From Mariprofundus sp. EBB-1 (GTDB taxonomy: Bacteria > Pseudomonadota > Zetaproteobacteria > Mariprofundales > Mariprofundaceae), in contig NZ_RCFQ01000002.1 of the NCBI RefSeq assembly GCF_003665155.1, positions 1-64,000 of the forward strand: a DNA stretch of 64,000 bases. The letters run 5' to 3'. Positions 1 to 64,000 of the stretch are shown here, in pieces; the stretch's first letter is position 1; each line of letters starts with the position of its first letter. Both the position numbers and the translations under genes were made by a program. Under the pieces are notes generated by a model. The model was not told the origin of the DNA and ran no database searches. It saw nothing but the letters and a program-made list of their open reading frames with translations.

Positions 1-170
1 CTACCCAGCTCAGGGGCTTTTTTTTTGTTTCATCGCATATTAGGGCAAGCATCAACGTTTGCTTAAAGCAGCAATTCTCTGATTGCCGTGATAAATGTTT
101 TAGATACAAGTCTAACGGAAAAGACCCGCGTGATATTAAGTAATACCTTTTTTAGAGCACAGGCCTAGCG

Positions 171-207
171 CAAAAAGGCGAAGTGACATTAAGTCACTTC
201 GCCTTTT
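171..207 (-). terminator. Rho-independent terminator of tRNA-Leu
   Basis: A perfect 15-base-pair stem (173-187 with 193-207, five-base loop) lies just downstream of the minus-strand tRNA and is followed on that strand by a run of T. It is a textbook intrinsic terminator for the tRNA transcript. Confidence 0.85.
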
Positions 208-212
208 ATTGC

Positions 213-299
213 TGGTACCGAGAGCCGGAGTCGAACCGGCACGGCCGTAAAGCCATTGGATTTTGAATCCAACGTGTCTACCAGTTTCACCATCCCGGC
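213..299 (-). tRNA. tRNA-Leu (anticodon CAA)
   Basis: Read on the minus strand, the segment folds as a class II tRNA. It has a seven-pair acceptor stem with one G-U pair, a D arm, a five-pair anticodon stem closing the loop TTCAAAA (anticodon CAA), a long variable arm, a T arm with GGTTCGA, and an encoded CCA end at 213-215. CAA reads the leucine codon TTG. A strong terminator follows, so it is probably a single-gene transcript. No duplicated tRNA end, integrase or other sign of an integrated element is visible nearby. Confidence 0.95.
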
Positions 300-814
300 A
301 GATTAGTGTGTTTAGCTATTAGTCTGCGACAACACCATTAAGACAGACTTCAGTCTTAGAAACACGTTCAGTTTTTAAGACGGCGCGAATCATGTCATTA
401 TCAGAGAAGCTGTCAATAGAGTATGTAGTCGCCGGAGTAGGGTAATGACATATTAAATATCCTCTGTTTTATACATGTATTCAGCATTTTTTACCGCAGA
501 GTACGCAAAGTTGCGCAGAGAAAGTCAAAAGTATTGTATTACAGGGCTCAATATGAATGTAGTGGAGCAAAAAGAACAATCATTGAACCATGATAAATCA
601 CCATACCAATGAGAGAGCAGCAAAATCATTGTTTATTGTTTGTTTCTACTTTGCGTCACTCTGCGTCCTCGGCGGTGAATGTTTTTTAAGGTTTTAATGC
701 GATTGCCCTAGTAGTTGGAGTTCTCCTGCTGTTTCCCATTCAGATAGTCTATCTTGCAATCCGGCATAAACAGGCAAGGATATGAACTTATATTTGGTAG
801 GGGAAAGAGAGATC
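300..814. other. Intergenic stretch before ubiH
   Basis: There is no intact gene here. It contains a possible decayed minus-strand small reading frame (319-451) and inverted-repeat element A (493-676, listed separately). The remainder, including the probable promoter region of the following flavin hydroxylase genes, shows no clear motif to me. Confidence 0.6.
493..676. repeat. Inverted-repeat element, copy A
   Basis: Two roughly 40-base ends in inverted orientation (493-530 and 640-676) enclose about 110 bases of unrelated sequence. Each end begins ACCGC and continues as closely spaced CGCARAG-like units, then AAGTCAAA or a variant. The left end matches the right end of copy B in 31 of its first 33 bases once reversed, so copy B lies in the opposite orientation. 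The outward flanks are also similar (CATTTT or CATTC before ACCGC). No open frame is credible inside. Confidence 0.85.
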
Positions 815-2080
815 ATGGGGCTTGCAAAACATATAGATTTTGACGTTGTCATCGTTGGTGGCGGTGCCATTGGTGCTGTGCTGGCGCTGGAACTGGATCG
901 ATTGAATTATAGTGTGGCTATCGTTGAACTGCGCGAACCTCTTTTTTCATCGACCAACCCTGAGCGCGTGGTGGCATTGAATGATGGTTCACGTTGTTAT
1001 CTGGAAGCTTTGGGTTTGTGGAAAGAGATTGAAGCGTTTGGTTTGGGTGATATCCGTCATATTGTTGTCACTGAACCGGGCAATCGTGGACGTTTTGATT
1101 TGCATGCAGATGATCTACAGAGCGCTGATAATGAACATGCCTTGGGTCATGTTGTGGAGATGGGGCATCTGCTTGAACCGATGTATCGGGCTTTGCAGGA
1201 CTCATCGGTTGAACTGATTGCACCGGCTTGCATTGAAGCCTTTGAAGTACAACAGGATCAGGTCTCGATTCAAATACGCCGTGACGATGAACTATCCACA
1301 ATTACAGCAGCTTTGCTGGTCGGTGCTGATGGTACTTATAGCCAGATACGTGCTATGGCGGGCATTGGTGTGTTTGGTTGGGATTATAATCGTTTTGGAC
1401 TGGTGGCATCGGTGACTACAGAGCTTGGCCATCAGGAGACAGCACATGAGTGTTTCAGGTCATCGGGGCCGCTGGCTTTTTTGCCGTTGGCTGATGGTCG
1501 TTTCTCTATTGTCTGGGCTGCCACACCGGCTGAAGCAACACAGCTGTTGGCGATGGATGATGAGTCCTTTATCTATGCCCTGCAAAAAGCCGCCGGGGCA
1601 TCTACGATGTCGAAACTCGGTGCGGTTACCGGGATATCAAAACGCGCCAGCTTCCCGCTTGAATTGACTATCGCCAAATCATTCGCCCAGTCTCGACTGG
1701 CCTTGCTTGGAAATGCTGCCCATACCATCCATCCGGTAGCAGGGCAGGGTATGAATCTGGGCTTTCGTGATGTAGAGACGTTGATTGAAGTGCTTGCTCG
1801 CGCCAAAGCACAGCAAGGGGATGCATCCGTTGATCCAGGCCAATCGATTCTGATGCAGGCCTATGCAGAGAAGCGACGTGGTGATGTGATGGCTGTGGCG
1901 GGATTTACCGAGTCGATGTCACATATCTTTGGCAGTAGTGTGCCCGGCATGAAATGGTTGCGCGGCATGGGGTTGGATAATCTTTCCAGCGTGCCAGCTC
2001 TGGCTGATCTGTTGTTGCAACAGGCTTCGGGTCTTGCCCAATTTAAACAGTTTAAACGCCCGGAGGTTCCTCATGCGTGA
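815..2080 (+). CDS. UbiH/COQ6-family FAD-dependent hydroxylase
   Basis: Flavoprotein monooxygenase of the UbiH/UbiF/VisC/COQ6 family, which hydroxylates the aromatic ring of ubiquinone precursors. A dinucleotide-binding motif (VIVGGGAIGA) stands near residue 12. The conserved second FAD motif near residue 300 reads GNAAHTIHPVAGQGMNLG, where the Asn in place of the usual Asp also occurs in UbiH. I chose ATG 815 because GGGGAAAGAGAG precedes it at good spacing; an ATG at 782 would add 11 residues but sits too close to its own purine tract. The 3' end overlaps the next hydroxylase gene by 8 bases, so the two are translationally coupled. Which ring position each enzyme modifies cannot be told from sequence alone. 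Confidence 0.88.
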   Translation: MGLAKHIDFDVVIVGGGAIGAVLALELDRLNYSVAIVELREPLFSSTNPERVVALNDGSRCYLEALGLWKEIEAFGLGDIRHIVVTEPGNRGRFDLHADDLQSADNEHALGHVVEMGHLLEPMYRALQDSSVELIAPACIEAFEVQQDQVSIQIRRDDELSTITAALLVGADGTYSQIRAMAGIGVFGWDYNRFGLVASVTTELGHQETAHECFRSSGPLAFLPLADGRFSIVWAATPAEATQLLAMDDESFIYALQKAAGASTMSKLGAVTGISKRASFPLELTIAKSFAQSRLALLGNAAHTIHPVAGQGMNLGFRDVETLIEVLARAKAQQGDASVDPGQSILMQAYAEKRRGDVMAVAGFTESMSHIFGSSVPGMKWLRGMGLDNLSSVPALADLLLQQASGLAQFKQFKRPEVPHA

Positions 2081-3305
2081 TCATGCTGATGTAGTGATTG
2101 TTGGTGGTGGCATGGTCGGTTTGGCGCTGGCTTGTGCTTTAAGGCATACCGGTTTGCGTATTGTGATTGTCGAGCGTGGTGAGCCGCCAGTGCGTCTCTC
2201 CCTCGGTAGAGATTGCCGTGTGTCAGCCATTGTGATGGGCAATGTACGCATTCTTGAAGGTTTGGGTGTGTGGAAGCATCTCAAAGATGATGCAGGGCCT
2301 ATGCGCAGCATGAAGATTTGGGATAATCAGGAGCAGGGTGGTATCCGCTTTGATGCATCCGAGATTGAAGAAGATGCACTAGGTTATCTGATTGAGAACT
2401 CCTGCACGCAGCGGGCTATGCATAAAACATTGCTGGATAGTGATGATGTGGAATTCTATTCGCCGGCTGAAATCACAGCCATCGATTGGCAGCCGGGTGA
2501 TTGGTCGCAAGAAGATTGTTCGAAGAATCCGGCCAGGGTAAGGCTTGCTGATGGGCGGGTGATTACAACACCATTGATTGTAGGGGCTGATGGCGGTCGC
2601 TCATGGGTACGTGAGCAGGCTAATATCGGTGTCTGGCAGCGTGATTATGCGCAGAAAGGTGTGGTGGTGAACGTGCGTGCTGAACATCCGCACCGTGGTA
2701 TCGCTTTTCAACGTTTTTTGCCAACCGGCCCATTAGCCGTATTACCGTTGAGTGATAATGTATGCTCCATTGTCTGGAGTGCAGAAAATGCCGAGGCGGA
2801 TCGTCTGTTGGCGATGTCCGATGAAGAGTTCCTGGATGCATTGAATCTCACCTTTGGTCCTGTGCTTGGTCGTATTACAGAAGCCGGTGATCGGGCTGCT
2901 TTCCCGTTAAAAGGGCAGTTGGCCAAACATATGGTGCGTGAACGCGTGGCACTGGTTGGCGATGCTGCGCATTGTATCCATCCTCTGGCTGGTCTGGGCG
3001 TGAATTTAGGCTTGCGCGATGCCATGGTGTTGGCGCAGGAAATCGCTGATGCCAAACGCTTTGAAGAAGATTGGGGCGAGTTGGCGGTTTTAGATCGTTA
3101 TATGAAACAGCGTATGCCTGATGTGTTATCGGTCATGGGTTCTATGGAAGGACTGCATCGGGTGTTCACGACAAACATTCCGGGCCTGAAAGAAGCGCGT
3201 GGGTTGGGCATGCGTATGGTTGGTAATGCCGGAGCGATTAAACATCTACTCATGCGTAATTCGACAGGCTTGTCTTTACCCGTTCCAAAACAAATTCGCA
3301 CGTAA
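2073..3305 (+). CDS. Second UbiH/UbiF-family FAD-dependent hydroxylase
   Basis: A paralogue of the preceding gene, about 410 residues. It has an N-terminal FAD motif (VIVGGGMVGLAL), a DGGRS-type motif near residue 180, and GDAAHCIHPLAGLGVNLG near residue 300. The Asp form of this motif is more like UbiF/UbiI than UbiH, suggesting the pair covers different hydroxylations in ubiquinone synthesis. ATG 2073 is preceded by GGAGG with ideal spacing and lies inside the last codons of the upstream gene. Ubiquinone synthesis is inferred from family; other aromatic hydroxylations cannot be excluded. Confidence 0.86.
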   Translation: MRDHADVVIVGGGMVGLALACALRHTGLRIVIVERGEPPVRLSLGRDCRVSAIVMGNVRILEGLGVWKHLKDDAGPMRSMKIWDNQEQGGIRFDASEIEEDALGYLIENSCTQRAMHKTLLDSDDVEFYSPAEITAIDWQPGDWSQEDCSKNPARVRLADGRVITTPLIVGADGGRSWVREQANIGVWQRDYAQKGVVVNVRAEHPHRGIAFQRFLPTGPLAVLPLSDNVCSIVWSAENAEADRLLAMSDEEFLDALNLTFGPVLGRITEAGDRAAFPLKGQLAKHMVRERVALVGDAAHCIHPLAGLGVNLGLRDAMVLAQEIADAKRFEEDWGELAVLDRYMKQRMPDVLSVMGSMEGLHRVFTTNIPGLKEARGLGMRMVGNAGAIKHLLMRNSTGLSLPVPKQIRT

Positions 3306-3330
3306 CTATTCTTATTAATAAAAACATTTT

Positions 3331-3499
3331 ACCGCTGAGGACGCAGAGTTACGCAGGGTAAAAGCGAAGCAGGGAGAGAGATTAAGTGCTCAATCAGTAT
3401 TACCCATATCCACAAATGCTGCGCCCGATAGCTGTCTACATGACCTGCCAGTTTAATCTGCATCTGACTTCCTCTGCGCAACCTTGCGTACTCTGCGGT
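3331..3499. repeat. Inverted-repeat element, copy B
   Basis: This is the same family as copy A but in reverse orientation. The left end (3331-3365) matches the reversed right end of A, and the right end (3465-3499) matches the left end of A almost exactly. It fills most of the gap between the second hydroxylase and the TSUP gene, ending about 20 bases before the latter's start codon. The interior of about 100 bases has no gene. Confidence 0.85.
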
Positions 3500-3520
3500 A
3501 GATGCCTTTGAATTTACAAT

Positions 3521-4270
3521 ATGGATGATTTGCAAAACTGGCAATATATTGCTGCTGCACTGATTTTTGTCTGGACCGGTTTTGTGCGTTCAGGTTTGGG
3601 TTTTGGTGGAGCAGCTCTTGGTTTGCCGCTGTTGCTGCTGGTGGTTGATGATGCACTGGTCTGGCTGCCGTTGATTGGTATTCACCTGCTCTTCTTTTCA
3701 TCGATCACTGTCAGTTCCCGCATGCAGCATATTGATTGGGCCTACCTCAAAAAAGCACTCGCTATCATGATCATTCCCATGCTGGTTGGGGTGTTCGGGC
3801 TGCTAACGCTGCCTTCTGAGTGGGTGGTGGTGTTTGTCTATCTCACCACGCTGTTTTATGCCTGCTGTTATCTGTTTAAGTTTCAGATCCGCAGTAATAA
3901 TCGTTGGGCTGATCATGTGCTGCTGATGAGTGGCGCCTATGCTGCCGGTGTGTCGCTCATTGGCGCGCCGCTGATTGTGGCGGTGTTCACCCATCACGTG
4001 GTCAAAGAGATGTTGCGCAACACCTTGTTTGTGCTGTGGTTTATACTGGTGGTGATCAAACTTTCCGTATTGTGGTCGGTGGATGTGAATTTCTGGTGGT
4101 GGCATCACCTGTGGTTGTTACCATGCGCCGCTATTGGCCATGTAGTTGGTTTGAAGTTGCATGATCACCTGATGGCAGGTGACGCGACCAGGTTTAAACA
4201 GGTGATAGGCGCTGTGCTGGTACTGATATGTATGGTTGGTCTGTCGGCTCAGTTTGAAAATGTGCTTTAA
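3521..4270 (+). CDS. TSUP (TauE/SafE) family membrane transporter
   Basis: A 249-residue, strongly hydrophobic protein with about seven to eight membrane segments. It has the TSUP signature near the first segment (GFVRSGLGFGGAALGLPLL), a repeat of the same type around residue 145 (YAAGVSLIGAPL), and the usual length of the family. Members move sulfite, sulfonates or other small anions across the inner membrane; the substrate here is unknown. No strong ribosome-binding site precedes ATG 3521, and the gene starts just after an inverted-repeat element, so its promoter may lie in or before that element. Confidence 0.82.
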   Translation: MDDLQNWQYIAAALIFVWTGFVRSGLGFGGAALGLPLLLLVVDDALVWLPLIGIHLLFFSSITVSSRMQHIDWAYLKKALAIMIIPMLVGVFGLLTLPSEWVVVFVYLTTLFYACCYLFKFQIRSNNRWADHVLLMSGAYAAGVSLIGAPLIVAVFTHHVVKEMLRNTLFVLWFILVVIKLSVLWSVDVNFWWWHHLWLLPCAAIGHVVGLKLHDHLMAGDATRFKQVIGAVLVLICMVGLSAQFENVL

Positions 4271-4291
4271 GTGACAGTAAAGAGGTGTTGA

Positions 4292-4567
4292 GTGAGTTTA
4301 GGAAATATTGATGGCTGGCAATTGATGGGCACGGTGGCGGCGCTGTCATTTACGGTAGGTTTTGTGGATCAGCTTCGTATTACCTATAAAACTAAGAATG
4401 TGGATGGCTTGTCATTCTTGCAATGGGCCGTGTTTGCCTCTGCATCGAGTATGTTTACAGCCTATTATGTGCATCTGGATCAGTGGATGATGGTGGCCGT
4501 GTCTGTTTTTGGTACGTGCTGCTGTCTAGCTATTCTGGCCATGATGATGCGTTTTAGGAGCACATAA
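4292..4567 (+). CDS. SemiSWEET/PQ-loop family small membrane protein
   Basis: A 91-residue protein with three predicted membrane helices. The motif VDQLRITYKTKNVDGLSFLQW is spread over residues 25-45 and corresponds to the PQ-loop of SemiSWEET sugar transporters, with DQ instead of PQ. SemiSWEETs act as dimers of three-helix bundles, so a single short gene is expected. The start is GTG 4292 after AGAGGTG. The next gene begins in this gene's stop codon (TAATG), so the two are co-translated. The substrate is not predictable. Confidence 0.75.
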   Translation: MSLGNIDGWQLMGTVAALSFTVGFVDQLRITYKTKNVDGLSFLQWAVFASASSMFTAYYVHLDQWMMVAVSVFGTCCCLAILAMMMRFRST

Positions 4568-4845
4568 TGCGCAGTGCGATGGCCAAACATATTCTGGTCA
4601 AAACCAGGCAGGAAGCTGAAGAACTGAAACAGCGCCTAGCCAAGGGTGAAGACTTTGCCAAGCTGGCAAAAAAATACTCTCTATGCCCCTCAAAAAAGCG
4701 CGAAGGTGATTTGGGTGAGATCTATCCGGGGCAATTGGTGAAGTCTGTTGAACAGGTCATCTTCAATAAACCGCTTTCGAAAGTGCACGGCCCGGTGAAA
4801 AGTAAATTCGGCTTTCATCTGATTGTGGTCTATTTTAGAAATTAA
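4567..4845 (+). CDS. ppiC: Parvulin-type peptidyl-prolyl cis-trans isomerase
   Basis: A 92-residue single-domain parvulin, close to the length of E. coli PpiC, with no signal peptide, so cytoplasmic. Family landmarks are AKHILVKTRQEAEEL at the N-terminus, DFAKLAKKYSLCPS in the middle with the conserved Cys-Pro-Ser, DLGEIYPGQLV, and the C-terminal strand KSKFGFHLIVV carrying the conserved FG.H. It catalyses proline isomerisation during protein folding. The start ATG 4567 overlaps the previous stop by one base and follows AGGAG by six bases. Confidence 0.9.
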   Translation: MRSAMAKHILVKTRQEAEELKQRLAKGEDFAKLAKKYSLCPSKKREGDLGEIYPGQLVKSVEQVIFNKPLSKVHGPVKSKFGFHLIVVYFRN

Positions 4846-4947
4846 GTACGAGCCTTTATATCGTTCAGAAAAGACTGCACGATCGGCAGCCTGCTAGCGG
4901 GGGAGGGAGACCTTTCTATTCTTTCCGTTGAAATAGGGCTAAATAAT

Positions 4948-4980
4948 CACTCCTTTGGGGTGGTGTTTTTTCTGTTTTTT
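4948..4980 (+). terminator. Probable terminator before mutL
   Basis: A short stem (CACTCC with GGGGTG, three-base loop, one G-T pair) is followed by a T-rich tract to 4980. It would end the TSUP-ppiC transcript. The stem is short, so strength is uncertain. Confidence 0.55.
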
Positions 4981-5036
4981 ACTCAGGTTTCAGGAGTGTT
5001 TGAAAAGAGAGGTTTGATATCAGTGATCAAGACACT

Positions 5037-6887
5037 ATGAGTAATTCCGTGGTTCATATTCTGTCGCCTCAGGTGGCCAATCAGATTGCTGCCGGTGAGG
5101 TGGTTGAGCGGCCTGCATCGGCGGTCAAAGAGCTGATGGAAAATGCACTTGATGCTGGCGCCACCAAGGTGGTTGTGCGCATTACTGGGGCCGGAAAAAA
5201 ATCGATAGTGATTGAAGATAATGGTTGTGGCATGTCGGCGCACGATGCTGAACTCTCCTTGCAGCGCCATGCCACCAGTAAAATTGCGTCTTCAGATGAT
5301 CTGCATCGCATCGCCAGTCATGGTTTTCGTGGTGAGGCGCTGCCATCCATCGCTTCCGTTTCACGCTTTCGCATGCAGACCGCTTTAGCTGGTAGCAGCG
5401 AGGGCATTGAAGTGCGTGTGGATGGAGGAGCTGAGACCGAAACGCGTCCTGCCCCACCGCGCCATGGCACCCGTATTGAGGTGCTGGATCTGTTTTTGAA
5501 TACTCCGGCACGTCTGAATTTTATGCGTACAGATAAAACCGAAGAAGCCGCGATTGCCGAATCCTTTCGCGCTTTGGCGTTGGCCAACCCTGGTGTAGCA
5601 ATGCAGTTGGAGATTGAAGGGCGTAGTCGTTTTAATTTTACCAGTCAGGATGAGCGATCCCGTATCATAGCAATTCTGGGTGATGCATTTGCTGAGAATA
5701 GTATGGAGCTAAGCATTGAGCATGAAGGTATGCTGGTTTCTGGCCATTTGGGATTGCCTACATTCCATCATCGTGATTCCACCAAAATGATGTTTCTGGT
5801 CAATGGCAGGGTTATCCGTGATAAACAGTTGATTGCAGCTATGCGAGCGGGCTATCGCGATGTGATGTTTCATGATCGATACCCTGTAGGGCTTATTCGC
5901 ATTGAAATAGATCCGGCCGATGTGGATGTGAATGTTCATCCGGCCAAACGTGAAGTACGTTTCAAATCACCACAGACGGTGCGTGCAGGCGTTGTATCCT
6001 GTATCCGTGCAGCCATTGAACGCATGGGGCAATCGGTAGCATCTACAACGACTGATCAGGCCATGCATGCCATGCAGCAATCGGGCTCTTCAGACTATCA
6101 GCGCCAGGCGGGTACTTCTTCTGGCGCATTTGCTAATGCTTCCATGCCGAATTTCTCATCCGGTGATTTCAGGGTTCCTGTGCGCCAGCCGGCCTCTTCT
6201 GCTGCAGGTATGCCAGTAGATCTCCAGCGTATTCTGTTTGCCAGCGGTTCAGCGCATGAACCGGAAGGCTGTTATCAGGTAGATGGGGGGCTGGATTTAG
6301 GACATGCCCTGGCTCAAATTCATCGCTGTTATATTCTGGCCCAGACTTCATCCGGTGTTATTCTGGTCGATCAACATGCAGCCCATGAGCGCATGACCTA
6401 TGAAAAACTGAAAAAGCAGTTGGCGGGTGCGCGTATTGCTACGCAGATGTTGCTTGAGCCGGTAAGTCTTTCTTTGGCTGCTGAATCAGCAGCCTGGCTG
6501 CATGATCATGATGATGCCTTGGTGTCATTCGGTGTTGAGATTGATGTGACCGGCGAGGAGTCCTGTTGCATTCGTTCTGTGCCAGCCATGCTTTCGACAG
6601 AACCTGTGGCTGAGTTGGTGGCGGAATTGATTGAGGCCTGTCGTCTGCTTGGAGCAGAATCAGAAGCCGGATCCAGTGGACAGGCGCGCGTACTGGAGCG
6701 TTGGCTGGGCAATCGGGCTTGCAAAGGGTCGATCAAGTCAGGACGTTTATTGTCACATGAAGAGCAGGAAGCGTTGTTAAGAAAGATGGAGCAGACGCCG
6801 AATATCGCACAGTGCAACCATGGTCGTCCGACTTATGTGTCACTATCGCTGAATGATCTTGATCGTCTGTTCGGGCGAAAAGAGTGA
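5037..6887 (+). CDS. mutL: DNA mismatch repair protein MutL
   Basis: A 616-residue MutL. The GHKL ATPase domain has ELMENALDA at 32-40, EDNGCGM near 60-66 and GFRGEAL near 98-104. A variable linker spans about 330-400, and the C-terminal dimerisation domain follows. The latter contains DQHAAHERMTYE at about 444-455, which fits the endonuclease signature DQHA(X)2E(X)4E, plus the accompanying ACKGS and CNHGRPT motifs. This MutL is therefore expected to nick DNA itself, unlike the E. coli protein, which relies on MutH. The following antiporter, miaA and hflX genes lie in the same orientation; mutL-miaA-hflX is a common order in Proteobacteria. Confidence 0.97.
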   Translation: MSNSVVHILSPQVANQIAAGEVVERPASAVKELMENALDAGATKVVVRITGAGKKSIVIEDNGCGMSAHDAELSLQRHATSKIASSDDLHRIASHGFRGEALPSIASVSRFRMQTALAGSSEGIEVRVDGGAETETRPAPPRHGTRIEVLDLFLNTPARLNFMRTDKTEEAAIAESFRALALANPGVAMQLEIEGRSRFNFTSQDERSRIIAILGDAFAENSMELSIEHEGMLVSGHLGLPTFHHRDSTKMMFLVNGRVIRDKQLIAAMRAGYRDVMFHDRYPVGLIRIEIDPADVDVNVHPAKREVRFKSPQTVRAGVVSCIRAAIERMGQSVASTTTDQAMHAMQQSGSSDYQRQAGTSSGAFANASMPNFSSGDFRVPVRQPASSAAGMPVDLQRILFASGSAHEPEGCYQVDGGLDLGHALAQIHRCYILAQTSSGVILVDQHAAHERMTYEKLKKQLAGARIATQMLLEPVSLSLAAESAAWLHDHDDALVSFGVEIDVTGEESCCIRSVPAMLSTEPVAELVAELIEACRLLGAESEAGSSGQARVLERWLGNRACKGSIKSGRLLSHEEQEALLRKMEQTPNIAQCNHGRPTYVSLSLNDLDRLFGRKE

Positions 6888-6934
6888 GAGGTTTGTTGGG
6901 TACAGAATACCGATTGTTAAGGATGGAGCACTAG

Positions 6935-8110
6935 ATGCATCTTGATCCGGTGATTCTGGTTATCACCATTGTACTGTTTTTCTCCATGTTGATGGCTTAT
7001 GTCGCCATGCGTGTGAAGTTACCTATTGTGGTAGCCTATATTCTTACCGGCGTGTTGCTCGGCCCATCCGGTTTTGCAGTGATTGAAGATCATGGTCTGG
7101 TGACCCGTATTGGTGAGATCGGTGTGATCATGCTGCTCTTTTTTGTTGGTCTGGAAGTGTCGATTCCGCGTTTGTTAGAAGGTTGGAAAATAGCATTTAT
7201 CGGTACCAATATTCAGATACTTGTGAGTGTAATCGCCTGCGTGGCATTGGCGATGCTGTTTGATATGAGTTGGCAGCAGGGGGTGTTGTACGGCTTTATT
7301 ATCAGTCTTTCCAGTACCGCCGTGGTGCTGAAAATATTGCAGGATTCCGGCGAAATCGAATTGCCGTTGGGGCAGAATGCACTTGGCGTGCTGCTGGTGC
7401 AGGACCTGGCAATTATTCCGATGATGGTGATTCTAGGCATGCTGGGAGGCGGTGAAGAGAGCACTGTCTCATCACTGGTGGTTCAGGTTGCCGGTGGTGT
7501 AACAGTGATTGGTTTTGTAATCTGGTTAATGCGTACAGGGCGTTTTCATATTCCCGATGCACTGCTTGGCAGTGATGAGCACCGCATGATGCTTGGTCTG
7601 TTGCTCTGTCTGGGTTCGGCCACATTGACTGGCTGGTTGGGGCTATCTCCTGCACTAGGAGCATTTCTCGCGGGTGTACTGCTCGCTTCATCGGATCAGT
7701 CTGAATGGGTGCATGATCATCTGGGACCGGTGCATATTATTTTCATGGCGATGTTCTTCCTCTCCATCGGTATGCTGGTAGATCTCGATTATTTGATTGC
7801 TCATGTTTGGGTTGTCGTTGTCGCCACGCTGTTGGTATTTCTATTTAATGCAGGCACTAATGTGTTCGTCATGCGTGCACTCGGTGAAGATTGGGAGTCG
7901 TCATTATTGACGGCTGGCCTGCTCAGTCAGATTGGAGAATTTTCATTCCTGCTGGCTGCGATTGGTTTGCATGTCGCGCTGATTGATGAGCCTCTGCATA
8001 GTTTGACGGTTCTGGTCATTGCACTGACCCTGATGCTCAGCCCAATATGGTTGATGTTGATCAAACGTTTCGCCCGTATGCGCGGTGTTGTGAGGGAGAG
8101 GGAGTCATGA
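6935..8110 (+). CDS. CPA2-type cation:proton antiporter, membrane domain only
   Basis: A 391-residue polytopic protein with about 11-12 membrane helices. It resembles the sodium/hydrogen exchanger domain of KefB/KefC/YbaL (LPIVVAYILTGVLLGPSG, LFFVGLEVS, GFIISLSSTAVVLKIL, LSPALGAFLAGVLLA). It stops after the membrane domain and lacks the nucleotide-binding TrkA-N/RCK domain of Kef channels, so gating by NAD or glutathione adducts is not expected. It probably exchanges K+ or Na+ for H+. It is inserted between mutL and miaA, and its stop overlaps the miaA start (ATGA). Confidence 0.85.
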   Translation: MHLDPVILVITIVLFFSMLMAYVAMRVKLPIVVAYILTGVLLGPSGFAVIEDHGLVTRIGEIGVIMLLFFVGLEVSIPRLLEGWKIAFIGTNIQILVSVIACVALAMLFDMSWQQGVLYGFIISLSSTAVVLKILQDSGEIELPLGQNALGVLLVQDLAIIPMMVILGMLGGGEESTVSSLVVQVAGGVTVIGFVIWLMRTGRFHIPDALLGSDEHRMMLGLLLCLGSATLTGWLGLSPALGAFLAGVLLASSDQSEWVHDHLGPVHIIFMAMFFLSIGMLVDLDYLIAHVWVVVVATLLVFLFNAGTNVFVMRALGEDWESSLLTAGLLSQIGEFSFLLAAIGLHVALIDEPLHSLTVLVIALTLMLSPIWLMLIKRFARMRGVVRERES

Positions 8111-9078
8111 GTGCAGCATTACAGGCTGTGGCGTTGATGGGCGCAACAGGCACGGGTAAATCTGCGCTGGCCATGCAAGTGGCGAAAGCTACGGGCATGA
8201 GTATTATCTGCTGTGATTCGATGCAGCTGTATAGCGGGCTGGATATCGGTACTGCCAAGCCGACAGTTGATGAACGAACACAGGTTGAACATTTTTTAGT
8301 CGATTGTTGTGAACTGCCTGATCTCTATTCGGCCGCACGCTGGGCCAATGAGGCACGCATCCATATCAGGGCGCAGAATGCGTTGGGTAAAGTCCCGATC
8401 ATTGTGGGTGGGACGGGACTCTATTTGAAGGCACTAACACAGGGCTTTGCAGATATTCCGGAAGAGAAACCTGAAGTCAGGGCACATCTGGAAGCGGTGC
8501 AGAACGCTTTAGGTACTGCTGAATTGTATCGTTTATTGCAGGCGTGCGATCCGGACATGGCATTGCGCTTAAAAGAGAACGATACGCAACGCATCATGCG
8601 GGCACTGTCTGTTTATGAGAGTTCCGGCAAAGCATTGAGTGTATGGCAAAAGCAGGCCGCCGATATTCCTGCCATTGATTGTCCTGTATTTGTGCTTGAT
8701 GTGGCCAGAGACGTGTTGCGTCAGCGTTTGGCGGATCGTTTTGACGTGATGATGAGCGATGGTTGGATGGAAGAGGTGAAATGGTTGGATGCGCTGCAAC
8801 TGCCTGATACACATCCTACGATGCGGGCAGTGGGTTATCGTCAATTGCTGGACCATCTGCATGGTGATTTGAGTGTGGATAAAGCGTTAACCGATGGCAT
8901 TACAGCGACCCGGCGTTATGCTAAACGACAGGTAACATGGTTTAATCACCAGGCGAAAGATGCAATCCATGGCGATGCGCAAGCAATTCAGACGTTCATC
9001 ATGGCTTGTATGCACAGGCAGATAGATAAGATTGGTCATATTGATCAAAGTGAACAAACAGGGGTAGAAGATGGCTGA
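8107..9078 (+). CDS. miaA: tRNA dimethylallyltransferase
   Basis: A 323-residue protein that adds a dimethylallyl group to N6 of A37 in tRNAs reading UNN codons. The P-loop GATGTGKS is at residues 11-18, followed by the family blocks CDSMQLYSGLDIGTAKP near residue 37, IIVGGTGLYLKAL near 98, and RRYAKRQVTWF near the C-terminus. The start ATG 8107 lies in an ATGA overlap with the antiporter gene, preceded by GGGAG. The 3' end overlaps hflX by 8 bases, so expression of the two is coupled. Confidence 0.97.
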   Translation: MSAALQAVALMGATGTGKSALAMQVAKATGMSIICCDSMQLYSGLDIGTAKPTVDERTQVEHFLVDCCELPDLYSAARWANEARIHIRAQNALGKVPIIVGGTGLYLKALTQGFADIPEEKPEVRAHLEAVQNALGTAELYRLLQACDPDMALRLKENDTQRIMRALSVYESSGKALSVWQKQAADIPAIDCPVFVLDVARDVLRQRLADRFDVMMSDGWMEEVKWLDALQLPDTHPTMRAVGYRQLLDHLHGDLSVDKALTDGITATRRYAKRQVTWFNHQAKDAIHGDAQAIQTFIMACMHRQIDKIGHIDQSEQTGVEDG

Positions 9079-18136: not shown

Positions 18137-18919
18137 TTATCCGAAACGGCCGGTAATGTAATCTTCAGTCTTTTGATTGGCTGGCGCTGTGAAAATGGTG
18201 TGTGTATCCGCAAACTCGATCACGTTACCAAGGTAAAAATATGCTGTGTAGTCAGATACGCGTGCTGCTTGCTGCATATTATGGGTGACGATAACGATGG
18301 TGTAGTCTTTCTTTAGTTCATCCATTAACTCTTCTATTTTAGCCGTAGCAATGGGGTCGAGGGCGGAGCAGGGCTCATCCATCAGAATTACATCGGGTTC
18401 TACTGCAATGGTGCGGGCGATGCAGAGGCGCTGCTGCTGGCCACCGGAGAGCGCTGTGCCCGGTTGTTGCAGCTTGTCTTTCACTTCATCCCAGATGCTG
18501 GCTTTTCTTAATGAGGACTCAACAAGCTCATCCATATCAGGGCCATCGTTAACCAGACCGTGAATACGCGGGGCGTATGCAATATTTTCATAAATGCTTT
18601 TAGGGAACGGGTTGGGTTTCTGGAATACCATGCCAACATGGGTGCGCAGTTGCACTACATCCACTTCAGGTGCATAAATATTTTGACCTTCAAGCAGGAT
18701 TTCACCCTCAATACGGCATGACGGAATGCGATCATTCATACGGTTCATGGTGCGTAAGAAGGTCGATTTTCCGCAACCGGACGGGCCGATAAAAGCGGTA
18801 ACTTTACCGCTCAATATATCCAGATCGATGCCGTGCAGGGCCTCAAAGTCACCATACCAGAGCTTCAGGTCACGGATGCTTATCTTGGTTTCGTTGTTTG
18901 TATTGTTGCCAGTACTCAT
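18137..18919 (-). CDS. pstB: Phosphate ABC transporter ATP-binding protein
   Basis: A 260-residue PstB. Walker [10 protein letters not shown] is at about 44-52, the Q-loop is in [17 protein letters not shown], the ABC signature is LSGGQQQR, and Walker B is [13 protein letters not shown]. The spacing and the KPNPFP block are diagnostic of PstB among ABC ATPases. It energises high-affinity phosphate import through PstA and PstC. The order on the minus strand is pstS, pstC, pstA, pstB, phoU. Confidence 0.97.
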
Positions 18920-18950
18920 GTTTCCTCACATGTTTGTTGCATACGATATA

Positions 18951-20231
18951 TCACCATGATTGTTGTGAACGATTTCTAAGCTTAACTGCCAGCGCATTCA
19001 GGCTTAGCAGAACCGCCAATAGTACAAGAATACCCGCCGCAGTGCGTTCACCATAACCGCGCATGGATTCCGTTGACCATGTATAGATTTGTGCAGGTAA
19101 TACCGTAGTTGCATCTAAAATTGTTGTAGGCGCTTCAGGGATATACGCCATCATGCCGACAATAATCAAAGGTGCTGTTTCACCCATAGCCTGCGCCAGT
19201 CCAATGATGGATCCTGTTAAGATGCCCGGCATGGCCAGTGGCAAGACATGGTGCCAGGCTGTTTGTAAATTTGATGCGCCAAGTCCATAGGCTGCTTCGC
19301 GAATCGATTCAGGTACAGCGCGCAGGGCGGCACGGGTAGTGATAATGATGACCGGCAGTGTCATCAGCGCCAGTGTCAGGCCGCCGGCAAGGGCAGATGA
19401 GCGTGGCACACCAAAAAAGCTAATGAAGATGGCTAGTCCCAACAGGCCATAGAGGATCGACGGGATGGCGGCCAGATTGTTGATGTTCACTTCAACCATA
19501 CGGGTGAAACGGTTGTCTTCGGCAAACTCTTCGAGATAAATAGCGGTCATCACACCAATAGGTACAGCAACCAGCATGGTGATCAACAGGGTGAATACGG
19601 TACCAACGGATGCTGCCAGAATACCGGCATATTCAGGTAGCTTGGAGTCGCCATTGGTGAACAGTGTAGTGTTGAATACAGTGCGTATTTTGCCATCTTT
19701 GAGCATGGCATCGACAGTGCGCCGATGCTTGGATTTCAGGCCATGGCCATCATGTTGTTTGATATATTGATCTACCCGGCTGTCTGCAAGCACCCACAAT
19801 TCAGCGCTGCTACCCATCAGTTCAGGGTGTGCTTTCATATATGCAGGCAAACTGCGCAACCAGGCCCGGCTGACGACACCACGCATTTTTTTATCGATAG
19901 CTTTATTATAGTTTTTGCTGGCAGCCTCGGAGTAATGAATGGTGGCTAGCACTTCTGTTTCATCAAAGGCAGGCAATGCCTTACCAATGATATCAACAAA
20001 AAAGAAGACCAAAAAGGCCAGAGCCAATGCGATAGCTGCAAAGCCATAAAAATGAAAACGGGCATCGGCGCGTTCGCGTTTGCGTTGATGCGGACTTTTG
20101 TGTTCATTCATAAAGCTCGGTGTGGTCTTACCTGCTTCGGTATTGTTTAAATCGTTGGCCATGGTTGTTGTATCCATTTTTGCATCATTGTTCGTATGCA
20201 TAGCAATATCCGCTTCCGCTGTTTTATTCAT
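18951..20231 (-). CDS. pstA: Phosphate ABC transporter permease PstA
   Basis: A 426-residue PstA, longer than the roughly 295-residue E. coli form. Residues 1-60 are a polar cytoplasmic extension. A roughly 125-residue segment of the DUF3333 type lies between the first membrane helix and the permease core. The core (from about 210) shows the binding-protein-dependent transport motif near EAAYGLGASNLQTAWHHVLP. The long form is known from many Proteobacteria. Its start overlaps the end of pstC by eight bases. Confidence 0.93.
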   Translation of the reverse strand: MNKTAEADIAMHTNNDAKMDTTTMANDLNNTEAGKTTPSFMNEHKSPHQRKRERADARFHFYGFAAIALALAFLVFFFVDIIGKALPAFDETEVLATIHYSEAASKNYNKAIDKKMRGVVSRAWLRSLPAYMKAHPELMGSSAELWVLADSRVDQYIKQHDGHGLKSKHRRTVDAMLKDGKIRTVFNTTLFTNGDSKLPEYAGILAASVGTVFTLLITMLVAVPIGVMTAIYLEEFAEDNRFTRMVEVNINNLAAIPSILYGLLGLAIFISFFGVPRSSALAGGLTLALMTLPVIIITTRAALRAVPESIREAAYGLGASNLQTAWHHVLPLAMPGILTGSIIGLAQAMGETAPLIIVGMMAYIPEAPTTILDATTVLPAQIYTWSTESMRGYGERTAAGILVLLAVLLSLNALAVKLRNRSQQSW

Positions 20232-21465
20232 AACGCTGCCTGAACTTTCGAACCACTATGGTTGACACAATGTTAAGCATGAGGGTGATGATGAGCAGTA
20301 CCAGGCCGAGCGCAAAGGCCGACAGGGTGAAGGCGGAGTCAAATTCCTGATCGCCGGTAAGTGCCTCGACTATTTTTACGGTTACGGTAGTCATGCCTTC
20401 CAATGGATTGGCTGTAAGGTTGGGGCGAAGGCCGGCAGCCATGACCACAATCATGGTTTCACCGATGGCGCGAGATACGGCCAGCAAACATGCGGCGACA
20501 ATGCCCGGAAATGCAGCAGGCAATACAATGTGGCGAATGGTTTCTGCTTTGGTAGTACCCAGTGCCAATGAGCCATCCCGCATTGATTGTGGAACAGCAC
20601 GAATAACATCATCAGAGAGTGAAGAGATAAACGGGATAATCATGATACCCATAATCAGGCCCGGAGCCAGGGCATTGGTGTAGTCTGCTTCCAGTCCAAA
20701 GGAGTGGGCAATTTCTACTATGATAGGGCTGATGGTAATCGCGGCAAAGAAGCCATACACGACAGTAGGGATGCCTGCCAATATCTCCAATAGCGGTTTC
20801 AGACGACCGCGCGAAGCGTGACTGGCATATTCAGACATATAAATGGCGGCAAACAGACCAATGGGAATGGCTACCAACATAGCGATCAGGGTGATCATGA
20901 AGGTGCCTGCAAAAATTGGCAGGGAACCAAACATGAGAGGGCCAACAGATTCAGCGCGTCCTGCACCAATCAAAAAGGCTGTGTCAGGCTGCCATTGGGT
21001 GCCGGTGATGAAATCCCATACAGGTACAACCTGGAAGAAACGGATGGATTCAAAAATGACGGATAATACAATGCCGAGCGTAGTGAGAATAGAGATGATT
21101 GCAGCACTTAGCAGCACACCACGCATCACTTTTTCAACAGCAGGGCGGGCGCGGAAATCTGCCTTGATATGACCTAGTGCAAACCACATACCAGCACCGC
21201 CAAGTGCAAATGCTGTTGCTAATAACATGGTGGCAGGAACACTGAATAGGTGAAATAGATGCCCAATACTGAATATTAAGGATGTAGCCAGAGCAGGTAG
21301 CGCCACCCAGATAACCGTGTACCAACCATAAAAGCCGGGGCGAGAGTGCATTCGAATATTATTTTTTTCTGAAGTGATGGCTTTGCCACGGGCTAAAAAG
21401 TAAGCCATAGCTGAGAGCGGCAACAGGCCGCCAAAAAACCAGAGAAATAGATCAGCAATGCTCAT
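20224..21465 (-). CDS. pstC: Phosphate ABC transporter permease PstC
   Basis: A 413-residue PstC with an extended N-terminal part carrying extra membrane helices before the conserved permease core. The core motif DGSLALGTTKAETIRHIVLP lies near residue 300, followed by SRAIGETMIVVMAAG. It pairs with PstA to form the channel. It is separated from the upstream pstS gene by a 120-base gap holding a strong hairpin. Confidence 0.93.
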   Translation of the reverse strand: MSIADLFLWFFGGLLPLSAMAYFLARGKAITSEKNNIRMHSRPGFYGWYTVIWVALPALATSLIFSIGHLFHLFSVPATMLLATAFALGGAGMWFALGHIKADFRARPAVEKVMRGVLLSAAIISILTTLGIVLSVIFESIRFFQVVPVWDFITGTQWQPDTAFLIGAGRAESVGPLMFGSLPIFAGTFMITLIAMLVAIPIGLFAAIYMSEYASHASRGRLKPLLEILAGIPTVVYGFFAAITISPIIVEIAHSFGLEADYTNALAPGLIMGIMIIPFISSLSDDVIRAVPQSMRDGSLALGTTKAETIRHIVLPAAFPGIVAACLLAVSRAIGETMIVVMAAGLRPNLTANPLEGMTTVTVKIVEALTGDQEFDSAFTLSAFALGLVLLIITLMLNIVSTIVVRKFRQRYE

Positions 21466-21520
21466 GGGTATGGTGTAACTCCAGTTTTTTTATCTTTATA
21501 AATCTTGCTGTTAAAGAAAA

Positions 21521-21546
21521 ACTGACCGGAGCGAGCTCCGGTCAGT
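21521..21546 (-). terminator. Hairpin terminator/attenuator between pstS and pstC
   Basis: A perfect 12-pair GC-rich stem with a two-base spacer is followed on the minus strand by a T-rich tract. It lies 40 bases after the pstS stop and 55 bases before pstC. Partial termination or 3'-end protection here would give more PstS than membrane components. Confidence 0.8.
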
Positions 21547-21586
21547 TATCTAAGGCTGAAATAGTATTACTTTAAGAGGTGTTTGT

Positions 21587-22642
21587 TTAGTGCTTTTTCT
21601 TAAAAACTGATGGAGTCATGCGAGTGAGCTCTTTCAGGTTTGAACGATATTTAGCACGCATCTCTTTAGGCAACGGGATCAGACCGATATCAGCACATTC
21701 GCCTTCATCACCAATCATCTGTTCGCTCATAAACAGGTTGGCATATTCGAGCATGCCAGGAACCTTGTTGATATGAGACTGTTTGATGTAGAAGTACAAT
21801 GAACGCGATAGTTTGTAAGAACCGTTCTGAACTGTTTCAGGTGCAGGAGCGATGCCTTCGATTGTTGCTGCTGCAATGCTGTCGCTGTTTTCAGCCAGGT
21901 AGCTATAACCGAAGATACCCAGTGCCTGTGTGTCTTTAGCCAGTTTCTGAACGATCAGGTTGTCATTTTCACCGGATGGAACATAAACGCCGTCCTGACG
22001 GATTTTGTGGAACTTCTTGTATTGTTTGTTTTTTACTTTGTCCGCTTTATACAGGTCAGTGTAAACATCCATATGCTTGGTGATGTGTTTGAGGATCATG
22101 TCTTCAAATGCATCACGCGTACCGGAAGATGCTGGTGGGCCATAGATGGTGATTTTACGATGTGGCAGTTTTGCATTGATTTCATTCCAGTAGTGATACG
22201 GGTTTGCAACCAGGCTCTTGCCATCTTTGCTTGGTACTTCTGCAGCTACTGCCAGCATCATTTCCTTACGGGTAAGGTCTAATGCAGCTGTAGATTTAGC
22301 CTGTGCGATGGCAATGCCGTCATAACCAACAACCATTTCAGTGATGTATTTAACACCGTTTTTCTGACATTTTTTGAACTCTTTGGCTTTCATGCGACGT
22401 GATGCATTGGTAATGTCAGGCGTGTCCATACCGTTGCCAGCGCAGAACAATTTCATGCCGCCACCGGAACCGGTTGATTCAACTACAGGAGTTGTGAATT
22501 TTGTTGTTGAACCCAATGCTTCAGCAGAATAACTGGAGAATGGGTAAACTGTTGATGAACCAACAATTTTAATTTGTTCGCGCGCTTCAACTGCATGGGC
22601 AGCGATGAGCAGTGTTGCTGTTGCCAGTATAATTCGTTTCAC
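21587..22642 (-). CDS. pstS: Phosphate-binding periplasmic protein PstS
   Basis: A 351-residue secreted PstS. A typical signal peptide (residues 1-20, ending VEA) precedes REQIKIVGSSTVYPFS, where the phosphate-binding serine and threonine sit. Further ligand regions are ESTGSGGGMKLFC and PPASSGTRDAF near residue 165. The start is GTG 22642 with GGAG nine bases upstream. It is the first gene of the pst cluster and follows the porin gene in the same direction, with a terminator between. Confidence 0.94.
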   Translation of the reverse strand: MKRIILATATLLIAAHAVEAREQIKIVGSSTVYPFSSYSAEALGSTTKFTTPVVESTGSGGGMKLFCAGNGMDTPDITNASRRMKAKEFKKCQKNGVKYITEMVVGYDGIAIAQAKSTAALDLTRKEMMLAVAAEVPSKDGKSLVANPYHYWNEINAKLPHRKITIYGPPASSGTRDAFEDMILKHITKHMDVYTDLYKADKVKNKQYKKFHKIRQDGVYVPSGENDNLIVQKLAKDTQALGIFGYSYLAENSDSIAAATIEGIAPAPETVQNGSYKLSRSLYFYIKQSHINKVPGMLEYANLFMSEQMIGDEGECADIGLIPLPKEMRAKYRSNLKELTRMTPSVFKKKH

Positions 22643-22706
22643 TAGTATTGCTCCGTCTTAATAAGATTTTTGTGATGATACATATTGAGATAGTGATGTT
22701 AGAAAT

Positions 22707-22736
22707 AAAAGGCTGGGGGGTGAGCCCCAGCCTTTT
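22707..22736 (-). terminator. Terminator between porin and pstS
   Basis: A 12-pair stem (707-718 with 725-736 of the 22 kb block, six-base loop) is followed on the minus strand by TTTTATTT. It ends the porin transcript, so pstS must have its own promoter in the roughly 60 bases that remain, or depend on read-through. I could not find a clear Pho box in that short stretch. Confidence 0.85.
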
Positions 22737-22747
22737 TGTTTGTGTGA

Positions 22748-23800
22748 CTAGAATTTAGTTTGAGTCCAAAGACCGAAACGTGTGGTTTTCTTACTGGTGA
22801 CGCCTGCAAGTTTTGTTGTTGCTTTATCAATACCTAACGCAAGAGTGACATGTTTAACAGGTGAGTATTCTACACCACCGGCAAAACGATTGGTCTTGGT
22901 GACAGATGCAGCATTGTCTTTTGTGAGTTCATAACGGCCGAATACACCGAAGCCGTTGCTGATTTTACTCCAGCCCCAGATAGCATACGCTTTCTCTTTT
23001 ACAGAGGTAGCTGTCGCAGTGGTTTTAACTCTGTTGTTGGTGTAGTTAGCACCAACGCGATAGTCGCTGCCTGAACCATAAGTGGTCATGATTTGGTACA
23101 ATGTGCTTTTCTTTTCAGCCAGGTTAGTTGGAACTCTTTTGGTTCCTTTATAGCCATCGCGGTATTGGAAATCTACGGTCATGCCTTTTACAGGGTACAG
23201 GCTGAATCTGGAGTCAATATCCATAGTCTTGCCAGTAACTGCAGGGTGACTATAGCCAGCTCCATTGGTGTACGTGACAAAATATTTTGCCATGCCATCA
23301 AACAACTTACCTTTCAGACCAATGCCAAGATCAGATGAAGCATCATAACCATTGGTATCAATCATGACTTTTGAGAAATAACGATGTTTCCAAAGTCCTT
23401 GCTCATAATCAATCCATGGTGTGTGGGACTGACCAATACGTAATACAGCAGCGTCGCCATACAACTTACCTTCCAGATATGCATATTTAAGAAAGATATT
23501 GTTGTTTTTCTTGTTCAGGTTGGGGTCAAGGTTGACATCAGTAGTGATGCGCATCATCCAATCAGAGTTAAATGAATATTTTGCAGTTAAGTAAGCGCGT
23601 TCAACGCGAGCGCCCAGGGTCTCTTTTGTAGTGGCGCCAGTTGAGTTGGTTTGTTTGAATGAGGTGATGTCTGAAAAGACCTTACCACCTAGTTTTAATT
23701 TACTGTCGCCATCGTCATAGACATTTACGCCGCCAGCCATTGCTGGAGCAGAGAATGCCAACATAGCGAGAGCAGAGATTGAACGAATAATTGCTTTCAA
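22748..23800 (-). CDS. Phosphate-type outer-membrane porin (OprP/OprO-like)
   Basis: A roughly 350-residue secreted beta-barrel. The start is TTG 23800, placed right after AGGAGA. This gives a clean signal peptide (KAIIRSISALAMLAFSAPAMA) where longer frames give none. The mature protein alternates polar and aromatic residues and ends in Phe (TRFGLWTQTKF), as outer-membrane porins do. The block DWMMRITTDVNLDP and overall length resemble phosphate-selective porins O and P. A Pho box 69 bases upstream and adjacency to pstS support phosphate uptake across the outer membrane. Selectivity itself is inferred. Confidence 0.82.
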   Translation of the reverse strand: MKAIIRSISALAMLAFSAPAMAGGVNVYDDGDSKLKLGGKVFSDITSFKQTNSTGATTKETLGARVERAYLTAKYSFNSDWMMRITTDVNLDPNLNKKNNNIFLKYAYLEGKLYGDAAVLRIGQSHTPWIDYEQGLWKHRYFSKVMIDTNGYDASSDLGIGLKGKLFDGMAKYFVTYTNGAGYSHPAVTGKTMDIDSRFSLYPVKGMTVDFQYRDGYKGTKRVPTNLAEKKSTLYQIMTTYGSGSDYRVGANYTNNRVKTTATATSVKEKAYAIWGWSKISNGFGVFGRYELTKDNAASVTKTNRFAGGVEYSPVKHVTLALGIDKATTKLAGVTSKKTTRFGLWTQTKF

Positions 23801-23868
23801 GTGTTTCTCCTGTTTTGTGGATGTAAATAAAATCTCTTTCGAGTTGCCGCGGATGGTAATGGCTCTTT

Positions 23869-23885
23869 GTGACATGCATATGACA
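23869..23885 (-). promoter_or_regulatory. Pho box for the porin gene
   Basis: On the minus strand, TGTCAT and TGTCAC occur as direct repeats 11 bases apart, the PhoB-box arrangement. The site lies about 69 bases upstream of the porin start codon. Confidence 0.7.
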
Positions 23886-23904
23886 TAAAGTCAGGCGTGT
23901 AGGT

Positions 23905-23922
23905 CTGTCACATGCATGTCAT
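23905..23922 (+). promoter_or_regulatory. Pho box for the cNMP-domain/phoBR genes
   Basis: CTGTCAC and TGTCAT form direct repeats at 11-base spacing on the plus strand, 50 bases before the start of the gene at 23972. It mirrors the minus-strand box 20 bases away, so PhoB probably activates both divergent transcripts, including its own. Confidence 0.7.
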
Positions 23923-23971
23923 ATCTATGGGTGAGAATAGCTCTATTCTTAATTTGTAAAGAGAGGTCTAT

Positions 23972-24499
23972 ATGTATATAAATCATGCCACTCAGGCAGA
24001 GCTTACAGAAGCTTTTGCCGCGACTCGAATGGCAGGTCCTTTATTTCATCAGTTTTGTGCGCTACCCGTCTGTGAGAAAATGCAGCCTGAAGAATGTATG
24101 CAGCTATTTCACTGTTTTGATGTTGTTGCCGTGAGTGCGGGTGAGGTGATTTATGAAGCAGATAGTAAGTCTGACAACACCATTCGTTTGATTGTTGAGG
24201 GGAGGGCTGAAGTATCCAGTTCCTTGATGAGTATATATGGTCATCTTGGTGCAGGGGATCTGTTTGGCTTGTTCTCTTTTTTAGATGAAGATCGACTGCA
24301 TTCAGGTACGGTCAAGGCTGAGTCGGATATGATATTACTCTGTATTAACCGTGATTATTTTAATCTGATTACCGTTGAAGATGCTAAACTCGGTAATTTG
24401 TTATTACGCTCGATGTTTCGTTTGTTATCACATATGTCGTTGAAAATGGAAAATGAATACGTTGCCATGCGCCATTATATTGCAGGGAGGCATGGCTGA
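23972..24499 (+). CDS. Cyclic-nucleotide-binding-domain protein without DNA-binding domain
   Basis: A 175-residue protein with a single CRP/cNMP-type beta-barrel domain at about 50-140 (VSAGEVIYEADSKSD, LIVEGRAEVSS, GAGDLFGLFSFLDE). It ends in a helix without the helix-turn-helix that CRP-family regulators carry. The canonical phosphate-binding cassette is degenerate, so cyclic-nucleotide binding is doubtful. It shares a Pho-box promoter with phoB and its stop overlaps the phoB start (TGATG), which points to a role in phosphate signalling. No specific function is known to me. Confidence 0.75.
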   Translation: MYINHATQAELTEAFAATRMAGPLFHQFCALPVCEKMQPEECMQLFHCFDVVAVSAGEVIYEADSKSDNTIRLIVEGRAEVSSSLMSIYGHLGAGDLFGLFSFLDEDRLHSGTVKAESDMILLCINRDYFNLITVEDAKLGNLLLRSMFRLLSHMSLKMENEYVAMRHYIAGRHG

Positions 24500-25251
24500 T
24501 GCTAGAGATGCGGCATGGAAATTTTCTGTATAGTGATCTTATGACACAAAACCCGGATACGATCAGTGCCGATATTCTTATAGTTGAGGATGAAGCGCCT
24601 ATTGCCAGATTAATGTCGCTGCATTTGCAGGCGGCTGGATATTCTACCCATGTGTGTGACGATGGAGATCTTGCGCTGGCGGCATTGCGGGATGGCAACT
24701 GGCGTCTGGTGGTGCTTGATCGCATGTTACCCGGAGCTAACGGCATGAAAATCTTGCGATGGATCAAAGGTTCATCGACCAAAGCCAATACGCCTGTGTT
24801 GATGGTGACCGCGCTAGGCATGTCATCAGAACGCGTTCAGGGCTTGAATGACGGGGCTGATGATTATTTACCTAAACCGTTTGAGCCGGATGAGTTGGTG
24901 GCACGAGCAAGGGCGTTGTTGCGGCGAAGTCGGGTGGTGGAAACAGGACGTACAGATAGCGAGTTCATCAAGTTAGACCCTGATGTGCCGGTGGTGTTTG
25001 AAGGCAATCAACGCGTTGAACTGCGCCCGATGGAATATAAATTGTTGAAATTGTTAATGGATAAACCCGGTAAAACCAGAAGCCGTGATTATTTGCTGGA
25101 TCATGTCTGGGGGCATGAAGTGTTTGTGGAAGAGCGCACGGTGGATGTGACAGTGAAACGGTTGCGTAAGGCAATGGATACTTTGGGTCGGAAAAAATGC
25201 ATTGAAACCGTCCGTGGTATGGGCTATCGCTTTGTGATGCCCAATGAATAA
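24499..25251 (+). CDS. phoB: Phosphate regulon response regulator PhoB
   Basis: A 250-residue OmpR/PhoB-family regulator. The receiver domain has the acidic pair VEDE near residue 30, the phospho-acceptor aspartate at 74 (VLDRMLPG) and the conserved lysine in YLPKPFEPDEL. A winged-helix DNA-binding domain follows from about 155 (LRPMEYKLLKLLMDKPG, then RTVDVTVKRLRKAM). ATG 24499 has GGGAGG eight bases upstream and overlaps the previous stop. Its identity as PhoB rests on phoR downstream and the adjacent pst genes. Confidence 0.92.
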   Translation: MLEMRHGNFLYSDLMTQNPDTISADILIVEDEAPIARLMSLHLQAAGYSTHVCDDGDLALAALRDGNWRLVVLDRMLPGANGMKILRWIKGSSTKANTPVLMVTALGMSSERVQGLNDGADDYLPKPFEPDELVARARALLRRSRVVETGRTDSEFIKLDPDVPVVFEGNQRVELRPMEYKLLKLLMDKPGKTRSRDYLLDHVWGHEVFVEERTVDVTVKRLRKAMDTLGRKKCIETVRGMGYRFVMPNE

Positions 25252-25288
25252 CGCACGTGAATAAAACTGTTGTCATGCGTGTTCAGTA

Positions 25289-26464
25289 ATGGATGCCACA
25301 TGGTTTTCTTTGTTGATTGCTGCCGGTGCACTGTTCTATGCACTTCGCATGCGCCGGCAATTGCACTCCTATAAGCTTAAGCTTAATCAATTAAAAGAGC
25401 ATCAGCATCTGCTGGAGCCTGATTTGGCCGATGGTGAAAGGCTTGATGCGCTACTTGTCTCTATGAATGAAGTGGTGTTTCGTCTGGATGCGTCAGGGCA
25501 TGTTGTTGGCGCTAATGCACAAGCAGAAGAGATGTTCTCAATGCGGAGCGCTGCGTATCCAGTATCACTGAGACAAGTGTATCGTGAAAGTGACTGGCAT
25601 GAAGCCTTTCAAAAGGCCTTGGATGCGCTGCCTGAGCACCACTGTTTACCTGATATGAAGCTCTCCCATGTTGCTTTAGCACCGAGAATTGCCGAGTTAA
25701 ATGCCGGTCATATGCTGTTGTTATGTGTGGATGTGACAGAACAACGCAGGCTGGAGAAACAGCGTAGAACCTTTTTGTCTAATTTAATGCATGATCTGAA
25801 AACGCCGCTGACATCCTTGTTGGGCTACGCCCGTAGCATGGATCGTTTCGGTGATGATGTTGATTTTAGAAAAGAAGCTGCTCATGTGATTGCAGATGAA
25901 GCCAAGCATGTAAATCATCTGCTCGATGCGTTGTTGACCTTGGATCAGATCGAGTTTTCGGGAAGAGATGCTTCTGCATCATGCCAATCCAGGCCGGTTT
26001 TGCAGCTTGTGAGTGATATGTTGGCTCCGCAATGTGTTGAAAAACATATTGAGCTTGTGTGTGAATATGGCCCGGATGCTGAGCTTGCAATGATGGATGA
26101 TGAGTTGGAAAGGATCATTACCAACCTGCTATCTAATGCTGTGAACTATTCTCCAGAAGATGGGCAGGTTCGCTTAACGCTTAGCGTTAATGAGCAGCGT
26201 TGCACTATTGTGATTGAAGATCAGGGTGAGGGTATTCCTGAAAAAGATCTGTCCAGAGTAACCGAGCGTTTTTACCGGGTGGATAAGGCCCGCACGCGAA
26301 AAAATGGTGGCCATGGCTTGGGTTTGGCTATTGTAAAAGAATTGGCAGAAAAGAATGGTGGCGAGCTGACACTTTCGAATCGGCGCGATCAGTCCGGTGG
26401 CGCATCCAGGGGATTGCAGGCTAAGCTTGTATTACCTTTAGCTGAAGCGACTGCGGCATCTTGA
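25289..26464 (+). CDS. phoR: Phosphate regulon sensor histidine kinase PhoR
   Basis: A 391-residue kinase. One N-terminal membrane segment (residues 4-20) is followed by a PAS domain at about 50-145, a HisKA domain with FLSNLMHDLKTPLTSLLGY (phospho-acceptor histidine at about 168), and an ATPase domain with N (NLLSNAVNYS), G1 (EDQGEGIPE) and G2 (GGHGLGLAIVKEL) boxes. There is no periplasmic sensor domain, as expected for PhoR, which senses through Pst and PhoU. It follows phoB by 37 bases. Confidence 0.9.
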   Translation: MDATWFSLLIAAGALFYALRMRRQLHSYKLKLNQLKEHQHLLEPDLADGERLDALLVSMNEVVFRLDASGHVVGANAQAEEMFSMRSAAYPVSLRQVYRESDWHEAFQKALDALPEHHCLPDMKLSHVALAPRIAELNAGHMLLLCVDVTEQRRLEKQRRTFLSNLMHDLKTPLTSLLGYARSMDRFGDDVDFRKEAAHVIADEAKHVNHLLDALLTLDQIEFSGRDASASCQSRPVLQLVSDMLAPQCVEKHIELVCEYGPDAELAMMDDELERIITNLLSNAVNYSPEDGQVRLTLSVNEQRCTIVIEDQGEGIPEKDLSRVTERFYRVDKARTRKNGGHGLGLAIVKELAEKNGGELTLSNRRDQSGGASRGLQAKLVLPLAEATAAS

Positions 26465-26473
26465 GCGTTTACT

Positions 26474-28171
26474 TCATTCATCGTATACCGTGCTCTGACA
26501 TAATGTCTGTAGCTGACTCAATGGCTGTTCATAATGTTGCCATAGACCGATGGAACGAGCAGAGAGTGGTTTGCGAACCTGAATAGCACTGGCTGTTTGT
26601 ACCGGGTGCGTGGCGTGTTGAAAATGCATGCATGATTCATTCCAGTTCAGGGTACAGGCATGCAATAAAGCACGCGTCTGCTCCTCCTGATGCTCTACCA
26701 ATTGTTCATAAGTCATATTATAAAGTGTATTGTGTGGTAGCACCTTAGCCCAGTGCTGCATCAGACGCTGATAGGCTGCGTAATAATGTTTCAGCTCAGA
26801 CAGATCAAAAGCGTAGCCGAAATGTGCGCCCTGTAGATTGTTTTTGTAAATGGATAAGCAGGTATCCAGCGGGTGACGTTGCAAATGTATGAAACAGGCT
26901 TGCGGCAGAGCCCGGTGAATCAAGCCTATAAGATTGATGTGACTTAAGGTTTTATCACAAACGCATGTCTTGGAGCCAACGTTTTCTTTGATGCGTTCTA
27001 AATAATTTTCTCCGATTGCTGAACAGAGGTGATCAGGCAGCGTGTTGAGTGCTGCTGCTGACAATGTTGAACCTACAGTATCGTATATGGCTGCTTGCAT
27101 GTGGCCATTTTCACCCAGCGTGCTGACATCAGGGTGAGCCGCCAATATTTGTTCAACCAGTGTTGTGCCTGATCTGGGCATACCGACAACAAACAGGCAA
27201 GTGGGGTGAGCGGGGTGCTCTTGTCGCTGATGTGCTATTTCGCTGAAATCGCCCTGTATAAGCTGATCAATGTCTGCAATCGCGCCCGCGGTGTCAAAAT
27301 CACTGTGTTGATGGCGGATGGTGTTGGCATCTTGAAGTAAGGAGAAGGCTTTATTGTAATGGCCCAGATCATCTTCTACTTTGGCCAGGGCGAATGATAT
27401 TTTCATGTCTGTGTCGCTGCCTTTCGGGCATTGTTGTTTTATCTGCTGCATGATTTCAATATCATTATTTGATGCTTCATAATGCTGTAAGTCCACACGC
27501 ATTAGCCAGGCGTCACCATGGTAGGGGTTAATTTGAAGTGTGTGCTGGATGTGTTGGCGGGCTACTTCCAGTGCTCCCTGCTCTACCGCTAACAGAGCTA
27601 ATCCATAATGTGCATCGCTATTGTTGGTGTCGCGCGCAATAATCGCTTCCAGATGAAGGCGTCCTGCATCATGATGATTTAATGCGTGGCAGGCTTGAAA
27701 TAGTCCCATGCGTATGGAGCTGTCACCAGGGTTTCTTTTTTGGATTTTTTCCAGCACAGCAAGTGCTTCTTGATGTTGATCTTGTGCCATCAACGCACCA
27801 GCCAGACCTAAATGTGAGGCGATGTCATGGGTGTCTATTGTGAGTGCATGCCGATAGCTTTTCATGGCTGAAGCTATGTCCCCTTTTTGTAGCTGCAGGT
27901 TGCCTAAGCTGGCCAGAAAGTGCGCACGCTTTGGCGCGGCATCAATGGCTTGCTGTATGCGTGTCAACGCCTCTTCGATATCTCCGTTTTGCATGGCCAG
28001 GTGACCACGCAGGTGCAAGGTGTCGGGATGTTGTGGGTATATGGCTTCGATCTCATCACATGCTTTCATGCATTGTGATGGGTTTCTCTGTTGCAGGGCT
28101 TCACCTGCCATCGCCAGCAGTTGAGATATTTTTCTTTTTTTGTTGTTGGAAAGCTTGATGGGCTTGGCCAT
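26474..28171 (-). CDS. Tetratricopeptide-sulfotransferase family protein
   Basis: About 565 residues. The first 270 are tandem TPR units (repeats of the type DALHLRGHLAMQNGDIEEAL). The rest is a sulfotransferase-like domain beginning FVVGMPRSGTTLVEQILAAHP, the loop that binds the 5'-phosphosulfate of PAPS. The start ATG 28171 follows AGGAG by seven bases; an in-frame ATG at 28222 lacks such a site. Bacterial TPR-sulfotransferases are poorly characterised; the acceptor is unknown. It is convergent with phoR, 9 bases apart, and belongs to no obvious operon. Confidence 0.85.
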   Translation of the reverse strand: MAKPIKLSNNKKRKISQLLAMAGEALQQRNPSQCMKACDEIEAIYPQHPDTLHLRGHLAMQNGDIEEALTRIQQAIDAAPKRAHFLASLGNLQLQKGDIASAMKSYRHALTIDTHDIASHLGLAGALMAQDQHQEALAVLEKIQKRNPGDSSIRMGLFQACHALNHHDAGRLHLEAIIARDTNNSDAHYGLALLAVEQGALEVARQHIQHTLQINPYHGDAWLMRVDLQHYEASNNDIEIMQQIKQQCPKGSDTDMKISFALAKVEDDLGHYNKAFSLLQDANTIRHQHSDFDTAGAIADIDQLIQGDFSEIAHQRQEHPAHPTCLFVVGMPRSGTTLVEQILAAHPDVSTLGENGHMQAAIYDTVGSTLSAAALNTLPDHLCSAIGENYLERIKENVGSKTCVCDKTLSHINLIGLIHRALPQACFIHLQRHPLDTCLSIYKNNLQGAHFGYAFDLSELKHYYAAYQRLMQHWAKVLPHNTLYNMTYEQLVEHQEEQTRALLHACTLNWNESCMHFQHATHPVQTASAIQVRKPLSARSIGLWQHYEQPLSQLQTLCQSTVYDE

Positions 28172-28301
28172 GCACGACTCCTGAGAGGGGGATGAAGCAA
28201 GCATAACTGTGTTGGATGTCATGTAATACTGCTAAGTGATATTGAATACGCGTTGGTGATAGAGAAGTTGGTTTGGAGCGTGTTAATGGTAAAGAGTATT
28301 A

Positions 28302-28334
28302 AAAAAAAGCCGCCTCATTGAAGAGACGGCTTTT
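28302..28334 (-). terminator. Terminator of the carbonic anhydrase gene
   Basis: An imperfect GC-rich stem (AGCCG with CGGCT plus inner pairs) is followed on the minus strand by eight T residues, 30 bases after the stop codon of the gene at 28364. Confidence 0.8.
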
Positions 28335-28363
28335 GTCTTTTTAAACGAATCCAGCTATCAAAC

Positions 28364-29281
28364 TTAGTTGATCTGAGATAGTAGTTTAGGGTTTATTACG
28401 AGATTTCTTACACCGTGCGCATGATTTTCTTCAAAGTCATTGCCTTCGCACCATTTGCCAACTGTTTCGATGTTAACTTTGGCGACCTGAGGGCGAACAC
28501 TCCATGTAACCTGATAGGGAGAACCTTTCTCATTATAACCGGGGCCAGTTGTCGAACCTTCATACTGAACAGGCGTACCAGTATCGCCTGGGATACCTGT
28601 TGCCTGATGCAGGCCATGTACTTTTTTATGCTTGGTTAACTTTTTAAAGCTAGCTGCATGTTTATCATTTACTACGACATAAACCTGAGTCTCAACACGT
28701 AACTGCGGATTTTGCCCTTCGACAGCTTTGTTGAAGCAAGCACCAAGGCTGTGGCCGGGTTTGACCTTAGCTGTTGAGTAAACATAGTGAACTTCAATGG
28801 TGTCGCCGGATTTGAGTGTGCTGTGGGCGCTATCGCATATTTTATGCTTGGTTGGCGCAAGTTCAGCCGGAGTAAGACTGGCTGTATCGAATCTGTAACC
28901 ACTCTGATAGCCCTCGCCATTACCGTTACCTGCATAGATTGAGAACGCTTTAGCTTTGTGCTCTGCATTTTTGTGGAAATGAATGTTACACAGGTTCATT
29001 TCAGTTGATGCAGGAGCTTGACTGAAGATGCGTTTGTTTTTGCCAGCTACAGCATCAATATCACGCGGTGATTGTGGGCCGAAACCTACGCCTTTCGTGC
29101 TTTTTGCCAGTGCTTTGCGCTGTGCTTTAATTACTTTGTCAGCAACAGGGCCCGATGCGTGGTGGCCACCTTCTGCTGTGCCATGCTCACTGCTGTGCCC
29201 ACTGTTATGGCCATGTTCACTGGCCATAAGTGGTGTGGCTAGCAGTGCAGAAGCAGCTAGCGCGATCATTACTCTTTTCAT
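28364..29281 (-). CDS. Putative delta-class carbonic anhydrase, exported
   Basis: A 305-residue secreted protein. The signal peptide (1-20, ending PLMA) is followed by a histidine-rich spacer of about 25 residues. The conserved core opens with NLCNIHFHKNAEHKAKAFS near residue 97. The clustered histidines and cysteine of this block match what I recall of delta-class carbonic anhydrases, first described in the diatom Thalassiosira weissflogii, where His residues bind zinc. Three further cysteines (ICDSA, LGACF, KWCEG) may form disulfides or ligands. A periplasmic enzyme would interconvert CO2 and bicarbonate for carbon fixation. Family assignment is from memory of motifs; activity is inferred. 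Confidence 0.7.
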   Translation of the reverse strand: MKRVMIALAASALLATPLMASEHGHNSGHSSEHGTAEGGHHASGPVADKVIKAQRKALAKSTKGVGFGPQSPRDIDAVAGKNKRIFSQAPASTEMNLCNIHFHKNAEHKAKAFSIYAGNGNGEGYQSGYRFDTASLTPAELAPTKHKICDSAHSTLKSGDTIEVHYVYSTAKVKPGHSLGACFNKAVEGQNPQLRVETQVYVVVNDKHAASFKKLTKHKKVHGLHQATGIPGDTGTPVQYEGSTTGPGYNEKGSPYQVTWSVRPQVAKVNIETVGKWCEGNDFEENHAHGVRNLVINPKLLSQIN

Positions 29282-29328
29282 GTGTTCCTCCCAGAATTAG
29301 TGATCGGATGAATTTCCGATGTGGATAC

Positions 29329-29356
29329 AATATAGTAAAGATTTTAGAATCTGCAA
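29329..29356 (-). promoter_or_regulatory. Promoter of the carbonic anhydrase gene
   Basis: On the minus strand, TTGCAG and TATATT are separated by 16 bases, about 50 bases before the start codon. A six-base inverted repeat (ATCGGA/TCCGAT, 29303-29320) covers the expected start of the transcript and could be an operator. Confidence 0.5.
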
Positions 29357-29398
29357 CTTAGATTTTAATGGAACGACACATTTAAACAGGAGGGCTGG

Positions 29399-29956
29399 AT
29401 GGTTACGCGGCACGATTTGAACAAATATTACCAATGGCTACGTCAATATGGTTATAATGATTCCCACTCGGGCAATATTTCCGGGCGCGATGGTGCCGCG
29501 ATGTGGATTACGCCGACAGGAGCTTGTGCCGACACGCTTGAGCCAAAAGATTTTGTGGCTTGCAGGCTTGCAGATCAGCCGCCTGAAGGGGCATCCGGCG
29601 ATGCTAATCTGCATCTGGCGATTTATCGCCAGAATCACAAAGCACAGGCTATTGTGCATTCGCATTGCCCGCATGCTGTTGCTTTGACGCTGAATGGTGA
29701 AGATTTTGTGCCGTTAGATTTTGAAGGGCAGCTCTATTTTCCTGTAGTGCCGGTGATTACCGTTCCATACGATGTCTATTTTGAGCAAGCGGCTGAGCAG
29801 GTGGCTAAGGTGTTGGTTGATCACCCGATCTGTATTGTGCGTGGTCATGGTGTGTATGCATGGGGTGAAACGTTGAATTTGGCATATAAATGGACCTGTT
29901 CATTGGAAATGTCTGCCAAAACAGCCTTTATTGCCAGGCAGGCGGGGATCTTATGA
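29399..29956 (+). CDS. Class II aldolase/adducin-family protein
   Basis: A 185-residue single-domain protein of the class II aldolase/adducin family. SHSGNISGR near residue 21 is the substrate phosphate region. The zinc ligands appear as HSHCPH at about 87-92 and a third His in RGHGVYAWG near residue 145. Members include L-fuculose-phosphate aldolase and methylthioribulose-phosphate dehydratase; neighbours do not tell which reaction applies. AGGAGG lies upstream of ATG 29399. The stop overlaps the next gene (ATGA). Confidence 0.82.
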   Translation: MVTRHDLNKYYQWLRQYGYNDSHSGNISGRDGAAMWITPTGACADTLEPKDFVACRLADQPPEGASGDANLHLAIYRQNHKAQAIVHSHCPHAVALTLNGEDFVPLDFEGQLYFPVVPVITVPYDVYFEQAAEQVAKVLVDHPICIVRGHGVYAWGETLNLAYKWTCSLEMSAKTAFIARQAGIL

Positions 29957-30327
29957 TTTCTGTCCTGTTGCCAGTGCATGTTGGTTGTGCGCTGGTTTCT
30001 ATCTCCATGTTTGTTTGGCGAGGGGGGGCAATGTGGATAAGACGGCCGATAACACACCCTTTCTTACGTCGAACGCTGCCGGACAGTGTGGATACCCTAT
30101 TTTTATTGACGGGTGTTATGATGGCGTATCTGTTAGGTGTTTCACCGCTTGAAGCTGATTGGCTGGCAGCCAAACTTGTTGGTCTGTTGATATATACTTT
30201 GTTGGGTTTTGTGGCGCTGAGAAGTGGTAATATTGTTGTAAAACGGAGTGGTTTCATCGCCGCACTATGTGTGTTTGCTTATATTGTGGCGGTGGCACAT
30301 GCGCGCAGTCCGTTGCCCTGGGTATAG
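29953..30327 (+). CDS. SirB2-family membrane protein
   Basis: A 124-residue protein with four predicted membrane helices, matching the SirB2 family in length and layout. It has His near the start (VHVGCALVSISMFVWRGG), a central DSVDTLFLLTGVMMAYL, and the C-terminal helix ending AHARSPLPW. SirB2 was named in Salmonella as an invasion regulator region gene, but its molecular function is unknown. The start ATG 29953 is in a four-base overlap with the aldolase gene. Confidence 0.75.
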   Translation: MISVLLPVHVGCALVSISMFVWRGGAMWIRRPITHPFLRRTLPDSVDTLFLLTGVMMAYLLGVSPLEADWLAAKLVGLLIYTLLGFVALRSGNIVVKRSGFIAALCVFAYIVAVAHARSPLPWV

Positions 30328-30361
30328 TGCTACGTTAAATAAAAAATAGTTAGGAGATATG

Positions 30362-30913
30362 ATGGCTTTGGTTGCGTCGATACATGTAAATGCTGGTTGG
30401 GCTTTGCCTGAAATGATGTTGAAAGATGTTGAAGGTAATGCCGTGGCATTGCGAGAACAGCTGGGTGAGAATGGTTTGTTGGTGGCATTTACCTGTAACC
30501 ATTGCCCGTATGCGATTGCTGTTTGGCCGCGGTTGATTCGTCATGCAGCGACATTGAAAGCTATGGGGATCAATACGATTGCCGTGAATCCGAATATTCA
30601 TCCCGGTTATCCAGCTGATGGAGTGATGGCCATGGCTGAAAAAATGAGCGAATGGGCTATCGAATTCCCTTATCTGGCTGATGATGGTCAGGATGTGGCG
30701 CGTGCTTTTGATGCGCAGTGCACACCTGATCTGTATATGTTTGATGGTGAGGGCAAGCTCTATTATCACGGTCGTATTGATGATTACTGGAAGGATGAGA
30801 CAAAAATTACTAATGAAGAGCTGATGCCTGCTGCTGAATTGCTGATTGCAGGGGAGCCTGCCCCACAACCACAACATCCAACGATTGGGTGCTCAATTAA
30901 ATGGTTAGGGTGA
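30362..30913 (+). CDS. Thioredoxin-family (AhpC/TSA-like) protein
   Basis: A thioredoxin-fold protein of about 183 residues. It has FTCNHCPYAIAVWPRL near residue 44, with the Cys-x-x-Cys in CNHC, then IAVNPNIHPGYPADG and CTPDLYMFDGEGKLYYHG, the usual order of the thioredoxin-like DUF/PRX-like1 group. It has no signal peptide, so a cytoplasmic thiol-disulfide role is likely. Two ATGs stand side by side; 30362 is five bases after AGGAG, 30359 only two. Confidence 0.82.
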   Translation: MALVASIHVNAGWALPEMMLKDVEGNAVALREQLGENGLLVAFTCNHCPYAIAVWPRLIRHAATLKAMGINTIAVNPNIHPGYPADGVMAMAEKMSEWAIEFPYLADDGQDVARAFDAQCTPDLYMFDGEGKLYYHGRIDDYWKDETKITNEELMPAAELLIAGEPAPQPQHPTIGCSIKWLG

Positions 30914-31465
30914 TCGCATTAAAATAGCATATATATTTTTAATATGTGGATGAAAATAGAATAGTCAAAAACTTTACCGCAATCCCCAGGGGAGTCTCTC
31001 TTGCGCAAGCGCGCAATTCACCTTCAGGTCGCAGAGTAAGTCCTTATATAACAATGAATAGGGGATTTACTTATCTGAGGTGATCATCACAGCGTTCAGG
31101 TGAATTGTGACCAAGTGAAATGGCTGTGGTGTATAGCAAGAGCGTATTCCTTAGGGGTATAATCACTTGAACTAAAAACCAGGTAAACCATTCGGTCGAT
31201 ACGGTGCACTCCGCCACGGTGTTATCGCTTTTGACAATGACTACAGCCATTTCCTGCAAGGGATGGCTTATTGCGAAGCACTACTGTAACGCTGATACTG
31301 ACAATGTGGTTGTGTGCCTTTGACTTACTCTGCGAAACTTTGCGTACTTTGCGGTTAGTGCTTCTGAATCAGGATGTGAGTATAGGGAGTGTTGATGCGA
31401 TTGTTCTGATAATAGTTCAGATGTTTATTGCTATTTTACAGGCAAGCCTTATGCTTCGCCACGTT
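30914..31465. other. Long intergenic stretch before rimP
   Basis: No convincing gene is visible. The stretch is mostly inverted-repeat element C (30976-31355). A 58-62 codon minus-strand frame (31071-31259) with GCAGGAA before its ATG exists inside the element but shows no recognisable family. An 11-base inverted repeat with one G-T pair (31119-31129 with 31241-31251) encloses it. A terminator follows at 31466. Confidence 0.5.
30976..31355. repeat. Inverted-repeat element, copy C
   Basis: The right end (reversed 31355 back to about 31318) matches the family consensus, ACCGCAAAG then ACGCAAAG then CGCAGAG and TAAGTCAAA. The left end begins ACCGCAA at 30976 but is split by about 45 bases starting TCCCCAGGGG and ending ATTCACCTTC, after which CGCAGAGTAAG resumes. 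A related insert interrupts copy D at the equivalent place. The interior is about 280 bases. Confidence 0.8.
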
Positions 31466-31499
31466 AAAAGTGAGCTGCGGCTCGCTTTTTTTGTTTTTT
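31466..31499 (+). terminator. Intrinsic terminator/attenuator in the rimP leader
   Basis: A ten-pair stem with one G-T pair and a TGCG loop (466-475 with 480-489 of the 31 kb block) is followed by ten bases of almost pure T. It ends 16 bases before the rimP start codon, so no promoter fits between. All rimP-nusA-infB transcription must read through it, which suggests attenuation. Confidence 0.85.
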
Positions 31500-31515
31500 G
31501 AAGGTGGTTAAGGCA

Positions 31516-32016
31516 TTGGAATCAGAAATTGAGTCATTGTTGCAGCCGATTACTGACGAGTTGGGTTTGGATATTCTCAAGGTCACGCTTGGTGGTGGAG
31601 GGCGTAGGCAGACGCTTAAAGTAGTCGTTGATAGAGTTGGTGGTGTGAGTGCAGATAGCTTGACGCGAGTTAGTCGGGGATTGGCTTTGCAGATGGATGC
31701 AGAGGATCTGATTAAAGGCGCGTATCAGTTGGAAGTGACTTCACCGGGGTTGGATTGGCCACTGCAGAGTGCGGCTGATTTCACGCGCTATCAGGATGAA
31801 TGGATCAAAGTCTCTTTTTTGACGGGTACAAGCTGGGAAGGGCGCAATCTCGGGCCTGTGCAGCGAGCAGACGATGACAGTGATACGGATGTCTGCTTTA
31901 GGTTGTTGATTGAAGAGAAAAAAGCCAGAGATAATCATGAAGAGGTGATTTCCATGGCTGAAGTGCAAAAAGTAGTACGGGCTATCAATTGGTCAGAAGT
32001 GTCCCGCCATTCGTAA
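31516..32016 (+). CDS. rimP: Ribosome maturation factor RimP
   Basis: A RimP of about 166 residues with an N-terminal alpha/beta domain and C-terminal SH3-like barrel. Landmarks are SLLQPITDELGLDILKV at the start, LTRVSRGLALQMDAED, and YQLEVTSPGLDWPL near residue 75, the conserved family block. I chose TTG 31516 because AGGTGG lies eight bases upstream and the protein then begins where RimP proteins normally do; upstream TTG and GTG codons overlap the ribosome-binding site. It assists 30S maturation and heads the nusA-infB operon. Confidence 0.92.
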   Translation: MESEIESLLQPITDELGLDILKVTLGGGGRRQTLKVVVDRVGGVSADSLTRVSRGLALQMDAEDLIKGAYQLEVTSPGLDWPLQSAADFTRYQDEWIKVSFLTGTSWEGRNLGPVQRADDDSDTDVCFRLLIEEKKARDNHEEVISMAEVQKVVRAINWSEVSRHS

Positions 32017-32065
32017 TGGTTGATAGCATGTTTATAATAGTAATAAAGGGTGAGAGAATGCAGTC

Positions 32066-33535
32066 ATGAATGTAGAAATGTTACAGGTTGCGGACGCGGT
32101 TGCGCGTGAAAAATCAGTTGAACGTGAGTTGGTGTTGGAAGCGATGGAACAGGCGCTGAAAACAGCTGCACGTAGAACCTATGCTGGTAAAAATGTTGAA
32201 GCTGAAATCGACCGAACAACGGGTGAAATTCGTTTGTGCCATGTGCGCACTGTGGTTGAAGAGGTCGAAGAAGAAGAGAATGACCTGACGCTTGAGCAAG
32301 GTAAGGAACTCGATGCTGAGGCTGAGCTGGGGGCGGAATTCCGCACCTCATTACCACCAATTACATTGGGACGTATTGAAGCGCAAACGGCCAAACAGGT
32401 GATTAATCAGAAGATTCGTGAAGCTGAACGAGATCGTGTGATTGCTGAATACGAACCGCGTGTAGGTGAATTGATCACAGGTATCGTGAAGCGTGTTGAA
32501 CGTGGCAATGTCTATGTTGATCTGGGTCGTGGTGAAGCGGTGATGTACCGTGAAGATCTGTTGCCGCGTGAAACGTTCCGTCAGGGCGATCGTGTACGTG
32601 CATATCTGCGTGAAGTGCGCAATCAGAGTAAAGGCCCGTTGGTATTTGTATCACGTTCTGATGCTGGCATGGTATTGCGTTTGTTTGAGCAGGAAGTGCC
32701 AGAGGTACAAGAAGGTACAGTTGCTATTCAGGCAATTTCCCGTGATCCGGGTTCACGCAGTAAAATTGCGGTGATCTCGACCGATCCTTCTGTTGATCCG
32801 GTTGGTGCATGTGTAGGTATGCGTGGCGCTCGTGTGCAGGCTGTGGTGAATGAGCTACATGGTGAAAAGATCGATATTATTGAGTGGACTGAAGATCCGG
32901 CTGCATTTGTTGTAAATGCGCTGGCTCCGGCAGAAATTGAACGTGTATTGGTGGATGAAGCTTCGAATACCATTGAAGTTGCTGTCAGTGAAGAGAATCT
33001 GGCGATTGCCATTGGCCGTCGTGGTCAGAACGTACGTTTGGCCTCTGAACTATCAGGCTGGAATATTGAGCTGATGAGCAGTGGCGAAGAGAAAGAACGT
33101 CGTTCTGAAGAAGTGGCGAAAGCACGCCTTATTTTCCAGGAAGGTCTGGATGTAGATGAAGATTTCGCTGCTGTATTGGTAGGTGAAGGTTTCTACAGTA
33201 TGGACGAATTGGCATATTGCGCTGTGGAAGATATCTCAGGTATTGAAGGGTTGGACGAAGAAGTGGCGCAAGAGCTGCAGAATCGTGCGCGCAATACCTT
33301 GTTGGATGCTGCTTTGAAACAGGGTAAAGATGAAGGGGAAGCACATATCTCCTTACTTGATCTGACTGGTATGACGCGAGAAGTTGCTGAGCAACTGGCA
33401 GCGCGTGAAATGAGCAGCGTGGATGCATTGGCAGATGCCGCGATAGATGAAATTGAAGATATTGATGGTCTGAGTCGTGAGCAGGCGGAAGCATTGATTA
33501 TTGCTGCCCGTGAAGCTTCTGGTTGGTTTGACTGA
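32066..33535 (+). CDS. nusA: Transcription termination/antitermination factor NusA
   Basis: A 489-residue NusA: an N-terminal RNA-polymerase-binding domain to about 130, an S1 domain at about 133-200 (GELITGIVKRVERGNVYVDLG), two KH domains (CVGMRGARVQAVVNELHGEKIDIIEW and IAIGRRGQNVRLASELSGW), and two C-terminal helix-hairpin-helix acidic repeats (about 365-489). The C-terminal repeats occur in the Proteobacterial form. It controls pausing, termination and antitermination. The terminator in front of rimP makes autoregulation plausible. Confidence 0.97.
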   Translation: MNVEMLQVADAVAREKSVERELVLEAMEQALKTAARRTYAGKNVEAEIDRTTGEIRLCHVRTVVEEVEEEENDLTLEQGKELDAEAELGAEFRTSLPPITLGRIEAQTAKQVINQKIREAERDRVIAEYEPRVGELITGIVKRVERGNVYVDLGRGEAVMYREDLLPRETFRQGDRVRAYLREVRNQSKGPLVFVSRSDAGMVLRLFEQEVPEVQEGTVAIQAISRDPGSRSKIAVISTDPSVDPVGACVGMRGARVQAVVNELHGEKIDIIEWTEDPAAFVVNALAPAEIERVLVDEASNTIEVAVSEENLAIAIGRRGQNVRLASELSGWNIELMSSGEEKERRSEEVAKARLIFQEGLDVDEDFAAVLVGEGFYSMDELAYCAVEDISGIEGLDEEVAQELQNRARNTLLDAALKQGKDEGEAHISLLDLTGMTREVAEQLAAREMSSVDALADAAIDEIEDIDGLSREQAEALIIAAREASGWFD

Positions 33536-33542
33536 GTCTGTG

Positions 33543-34172
33543 ATGAATGACGTTCAGGAAGCTTCCGGGACTCCAATGAGAAGCTGCTTGATTTGTCGTG
33601 AATCAAAAGCAAAACAGGATGTTTTGCGTTTAGTTATAGATGATGAAGGGGTGATCTGGCCGGATTTGCAGCAAAAGGCACCTGGTAGAGGCGTTTATTT
33701 TTGTATGTCGGAAGAGTGTCTTTCGCGCACCAATGATAAACGTTTGCAGGCTTTGAAAGCGAAGTTTTCGGTTTCATTGCCACAGTGGGATGATTTGCAA
33801 CAGCGCATAAGATCCGCTCTACAGCAGCAGTTGAAGCGTATGTTAACGCGTCAACGCTCCTCGGCATCAATAGGCAGGGATGCAGTGATGCATCGACTGT
33901 GGAATAATGCGCCGGTGATGCTGTTGCGGGCGATGGATGCAGGTGATGCTCTGGTTCGTCAGACCGATGATGGATTAGAGAAAAGAGCGCAGGCGGGCAA
34001 GAAGTCATTGCTGGTCAGCGCACCATCCAGGCATTGGTTGGGTGAGATGTTTGACCGTGAAGATGTTGCGATTGTAGCGCTTGATGCTGCTGGACCGACT
34101 GCGGCGATTGTAAAAAAGTTGAATGTATATTGTGTCTGGTATGGACGCATAAAGGTGTTGGGTAATAGATGA
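33543..34172 (+). CDS. YlxR-type RNA-binding protein fused to an L7Ae-like domain
   Basis: About 209 residues. The first 80 are a YlxR/DUF448 domain (RSCLICRESK, LRLVIDDEGVIWPDLQQKAPGRGVYFC). A basic linker follows, then a second domain from about 125 resembling the L7Ae/L30e-like module (AMDAGDALVRQTDDGLEKRAQ, VAIVALDAAGPTAAIVKKL). The same two-domain protein is known between nusA and infB in Alphaproteobacteria. YlxR has been described as an RNase P modulator in Firmicutes; whether that applies here is open. Its stop overlaps the infB start. Confidence 0.85.
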   Translation: MNDVQEASGTPMRSCLICRESKAKQDVLRLVIDDEGVIWPDLQQKAPGRGVYFCMSEECLSRTNDKRLQALKAKFSVSLPQWDDLQQRIRSALQQQLKRMLTRQRSSASIGRDAVMHRLWNNAPVMLLRAMDAGDALVRQTDDGLEKRAQAGKKSLLVSAPSRHWLGEMFDREDVAIVALDAAGPTAAIVKKLNVYCVWYGRIKVLGNR

Positions 34173-37100
34173 AACGAATTCTTGATTTGGCGAAAGAACT
34201 TGGTGTTGACGCGGCTGAAGTGCAGCGCGTTGCAGTAGAATGCAATGTGGTTGTGAGTGGCCCTACTAGCAGTCTGGATACGGATGACCAAAATAAAATT
34301 CGTAATGCAGTGAAAGCTGATGCGAAGGCGGAGCCTAAAAGCACAGGGGGCAAAACATTGACCCTGAATCGCCCCATGGTGGCAGGCCAAACCCGTAGTG
34401 GTGGTCAGGTCGAAGGGCGCGGTAGAACGGTAGAAGTTGCTGTTCGTCGCCGTCATGCAGCAGCACCCAAACCTGCTGCTAAACCAGCCCCGGTGGCCGC
34501 CAAAACACCTGCTGCTGCGCCAGTGGAGAAAACCCCTGAAGTCATCGCTCCAGTAACAAAGCAGAAGCTTACCCCAGCCCAACGCGCAGCTGCATCGGTT
34601 GAAAAGAAAAAACAGGATGCCGCTAACCTTGCTCGTGATAATGCTGCAGCTAAACAGGCAGAGGCGAAGGCTATAGCAGAGAAGACAGCCGCAGCGAAAG
34701 CCGCTGAAGTGAAGCCTGCGGAGCCAGCTAAGGTTAAGCCTGCTGCAGCGAAACCCGCTGTAACAAAACCAGTGGCTGCAAAAGCTCCTGTCGCTAAACC
34801 TACAATGACATTGAAGCCAAAGCCTGCTGACATTGCACGCAAGGCAGTGGCTCCAAGTTCAGTTAGACCATCCGGTGGTGGTGTCCAAGGTGCCAATCGT
34901 CCCGTGGCGGAACGCCAGGCAGCTAACCGTCCCGGAGCAAATCGCCCTGCAGGAGCAAGGCCAGCGGGTGCAAACCAAACTACAAATGCTCCAGGTAATA
35001 ACCGTCCGAGTGTGAATCGTCCGGCAAATGGACCTGCAGGGAATCGTCCGAACCAGGCTCGTCCTGGTGCTAATCAAGCACGTCCAGGTGCAGGAAGTCG
35101 TCCGAACCAAGGGCGTCCGGGTGCAGCTAGACCAACAGCAGGTGCTCAGCCAACGCATAAAGGCCCACGTACAACGATCCGTCGTGGTTTAACACCGGCC
35201 CAGATTGCCGCATCGAAAGCACCACGTTCTTCGGTGAAACAGATTGAGAAGAAAATTTCTGAAGAACGTGCAGCACAGCGTCGTAACACTAGTCGTCCTG
35301 CCCGTCCGGGAGGTACGCAGAATCAAGGTGCAGGTGCTCCAAGGCGCTCTCCATCGGTAGCAGTAGCTCCGGGTGCAGCAGGTGCAGGTGCTCCGCCACC
35401 ACCAGGTGCAGGACAGCGTCGTCGTGGCCCGGGTGGCGCACGTCCGATTCGCCGTCTCTCTCCTGCTGAAAAAGCAGCACGTCGCGCTTATTCAAGTAAA
35501 CGTCATGAAGTATTATCACCTGAGCAGGAAGAGCGTCAGGCTAGATTAGCGCGTGGTGCGGGATCCAAACGATTCAGCGGTACAGTTACCAAGGATGATG
35601 AAGATTTCGTAGTACGTACGGTAGGGTTTACAGATCCGATTTTGGTATCTGAACTGGCCAGTCGTATGGCATTCAAGAGTTCGGAAGTTGTCAAAAAATT
35701 ATTTGAAATGGGTATTATGACAACTGTGAACGAAAGTATTGATGGTGATACTGCTACGTTGATTATTGAAGAGTTTGGGCACAAAGCCAAGTTGATCAAT
35801 GCCGCAGCGGTGGAAGATGTACTGGTTGAAGATGTGTCTGAAGATGATGAAGGCGATTTGGAGCCACGTCCGCCGGTTGTGGTTGTCATGGGTCATGTGG
35901 ATCATGGTAAAACCTCTATTCTGGATGCGTTGCGCAAAGCCAAGGTAGCCGATGGTGAGGCGGGTGGTATTACGCAGCATATTGGTGCGTACATGGTTAA
36001 ACTTGAAGGTGGTGAACGTGTTGTGTTCGTTGATACACCTGGCCATGAAGCATTTACCGGCCTGCGTGCTCGCGGTGCAAGTATGACTGATGTAGCTGTA
36101 TTGGTTGTTGCTGCAGACGATGGAGTGATGCCTCAGACAGTTGAAGCCTTGAACCATGCGCGTGCTGCTGGTGTGCCAATCATTGTTGCTGTCAATAAGA
36201 TGGATAAAGATGGTGCTAACCCTGACATGGTCAAACGTCAGTTGGCTGAACATGATGTAACACCTGAAGATTGGGGTGGTGATACGATCTTTGTAGAAGT
36301 ATCTGCACATACTGGTCAGGGACTTGATGATCTGCTTGAAATGCTCGCACTACAGACTGAGATTCTTGAGTTGAGAGCGAATCCAACCCGTCGTGGTAAA
36401 GGAATTGTGGTTGAATCACGCTTGGATAAAGGCCGTGGTCCGGTTGCTACTGTACTGGTGCAGAACGGTACCTTTAAACAGGGTGATACTGTGGTTGTTG
36501 GTTCAGCGACAGGCCGATTGCGTGCCATTGTTGATGAAAACTCCGTCCAACATCGTACTGCCGGTCCATCTATTCCGTTTGAATTGTTGGGTCTGGATTC
36601 TGTGCCAGAGGCAGGGCAGGAAATTTATGCTGTTGAAAATGAAAAACAGGCACGTGATATTGTCCGTTACCGTAAAGATCGTGAGCGTGAACTCGGTGCT
36701 GATGCCAAGAAACGTGCAAGCCTTGATGAACTGTTTGCAAACATGCAGAGCGGTGTCAAAGAGGTGCCTGTACTGATCAAGGGTGATGTGACCGGTTCTG
36801 TTGAAGCGATGGCTGAATCATTGACGAAAGCCGGTACGGATGAAGTGAAAGTGAAGATCATTCACAAAGCCATTGGTGGTATTACTGAATCTGATGTGAT
36901 GTTGGCATCGGCGGCTAATGCAATCATTATTGGCTTTAATGTACGTCCTGAAAACAAGGCCAAGAAAGTGGCTGAAGTTGAAGGTGTTGATATTCGTTTC
37001 TACAAAGTTATCTATGATGCTATTGATGAAGTGAAAGCCGCGATGGCGGGTGTATTGTCACCGAACAAAGTCGAGAAAGTTACTGGTACAGCTGATGTGC

Positions 37101-37369
37101 GTGAAGTATTCCAGGCTCCTAAGGTGGGCGCTGTAGCTGGTTGTTATATGACTGATGGTTATGTGACACGAGGCGCTCATGTACGTGTGTTGCGTGAGAA
37201 TGTATTGATTTATGATGGTGTGTTGGCTTCTCTACGTCGATTCAAAGATGATGTAAAAGAAGTAAAATCCGGTTATGAATTTGGTACAAGTGTTGAGAAA
37301 TTCAATGATGTGAAAGAAGGCGATACGTTCGAGTTCTTTATTATTGAAGAAGTAGCAGCAACACTCTGA
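34169..37369 (+). CDS. infB: Translation initiation factor IF-2
   Basis: A 1066-residue IF-2, longer than the roughly 890 residues of E. coli. An N-terminal helical IF2-N motif is followed by a long Ala/Lys/Pro-rich segment (about 85-230), then roughly 100 residues of Asn-Arg-Pro-Gly-Ala runs (about 235-335) and a basic segment. A second IF2-N-type motif lies near 475-550. The G domain begins [12 protein letters not shown] at about 570, with DTPGHEAF and [10 protein letters not shown] following. Domains II-IV end the protein. It delivers initiator tRNA to the 30S subunit. The start is in an ATGA overlap with the YlxR gene. Confidence 0.97.
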
Positions 37370-37710
37370 GTCCCCGTTCACCGAATCAGCAGCGTTTTCT
37401 AACGGATGTTCAACGCTTACTGTCAACGCTGATATTGCGTGAGGTTGCAGACCCGCGCTTTAATGGTGTCAGTATCACACGGTTGGAAGCTTGTGGTAGT
37501 GAACATATCAATGTCTGGGTCTTTCATAATGCAGAAACGGATCAGCAGCTATGTATTCAAGCACTGAACCGTATGGCGCCACATTTTGAACATAAGTTGA
37601 GACGTTCGTTCAGCAAACGTCGTTTGCCTAAAATTCATTTCAAATGGGATGCCAACTTTGAAAAATCAGGTGATGTGCTGCAGATGCTGAGAAACCTGGA
37701 AAGGCCATGA
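37366..37710 (+). CDS. rbfA: Ribosome-binding factor A, apparent CTG start
   Basis: A 30S-binding maturation factor of about 114 residues. The conserved N-terminal helix (RFLTDVQRLLSTLILREVADPR) is fully encoded, but between the in-frame stop at 37345 and the TTG at 37435 there is no ATG, GTG or TTG. The only plausible full-length start is CTG at 37366, overlapping the infB stop in the pattern CTGA. It would be translated by coupling to infB. Starting at TTG 37435 would remove 23 residues, including helix 1. The C-terminal RRSFSKRRLPKIHFKWD block is typical. The 3' end overlaps nrnA (ATGA). Confidence 0.88.
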   Translation: MSPRSPNQQRFLTDVQRLLSTLILREVADPRFNGVSITRLEACGSEHINVWVFHNAETDQQLCIQALNRMAPHFEHKLRRSFSKRRLPKIHFKWDANFEKSGDVLQMLRNLERP

Positions 37711-38741
37711 ATGCCTCTGGTTTAAGTAGCCCGGTGGTTGCCAGGAGTAATCTTCAGCCGCTATTTGCTGACGTTGATTGGCAGCCGGTTATCAATGCGA
37801 TTGCAGCGGCAGATAAAATTTTACTGACGACCCACTGTAATCCGGATGGTGATGGGATTGGATCTCAGCAGGCCATGTATGATGCTTTGATTGCGATGGG
37901 TAAAAATGTCGTGATGCATAACTTTGATGGTGTGCCGCGCATCTACTCTTTTTTGAAACACGCTGAACAGGTAACAATGGGTGCATGGCAGTCAGGCAGT
38001 CAGGATGCTGATCTGATTATTGCACTCGATTGTGGCGCAAAAGGCCGCTTGGGTATGGCTGATGCCTTTTATGATGGCACTCAGCTGGTCAATATTGATC
38101 ATCATGTCAGTAATAAATATTTTGCAGATATTAATATCGTTGATGCGCGATATTGTGCTACGGGTGCAATGGTTTTTGATCTGTTGATAGCCATGGATAT
38201 TGCTCTGACAAGATGCAGTGCGAGCGCAATTTATGCAGCCGTTTTGACCGATACAGCCAGTTTTAGGTTATCCAATGCAACATCAGCCGTATATAGAATG
38301 GCAGCTGATTTGATCGATGCAGGCGCTGAACCCTGGCCGATTACAATTCATATTTATGAAAGTCAGCCGCTGGCCGGCTTGAAGATTCTTAAGGCCACCC
38401 TGGATACATTGCAGCTGCGTGATGAGAACCGCTCTGCCTGGATACATGTGACATCAGATATGTATCAATCAACCGGGGCCGATGTTGAAGATTCCGAAGG
38501 CCTGATTGATTATGCTCGAAGCATAGATGGTGTTGAAGTGGCTGTGTTTATTCGTTGTGATGAAAACCATGATAATTGCTGGAAAGTAAGTTTCCGGGGT
38601 AAGACGACTGCCGATGTCGGCGCGTTGGCCGCAACATTGGGTGGTGGTGGCCATAAACATGCCGCAGGTTGTTTGATGCGCGGTGGTTTTGATGACGTGC
38701 GTACAACTGTCGAGAAGGCTGTTAGTCAAATTCTTGGCTGA
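37707..38741 (+). CDS. nrnA: DHH/DHHA1 phosphoesterase (NrnA-like)
   Basis: A 344-residue bifunctional-type oligoribonuclease/pAp phosphatase. The DHH domain has THCNPDGDGIGSQ at about 42-54, ALDCGAKGRLG with the second metal aspartate near 112, and DHHVSNKYF near 134. The DHHA1 domain ends with LGGGGHKHAAGC near residue 316. It degrades nanoRNA and 3'-phosphoadenosine phosphate. Its place between rbfA and truB is the usual one outside Gammaproteobacteria. Confidence 0.92.
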   Translation: MNASGLSSPVVARSNLQPLFADVDWQPVINAIAAADKILLTTHCNPDGDGIGSQQAMYDALIAMGKNVVMHNFDGVPRIYSFLKHAEQVTMGAWQSGSQDADLIIALDCGAKGRLGMADAFYDGTQLVNIDHHVSNKYFADINIVDARYCATGAMVFDLLIAMDIALTRCSASAIYAAVLTDTASFRLSNATSAVYRMAADLIDAGAEPWPITIHIYESQPLAGLKILKATLDTLQLRDENRSAWIHVTSDMYQSTGADVEDSEGLIDYARSIDGVEVAVFIRCDENHDNCWKVSFRGKTTADVGALAATLGGGGHKHAAGCLMRGGFDDVRTTVEKAVSQILG

Positions 38742-38763
38742 TTCCAAGTGCTTCAATGATAAC

Positions 38764-39699
38764 ATGAGAGATGTAATGACGGATGCCTGTGGCATCATAT
38801 TCCTTGATAAACCGTTGGGCTGGACATCGCGTAAAGCGGTGAATGAAGTGTCGCGCTTGTTTTCTGTGCCGGGCAAGAAACGTATCAAAGCAGGTCATGC
38901 CGGTACACTCGACCCTTTGGCAACGGGGATGTTGCCCATTCTATTGGGGGATGCGACACGCTTTGCTGAGATGGGATTGCAGGCTGAAAAATCGTACCGT
39001 GTGAGTTTTGATCTCTCTTATCAAACCGATACCCTAGATTGTGAGGGTAAAGTGCTATCATCATTTAATGATGTAGTAAGTCGCCAACAACTTGAAGCAG
39101 TTTTACCCGCATTTAGAGGCCTTATTACACAGGTTCCGCCGATTTACTCTGCTATTCGCATTGATGGTAAACGTGCGCATGATCTGGCACGAAAGGGTCA
39201 GGATGTTGAAATGAAAGCCCGGGAAGTCACGATTCATCAACTTGATTTGATCGCATTTGAATATCCTATGGTGACGCTCGAGGTTTCATGCTCGAAAGGT
39301 ACATATATCAGGTCACTGGCACGTGATATTGGTGAAAAACTTTCTATGGGTGGATGTGTTACTCATCTTAGAAGGCTTTCTACTGGCGGTTGGCCTGAAC
39401 TGATCATGGTGTCGATGCAAGTGTTGTCTGAACAGAAGGGAACCTGTTTGGTGAGTTTGGCGCAGTGGTTACGTGAATTTGAGCGCGTGGATTTACAACC
39501 CGATGAAGCAAAACGTTTTTTACAAGGTCAGCGGATTCAGTTGAAAGGAACTACGGCTGATACGCAGTTGAAAGATGAAACGGTGGCTGTGTTCGCCGAT
39601 GATAGCGTCATTGGTACTGGACTGTTAAAAGCCGGGTTGCGACATATGGTATTGCATCCTGCACGCATTTTACCCTCTGCCCAAAAGAGATATTTGTGA
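38764..39699 (+). CDS. truB: tRNA pseudouridine(55) synthase
   Basis: A TruB of about 311 residues that makes pseudouridine 55 in the T loop of tRNAs. Motif I is FLDKPLGWTSRKAVNEV. The catalytic aspartate is in AGHAGTLDPLATGMLPI at about residue 50, followed by KSYRVSFDLSYQTDT and CSKGTYIRSLARDIG. A PUA-like C-terminal part follows. ATG 38764 is used here; an in-frame ATG at 38776 would trim four residues, and no strong ribosome-binding site decides. It overlaps the following cyclophilin gene. Confidence 0.95.
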   Translation: MRDVMTDACGIIFLDKPLGWTSRKAVNEVSRLFSVPGKKRIKAGHAGTLDPLATGMLPILLGDATRFAEMGLQAEKSYRVSFDLSYQTDTLDCEGKVLSSFNDVVSRQQLEAVLPAFRGLITQVPPIYSAIRIDGKRAHDLARKGQDVEMKAREVTIHQLDLIAFEYPMVTLEVSCSKGTYIRSLARDIGEKLSMGGCVTHLRRLSTGGWPELIMVSMQVLSEQKGTCLVSLAQWLREFERVDLQPDEAKRFLQGQRIQLKGTTADTQLKDETVAVFADDSVIGTGLLKAGLRHMVLHPARILPSAQKRYL

Positions 39700-40313
39700 G
39701 TGATGAACAGGAACTTATTCGCGTACAAAAGTTAAAAAGAAGAAATTATATCATCATGGCGTTCGCATTTATCGGTGTACTGATTGGCAGCCAGGTGGGG
39801 CAAGATCAAACTACAAATGTAACAAAGGAGCATAACGTGGGTCTATTTACAAAAGCGCCTCAGGCGAGTGATAAGGATATTCCTGAGGGAAACCATATTA
39901 AAATTGAAACCAAATATGGTGATATTTTGATTGAACTGTATGCAGATACAGCACCAAATACGGTAGCAAACTTTAAAGCACTGGCTGGCAGTGGCTATTA
40001 TGATGGTTTGACTTTTCATCGTGTGATTGCCGGCTTTATGGCTCAGGGCGGTGATCCGGATGGCACTGGCATGGGTGGCCCCGGATATAAAGTAAAAGCT
40101 GAATTTAATGCACGTAAACATGTCCGTGGTACGCTTGCTATGGCGCGTTCATCGGATCCGGATTCTGCCGGTAGTCAGTTCTATATCTGTTATGGTGATA
40201 CTCCGCATCTCGATGGTCAGTACACGATTTTCGGTCAGGTCACTGAAGGCATGGATGCAGTTGATGCCATCAAACAGGGGGATAGTATGGATAAGGTCTC
40301 AGTACTACCATAA
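39696..40313 (+). CDS. Membrane-anchored cyclophilin-type peptidyl-prolyl isomerase
   Basis: 205 residues. A charged N-terminal stretch (1-16) and one membrane segment (about 17-35) anchor a cyclophilin domain at about 66-205. The domain shows FHRVIAGFMAQGGDP, GTLAMARSSDPDSAGSQFYI and LDGQYTIFGQV, with the catalytic Arg and the Phe-Met-Gln set present. Positive residues before the helix suggest the domain faces the periplasm. The start is GTG 39696 overlapping the truB stop. Confidence 0.9.
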   Translation: MSDEQELIRVQKLKRRNYIIMAFAFIGVLIGSQVGQDQTTNVTKEHNVGLFTKAPQASDKDIPEGNHIKIETKYGDILIELYADTAPNTVANFKALAGSGYYDGLTFHRVIAGFMAQGGDPDGTGMGGPGYKVKAEFNARKHVRGTLAMARSSDPDSAGSQFYICYGDTPHLDGQYTIFGQVTEGMDAVDAIKQGDSMDKVSVLP

Positions 40314-40334
40314 GTCTCAAACAATGATGTTGAT

Positions 40335-40363
40335 AAAAAGGCGGGCATTTGCCCGCCTTTTTT
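40335..40363. terminator. Bidirectional terminator between cyclophilin and cmoB genes
   Basis: A perfect GC-rich stem (GGCGGGC with GCCCGCC, four-base loop) is flanked by A and T runs. It lies between convergent genes and can serve both. Confidence 0.9.
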
Positions 40364-40395
40364 ATGGACTGAATCTGAGTTGTGAGTGCTGGTAC

Positions 40396-41385
40396 CTAAG
40401 ATGTTGAGGCTGTAAGCACGGCGCGGACAGGGGCGGGGTATCCTTCTATGGTGAGACTATGATCCTCCGGGTCGAGAAAATCAGGTAGAGATTCGAATGT
40501 CATCCACTCGGTTGGGCGTTGTTCTTGTACTGTCGTTGGGCATACATCGATAAGGTTCACTGATTTAAAGCCAGCCCGTTTGAGCCAGATTTTCAGCATT
40601 TCCACACTCGGTATGAACCAGACATTGCGCATTTTGGCGTAACGCCCCTGCGGCATCAGGCACTGATTCGCATTGCCTTCAATCACCAGCGTGTCAATGA
40701 CCAGTTCACCACCTGTATTCAATAGATTTTTTAGCTCGATCAGGTGATCAATAGGTGACTTGCGATGGTAGAGAATGCCCATAGAGAAGACCGTATCAAA
40801 GCATCCCATGTTCACTTGCATATGTTCGATGCCGACGGGTAGAATAAATGCAGGTGCATTCGGGCTGTAACGTTTGACGGTGGCAAAATGCATGGAGAAT
40901 AACGGTGTTGGATCAATGCCAATAACCAGCTTGGCATCGGCGCCAAGCATGCGCCAGAGGTGATAACCAGACCCGCAACCGACATCGAGGATGGTCCGCC
41001 CTTCAAGAGGTGTGATGGCATCTGCCAGTCGATCCCATTTCCAGTCAGAACGCCATTCGGTGTCAATATGCACACCGAACAGATCGAAAGGTCCCTTTCT
41101 CCATGGATGCATCTGTTGGAGAGCCGATTTGATCTCATCATGGGTCATGCTTGTATCATCAGCGGTACCGATCTTTAGTGCTGAACAGTTGAAATTCAAT
41201 GCTGAAGGTGTGACATCCGGCAGTAATTCAAATCCACCTTGCCAGCGTTTCAGATCACCATGTTTGAGAATTTTCTGCCAGCCTTTTTCATAAAGTCCTA
41301 GTAGTTCTTTGCTATACTCTCCCAGTGCAGAGTCTTGAAGGTGGTGTTGAAGAAGAAGCGCTTCCTGATCTTTATAATGGTTCAT
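40396..41385 (-). CDS. cmoB: tRNA U34 carboxymethyltransferase
   Basis: A 329-residue CmoB. It transfers the carboxymethyl group of carboxy-S-adenosylmethionine to 5-hydroxyuridine 34, giving cmo5U in tRNAs. Landmarks are RKGPFDLFGVHIDTEWRSDWKW near residue 97, a methyltransferase nucleotide loop LDVGCGSGYHLWRML near residue 130, and FSMGILYHRKSPIDHL. CmoA, which makes the cofactor, is encoded immediately upstream with a four-base overlap. Confidence 0.95.
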   Translation of the reverse strand: MNHYKDQEALLLQHHLQDSALGEYSKELLGLYEKGWQKILKHGDLKRWQGGFELLPDVTPSALNFNCSALKIGTADDTSMTHDEIKSALQQMHPWRKGPFDLFGVHIDTEWRSDWKWDRLADAITPLEGRTILDVGCGSGYHLWRMLGADAKLVIGIDPTPLFSMHFATVKRYSPNAPAFILPVGIEHMQVNMGCFDTVFSMGILYHRKSPIDHLIELKNLLNTGGELVIDTLVIEGNANQCLMPQGRYAKMRNVWFIPSVEMLKIWLKRAGFKSVNLIDVCPTTVQEQRPTEWMTFESLPDFLDPEDHSLTIEGYPAPVRAVLTASTS

Positions 41386-42092
41386 TTGATAGCGATCATT
41401 GATGAGAAATTAAAACATTGAAACCATGTGTCGGACGACGTGAATCCAGCCTGCTTTAAACGGGCGTGATGAATATCCAGGGTCTCAGGAATAAGTACAT
41501 GCTCCAGTGCGGTGCGTTTGCGACTGATTTCAAGCTCGGAGTATCCCTGTGCCCGTTTAAATGCTTCGTGTAAGGCTATCTGGCGTCTGTTCTCGGATGT
41601 GTCGGAAAAGGCAATTTTCTCTGAAATAATCAGAATACCACCGGGTTTGAGTCCCTGCTGAATATTTTCAAGCAGCATGAGGCGTTTGTCGCGCTCTATA
41701 AACTGTAATACGAAATTAAGCACCACTACCGATGCGTTTGTAATTTCCATTTCCAGAATATTCTGGCAGGTAATTTCAATATCTTCATTTTGGAGTGTGT
41801 TTTTACAGCGTTCAACCATGGCGGGGGAGTTATCTACACCGATAATGCTGCAGGTTTTGCCCGCACTGCCACGGGAAAGCGCCATGGTTGCCGCACCAAG
41901 AGAGCAGCCCAGATCATAAAGGTTACTATTGTCTTGAGCATAGTGGTGTGCCAATAACTCAACCATCTGCAATGTCTGAGCGTATCCGGGTACAGAGCGA
42001 TTGATCATATCTGCAAACACAGATGCGACCTTATCATCAAAGATAAAACCGTTGTTGTGAATATCAGAAGTATAAATGCTGTCGTGATTCAT
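41382..42092 (-). CDS. cmoA: Carboxy-S-adenosylmethionine synthase
   Basis: A 236-residue CmoA that converts SAM and prephenate to carboxy-SAM. The family features FDDKVASVFADMINRSVPGY at residues 18-37 and YDLGCSLGAATMALSRG, the binding loop at about 59-75, are present. It sits in an operon downstream of argB (18-base gap) and upstream of cmoB. Confidence 0.95.
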   Translation of the reverse strand: MNHDSIYTSDIHNNGFIFDDKVASVFADMINRSVPGYAQTLQMVELLAHHYAQDNSNLYDLGCSLGAATMALSRGSAGKTCSIIGVDNSPAMVERCKNTLQNEDIEITCQNILEMEITNASVVVLNFVLQFIERDKRLMLLENIQQGLKPGGILIISEKIAFSDTSENRRQIALHEAFKRAQGYSELEISRKRTALEHVLIPETLDIHHARLKQAGFTSSDTWFQCFNFSSMIAIK

Positions 42093-42110
42093 GTGTCAGG
42101 GGAGAGTGGG

Positions 42111-42998
42111 TTAATCCTGGCTAAAGACGGTGCCAACACCTTCATCCGTAAAAATTTCAAGTAATAATGCATGTGGAACACGGCCATCAATGATATGAGC
42201 CTGGGCTACGCCATCGGCTACTGCATCCAGGCAGCATTGCACTTTAGGGATCATACCACCGGCAATAGTGCCGCTATCAATCATGGATTTTGTTTCGGTC
42301 AAGTTAAGTTGAGAGCAGAGTTGTTTGTCTGCATCCAGAACGCCGGTAATGTCTGTGAGTAGAATCAATTTTGCCGCACCAAGGGCTGAAGCAATCGCAC
42401 CAGCCACCAGATCAGCATTGATGTTAAAGCTCTGGCCTTCCGACTTGTGATAACCGACAGGGGCAATGACCGGTATAAAGCGTTCTGATTCCAGTACCTT
42501 TAAAATTTCAGTGTTGATGGAATGCACATGGCCAACATGACCAAGGTCAATAATTTCAGGTACATCCAGTTCAGGATCATTTTTCTCGAGCTTCATTTTA
42601 CGGGCACAGATTAGTCCACCATCTTTACCGGATAGACCAACAGCTTTTCCACCCGCTTTATTGATATTGCCAACGATCTCTTTATTGACCAATCCGGCTA
42701 GAACCATTTCAACGACATCCATGGTTTCACTGTCAGTGACGCGCATACCATCAATAAACTTTGCTACTTTTCCAATTTTGGCCAGATGTTTACCAATTTG
42801 CGGGCCGCCGCCATGTACGACAACGACATTGATGCCGACTTGTTTGAGCAGGGTTACATCTGCGGCAAAACTGGCTTTTAAAGTTTCTTCAACCATGGCA
42901 TTGCCACCATACTTGATGACGATGGTCTGATCTGCGAAGCGTTGCAGGTAGGGTAGTGCTTCAACAAGCGTTTCAGCAATTTCCCCTGCATGTTTCAT
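42111..42998 (-). CDS. argB: Acetylglutamate kinase
   Basis: A 295-residue ArgB, the second enzyme of arginine synthesis. It shows [10 protein letters not shown] at about 26-35, [14 protein letters not shown] at about 59-72 binding acetylglutamate, and the C-terminal [19 protein letters not shown] block. A signature for arginine feedback (the N-terminal helix of hexameric enzymes) is partly present in the first 20 residues. It overlaps the upstream membrane-protein gene by four bases. Confidence 0.96.
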
Positions 42999-43510
42999 TG
43001 ATCTGATTCCTCAACGGGTACGGTTTTGCGACGATGGATCGGATTGCAGTCCAGCATTGTTGACCATAAGAACATCATGCCACACAGGGCGAGGGTGATG
43101 CCCAGACTTAGTGCTATACGTGAATCATTAGGGTCATTGATCTGGTTGCCAAGTGGAACCATTACAATCAGAGCTGTCGATAGGGTAGCCAATCGCGTCC
43201 AGCTTATATTTTGGCGGAAAAGCACGCTGGCAGCACCGGGTATTGAAATAAGTGCATACAGGGTGGCAACAATCCAGTGGTTTTCTATGTTTACTGATGT
43301 GAGCAGATGCCAGATGCCTTGCTGCCCACTTAGTCGCAGCTCAATCACGGCGGCAATGATGATCACACCAGGAACCGTCAACCCCCATATTACCCAGCCC
43401 ATCCATGGTTTATGGCGCACGATATGGTTGGTCCATGCTCCATTTCCGATTAAAAACATCATGGCAGCAAATCCCATGCCCCAAGGCGCTAAAGAAAAAT
43501 CAATATTCAT
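42995..43510 (-). CDS. Uncharacterised membrane protein upstream of argB
   Basis: About 171 residues with four to five predicted membrane helices (around 8-25, 38-58, 78-95, 105-122, 128-148) and a basic, polar C-terminus. I do not recognise the family. ATG 43510 is preceded by AGGATG. It is the first gene of a four-gene operon with argB, cmoA and cmoB. It is divergent from the nitrogen-regulated porin gene across a 272-base region holding a long palindrome. Confidence 0.7.
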
Positions 43511-43604
43511 AACACATCCTAATTCGTAGTAAGCCAAACCCTAACGATAATGAACAACAGAATCACCTTATGAAGATTATGTTTATATGCGGATGTGAAG
43601 TGTT

Positions 43605-43640
43605 GCTTATTATTTAACCCTCTATGGTTAAATAATAGGC
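43605..43640. promoter_or_regulatory. 36-base palindrome in divergent regulatory region
   Basis: Two 15-base arms (605-619 and 626-640 of the 43 kb block) are complementary except for one G-T pair, with a six-base spacer. The arms are AT-rich and no T tract follows in a terminator pattern. The palindrome's centre is about 118 bases upstream of the transcript start predicted from the sigma-54-like promoter, a typical distance for an enhancer-binding activator. It could equally serve the divergent argB operon. Confidence 0.55.
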
Positions 43641-43712
43641 ATTATTTTTATGTTTTTAAATTTATAAAATCCCAAGTTCTTGAATTTAAAAGATAAATTA
43701 ATTTTGGCATGT

Positions 43713-43729
43713 TTGGCATCTACGGTGCT
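43713..43729 (+). promoter_or_regulatory. Sigma-54-type (-24/-12) promoter
   Basis: TTGGCA at 713-718 and TGCT at 726-729 (43 kb block) have the GG and GC doublets at exactly the 10-base interval required by RpoN. It lies 54 bases before the start of the TorF-type porin gene, ahead of glnK-amtB. This matches nitrogen control. Confidence 0.7.
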
Positions 43730-43782
43730 ATATGTAGACATATGCAAGAAGACAAATATTGGATATTCATAAGGAGCGAACA

Positions 43783-44586
43783 ATGAAGTTGAAAAAGAGT
43801 TATTTGGCCATGTTAATGGCAAGCACAATGGGGATGGCTGTAAATGCATCTGTTGCACATGCTGAAGATCTATCTATCTCAGGAGATATAGGCGTAGCGA
43901 GTCAATATGTATGGCGTGGTGTCGCACAAAGCATCGATTCATCAGGGGGCAATCGTCCTGCTGTTCAAGGTGATCTGGGTGTTTCATATGGCGGGTTATC
44001 TGCTTCTGGATGGTTTTCAAACTCCTATCCTTCTCCTGACCCTCAGACTCCGAACAAGAGCGTTGTAGAGTTCGACTGGACTTTGGACTACTCGGGAAGC
44101 TTTGGTGATACGGGGCTGGGTTACTCTGTCGGAGGCATCTACTATACATACCTGTATGACGCTCATTCTAACTTTGCCGAGACGTATGTGGGCCTCTCTT
44201 ATGATGCAATGATTTCACCATCTCTGACCGTTTATTATACAGCTAAGGGTGTGCAAAGTGGTTTCTATAAAACTGGAGATCTATGGGTTGACCTGGGGCT
44301 TTCAACATCAGTGAAAGGTTTTGACCTCTCCCTTACTGGTTCTTATGTGAACTGGAAAACTGATGCGATAAATCGTGCTGTGGTTGCTGGTCTTGATACG
44401 TATAAAAACGGTCTCAGTTTAGTACAAGTGGGCATCAGCAAAGATATAGAAGCTGGTGCAGTAACAATTACACCTTCTATTGGTGTGTCTCTTCCAGTGA
44501 TCGGAAAATCAAGCGATGGTGAAAGGTATATCTACGGCACCGCTGCAAAGAATGAATTTGTTGCAGCTGTGAATATTGCCTACTGA
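43783..44586 (+). CDS. TorF-family putative porin (TIGR02001-like)
   Basis: A 267-residue secreted beta-barrel. The signal peptide (1-28, ending AHA) precedes EDLSISGDIGVASQYVWRGVAQS, the hallmark opening of this proteobacterial family. Alternating aromatic and polar residues run to the C-terminal Tyr (AAVNIAY). AAGGAG stands eight bases before ATG 43783. Behind a sigma-54-like promoter and ahead of glnK-amtB, it may let nitrogen compounds across the outer membrane. The substrate is unknown. Confidence 0.8.
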   Translation: MKLKKSYLAMLMASTMGMAVNASVAHAEDLSISGDIGVASQYVWRGVAQSIDSSGGNRPAVQGDLGVSYGGLSASGWFSNSYPSPDPQTPNKSVVEFDWTLDYSGSFGDTGLGYSVGGIYYTYLYDAHSNFAETYVGLSYDAMISPSLTVYYTAKGVQSGFYKTGDLWVDLGLSTSVKGFDLSLTGSYVNWKTDAINRAVVAGLDTYKNGLSLVQVGISKDIEAGAVTITPSIGVSLPVIGKSSDGERYIYGTAAKNEFVAAVNIAY

Positions 44587-44625
44587 GTGAACTGCTAAAT
44601 ATCTAAGGATACATATTGATAGTAA

Positions 44626-45030
<405 letters not shown>

Positions 45031-45045
45031 AGGAGGAATAATCTA

Positions 45046-46317
45046 ATGGAACAGTTATCAGGAGATATCCTGCAAACAAAATATGCACTCGACACCTTTT
45101 ATTTTCTGGTGATGGGCGCATTCGTCATGTGGATGGCGGCTGGCTTCTCGATGTTGGAAGCTGGCCTTGTCCGCTCTAAGAATACAGCTGAAATTTTAAC
45201 CAAGAATATTGTGCTCTATTCCATTGCATGCGTGATGTATATGTTGATTGGTTATAACATTATGTATGGCGGTGTATCTGAAAGTGGTTGGTTGCCAACA
45301 GGTATGGGGTTTGGTCTTGGTGCAGAAAACGAACTGGAAGCCGTACTGGCTGGAGGTGAAGAGCCGCCGTATTACTCCAAACTGTCGGATTTCTTCTTCC
45401 AGGTGGTGTTTGTTGCAACCGCGATGTCGATTGTATCCGGTGCTGTAGCTGAACGTATGAAATTATGGGCTTTCTTTGCTTTTGCTATCGTGCTGACCGG
45501 TTTCATCTATCCCATGCAGGGTATGTGGAAATGGGGTGGTGGTGCTCTAGATGCTGCCGGGTTCCTGGATTTCGCAGGTTCCGGTGTGGTGCATATGACT
45601 GGTGCTGCAGCTGCTTTGGCCGGTGTGCTGTTACTTGGAGCGCGTAAAGGAAAATATGGTAAAGATGGCTCTATCAATGCGATTCCCGGTGCGAATCTGC
45701 CATTAGCTACACTGGGTACATTTATCTTGTGGTTGGGCTGGTTCGGTTTCAACGGCGGTTCTGAGCTGAAGGTTTCCGATGTGGCAGAAGCCAATGCGGT
45801 TGCGATGGTGTTTGTGAATACCAATATGGCTGCGGCGGGTGGTTGTATTGGGGGGCTGCTTATTGCACGCCTGTGGTTTGGTAAGGCTGATTTGACCATG
45901 GCCTTGAATGGTGCACTGGCAGGGCTTGTTTCCATTACTGCTGAACCGCTGACACCATCACCTGAGTTGGCTACGTTGATCGGTGTTATTGGTGGTGCGA
46001 TTGTAGTCGCTTCAATTGTACTTATGGATACAAAGTTCAAAATTGATGATCCTGTCGGTGCGATTTCTGTGCATGGTGTGGTTGGTATCTGGGGTCTGTT
46101 GGCAGTATGTCTGTCTAACCCGGAAGCAACACTGGGCGCTCAATTGATGGGTATCGGTGTGATCTTTGCATGGGTGTTCGGCACCAGCTTCATTACCTGG
46201 TATGTCGTTAAGGCCCTCTTTGGTATTCGTGTATCAGAAGAAGAAGAGTATGAAGGTCTTGATGTGGGTGAATGTGGTTTAAATGCATATCCTGAGTTTA
46301 CACAAAGCAGAACCTGA
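45046..46317 (+). CDS. amtB: Ammonium transporter (first copy)
   Basis: A 423-residue Amt/MEP/Rh channel with eleven predicted membrane helices. The two pore histidines are in SGVVHMTGAAAAL and AISVHGVVGIWG. The signature DFAGSG is present near residue 180. The C-terminal tail (LRVSEEEEYEGLDVGECG type) is the part bound by GlnK. No cleaved signal peptide is obvious. It is followed by a strong terminator. Confidence 0.95.
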   Translation: MEQLSGDILQTKYALDTFYFLVMGAFVMWMAAGFSMLEAGLVRSKNTAEILTKNIVLYSIACVMYMLIGYNIMYGGVSESGWLPTGMGFGLGAENELEAVLAGGEEPPYYSKLSDFFFQVVFVATAMSIVSGAVAERMKLWAFFAFAIVLTGFIYPMQGMWKWGGGALDAAGFLDFAGSGVVHMTGAAAALAGVLLLGARKGKYGKDGSINAIPGANLPLATLGTFILWLGWFGFNGGSELKVSDVAEANAVAMVFVNTNMAAAGGCIGGLLIARLWFGKADLTMALNGALAGLVSITAEPLTPSPELATLIGVIGGAIVVASIVLMDTKFKIDDPVGAISVHGVVGIWGLLAVCLSNPEATLGAQLMGIGVIFAWVFGTSFITWYVVKALFGIRVSEEEEYEGLDVGECGLNAYPEFTQSRT

Positions 46318-46967
<650 letters not shown>

Positions 46968-47135
46968 ATATTCATATTGTTACAACGTTTCGTGAGCTGA
47001 AAACGATTATTTAGCAGATGCTGATTTATTATTGCATCTTGCACAGGGCCACGCCCGAAGGGTGCTACGCATGGAAGTGTGGCATAAAAATAACCATCAA
47101 TATTATAAAATTATAAACGTAAGGGGATTGGTTTA

Positions 47136-48347
47136 ATGAACACAGCAGGTTTTGATGTTTTTTTTCTTACCATGGGCGCTGCCATGGTGTTTGCGATGCA
47201 CGCTGGCTTTGCATTTTTGGAAGCAGGAACGGTACGTAAAAAGAATCAGGTGAATTCACTGGTGCGCGTGATCACCGATTTCGGTTTTTCAACTATATCC
47301 TATTTCTTCATCGGTTTTGCAGTGGCGTACGGTATTAACTTTTTTGCTCCTGTCTCGGAGTTGAATGTGCTTGGCGGTGCGAAGAACGGTTATGAAATGG
47401 TGCATTTCTTCTTTTTGCTTACCTTTGCAGCAGCCATTGCTGCCATTATATCCGGTGGTATCACAGAGCGTGTGCGCTTCTGGCCCAATGCAATGGCGAC
47501 GGTCATTATTGTGGCGACGGTCTATCCATTTTATGAAGGTATGATCTGGGCTGGTAATTATGGTTATCAAGCCTGGTTAGCAGCCAGCTTTGGTGCTGAA
47601 TTTCATGATTTTGCAGGTTCTGTCGTGGTGCATGCTATGGGAGGTTTTCTCGCTCTGGGTGCGGTGATCATGGTTGGTGCTCGCAAAGGACGTTACAATA
47701 AAAACGGTACAGTCAATGCGATCCTGCCATCCAATATCCCATTTCTGGCATTGGGTTCATGGATCCTTTGTGTGGGCTGGTTCGGCTTTAATGTGATGAG
47801 TGCAGGCAATGCAGCAGGTGCTTCAGGTCTTGTCGCCATGAATTCATTGCTGGCCATGGTTGGTGGTTTAGTCGCTGCTTTGGTGGTCGGTAAAAACGAT
47901 CCGGGCTTTGTACATAATGGAGCATTAGCAGGACTGGTGGCGATTTGTGCGGGTTCTGATCTGGTGCATCCGATCGGGGCGTTGGCCATTGGTTTAGTAG
48001 CGGGCTCTGTTTTTGTGCTCGGCTTTCAATATATCCAGAATAAACTGAAAATTGATGACGTGTTGGGGGTGATCCCCTTACATGGTATTTGTGGTGCATG
48101 GGGTGGTATATCAGCAGGCGTTTTTGGGACCACTGCAATGGGTGGTGCCGGAGGCGTAACCTTTATGGCGCAGCTTGTCGGAACACTGACGGGTGTAGGC
48201 ATTGCGGTGTTTGCAGGCTTCGTGGTTTTTGGGGCGATTCAGAAAATAATCGGCCTGCGATTGTCTGAAGAAGATGAGTATTTGGGAGCGGATCTGGCTA
48301 TTCACAATATCAGTGCCAACCCTGAAGACGATATGGCGAATCATTAA
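47136..48347 (+). CDS. amtB: Ammonium transporter (second copy)
   Basis: A 403-residue Amt protein, only moderately similar to the first copy and lacking its N-terminal segment of about 15 residues. The pore histidines lie in FAGSVVVHAMGGFL and VIPLHGICGAWGG. The GlnK-binding tail LRLSEEDEYLGAD is present. Two Amts of different subtype could differ in affinity or act as transporter and sensor. A terminator follows at 48395. Confidence 0.93.
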   Translation: MNTAGFDVFFLTMGAAMVFAMHAGFAFLEAGTVRKKNQVNSLVRVITDFGFSTISYFFIGFAVAYGINFFAPVSELNVLGGAKNGYEMVHFFFLLTFAAAIAAIISGGITERVRFWPNAMATVIIVATVYPFYEGMIWAGNYGYQAWLAASFGAEFHDFAGSVVVHAMGGFLALGAVIMVGARKGRYNKNGTVNAILPSNIPFLALGSWILCVGWFGFNVMSAGNAAGASGLVAMNSLLAMVGGLVAALVVGKNDPGFVHNGALAGLVAICAGSDLVHPIGALAIGLVAGSVFVLGFQYIQNKLKIDDVLGVIPLHGICGAWGGISAGVFGTTAMGGAGGVTFMAQLVGTLTGVGIAVFAGFVVFGAIQKIIGLRLSEEDEYLGADLAIHNISANPEDDMANH

Positions 48348-48394
48348 TGATGCGTGTTGGTCATTTTTAAGCTTCAGGTACAGATAAATTTACA

Positions 48395-48424
48395 AAGCCT
48401 TCACCTCTGGTGGAGGCTTTTTTT
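48395..48424 (+). terminator. Terminator after second amtB
   Basis: An 11-pair stem (AAGCCTTCACC with GGTGGAGGCTT, four-base loop, one T-G pair) is followed by T7. Confidence 0.88.
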
Positions 48425-48501
48425 CTGTGGGATCATGTAAAGATGATGCTGATGTATTATATCCAGTAAGAAATATTCACCACATCCACGTGGCTCCAAG
48501 C

Positions 48502-49794
48502 CTATTCGCGATGCAAGGCCAGCAGTGTGATGTCATCGCTTTGCCGTATCCCGTTCGCAAATCGATTCACACTCTTGTAGAGGAAATCGATGCAGTTGCC
48601 GGCACCCTGCGGTGCCTTGTTCAGTAAGGCCATCATACCGTCTTCGCCCAGTAACTCGCCTTGCGGAGACTTGGCCTCAGTAATGCCATCGGTGTACATC
48701 AGCACTGTTTCTCCATGTTGCAGCTGTATGCTGTCATAACTGTAAGCAGCGATGTCAATAATACCGATCGGTGGACCGGACGCCTCCAAACCGAAACGGG
48801 GTTTTCCTCCCTGTAAATAGACCGGTGGTAAATGGCCTGCATTGGCGATTTCCATGCGTCCGGAAGCAGGCTCCAGAATTAGCAATGTCAATGTGACAAA
48901 CATCCCCTTGCTGACTGTTTCACAAAATTTGCTGTTAAAACGGTTCAGTATATCGCAGGCATTGCCTCCTGCCATGCCCTCATAGCGCAAGTCTTTGAGC
49001 ACGCGCGACATAATCAGGGCTGCCGCCACACCCTTGCCGGACACGTCTCCAAGAAAATAGGCTACCCTGCCGTCCGGCAGGGGGAAGGCATCATAAAGAT
49101 CGCCACCGACCTCAAAGGCGCTTCGACTGAAGAAGGCGCAATCATAACCTTCTACGTTAGGCGGTGAAGCAGGTAGAAAGGACTGTTGCAACTGCTTGGC
49201 AAGCTCAAGATCTCGTTCTAACAGTGACTTCTCCAGCAGACATTGATGTATGCGAGCATTCTCAATTGCCACCGCGACCATTTTTGATAATGCATCAAGA
49301 AGGTTTAGGTCTTCCTCACTGAAATCGCCGCCAATACGGTTGATGACCTGGCATACGCCGATGCATTCCTCACCATAGCAGACTGGCACACAGACCATGT
49401 TGCGGGTACAAAAACCGGTTTCTTTGTCGTAATTGGAGTTAAAACGCGGGTCGGAAAATACATTATTTTGTAGCACCGCTTGTACATGCTCGGCTGACCA
49501 GCCGGCAATGCCGGTCCCTTTTGGCACGCGATACAACTCTCTCAATCGCTCGCTGGACTCACCCAGTGCCACATTGAATACCAGATCACCTGTCTCTGCA
49601 TCCAATAAAAATAGTGTACAGGCCTCAGATTCCATCACTTTCTGTGTCACTTCCATGATTAGCTTCAGTAAGGGGCCGAGTTGCAGTTCACTGGAGATAA
49701 GCTGGTTGACTTCCAGCGCCTTCAGAAGGTGTTTATTGCGTTTCTGACATTTATTCAGAATGCGGATCGAATCAAGCTTATTTATCCTTGGCAT
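48502..49794 (-). CDS. GAF-domain SpoIIE/RsbU-type serine phosphatase
   Basis: 430 residues. A short N-terminal helix is followed by a GAF domain (about 35-185; TLFLLDAETGDLVF, GTGIAGWSAEHVQ, MVCVPVCYGEECIGVCQVINR), a coiled linker (ELAKQLQQSFLPASPP), and a PP2C-like SpoIIE domain (about 235-428). The metal-binding aspartates are in EVGGDLYDAF, FLGDVSGKGVAAALIMS and QSDDITLLAL. Such phosphatases act on anti-sigma-factor antagonists in partner switching. No anti-sigma kinase or STAS gene is adjacent, so the target is unknown. Confidence 0.88.
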   Translation of the reverse strand: MPRINKLDSIRILNKCQKRNKHLLKALEVNQLISSELQLGPLLKLIMEVTQKVMESEACTLFLLDAETGDLVFNVALGESSERLRELYRVPKGTGIAGWSAEHVQAVLQNNVFSDPRFNSNYDKETGFCTRNMVCVPVCYGEECIGVCQVINRIGGDFSEEDLNLLDALSKMVAVAIENARIHQCLLEKSLLERDLELAKQLQQSFLPASPPNVEGYDCAFFSRSAFEVGGDLYDAFPLPDGRVAYFLGDVSGKGVAAALIMSRVLKDLRYEGMAGGNACDILNRFNSKFCETVSKGMFVTLTLLILEPASGRMEIANAGHLPPVYLQGGKPRFGLEASGPPIGIIDIAAYSYDSIQLQHGETVLMYTDGITEAKSPQGELLGEDGMMALLNKAPQGAGNCIDFLYKSVNRFANGIRQSDDITLLALHRE

Positions 49795-50047
49795 ATCAGT
49801 GGATACAAGGCAAAACCCCAGGTTTTGTCAATCTTGCAGCGACTTGCCATCTGCCTGTCAGTACCCATGGCTGCGTTACGCCTCTTGCCATGAGTACTTA
49901 CAGATCAACTGATACCGACAATATGAGGTGGTTGGTGTGCTACAAATATAAAAATTATTTATAAATGAATGCGCCTTTGCTTGAATTCATTGCTGGCGCT
50001 AGTCTGCGCGACCGTTTTAAAATAGAGATAGTTTAGAGGTAATAGCA

Positions 50048-51838
50048 ATGCTAGCGCGTACATATTGTGGTGATTTTCGTAAAACAGATCTGAAGAAAAA
50101 AGTACGTTTGAATGGTTGGGTAGAGACCAATCGTGACCATGGTGGCGTGATTTTCCTGGATGTACGAGATCGCTCCGGAGTTGTGCAGGTAGTCGCCCAT
50201 CCTGACACACCTGAAATGCATGTCCTGGCACATTCCATGCGCCAGCAAAATGTTATTGAAGTGGTCGGTGAAGTGATTCCTCGTTATGCTGATGCTATTA
50301 ATCCCAAGCTGGCGACTGGCGAGATCGAAGTGAAAATCATCAGCATGACGTTACTCAACAGAGCTGATACACCACCATTTGCGATTGAAGATGATTGTAA
50401 TACAGGTGAACAGCATCGTCTTGAATACCGATATCTGGATCTGCGTCGCCCTTGCATGCAGAAGAATTTGATGTTGCGCCATAAAGTTACCCATGCTGCA
50501 CGTAATTATCTGGACAGCCAGAGCTTTCTCGATGTTGAAACACCTATTTTAAACAAATCTACCCCTGAAGGTGCACGTGATTACCTGGTGCCTTCGCGTA
50601 TTTATCCGGGTTCTTTTTATGCTTTGCCACAGAGTCCACAGCTTTTTAAACAGTTGTTGATGGTTGCCGGTGTAGATCGTTATTATCAAATTGCACGCTG
50701 CTTCCGTGATGAAGATTTGCGTGCTGATCGCCAGCCTGAATTTACCCAGGTGGATCTGGAAATGTCGTTTGTTACACAGGACGATGTCATGGCCGTGGCT
50801 GAAGGTTTGATCCGCTCTATGTTTGAAGCGGGCATGAATACGCCAATTGAAGAAGCCTTTCCGCACATTACCTACGCTGAAGCGATGGATCGTTATGGTT
50901 TAGATCGCCCTGATGTACGTTTTGGTCTGGAACATATTGATGTCACTGACCTGATGAAAGAGGTCGACTTTAAAGTGTTCAGCGATCCTGCCAACAATGG
51001 TGGACTGGTTAAAGTGATTCGCGTGCCGAATGGTAGTAGTCAGTTGAGTCGCAAGAAAATTGATAACTACACCAAGTTTGTGTCTATTTATGGTGCCAGA
51101 GGTTTGGCCTATATCAAGGTTAATGATAAGGATGATATTCCGGGTGGCCTACAGTCTCCGATTGTGAAAAACCTCTCTGAAGATGTGTTGAAAGCACTGC
51201 TTGAGCGTTGTGAGGCAGAAAATGGCGATCTGTTGTTCTTTGGTGCTGATACCAAAGAAGTGGTGAATAATGCCTTGGGTTATTTGCGTGTTGAACTGGG
51301 TAAAGATCTGGAACTGTTTGATGTCAAATCGAATCAGTTTGTCTGGGTGGTTGATTTTCCGATGTTTGAATGGGATGCCGAGAACAAACGTCCACAAGCT
51401 CTGCATCATCCGTTTACGGCGCCTTACCCTGAAGATCTGGATAAACTTGAAACAGCACCGCTTGAGATGCGTTCACAAGCCTATGATCTGGTTTGGAACG
51501 GCACGGAGATTGGTGGTGGATCCATTCGTATTCACGACACCGAAGTTCAAGCACGTGTATTGAAAGCGCTTAATATTTCTGATGAAGAAGCCAATGATAA
51601 GTTCGGCTTCCTGCTCAATGCCCTGAAATACGGTGCTCCGCCACATGGCGGTCTGGCGTTTGGTTTAGATCGTGTGTTGAGTTTGATGGTGGGTGCAGAA
51701 TCTATTCGTGATGTGATTGCCTTTCCTAAAACACAGCGTGCGGCTGATCCAATGTCTGATTCACCATCTGAAGTGGGTGATGCGCAGTGGAAAGAGCTGG
51801 GCTTGCGTAAACGTCCAACCATCAAAGTCACTGAGTAA
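50048..51838 (+). CDS. aspS: Aspartyl-tRNA synthetase, likely non-discriminating
   Basis: A 596-residue bacterial-type class II synthetase: an OB-fold anticodon domain (1-105), a catalytic core with motif 2 RCFRDEDLRADRQPEF near residue 220 and motif 3 GGLAFGLDRVLSL near residue 535, and the bacterial GAD insertion (about 290-420). Residue 31 in NRDHGG is His. In Pseudomonas this position (His31 versus Leu30 in E. coli) was linked to also charging tRNA-Asn, which would then need GatCAB. The start ATG 50048 follows GAGGTAATAGCA. Confidence 0.95.
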   Translation: MLARTYCGDFRKTDLKKKVRLNGWVETNRDHGGVIFLDVRDRSGVVQVVAHPDTPEMHVLAHSMRQQNVIEVVGEVIPRYADAINPKLATGEIEVKIISMTLLNRADTPPFAIEDDCNTGEQHRLEYRYLDLRRPCMQKNLMLRHKVTHAARNYLDSQSFLDVETPILNKSTPEGARDYLVPSRIYPGSFYALPQSPQLFKQLLMVAGVDRYYQIARCFRDEDLRADRQPEFTQVDLEMSFVTQDDVMAVAEGLIRSMFEAGMNTPIEEAFPHITYAEAMDRYGLDRPDVRFGLEHIDVTDLMKEVDFKVFSDPANNGGLVKVIRVPNGSSQLSRKKIDNYTKFVSIYGARGLAYIKVNDKDDIPGGLQSPIVKNLSEDVLKALLERCEAENGDLLFFGADTKEVVNNALGYLRVELGKDLELFDVKSNQFVWVVDFPMFEWDAENKRPQALHHPFTAPYPEDLDKLETAPLEMRSQAYDLVWNGTEIGGGSIRIHDTEVQARVLKALNISDEEANDKFGFLLNALKYGAPPHGGLAFGLDRVLSLMVGAESIRDVIAFPKTQRAADPMSDSPSEVGDAQWKELGLRKRPTIKVTE

Positions 51839-51878
51839 TCATCGACTCAGCGCTTAGCAACAGTATTTAGATAAAAAA

Positions 51879-51912
51879 AAGGCTCACTTACGCAGGTAAG
51901 TGGGCCTTTGTT
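51879..51912 (+). terminator. Terminator after aspS
   Basis: An imperfect 12-pair stem (GGCTCACTTAC with GTAAGTGGGCC) has an A run before it and a short T stretch after. Confidence 0.75.
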
Positions 51913-52026
51913 CTGTTTGGCTGATGATTTCTAAATCATCAGATTGGTTATCTGTTGCTAGTGGGCTTGGATAGCGATTATTTTGATCGCGTTGACATCA
52001 ACTAAAAATGATACGATCATACCTCC

Positions 52027-52308
52027 ATGCGTCTTATATTGTTGATACCATTGCTGTTACTGGCTTCCTGTGTGACAAAGCCACCGGCTCAGGAAATGTC
52101 CGATGCGCGCTCTGCCATCAAGATGGCACAAGAGTTGCCCGGTCAGCAACAGAATGCTGATAAGTTTTTACAAAGTGCGGAGAAAGCGTTGGAAGAAGCG
52201 GCCGCTGCTATTCAGGTGGAACGCTATGAGCGTGCCCGTAACAAAGCTTTGGAAGCCAAGCGCCATGCCCAACAGGCTGCACGTTTGAAACAGTCCAAAC
52301 ATAAATAA
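52027..52308 (+). CDS. Small lipoprotein with DUF4398-like helical domain
   Basis: 93 residues. The signal peptide ends in the lipobox LASC (Cys15), so the protein should be lipid-anchored. Its mature part is one long Ala/Glu/Lys/Gln-rich helix (SAEKALEEAAAAIQVERYERARNKALEAKRHA) like DUF4398 proteins. Residues after the Cys (VT) do not suggest inner-membrane retention. It lies 54 bases ahead of icd. Function unknown. Confidence 0.75.
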   Translation: MRLILLIPLLLLASCVTKPPAQEMSDARSAIKMAQELPGQQQNADKFLQSAEKALEEAAAAIQVERYERARNKALEAKRHAQQAARLKQSKHK

Positions 52309-52362
52309 CAGAAGTGAAGGCTTCAATCTTTTAACCTATTTATAGACATTCGAGGATTCATC

Positions 52363-54111
52363 ATGGCATTTGATCATATCACTGTTCCAGAAAATGGCGA
52401 AAAAATAACCATGGGAGATGATGGCCTTCTACAAATACCAGATCGGCCGATTGTCACGTTTATTGAGGGTGATGGCACTGGGAGGGATATCTGGAAATCT
52501 TCCAGGCGCGTGCTTGATGCTGCTGTTGAGAAAGCCTATGGCGGAGCGCGTAAAATTGCCTGGATGGAAGTGTATGCAGGCGAAAAATCATGGAATATGT
52601 ATGGTCAGAATGATGATGCCTGGCTGCCGGATGAGACGCTTGAGGCATTTAAAACGTATCTGATCGGTATGAAAGGTCCGTTGACCACTCCTATTGGTGG
52701 CGGCATCAGTTCGCTGAATGTGGCGCTGCGTCAGAAATTGGATCTCTATACCTGTCTGCGTCCGGTGAAATATTTTGAGGGTGTTCCGTCTCCGGTGAAG
52801 CGTCCACAAGATGTCGATATGGTGATTTTCCGTGAAAATGCTGAAGATATTTATGCCGGTATTGAGTGGCAGGCCGAAACCGATGATGCCAACAAGGTGA
52901 TCGCCTTTTTGCAGAATGAAATGGGTGTGAAAAATATCCGCTTCCCTGAAAGTAGCGGTATTGGTGTGAAACCGGTATCGCGTGAAGGTACGGAGCGCTT
53001 AGTGCGCGCAGCAATTCAGTATGCCATTGATCACAACCGTACCTCTGTCACGCTGGTGCATAAGGGCAATATTATGAAATTCACCGAAGGTGCGTTCCGC
53101 AACTGGGGATATGCGCTGGCTAAAGCTGAATTCGGAGCCGAAGAGATTGATGGTGGCCCATGGTGCAAGTTGCCCAATGGTATCGTGATTAAAGATTCTA
53201 TTGCTGACATTACGCTCCAACAGGTGCTCACGCGGGCAACTGAATTTGATGTTATTGCTACCCTGAATTTGAATGGAGATTATCTGTCGGATGCACTGGC
53301 TGCACAGGTGGGTGGCATAGGTATCGCACCTGGAGCCAATATCAATTATGTGTCCGGTCATGCGATTTTTGAAGCAACACATGGCACTGCACCTAAATAT
53401 GCGGATAAAGACATGGTCAATCCCTGTTCGGTTATCTTATCCGGTGAAATGATGCTGCGTTATATGGGGTGGGAAGAAGCTGCGGATCTGATTCTTAAAG
53501 GTATCAATGAAACGATTGCAGCCAAGACTGTGACCTATGATTTCCATCGTTTGATGGATGGTGCAACCAAACTCTCTACCTCAGCATATGGTGATGCAGT
53601 CATTGCAGGTATGGATCTATCGCATGTCGATCACGCAGATACGGTAGCTGATCAATATGATGAGCTGGCGGCGCGTTTTAAAGAGCAATTTGAAACGGGC
53701 GCTGAAAAGAGTGCTGAGTTTGCTGGCATAGCGATGGAAAAAGCGCGCAAGCAACTGACTGCGGCTGGTGCCTTTTCTGAAGAGCAGGGACAGAATCTAA
53801 AAACATTCCTTGAACGTGATCTATCTCAAATGGCCGAGATGATGCGGGATGAAGCTAAAGAAAAGTTGAATCCGGCGCGTGTGGGAGCAGGGGCGATGTC
53901 CTCCTTGTCAGCCCTGTTGAATATGGCTGGTAGTAGGTTTGCATCGATAGCTGAAAAAACCAAAGAGGCTATTTCATGTCGTTCCGGTGAAATCACCAGT
54001 GCGGGCACGTTGACCTGTGTGTCATGTGATCATGAACTGCATTTCAAAAAAACTGGCCGTGTGCCTCCATGTCCGAACTGCCATGCGACGACATTTCGCA
54101 AGAGCTATTAA
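52363..54111 (+). CDS. icd: NADP-type isocitrate dehydrogenase fused to a DUF1451-like zinc-ribbon domain
   Basis: 582 residues. Residues 1 to about 420 are a complete Icd. The substrate loop [13 protein letters not shown] lies near 113-125, and the serine that E. coli Icd phosphorylates is conserved. [15 protein letters not shown] carries the Lys-Tyr pair typical of NADP enzymes. From about 421 an added part begins: a helical stretch ([14 protein letters not shown]) and a zinc ribbon with LTCVSC and PPCPNC, closely like the stand-alone YbeL/DUF1451 proteins. There is no stop or frameshift at the junction. The role of the tail is unknown; metal-linked regulation or partner binding is possible. 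Confidence 0.93.
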
Positions 54112-54225
54112 GGCGGTTTTTATAAAAAGTCATTCATCTAACTTGGCATTGATGGAAGATTCGGAAAATATCAAGTCAAAGTGTTCACCTCTGCATTCTG
54201 AACGGATATAAAATAGGAGGCATCA

Positions 54226-54571
54226 ATGAAAAAATATCTGTTTATAATGATCTTGTTCGGGCTGACTCCTTTGGTCGCAAATGCTTCATGCAGCGAGGAT
54301 AGAATTACGACCAACGAGTTGGCATAGCCTGACCAAAGATCCTGATTGGGCCATTACAGATTATAATGAATATGGTGCGACTGTTGATAATTATGATGTC
54401 TATGAAAGCAGTAAAAAAGTGCGTTTCAAAAGAACCAATTGGGGGAATGATCGTTATAACGGGTTTATTCAATGTATGCCTGACCATCAAATCCACGTTA
54501 AGGTTTGCGGAGGTTACGGATCGGGGCGGCATGATCTGATGAATCAATTGCTTAAAGGTGCTTATCCGTAA
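54226..54571 (+). pseudogene. Small secreted protein gene broken by a frameshift
   Basis: ATG 54226 follows AGGAGG and encodes a clean signal peptide (KKYLFIMILFGLTPLVANA) but meets TAG at 54325-54327 after 33 codons. The +1 frame is open across this point and continues as 80 well-behaved residues (about SLTKDPDWAITDYNEYG to the stop at 54571) with two cysteines. One base gained or lost between about 54290 and 54327 would join them into one exported protein of about 114 residues. I do not recognise the family. Sequencing error cannot be excluded. Confidence 0.55.
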
Positions 54572-54773
54572 TCGTCGGTAGAAGATGCGATAGAGAAGTT
54601 TTGTGATGCATGTTGGTGCATCTCTCCCTTTATTTATTGAAAAACTACCTCTCTGAATTTCGATTTATTGCTGCTGCATCGTCGTTGTTAAACCTTGCAT
54701 TCGTGGCAATGGTGTAATCATCAATGATATCCACGGTGTACTGAAATAGTACATCTGGAAAGCAGATGTCGGC

Positions 54774-55964
54774 TTATTGATTCAGTGCAATATCTACAAT
54801 CGGTGCAAGGTAAGGTTTCACCATTGGATTATCTTGCGGATCGACGTGTTGTAACAGTTTCACGGGAATACGCAGCTTAGTGCCTGCTTTCGGCCGCATG
54901 TGGATGCCGGGATTGGCTGACATAATCTTTAAGGGAGAGGTGCGGAAACGTTTACCGATGCGACCAATGCTTTCACCTTTGGCGACTTTAATCGTCATAT
55001 AATCAACCGGTTTGGAAGGAATATGCTGTTGCAGTTTTTTTACACGAACCTGAGATATACGCAGCTGAATGCTCTTCGATTTAGCATTGAAATATTGATT
55101 CAGTTTGAGTTTCGGGTTGAGTCGAAAAATTTGATTTTTCGGTAGTTCCGTTGCCTTCTGCAGTTGGGCGATATCGACAGGTATATGCAGTGTCATGGTT
55201 TGGGTCGCAAAGGGTTCTGGAAAAGTGATTTTACCCTGCTCATGTAGTGCAATCAGCCCAATGATATGACGAATGTATGTTTTGGTGATTGGAGGCAGTG
55301 GCATCGCTTTTAGGCCGTCCTCCGGCTGCCATGGCCTGCGATCAAGGCGACGTTGAACGGCGTTGGGGCCGAGATGATAGGCTGCAAAAGCCATTGGCCA
55401 GTTGCCGAAACGTTGATGTTGTAGCGTTAAATATTTGGCTGCAGCTTTTGTACTACTGCGAATGTCACGACGGCCATCGAAATTAGCATCACTTTTAACA
55501 TGCATGTCATCAGCTGTTTCGGGCATCAATTGCCAAAGTCCTGTAGCGCCTACCGAGGATACAACATAAGGATCATAGCTGGATTCTACGACGGGAACCA
55601 TTTGCAATTCTGAGGGAGCACCAGAAGCCTCTAAGGTCTCAAGTAGTGGTTGGCGCACATAACGCGAACGGCTGGCAACTCCGCTCCAGAAGGTTCCATA
55701 AATCGACCATGCCTCTCGTTTAAGATGTCTAATCTCTTTGTCGGTGAGTCCGGTTAGGAAGGGGTTTGATGACTGTGCTTTATCTGTCTCAGCGTTGTTC
55801 ATTGCAGCTTGTGTGCGTTCAAGGTCTTTATCGCCGCCCCATAAATTAGACAGGGAAGGCCAGAATGGATTCATGCCCAGAGTCTGCGGTTGTGTGCAGG
55901 AGGTAATGAAAGCCAGAGATAGCAGAATAAGTATGGATCGTGAAAGTAATTTAGGTATAGACAT
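54774..55964 (-). CDS. MltD-like membrane-bound lytic transglycosylase
   Basis: A 396-residue lipoprotein. The signal ends in the lipobox ITSC at about residue 23. The SLT catalytic domain at about 110-235 has the glutamate in PVVESSYDPYVVSSVGATGLWQLMP and the following AFAAYHLGPNAV. The C-terminal region from about 320 holds a degenerate LysM-like motif (MTIKVAKGESIGRIGKRF). It cleaves peptidoglycan glycan strands at the outer membrane. Only one LysM-like repeat is visible, where E. coli MltD has more. Confidence 0.85.
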   Translation of the reverse strand: MSIPKLLSRSILILLSLAFITSCTQPQTLGMNPFWPSLSNLWGGDKDLERTQAAMNNAETDKAQSSNPFLTGLTDKEIRHLKREAWSIYGTFWSGVASRSRYVRQPLLETLEASGAPSELQMVPVVESSYDPYVVSSVGATGLWQLMPETADDMHVKSDANFDGRRDIRSSTKAAAKYLTLQHQRFGNWPMAFAAYHLGPNAVQRRLDRRPWQPEDGLKAMPLPPITKTYIRHIIGLIALHEQGKITFPEPFATQTMTLHIPVDIAQLQKATELPKNQIFRLNPKLKLNQYFNAKSKSIQLRISQVRVKKLQQHIPSKPVDYMTIKVAKGESIGRIGKRFRTSPLKIMSANPGIHMRPKAGTKLRIPVKLLQHVDPQDNPMVKPYLAPIVDIALNQ

Positions 55965-56060
55965 GGCGCAAGCTTAGTGGCCCTATCATTTGGAAAAGTT
56001 GATCTATGTCACAAAAATTAGGGCGCTTTATTCAACCTTGTGCGGCAATCATTAGCTAAT

Positions 56061-56095
56061 AAAAAGGCCGGGATTCAATACTGAAAACCGGCCTT
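56061..56095 (-). terminator. Terminator of the outer-membrane barrel gene
   Basis: An eight-pair GC stem (AAGGCCGG with CCGGCCTT, 16-base loop) is followed on the minus strand by T5. It lies between the barrel gene and the MltD-like gene. Confidence 0.75.
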
Positions 56096-56140
56096 GGTTG
56101 GAATGGAGTATGATCTGTTTATGAGGTCACACTGTAGTGT

Positions 56141-56896
56141 TTAAAAGCGAAAAAAGACGCCGGCATGTGGCCCTTTGAACGTGGCGTCAGCCAGAATGCC
56201 ACTGGCATCAACTTTTATTTTCAGAAAACGATAACCGCCATAGATACCCAGCGTTGGAATAGGAGAGAATTCAATCTGTGCATCATAATCGGTAAAACTA
56301 TTGCCGGAATAACCCAAATAGCCAATACGGCCTGTTAGTCCAATAAAGTCAGCCAACGCAACACGCCCACGCAAACCAATCGTTGGGATGGGAACGGTGG
56401 CGCTTTTATTGGATGTGATGCCGCCACTGGTGATGTTGGTTTTAATATTTACCGTTTTGACCGATGTTTCAAACGCAATCTGCAGGCGTGATGGCAGATC
56501 ATCCATGTTTAAAAGGTAATAACCGTAAGAAAAATCAAGAATGTCGGCCTTGAGCTCACTCTGGATAGCACTATTTATTGCGTAGGTAGTACCGTTGTAG
56601 GTGATGGGACGAGGCAATGAGCTTGAACCACTGAAATTGAGCGGGATGAAGCCAAAAGAGAATATGTTGTCGCCAAGATTGAGAGTGATCTCTCCGGTTG
56701 GCTGGACGCTGTTACCTAAATTTATATCATTTTTTGTATCAATCTTGGTACCGATATTGTTGATCGTAGCGCCAAACGTACCTGACGGTGATAACAGCAT
56801 ATAACCAACTTTGATGGCAACGGTTTCATCAGCAAAAGCCGGGTTCGTAAAGGCTAATAGGGCAGTGAATATAGATGCAGATATTCTTGATTTCAT
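56141..56896 (-). CDS. Outer-membrane beta-barrel protein
   Basis: 251 residues. The signal peptide (1-22, ending AFA) is followed by about eight predicted beta strands and a terminal Phe (HAGVFFRF), the outer-membrane assembly signal. The pattern (VGYMLLSPSGTFG, LGIYGGYRFLKIKVDASG, FKGPHAGVFFRF) resembles OmpW-like and TIGR04219-type barrels. The start ATG 56896 has GGAG at fair spacing. It is divergent from hyuA across a region with a CRP-like site. Ligand unknown. Confidence 0.75.
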   Translation of the reverse strand: MKSRISASIFTALLAFTNPAFADETVAIKVGYMLLSPSGTFGATINNIGTKIDTKNDINLGNSVQPTGEITLNLGDNIFSFGFIPLNFSGSSSLPRPITYNGTTYAINSAIQSELKADILDFSYGYYLLNMDDLPSRLQIAFETSVKTVNIKTNITSGGITSNKSATVPIPTIGLRGRVALADFIGLTGRIGYLGYSGNSFTDYDAQIEFSPIPTLGIYGGYRFLKIKVDASGILADATFKGPHAGVFFRF

Positions 56897-56956
56897 TGGC
56901 GACTCCAAATCATTTTTTTGTGGCGGGGCACTGTATCGCAGATGATAGCAAAAACC

Positions 56957-56970
56957 GTGAGCTGTATCAC
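56957..56970. promoter_or_regulatory. CRP/FNR-type palindrome
   Basis: A GTGA-N6-TCAC palindrome sits in the divergent gap between the outer-membrane barrel gene and hyuA. The half-sites are exactly those of CRP-family regulators. It is 61 bases from the barrel start and 67 from hyuA's start, so it could control either. Confidence 0.5.
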
Positions 56971-57036
56971 AGTTTGTTTCCGATTCTGCAATAATTGAGG
57001 TTAGTAGAGACCACTTACAGAGGCTACAATGCTGCC

Positions 57037-59034
57037 ATGTTTTTAGGTGTGGATACAGGTGGGACGTTTACTGACTTTGTCTGTTTTGATGCAGATGGCA
57101 TGCGCTTTCATAAAGTGCTTTCAACACCTGATGACCCTTCTCTGGCTATTGAGCAGGGTATTGAGGAGCTTGGCCTTGATGCATCGATGTTACATGTGGT
57201 GCATGGTTCCACGGTTGCCACCAATGCGATCTTGCAACGTAAAGGCGTGCATACGCTGTTTGTAACGCATCAGGGGCTAGAAGATCTACTTACGATTGGT
57301 CGGCAAACACGCCCTGAACTGTATCAACTCTGCCCCGATGCAATTGCGCCGGTTGTTGGCAGGCAAGATTGCATCGGTATTTCAGGACGCATCAATGCGT
57401 CAGGTGATGAGCAATCAGTATTGGATGCCGGTGATCTCAAACGCGTGATTGAACGTGTTGCAGCTGGCGGTTATGAGGCTGTGGCAGTCTGCCTGTTGTT
57501 CTCGTTTCTCAATCCGGCTCATGAACGTGCCATAGCGAAGGCATTGCATGATACCTATTCAGATGATCTGTTTGTGTCGCTCTCGCATCAGGTGCTTGCT
57601 GAATATCGTGAATATGAACGCTCAGCAACTACCTTCCTCAATGCTTATGTCGGGCCGTTGGTGCAACGTTATTTGCAACGTCTGGAGTTAAGTTTGGGCG
57701 CGAAACATCTCTATGTGATGCACTCTGCCGGTGGGGTGATGCAGGCTGAACTGGCCGGGCAGCAGGCGGTACGCTTGGTATTGTCCGGTCCGGCTGGTGG
57801 TTTGGTGGCAGCACAGGCGATCGGTGCGCAGCTGTCTGAAAAACACATACTAACCTTTGATATGGGGGGCACGAGTACCGATGTTGCGCTGATTCAGGGG
57901 CGGGCCTCTAAAACCACCGAGGGTGAAATTGCCGGAATGCCGGTATCACTGCCAATGCTGGATATTCATACCATTGGTGCCGGTGGTGGTTCTGTTGCCT
58001 GGTTGGATGAGGCTGGCTTACCGCAAGTCGGGCCTGAATCGGCAGGCGCAAGACCGGGACCGGTCTGTTATGGGCTGGGTGGTGAAAAACCGACTGTAAC
58101 CGATGCCAATCTGTTGTTGGGGCGGATGCCAGCCAATGCGTGTTTGGCCGGTTCTATGTCGCTGGATATGGAAGCTGCACGCAGCGCCTTCTCTCAATAT
58201 GGTGAGACGTTGGGTTTAAGTGCGGAAGCCGCAGCAAGGGCTGTCATTGATATTGCCGAAGAGCATATGGCTGGAGCGCTGCGGGTAGTCTCTGTACAGC
58301 GCGGATATGATCCTGCCGATTTCTCGTTACTCTGTTTTGGTGGTGCGGGAGGCTTACATGCCTGCGCACTGGCAGAAAAACTATCGATGTCGAAAGTAAT
58401 CATACCCGTGGCAAGTGGTGCCTTTTCAGCGCTCGGTATGTTGCTTGGTAAACAGCAGAGTGAATTTTCCCGCAGCAGACGTTTTGCTTTGCAGGATAAC
58501 GATACGGCAGCTGAGATGCAGCAGCTATTTATGCAGATGCAGGATGAAGCCGTAGCGCAGATGCAGGGTTTAGCACTTACATTCGAACGCCATGTGGATA
58601 TGCGTTATATCGGTCAGGGGTTTCATCTGACCATGGCCTGCCCTGATGATGATCTGGAACAATTGAAACAGCGGTTTGAACAAGCGCATATGCAAGCTTA
58701 CGGACATCAGCTGAATCGGGATGTAGAGATTATGACCGTGCGTTTGAGTGCTTTTGTAGAGCGTCCGCTGCCGGTGTTGCCGGAGTTATGCACAAGCACT
58801 GAAGTAGCTCATCCTGTTGCTCATTCAGAAATCTATGGCGTAGGGCGCGTGCCTCATTTTATGCGTGCAGATTTAAAGCCGGGCTTGAGCTATGAAGGGC
58901 CAATGCTGGTATTGGAAGATATTGCCACACTGTGGTTAGCCCGAGGCTGGCAGATGCAGGTCTCTACACATGGGCATCTGTTGCTGGAAAAGATCGATGC
59001 TAATCAGCTTGTACTGGAGGCGGTAGATGTCTAA
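57037..59034 (+). CDS. hyuA: Hydantoinase/oxoprolinase subunit A
   Basis: A subunit of about 665 residues with the HyuA/oxoprolinase N-terminal block GVDTGGTFTDFVCF at 4-17, HGSTVATNAILQRKG near 65-79, the ATPase-like SGPAGGLVAAQ near 250, and TFDMGGTSTDVALIQ near 272. It hydrolyses 5-membered cyclic amides using ATP together with subunit B. ATG 57037 is chosen because the conserved motif follows at once, although AGAGG is 13 bases off. The end overlaps hyuB by eight bases. The natural substrate (hydantoin or 5-oxoproline) is undetermined. Confidence 0.9.
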   Translation: MFLGVDTGGTFTDFVCFDADGMRFHKVLSTPDDPSLAIEQGIEELGLDASMLHVVHGSTVATNAILQRKGVHTLFVTHQGLEDLLTIGRQTRPELYQLCPDAIAPVVGRQDCIGISGRINASGDEQSVLDAGDLKRVIERVAAGGYEAVAVCLLFSFLNPAHERAIAKALHDTYSDDLFVSLSHQVLAEYREYERSATTFLNAYVGPLVQRYLQRLELSLGAKHLYVMHSAGGVMQAELAGQQAVRLVLSGPAGGLVAAQAIGAQLSEKHILTFDMGGTSTDVALIQGRASKTTEGEIAGMPVSLPMLDIHTIGAGGGSVAWLDEAGLPQVGPESAGARPGPVCYGLGGEKPTVTDANLLLGRMPANACLAGSMSLDMEAARSAFSQYGETLGLSAEAAARAVIDIAEEHMAGALRVVSVQRGYDPADFSLLCFGGAGGLHACALAEKLSMSKVIIPVASGAFSALGMLLGKQQSEFSRSRRFALQDNDTAAEMQQLFMQMQDEAVAQMQGLALTFERHVDMRYIGQGFHLTMACPDDDLEQLKQRFEQAHMQAYGHQLNRDVEIMTVRLSAFVERPLPVLPELCTSTEVAHPVAHSEIYGVGRVPHFMRADLKPGLSYEGPMLVLEDIATLWLARGWQMQVSTHGHLLLEKIDANQLVLEAVDV

Positions 59035-60622
59035 TGATGCAGTGAGTATTAGTCTGTTTGCACATCGATTGTCGGCGCTGTGCGAAGAGATGGGGGCGGT
59101 GCTGAAACGCAGTGCAATCTCGCCCAATATTCGTGATCGCGAAGATTTTTCCTGTGCGTTGTTTGATCGATCCGGTCAGCTCATCGCGCAGGCTGCGCAT
59201 ATTCCGGTGCATTTGGGGTCGATGGCATTTGCCATGGCTGATGTAGTGGGGGCTTTTGATTGGCAGCCTGGTGATGTGGTGGTGTTTAATGATCCCGCTT
59301 TAGGTGGCACGCATCTGCCGGATATCACGGTAGTGAGCCCGGTGTTTTTGGATACTGTTGTTGGTACTGAACTGTTTGCTTTTTCTGCTACGCGCGCACA
59401 TCACGCCGATATTGGTGGTAAATCACCCGGTTCGATGGGGGTGGAGACCTCTTTAGAGGATGAGGGGTTGATTATCTCGCCCTGTTATTGGTTTGAAGCT
59501 GGTCATGAACAAGCGGCGTTGGCAGTTCGGTTTCGTGAACGTGTGAGAGCACCGGAAGAGCGGCTTGGCGATCTGTCGGCGCAGAAAGCTGCTTGTATGG
59601 TTGGTGCCCGGCGTTTGGCTGAGTTACCAGTGGCTGGTCTGGATGAAAAAATCACCGCATTGATGGCTGTGTCTGAGGCCTATGGGCGCAATGCAATCGA
59701 TGCTATTCCTGATGGAAGGTTTACATTTGAAGATGCACTCGAAGATGATGGTTGCGGTTCAGGGCCGCTGCCTATTCGGGTTGAAATAACCATTGCTGGC
59801 GATACGGCTACGGTTGATTTTAGCGGTAGTGCAGCGGTCACCCCTGGCCCGGTGAATTGCCCGATGGCGGTTACTGCGGCCAGTGTGTTGTATGTGTTCC
59901 GCTGTTTGATGCCTGCCCATACGCCGCAAACATCAGCTGTATTTCATCCGATCAACATTGTTGTACCCGAGGGCTGCTTGCTGCATGCAACAGATGGTGC
60001 TGCGGTAGCGGCTGGCAATGTGGAAACCAGTCAGCGCATTGTAGATGTGGTGCTGGGGGCGTTGGCTCAAGCGATTCCTGAACGTATTCCTGCGGCTGCC
60101 CAGGGCACGATGAACAATGTGATCTTTGGTGGTGATCGCTCTGGTTCTGATCAGTCCGGTGATGACCAGCATGACGGTGAGCCATGGCTTTATTATGAAA
60201 CATTGGCTGGTGGTATGGGAGCGCATGCTGGTGGAAATGGTCTGTCAGCGGTGCAATGTCACATGACCAACACCAAAAATTCTTCGATTGAAGTGTTGGA
60301 GATGCATTATCCATTACAGATACGCGAATATGCCGTGCGTTCCGGTTCAGGTGGAGATGGCCTGTTTGTTGGCGGAGATGGTATGGTTCGTGAATGGGTT
60401 GTGAGCGCTGATTGTTCCGTATCACTATTGACCGAACGGCGCACAAGCATGCCATACGGTTTGCAAGGTGGTGATGCAGGTGCTTCAGGTCGTAATTGTT
60501 TGTGCAGGGAAGGTGTGTGGCAGGAACTGGCTGCCAAAGGCTCATGGCAACTGCAAGCAGGTGATGTTATCCGCATTGAGACACCCGGTGGTGGTGGTTT
60601 TGGCATTGCTGAGGAGAAATAG
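59027..60622 (+). CDS. hyuB: Hydantoinase/oxoprolinase subunit B
   Basis: A 531-residue partner of HyuA. Family blocks are GAVLKRSAISPNIRDREDFSCALFD near 25-50, AAHIPVHLGSMA near 58-69, PGDVVVFNDPALGGTHLPDITV near 83-104, ATRAHHADIGGKSPGSM near 125-141, and the glycine-rich ending ETPGGGGFG. GGAGG precedes the start. It occurs as a two-gene operon with hyuA, and no racemase or transporter is attached. Confidence 0.91.
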   Translation: MSNDAVSISLFAHRLSALCEEMGAVLKRSAISPNIRDREDFSCALFDRSGQLIAQAAHIPVHLGSMAFAMADVVGAFDWQPGDVVVFNDPALGGTHLPDITVVSPVFLDTVVGTELFAFSATRAHHADIGGKSPGSMGVETSLEDEGLIISPCYWFEAGHEQAALAVRFRERVRAPEERLGDLSAQKAACMVGARRLAELPVAGLDEKITALMAVSEAYGRNAIDAIPDGRFTFEDALEDDGCGSGPLPIRVEITIAGDTATVDFSGSAAVTPGPVNCPMAVTAASVLYVFRCLMPAHTPQTSAVFHPINIVVPEGCLLHATDGAAVAAGNVETSQRIVDVVLGALAQAIPERIPAAAQGTMNNVIFGGDRSGSDQSGDDQHDGEPWLYYETLAGGMGAHAGGNGLSAVQCHMTNTKNSSIEVLEMHYPLQIREYAVRSGSGGDGLFVGGDGMVREWVVSADCSVSLLTERRTSMPYGLQGGDAGASGRNCLCREGVWQELAAKGSWQLQAGDVIRIETPGGGGFGIAEEK

Positions 60623-61005
60623 AAAAAGAAGTTCAAAAGCATTTACCGCAAAGTTACCCCAGGGCACCTTCTCTCTCGCAAACTCGATTCACCTTGCCGC
60701 AAAGTTTCGCAGAGTAAAGCCTTGAAATGAAAGTAATGTAAAATACTGTTTGTATAACTGATAGTCTGTCTGGTCATTCTCCGAATGACCTATCCGAATA
60801 AGTTTGCTGTTTTGACATTTTTTTTACTGCTCTACTCCCTCTATGGCGGTTAGTGTTGTTTTTCGTAATACTTTTGGCAAAAATAGAGATAGTAAATTGA
60901 GCAGTTGAAGGCTTTTATAGTTGTGCTGAATAGCTATATTTTGTCTTACTTTGCGAAACTTTGCGTCCTCTGCGGTGAAAAGGTTTTTGATCTTTAAGGT
61001 GAAAT
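60623..61005. other. Intergenic stretch before tsaD
   Basis: It is mostly inverted-repeat element D (60645-60976). Its interior contains one perfect hairpin (60772-60790: GGTCATTC, TCC loop, GAATGACC) without a T run and no credible gene. The tsaD promoter is not obvious. Confidence 0.6.
60645..60976. repeat. Inverted-repeat element, copy D
   Basis: The right end (reversed from 60976) reads ACCGCAGAG, ACGCAAAG, CGCAAAG, TAAGACAAA, matching the family. The left end starts ACCGCAAAGTT at 60645 and is interrupted by about 41 bases starting ACCCCAGGG and ending TTCACCTTG, after which CCGCAAAGTT is repeated exactly and the end continues. The duplicated 10 bases look like a target-site duplication. 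The insert resembles the one in copy C. Confidence 0.82.
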
Positions 61006-62034
61006 ATGATTATTCTGGGAATTGAAACATCGTGTGATGAAACGGCCGTTGCCCTCTATAAGGGTGACCCGAAAACCGGCAAAGGTGCGCTTATAGCTGA
61101 GCGCATTGCATCCCAAATTGAAACACACGCCAAGTTTGGCGGCGTGGTGCCTGAAGTCGCCTCTCGTGAACATCTTGTGGCGCTGCCACCGATGGTCGAT
61201 AGCGTATTAGAAGAAGCGTCATTGCATTGGTCGGACATTGATCATATTGCAGTGACTGCTGGCCCCGGCTTGATGGGGGCACTGCTGGTAGGTACATCCT
61301 ATGCGCGTGCCGCTGCGATGGTAAATGATGTGCCGATTATTCCCGTTCATCATATGGAAGGTCATCTGTTGGCACCCGGTCTGCAGGGGGAGCTGCCTGC
61401 ATTCCCATTTATCACGCTACTGGTTTCCGGTGGCCATACGATGTTGGTGCATGTGAAGGGTCTCAGTCAATATGAGGTGATTGGTCAGACATTGGATGAT
61501 GCTGCCGGTGAGTGTTTCGATAAATCAGCAAGATTGCTCGGTTTGCCCTATCCGGGTGGGCCTGAAATTGCTGTGCTGGCTCAGGGGGGTGATGCGAAGC
61601 GTTTCAAACTACCACGCCCGATGCTGAATCGGGATAATTTGAATTTTAGTTTCTCCGGTCTGAAAACCGCTGTGATGTATGCCGTTAAAGGTATTGGGGG
61701 GTCAGAAGAAATGTCTGATACCGATAAGAAGGATATGGCCGCAGGCATCGAGTCAGCCATCTGTGAAGTGCTGGTGAAAAAGTCCGTTCGCGCCTGCGTG
61801 CAGATGGATGCACCGCGTTTGGTGATTGCAGGTGGTGTGGCGGCCAATCAACATTTGCGCGCATTACTTGCAACATTAGCCAAAGAAAAATCAATAGATG
61901 TGTTCATGCCTCATCCTAAACACTGTACCGATAATGCCGCGATGATCGCCTACGCGGCATTCCAGAATCTACGCAGTGGTTTGTTCGGTGATGATGAATG
62001 GGATGCGATGCCTCGTTGGGCATTGAAGCGGTAG
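61006..62034 (+). CDS. tsaD: tRNA threonylcarbamoyladenosine synthase subunit TsaD
   Basis: A 342-residue TsaD/Kae1 protein that transfers the threonylcarbamoyl group to A37 of ANN-reading tRNAs. The N-terminal LGIETSCDETAVALY, the metal-binding HHMEGH at about 114-119, the ATP-site block GGHTMLVHVKG and the late GGVAANQHLR and HCTDNAAMIAY are all present. AAGGTG precedes the ATG. It stands alone here; TsaB, TsaC and TsaE genes are not in the window. Confidence 0.96.
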   Translation: MIILGIETSCDETAVALYKGDPKTGKGALIAERIASQIETHAKFGGVVPEVASREHLVALPPMVDSVLEEASLHWSDIDHIAVTAGPGLMGALLVGTSYARAAAMVNDVPIIPVHHMEGHLLAPGLQGELPAFPFITLLVSGGHTMLVHVKGLSQYEVIGQTLDDAAGECFDKSARLLGLPYPGGPEIAVLAQGGDAKRFKLPRPMLNRDNLNFSFSGLKTAVMYAVKGIGGSEEMSDTDKKDMAAGIESAICEVLVKKSVRACVQMDAPRLVIAGGVAANQHLRALLATLAKEKSIDVFMPHPKHCTDNAAMIAYAAFQNLRSGLFGDDEWDAMPRWALKR

Positions 62035-62055
62035 TAAACGTCAATTGGATGATCG

Positions 62056-62835
62056 TTAATGAAGGTCCCTTCGTTCAAAAACAAGCATGCATATGATTAA
62101 TAAGAAGCCAATTTCACCAAAGGAATATAGAAAAATATTCATCATGGTTTCTTGGTTATATGTTTCTATATAACCGGCAGCATTTCGTAGATTAACGGCC
62201 TCAAGGTTTGGTAGTAAGTAGTAAATGATTTCTGTTATCCAATGAAGATACGGTGAATCGGATTGCTGTCCAAATTGTTGAATTGTGAAGGTGAAACGAC
62301 CAGCAACATCGATACTCAAGCTGAGAAGAATAGCGAGAAAAAGACTGGATGCTTGTGCAAATATCATAGCAATAGCAATGATCAACCATGTCTCTAGAAC
62401 GGTGGCAATGCATGCTTGTATTACAGATGGCCAGAACGGTGTGCCAACAAGGGAAGCGAGTAGCATAAGCAGCAGGCACATAAGCGTTGTTAGCCCTCCA
62501 ATGATAGTAGCTAGTCCAATGAACTTTCCTACAATATATTGCCAGCGTGATGAAATGCGGGTGAGTAGTACATATAGCATTCTCCCTTCTTTTTCCTGTT
62601 GTATGCTTTGGATAGTCAACACAATAGCCATCAAACTACTGAGTATAGAAATGCTGCCCAAGCCTATATCAAGAACCATCATCTCTGTGCGTCCCATGGT
62701 GACAGATGCAAGGGATGTTGCTGTTAGTAGAATGATCATCAGAAACAAGAGCACGCTGTACATAACCTTGTTTCGTAGCACTTCAGAAAAAGTCATTCTG
62801 GCAATAGCAAAGATAGGGGGAAATGTGTTGTTCAT
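62056..62835 (-). CDS. ABC-2 type transporter permease
   Basis: A 259-residue membrane protein with six predicted helices, starting IFAIARMTFSEVLRNKVMYSVLLFL, the usual opening of ABC-2 permeases of the NosY/GldF kind. Its start overlaps the end of the ATPase gene by four bases, so the two form one exporter. The substrate is unknown. It is convergent with tsaD. Confidence 0.82.
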   Translation of the reverse strand: MNNTFPPIFAIARMTFSEVLRNKVMYSVLLFLMIILLTATSLASVTMGRTEMMVLDIGLGSISILSSLMAIVLTIQSIQQEKEGRMLYVLLTRISSRWQYIVGKFIGLATIIGGLTTLMCLLLMLLASLVGTPFWPSVIQACIATVLETWLIIAIAMIFAQASSLFLAILLSLSIDVAGRFTFTIQQFGQQSDSPYLHWITEIIYYLLPNLEAVNLRNAAGYIETYNQETMMNIFLYSFGEIGFLLIICMLVFERRDLH

Positions 62836-63755
62836 TGAGCGGATCCATGGTTCAGTATATTGATAAATGCATCTTCTAATGTATGGCGCTGTTTTTCGAC
62901 TGCAAGGAGTTTAGTTTCTGTTGATGATAATATAAGTTGGATGATGTCATCGCGTTCTTTTTGGTTTTCAACTATCAATTGATAGCTGTTGTCTGTGAGT
63001 GGTTTTAGTTCAGTGTGTTTTCTTATGATTGGCTCCCCTTGCAAGGAGATGACCCATTTTTGTTCAAAATCCAATAACTTGGACATTGATCCCTGATAGG
63101 AAATATGCCCTTTGTTTAAAATAATTACCTGTTCACAAATTGCTTCTGCATCAGGTAGAATATGGGAAGAAAAGAGCAGTGTGGCTCCGTTGTTTTTAGC
63201 CTCAAGTAGCACATTTCTGACCAGTTCCCGGCCGAGTGGATCAAGGCCGGAAAGCGGTTCATCAAGCAGAATGAATTCAGGCTCATGTAGCATTGCTTGC
63301 GCTAAGCCAACGCGTTGAACCTGGCCTTTTGAACAGGCATGGAGCGGTTGATGTAGAATATCCGAGAAAAGTAATTTTTCAGCCCAATTGTGAATGATAA
63401 GTGGTAAATCTTTTTTTCTGATTCCAGATATTTGTGCTAACCCCGTTAACAATTCGGAAGGTGTTAGGTTTTTATAAAAGTAGGGTTGTTCTGGCATGAA
63501 ACCAATAGATTTGGCTGGTAAACCATGTTGGATGGGGTTTCCATTGTATAAAATGTTACCTTGGTTGGCTTTGCATAAGCCACATAGGATTCTGAATGTA
63601 CTGGTTTTTCCTGCGCCGTTGGGCCCCAAATAAGCTGTTGATACCCCTCTAGGAATATCAAAGCTGACCCGGTCTAAAATACACTTTTGTTTCTGGAGAA
63701 CATGTCCGGTAGGCACTGTTAGAGAAAGATCTTTTACTTCTAAAATTGGACTCAT
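62832..63755 (-). CDS. ABC transporter ATP-binding protein
   Basis: A 307-residue ATPase of the CcmA/NosF/multidrug type. Walker A GPNGAGKTS is near residue 44. The signature is degenerate, CSKGQVQRVGLAQAM instead of LSGGQ. Walker B is FILLDEPLSGLDP and the H-loop is SSHILPDAE. An extra C-terminal domain of about 80 residues follows the ATPase core, as in exporters of this type. Overlaps on both sides tie it to the permease and to the truncated upstream gene. Confidence 0.88.
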   Translation of the reverse strand: MSPILEVKDLSLTVPTGHVLQKQKCILDRVSFDIPRGVSTAYLGPNGAGKTSTFRILCGLCKANQGNILYNGNPIQHGLPAKSIGFMPEQPYFYKNLTPSELLTGLAQISGIRKKDLPLIIHNWAEKLLFSDILHQPLHACSKGQVQRVGLAQAMLHEPEFILLDEPLSGLDPLGRELVRNVLLEAKNNGATLLFSSHILPDAEAICEQVIILNKGHISYQGSMSKLLDFEQKWVISLQGEPIIRKHTELKPLTDNSYQLIVENQKERDDIIQLILSSTETKLLAVEKQRHTLEDAFINILNHGSAQ

Positions 63756-64000
63756 TGCTGATTGTGTCCTGTGGTTGTTGGCTTGCGTTTGGGTGGCGTG
63801 AACACTTTATATCGTTGATTACTGGCGCTACTCACGATTGTTCCATCGTTGTGCACAACAATGGTTCCACCATCTGCCAGTCTGGTAGGGATCACATAAC
63901 CTTTATTTCGTAACTGAAGTAAATCGCGCTTATTGTTAAAACGAAAGCTGAGGGTATTTAACCATTTATCTATTTGCTGCAGTGTTTTTTCAGTGAGAAG
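63752..64000 (-). CDS. Partial gene upstream of the ABC exporter (C-terminal 82 residues)
   Basis: A reading frame enters from beyond the window and ends at 63752 with TGA, overlapping the ABC ATPase start in the pattern ATGA, so it is the preceding gene of the operon. The visible tail contains LQQIDKWLNTLSFRFNNKRD, GYVIPTRLADGGTIVVHNDG and a basic, proline-rich end (PPKRKPTTTGHNQQ). I do not recognise the family. The rest lies outside this window. Confidence 0.65.
   Translation of the reverse strand, partial: LLTEKTLQQIDKWLNTLSFRFNNKRDLLQLRNKGYVIPTRLADGGTIVVHNDGTIVSSASNQRYKVFTPPKRKPTTTGHNQQ

Follow-up and report, generated by a model that had tools for sequence, protein, structure and literature searches.

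The four inverted-repeat sequences in the window (the whole 64,000-nucleotide stretch of Mariprofundus sp. EBB-1 DNA analyzed here) are probably gene-less, non-autonomous members of a small insertion-element family, with a mechanism involving GxxExxY in trans as the most likely one. We are confident that they belong to the GxxExxY-linked element family, while the chances that GxxExxY itself is the mobilizing enzyme appear about evenly balanced. These views draw on what we observed: how the elements are built, how many copies exist, the empty sites in relatives, the joint occurrence of ends and gene, and the coupling of protein type to end type. We could not find such a family described in the open literature; among the open PMC papers listed (for two of the searches, the top 25 of 306 and 15 of 192), none, judged by its title and the opening lines of its abstract, describes these ends or ties GxxExxY to inverted repeats. 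The protein family is named in PMC8934634, in PMC12085832 (as GxxExxY), and in PMC9756366 (as PF13366).

In each terminal repeat, an A/T-rich outer arm of approximately 12 nt leads into ACC, after which the CRC-RRAG unit follows three times at a spacing of 8–10 bp, or roughly one unit per helical turn. Element A (493–676, unstranded) carries inverted ends at 493–520 (+) and 649–676 (−), and element B (3331–3499, unstranded) carries them at 3331–3358 (+) and 3472–3499 (−). Over the first 33 bases, the best pair of A and B ends agreed at 31 positions in a hand count, bearing out the near-identity reported in the preliminary description. Its statement that all four sequences share inverted ends held for both ends of A and B; in element C (30976–31355, unstranded) and element D (60645–60976, unstranded), only the intact right ends (31328–31355 and 60949–60976, both −) are full copies because a separate insert of approximately 42 nt, X, interrupts the left ends. 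The left end of C, ACCGCA, is broken by X at 30984–31024 (+), and the left end of D, ACCGCAAAGTT, is followed by X at 60657–60695 (+) and then by an array at 60698–60727. At the element D locus of genome G006, two X copies are found in the right end instead. Terminal repeats of another family, which we take to be ISAs1, were located immediately outside element A (TTAATGCGATTGCCCT, 694–709, −) and outside element C (AGGGTGATCGCATTAA, 30907–30922, +, with a weaker partner at 31392–31407).

The interiors had been called unrelated, which is correct among the four; the A interior, for its part, recurs at 82–86% identity at four other sites of the same genome (L056:4049, L074:4080, L036:8066, and L078:3838), and additional partial matches were also listed. 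With symmetrical ends and no relation between the two interiors, describing B as the reverse of A says little. No ORF of at least 90 aa overlaps A, B, C, or D, and a Pfam scan of four translated frames, taken from C and D (three of them from the C interior), gave no match, in line with the earlier remark that the interiors encode nothing clear; no GxxExxY is encoded by the window elements themselves. All four lie between ORFs or adjoin the tRNA. An Rfam scan of the window at the gathering score returned one tRNA (216–299), with no rRNA and no match at the elements.

Across the genome, the end motif gave 66 matches with up to three mismatches versus 0 for a reversed control pattern. In the 417,857 bases around these matches, we found 35 inverted pairs of 82–345 bp and 21 strong unpaired ends. 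The ends are therefore neither restricted to the four window sites nor always single, and the element reading stands. ACC pointed outwards in 11 of 11 neighboring pattern pairs less than 700 bp apart, with the L072/G001 pair left out and L059 too short to score. Many ends in the own genome are unpaired (the 21 strong ones) or degenerate, and exact-pattern ends are mostly unpaired in some other genomes; G050, for instance, has 32 ends and one neighboring pair.

The comparison of orthologous gaps that had been proposed earlier uncovered empty sites in relatives. Among 13 relatives read at the B site, three (G009, G011, and G014) had only a short empty gap, one had an element, three had other sequence, and six had another gene order; in G006, the B position was occupied by the same pair of ends around a different, unrelated interior. 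The element was missing in 8 of 24 further element–genome comparisons, which covered 13 of 14 queried elements chosen by which matches came up. A Rhodocyclaceae genome has one gene-bearing pair and twelve gene-less pairs; gene-less pairs there share outer arms and arrays with the gene-bearing one, and two gene-less copies 3.3 kb apart had a common interior and common outer arms. The suggestion of non-autonomous mobile elements is well supported: copies are numerous, relatives have empty sites, a given sequence recurs at separate positions, and a partner class with matching ends carries a gene.

This partner class consists of GxxExxY (TIGR04256/PF13366 PDDEXK_3) genes flanked by the same end architecture in hosts ranging from planctomycetes to archaea, among the best 80 of 560 loci; keeping these 80 means that the sample leans towards the relatives of the query. 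The preliminary description made no link to GxxExxY genes. Within this best 80 of 560, after short flanks had removed three loci, the end motif was found on both sides at 57 of 77 loci, on one side at 16, and on neither at 4, versus 7 of 273 single control windows. An independent inverted-repeat test on the same best 80, from which short flanks removed four loci, was positive at 64 of 76 loci versus 4 of 383 windows. Cross-pairing of loci gave 78 of 400 at a score of at least 14; this control is high because the ends of different loci resemble one another, and windows from the same locus are the fairer null. The gene-bearing members (the 57 loci with both ends, from the best 80 of 560) span 421–748 bp, with a median of 450, and each contains one gene. 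Gene-bearing copies with the same ends are present in the own genome and in G047; the own-genome copy sits between trpD and trpC in CGCAGAG ends, the far one broken by X. The own genome has four GxxExxY genes, three of them within other end types.

Within the genus, GxxExxY was present in 12 of 12 genomes with ends and in 0 of 3 without (15 of 23 genus genomes searched; Fisher 1/455 by hand, kinship ignored). The joint absence of gene and ends from three genomes could reflect shared ancestry. We observed that GxxExxY proteins group by end type. Across 69 loci of the best 80 of 560 (8 of 77 loci without an end scoring 16 were left out and host groups were typed by hand), protein and end distances were correlated (r = 0.36; partial r = 0.40; p = 0.0005, the floor for 2000 permutations). 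For 24 of 32 matched genus proteins, with end classes assigned by eye and only other genomes compared, identity was 0.63 within an end class versus 0.41 between classes (p = 0.0002). The nearest foreign relative belonged to another end class for 7 of the 24. Since protein type is coupled to end type, the proposal lends itself to a direct test that needs little more than the purified protein and short DNA.

The gene-bearing copies scored 141–151 bits against TIGR04256 for all three proteins examined (curated cut-off, 35). A structure model of GxxExxY had a pLDDT of 96.4; the top Foldseek matches were lambda exonuclease and SSO0001, presumably a Cas4, with E = 0.0011 and none at or below 0.001, and the model matched SSO0001 with a VIA Z of 9.6. 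Nucleases of the Cas4/lambda exonuclease type have a D...ExK and a QxxxY motif on the PD-(D/E)XK fold. D67, E77, K79, Q91, and Y95 are invariant in 42 aligned GxxExxY proteins and, together with the fold matches, place both motifs on this fold. Accordingly, GxxExxY is predicted to be a PD-(D/E)XK nuclease of approximately 120 residues resembling Cas4 and lambda exonuclease. A sequence search of solved structures returned nothing useful (best E = 0.4). Apart from the nuclease fold, no domain is visible in GxxExxY, and this fold carries no information on transposition.

The elements might instead be MITEs of an ISAs1-family insertion sequence, with the CGCAGAG arms as mere inner sequence. An ISAs1-type repeat adjoins 10 of the 35 own-genome elements, A and C included, and G006 has, at the A position, an insertion whose terminal bases are those of this repeat. 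However, the repeat is absent from the scanned distances around 25 of 35 elements, including B and D, and elsewhere the arrays border GxxExxY genes directly. We therefore rejected an ISAs1 MITE as the whole explanation and consider it highly improbable; this reading is already not general but may hold for the A subfamily, in which a larger ISAs1-type MITE perhaps carries element A. Because 10 of 35 elements have a nearby repeat, the ISAs1 system may have moved some of the copies, including A. GxxExxY could also be a passenger between ends moved by another enzyme, either a Y1/HUH transposase or host recombination. To our knowledge, no transposition chemistry is known for GxxExxY, and the own genome has four Y1_Tnp matches. 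Tyrosine transposases with flanking TIRs are described in PMC3733652; much as proposed here, the small repeats of the REP/REPIN-RAYT and TIRtron-TIRYT systems are believed to be spread by an enzyme whose gene lies between repeats of a similar kind. However, arrays flank none of the four own-genome Y1 loci, and a Y1 transposase was accordingly rejected as the partner; the present ends also differ from the palindromes in that account, which bear a GTAG or CGTC tag. Ends vary, moreover, with the encoded family (PF05635 versus GxxExxY) and with GxxExxY subtype, which is not predicted for a shared host enzyme. PF05635 (IVP) genes have different ends, with this motif on both sides at 0 of 29 loci and on one side at 1 (29 of 42 matches tested; 30 had loci, and the weak L271 was left out). 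We regard the passenger reading as unlikely.

It had also been suggested that the pairs act as long hairpins in RNA; they would then be kept as processing sites, mRNA stabilizers, or terminators, with DNA mobility old or incidental. All four folded better than shuffled sequences (z = −3.26, −2.74, −3.64, and −6.19 for A, B, C, and D, respectively; the full 169 nt of B were used, the first 150 nt alone giving −0.72), as did one G047 copy, and, according to PMC4990558, RNase III cuts intervening sequences (IVS) of 23S rRNA that have inverted ends. Thus the folding part of the suggestion stood, but pairing as the reason for the ends was not supported, as folding is a consequence of any inverted pair. 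In 16 elements, similarity between the two ends of one element did not exceed that between ends taken from different elements (0.779 versus 0.782, p = 0.59); because the ends do not covary, a selected stem is not supported. Arm changes between the own genome and G006, compared by eye, were one-sided at L067 and L068 and unmatched at L063, and at L051 both arms had changed, in a pair that was mismatched in either state. Gene orientation equaled the background (same strand, 24/33 versus 271/388), and mechanical ORF calls gave no excess of convergent gaps as expected of intrinsic terminators (6/33 versus 68/388). An RNA role as the reason for the pairs is improbable.

In the preferred reading, with GxxExxY acting in trans, the protein would bind the unit arrays that match its end type and would cut or process the element ends. 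Copying into intergenic gaps would then follow, for the element itself or, in trans, for whatever sequence two such ends enclose, and the interiors, being unselected, would drift, be replaced, or invert between the arms. Like bacterial MITEs, the elements are short and gene-less, have terminal inverted repeats and many intergenic copies, are present or absent at orthologous sites, with empty sites in relatives, and have a counterpart class in which the same ends enclose a gene. Unlike in MITEs, the ends are arrays of 8–10-bp units, and the partner gene encodes a predicted PD-(D/E)XK nuclease rather than a DDE or HUH transposase. No target duplication was found; shared flanking words showed no significant excess (p = 0.14, n = 16; p = 0.21, n = 18), with borders that are not base-exact. 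Several observations count against the preferred reading: this lack of a target duplication, the three own-genome GxxExxY genes in other end types, the ISAs1-type repeats near some elements, the many unpaired or degenerate ends, and the genus proteins whose nearest foreign relative has another end class. If the nuclease moves the elements, they would represent a minimal kind of mobile element that lacks every known transposase. Gene-bearing members between the same ends hint at an unusual spread of short DNA through bacterial and archaeal genomes. They supply a setting both for a protein family so far named only for its motif and for the CGCAGAG/CACGAAG repeats between genes of environmental bacteria.

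More broadly, we tentatively propose, as possible but somewhat doubtful, a bacterial and archaeal mobile class based on a single Cas4/lambda exonuclease-like nuclease of approximately 120 residues, with no transposase or recombinase. Its unit arrays would have approximately one unit per helical turn, the protein subtype would read the unit type, and gene-less hairpin pairs would spread in trans, leaving no target duplication. A sister class would be formed by four-helix-bundle (IVP/S23) proteins, whose arrays have 7-bp units. Short tandem units between genes that are suspected of mobility also include the cyanobacterial STRR, which are direct repeats with a period of 7. The 23S rRNA IVS with S23p/IVP are likewise small elements with 28-bp inverted ends and one small ORF adjoined by short tandem repeats, as given in PMC4990558; in contrast, the window elements lie between genes rather than in 23S rRNA, and the ORF of their gene-bearing members is GxxExxY. 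The TAACTGA heptamer repeats of Beggiatoaceae are short tandem units between genes and suspected to be mobile; unlike the window arrays, they have a period of 7 and are described as direct repeats in PMC4679880. They are nearer to the IVP-type arrays, and the IVP genes tested had arrays of 7-bp period. IVP genes within such arrays bear on where heptamer arrays and the intervening sequences of 23S rRNA come from, and an IVP/S23 sister class, if true, would explain both.

We re-read the window sequence, and the four intergenic inverted-repeat elements were borne out at the positions in the preliminary description: A (493-676), B (3331-3499), C (30976-31355) and D (60645-60976). Inverted ends had been claimed for all four; these were full in A and B, whereas C and D have a complete right end and a left end split by an insert of ~42 nt, termed X. 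The claim that the interiors are unrelated was only partly upheld, since the interior of A recurs at four further sites with 82-86% identity. The conserved core of an end consists of ACC and then three CGC-NRAG units spaced 9-10 bp apart. The outer arm beyond it is A/T-rich and ~12 nt long, with TTAAAATTTTTC as its weak consensus across 36 ends (18 elements). The ends extend beyond the four window sites: a genome-wide search for the motif returned 66 matches with at most 3 mismatches in the 2.88-Mb genome, and the reversed control pattern returned 0 in the same sequence. A profile search of 418 kb around the motif sites identified 35 paired elements, which measured 82-345 bp, together with 21 strong ends that lacked a partner. 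ACC was directed outwards in 11/11 neighbouring pattern pairs less than 700 bp apart.

The four window elements are very probably gene-less copies of an element family linked to GxxExxY (PF13366/TIGR04256), a predicted nuclease whose genes often adjoin such repeats. The same genome contains four PF13366 matches. One lies between trpD and trpC, as named from our reading of the ORFs, and is enclosed by CGCAGAG ends, the far one split by X; the other three are inside inverted arrays of the CACGAAG, CACGAAT and CGCAGAT types. We then used GxxExxY loci from GTDB (the best 80 of 560), the hosts of which include Planctomycetes, Verrucomicrobia, Acidobacteria, Proteobacteria, Chloroflexaceae, Prevotella, Methanothrix and others. 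In this sample, an inverted repeat scoring at least 14 spanned the gene in 64 of 76 loci, compared with 4 of 383 control windows from the same loci. Scanning the sample for ACC and three CRCNRAG units detected both ends at 57 of 77 loci, one end at 16 and none at 4 (control windows, 7/273), and the 57 two-ended gene-bearing loci spanned 421-748 bp (median 450).

As the control family we used IVP genes (PF05635), which encode four-helix-bundle proteins, sampled from 9 genomes to which GxxExxY loci had led. Inverted arrays surrounded these genes at 22 of 29 loci (control, 3/112), and 20 of 22 arms repeated every 7 bp; the CRCNRAG motif was present on both sides at 0/29 loci. IVP/S23 genes between inverted 7-bp-period arrays (L256-L285; L080 in the genome of the window) form a sister arrangement to that of GxxExxY. 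In the IVS of Coxiella, heptamer repeats are reported to precede the S23p gene (PMC4990558).

Protein type and end type were coupled. Across 69 loci from the best 80 of 560, protein distance correlated with end distance (r 0.36, p 0.0005; 0.40 once GC difference and shared host group were controlled for), and at 55 of the 69 the ends were closer than average to those of the nearest protein of another host group. The genus genomes bear several GxxExxY paralogues with differing end types; protein identity was 0.63 within an end class versus 0.41 between classes (p 0.0002; 24 proteins, other genomes only), and the nearest foreign relative had the same end class for 17 of the 24. Among the 15 genus genomes common to both searches, ends of the window's type (family-1) and a GxxExxY gene occurred together in 12/12, and the gene was absent from 3/3 lacking such ends. 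Of 8 more distant genomes, all without family-1 ends, one contained GxxExxY.

Orthologous gaps with and without the element were both found among relatives. At site B, among the 13 relatives read, G009, G011 and G014 had nothing but a short gap, three carried other sequence and six had another gene order; in G006, the same ends enclosed an unrelated interior. At site A, 0/6 relatives read had the element, and G006 had an insertion with ends that we take to be of ISAs1 type. For 13 further elements in 24 comparisons, the element was absent in eight and occupants were changed elsewhere, and five G006 sites held the same element as the genome of the window. The interior of L044:3989-4148 was inverted in place relative to genome G012 (L331), scoring 41 inverted and 10 direct (shuffled maximum 15), suggesting that the arms may recombine or that the element was re-inserted in the opposite direction. 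The L067 site held a CAGAT-type element instead in G001. In one and the same tight gap between two genes, the array type of the element or remnant can differ from species to species (L067 in G001, G014 and G009; D in G006); therefore, such gaps look like repeated targets. At L059:5659-5744, the right array in G006 is one unit short, and in G007 outer arms alone are joined to GCGGT, resembling an excision scar. The Rhodocyclaceae genome G047, reached via L143, contained thirteen inverted pairs by exact pattern with AAAACC-type outer arms in common: one of 421 bp with a GxxExxY gene and twelve gene-less ones of 68-86 bp, two of which, separated by 3.3 kb, have the same interior and outer arms but lie in opposite orientations. 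However, exact-pattern ends were mostly unpaired in the other genomes scanned, indicating that this clean picture is not general.

X looks like a second mobile element targeting the first. It consists of CCCCAGGG..TCTCT, a variable palindrome and ATTCACCTT, and occupies spacers of the end arrays (window 30984-31024 and 60657-60695; L041, L045, L047, L052, L062, L065, L069, L078 and others). Array units flanked at least one side in 26 of 28 copies and both sides in 21, some in other array types. CCCAGGG mostly faces ACC, with exceptions at L052, L057 and L069. The inner stem showed compensating changes, one pair being T-A in 13, C-G in 6 and G-C in 3.

As the best explanation, we propose that the matching GxxExxY nuclease would recognise the end arrays and that gene-less elements would spread in trans. 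Ends were not more alike within one element (0.779) than between different elements (0.782; p = 0.59, 16 elements); thus, judged from sequence, a candidate protein-binding site is a better fit than a stem maintained through base pairing. Each element is nevertheless able to fold as a hairpin (z of -3.26 for A, -2.74 for B, -3.64 for C and -6.19 for D). Neighbouring genes of 33 of the 35 elements were same-strand in 24, convergent in 6 and divergent in 3 (background gaps: 271, 68 and 49), counts that rest on mechanical ORF calls, with 8/35 elements overlapping some ORF of at least 70 aa. H18, G24, E27, Y30, D67, E77, K79, Q91, Y95, G104 and N108 were conserved in a 42-protein GxxExxY alignment. 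The predicted structure (pLDDT 96.4) had lambda exonuclease and SSO0001, presumably a Cas4, as top Foldseek matches (E 0.0011; none at or below 0.001). VIA-align to SSO0001 gave Z 9.6 over 100 residues (rmsd 4.5); Holliday-junction resolvases and restriction enzymes gave Z of ~6-8, values at which the likeness may go no further than a common arrangement. The predicted fold supports assignment as a nuclease, although it is no proof of transposition.

No significant target duplication was detected at element flanks, which counts against spread in trans through GxxExxY, as do the many unpaired or decayed ends. No description of such elements appeared among the matches listed in the open-access PMC literature. 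Copies such as A may instead have moved inside an ISAs1-type unit, which also counts against a GxxExxY mechanism. A terminal repeat, again presumably of ISAs1 type, lies near 10 of the 35 elements (window copies 694-709 and 30907-30922), and the A subfamily may have been amplified inside an ISAs1-type MITE. At L075, a possible CCTAAGACT duplication lies outside the ISAs1-type repeat.
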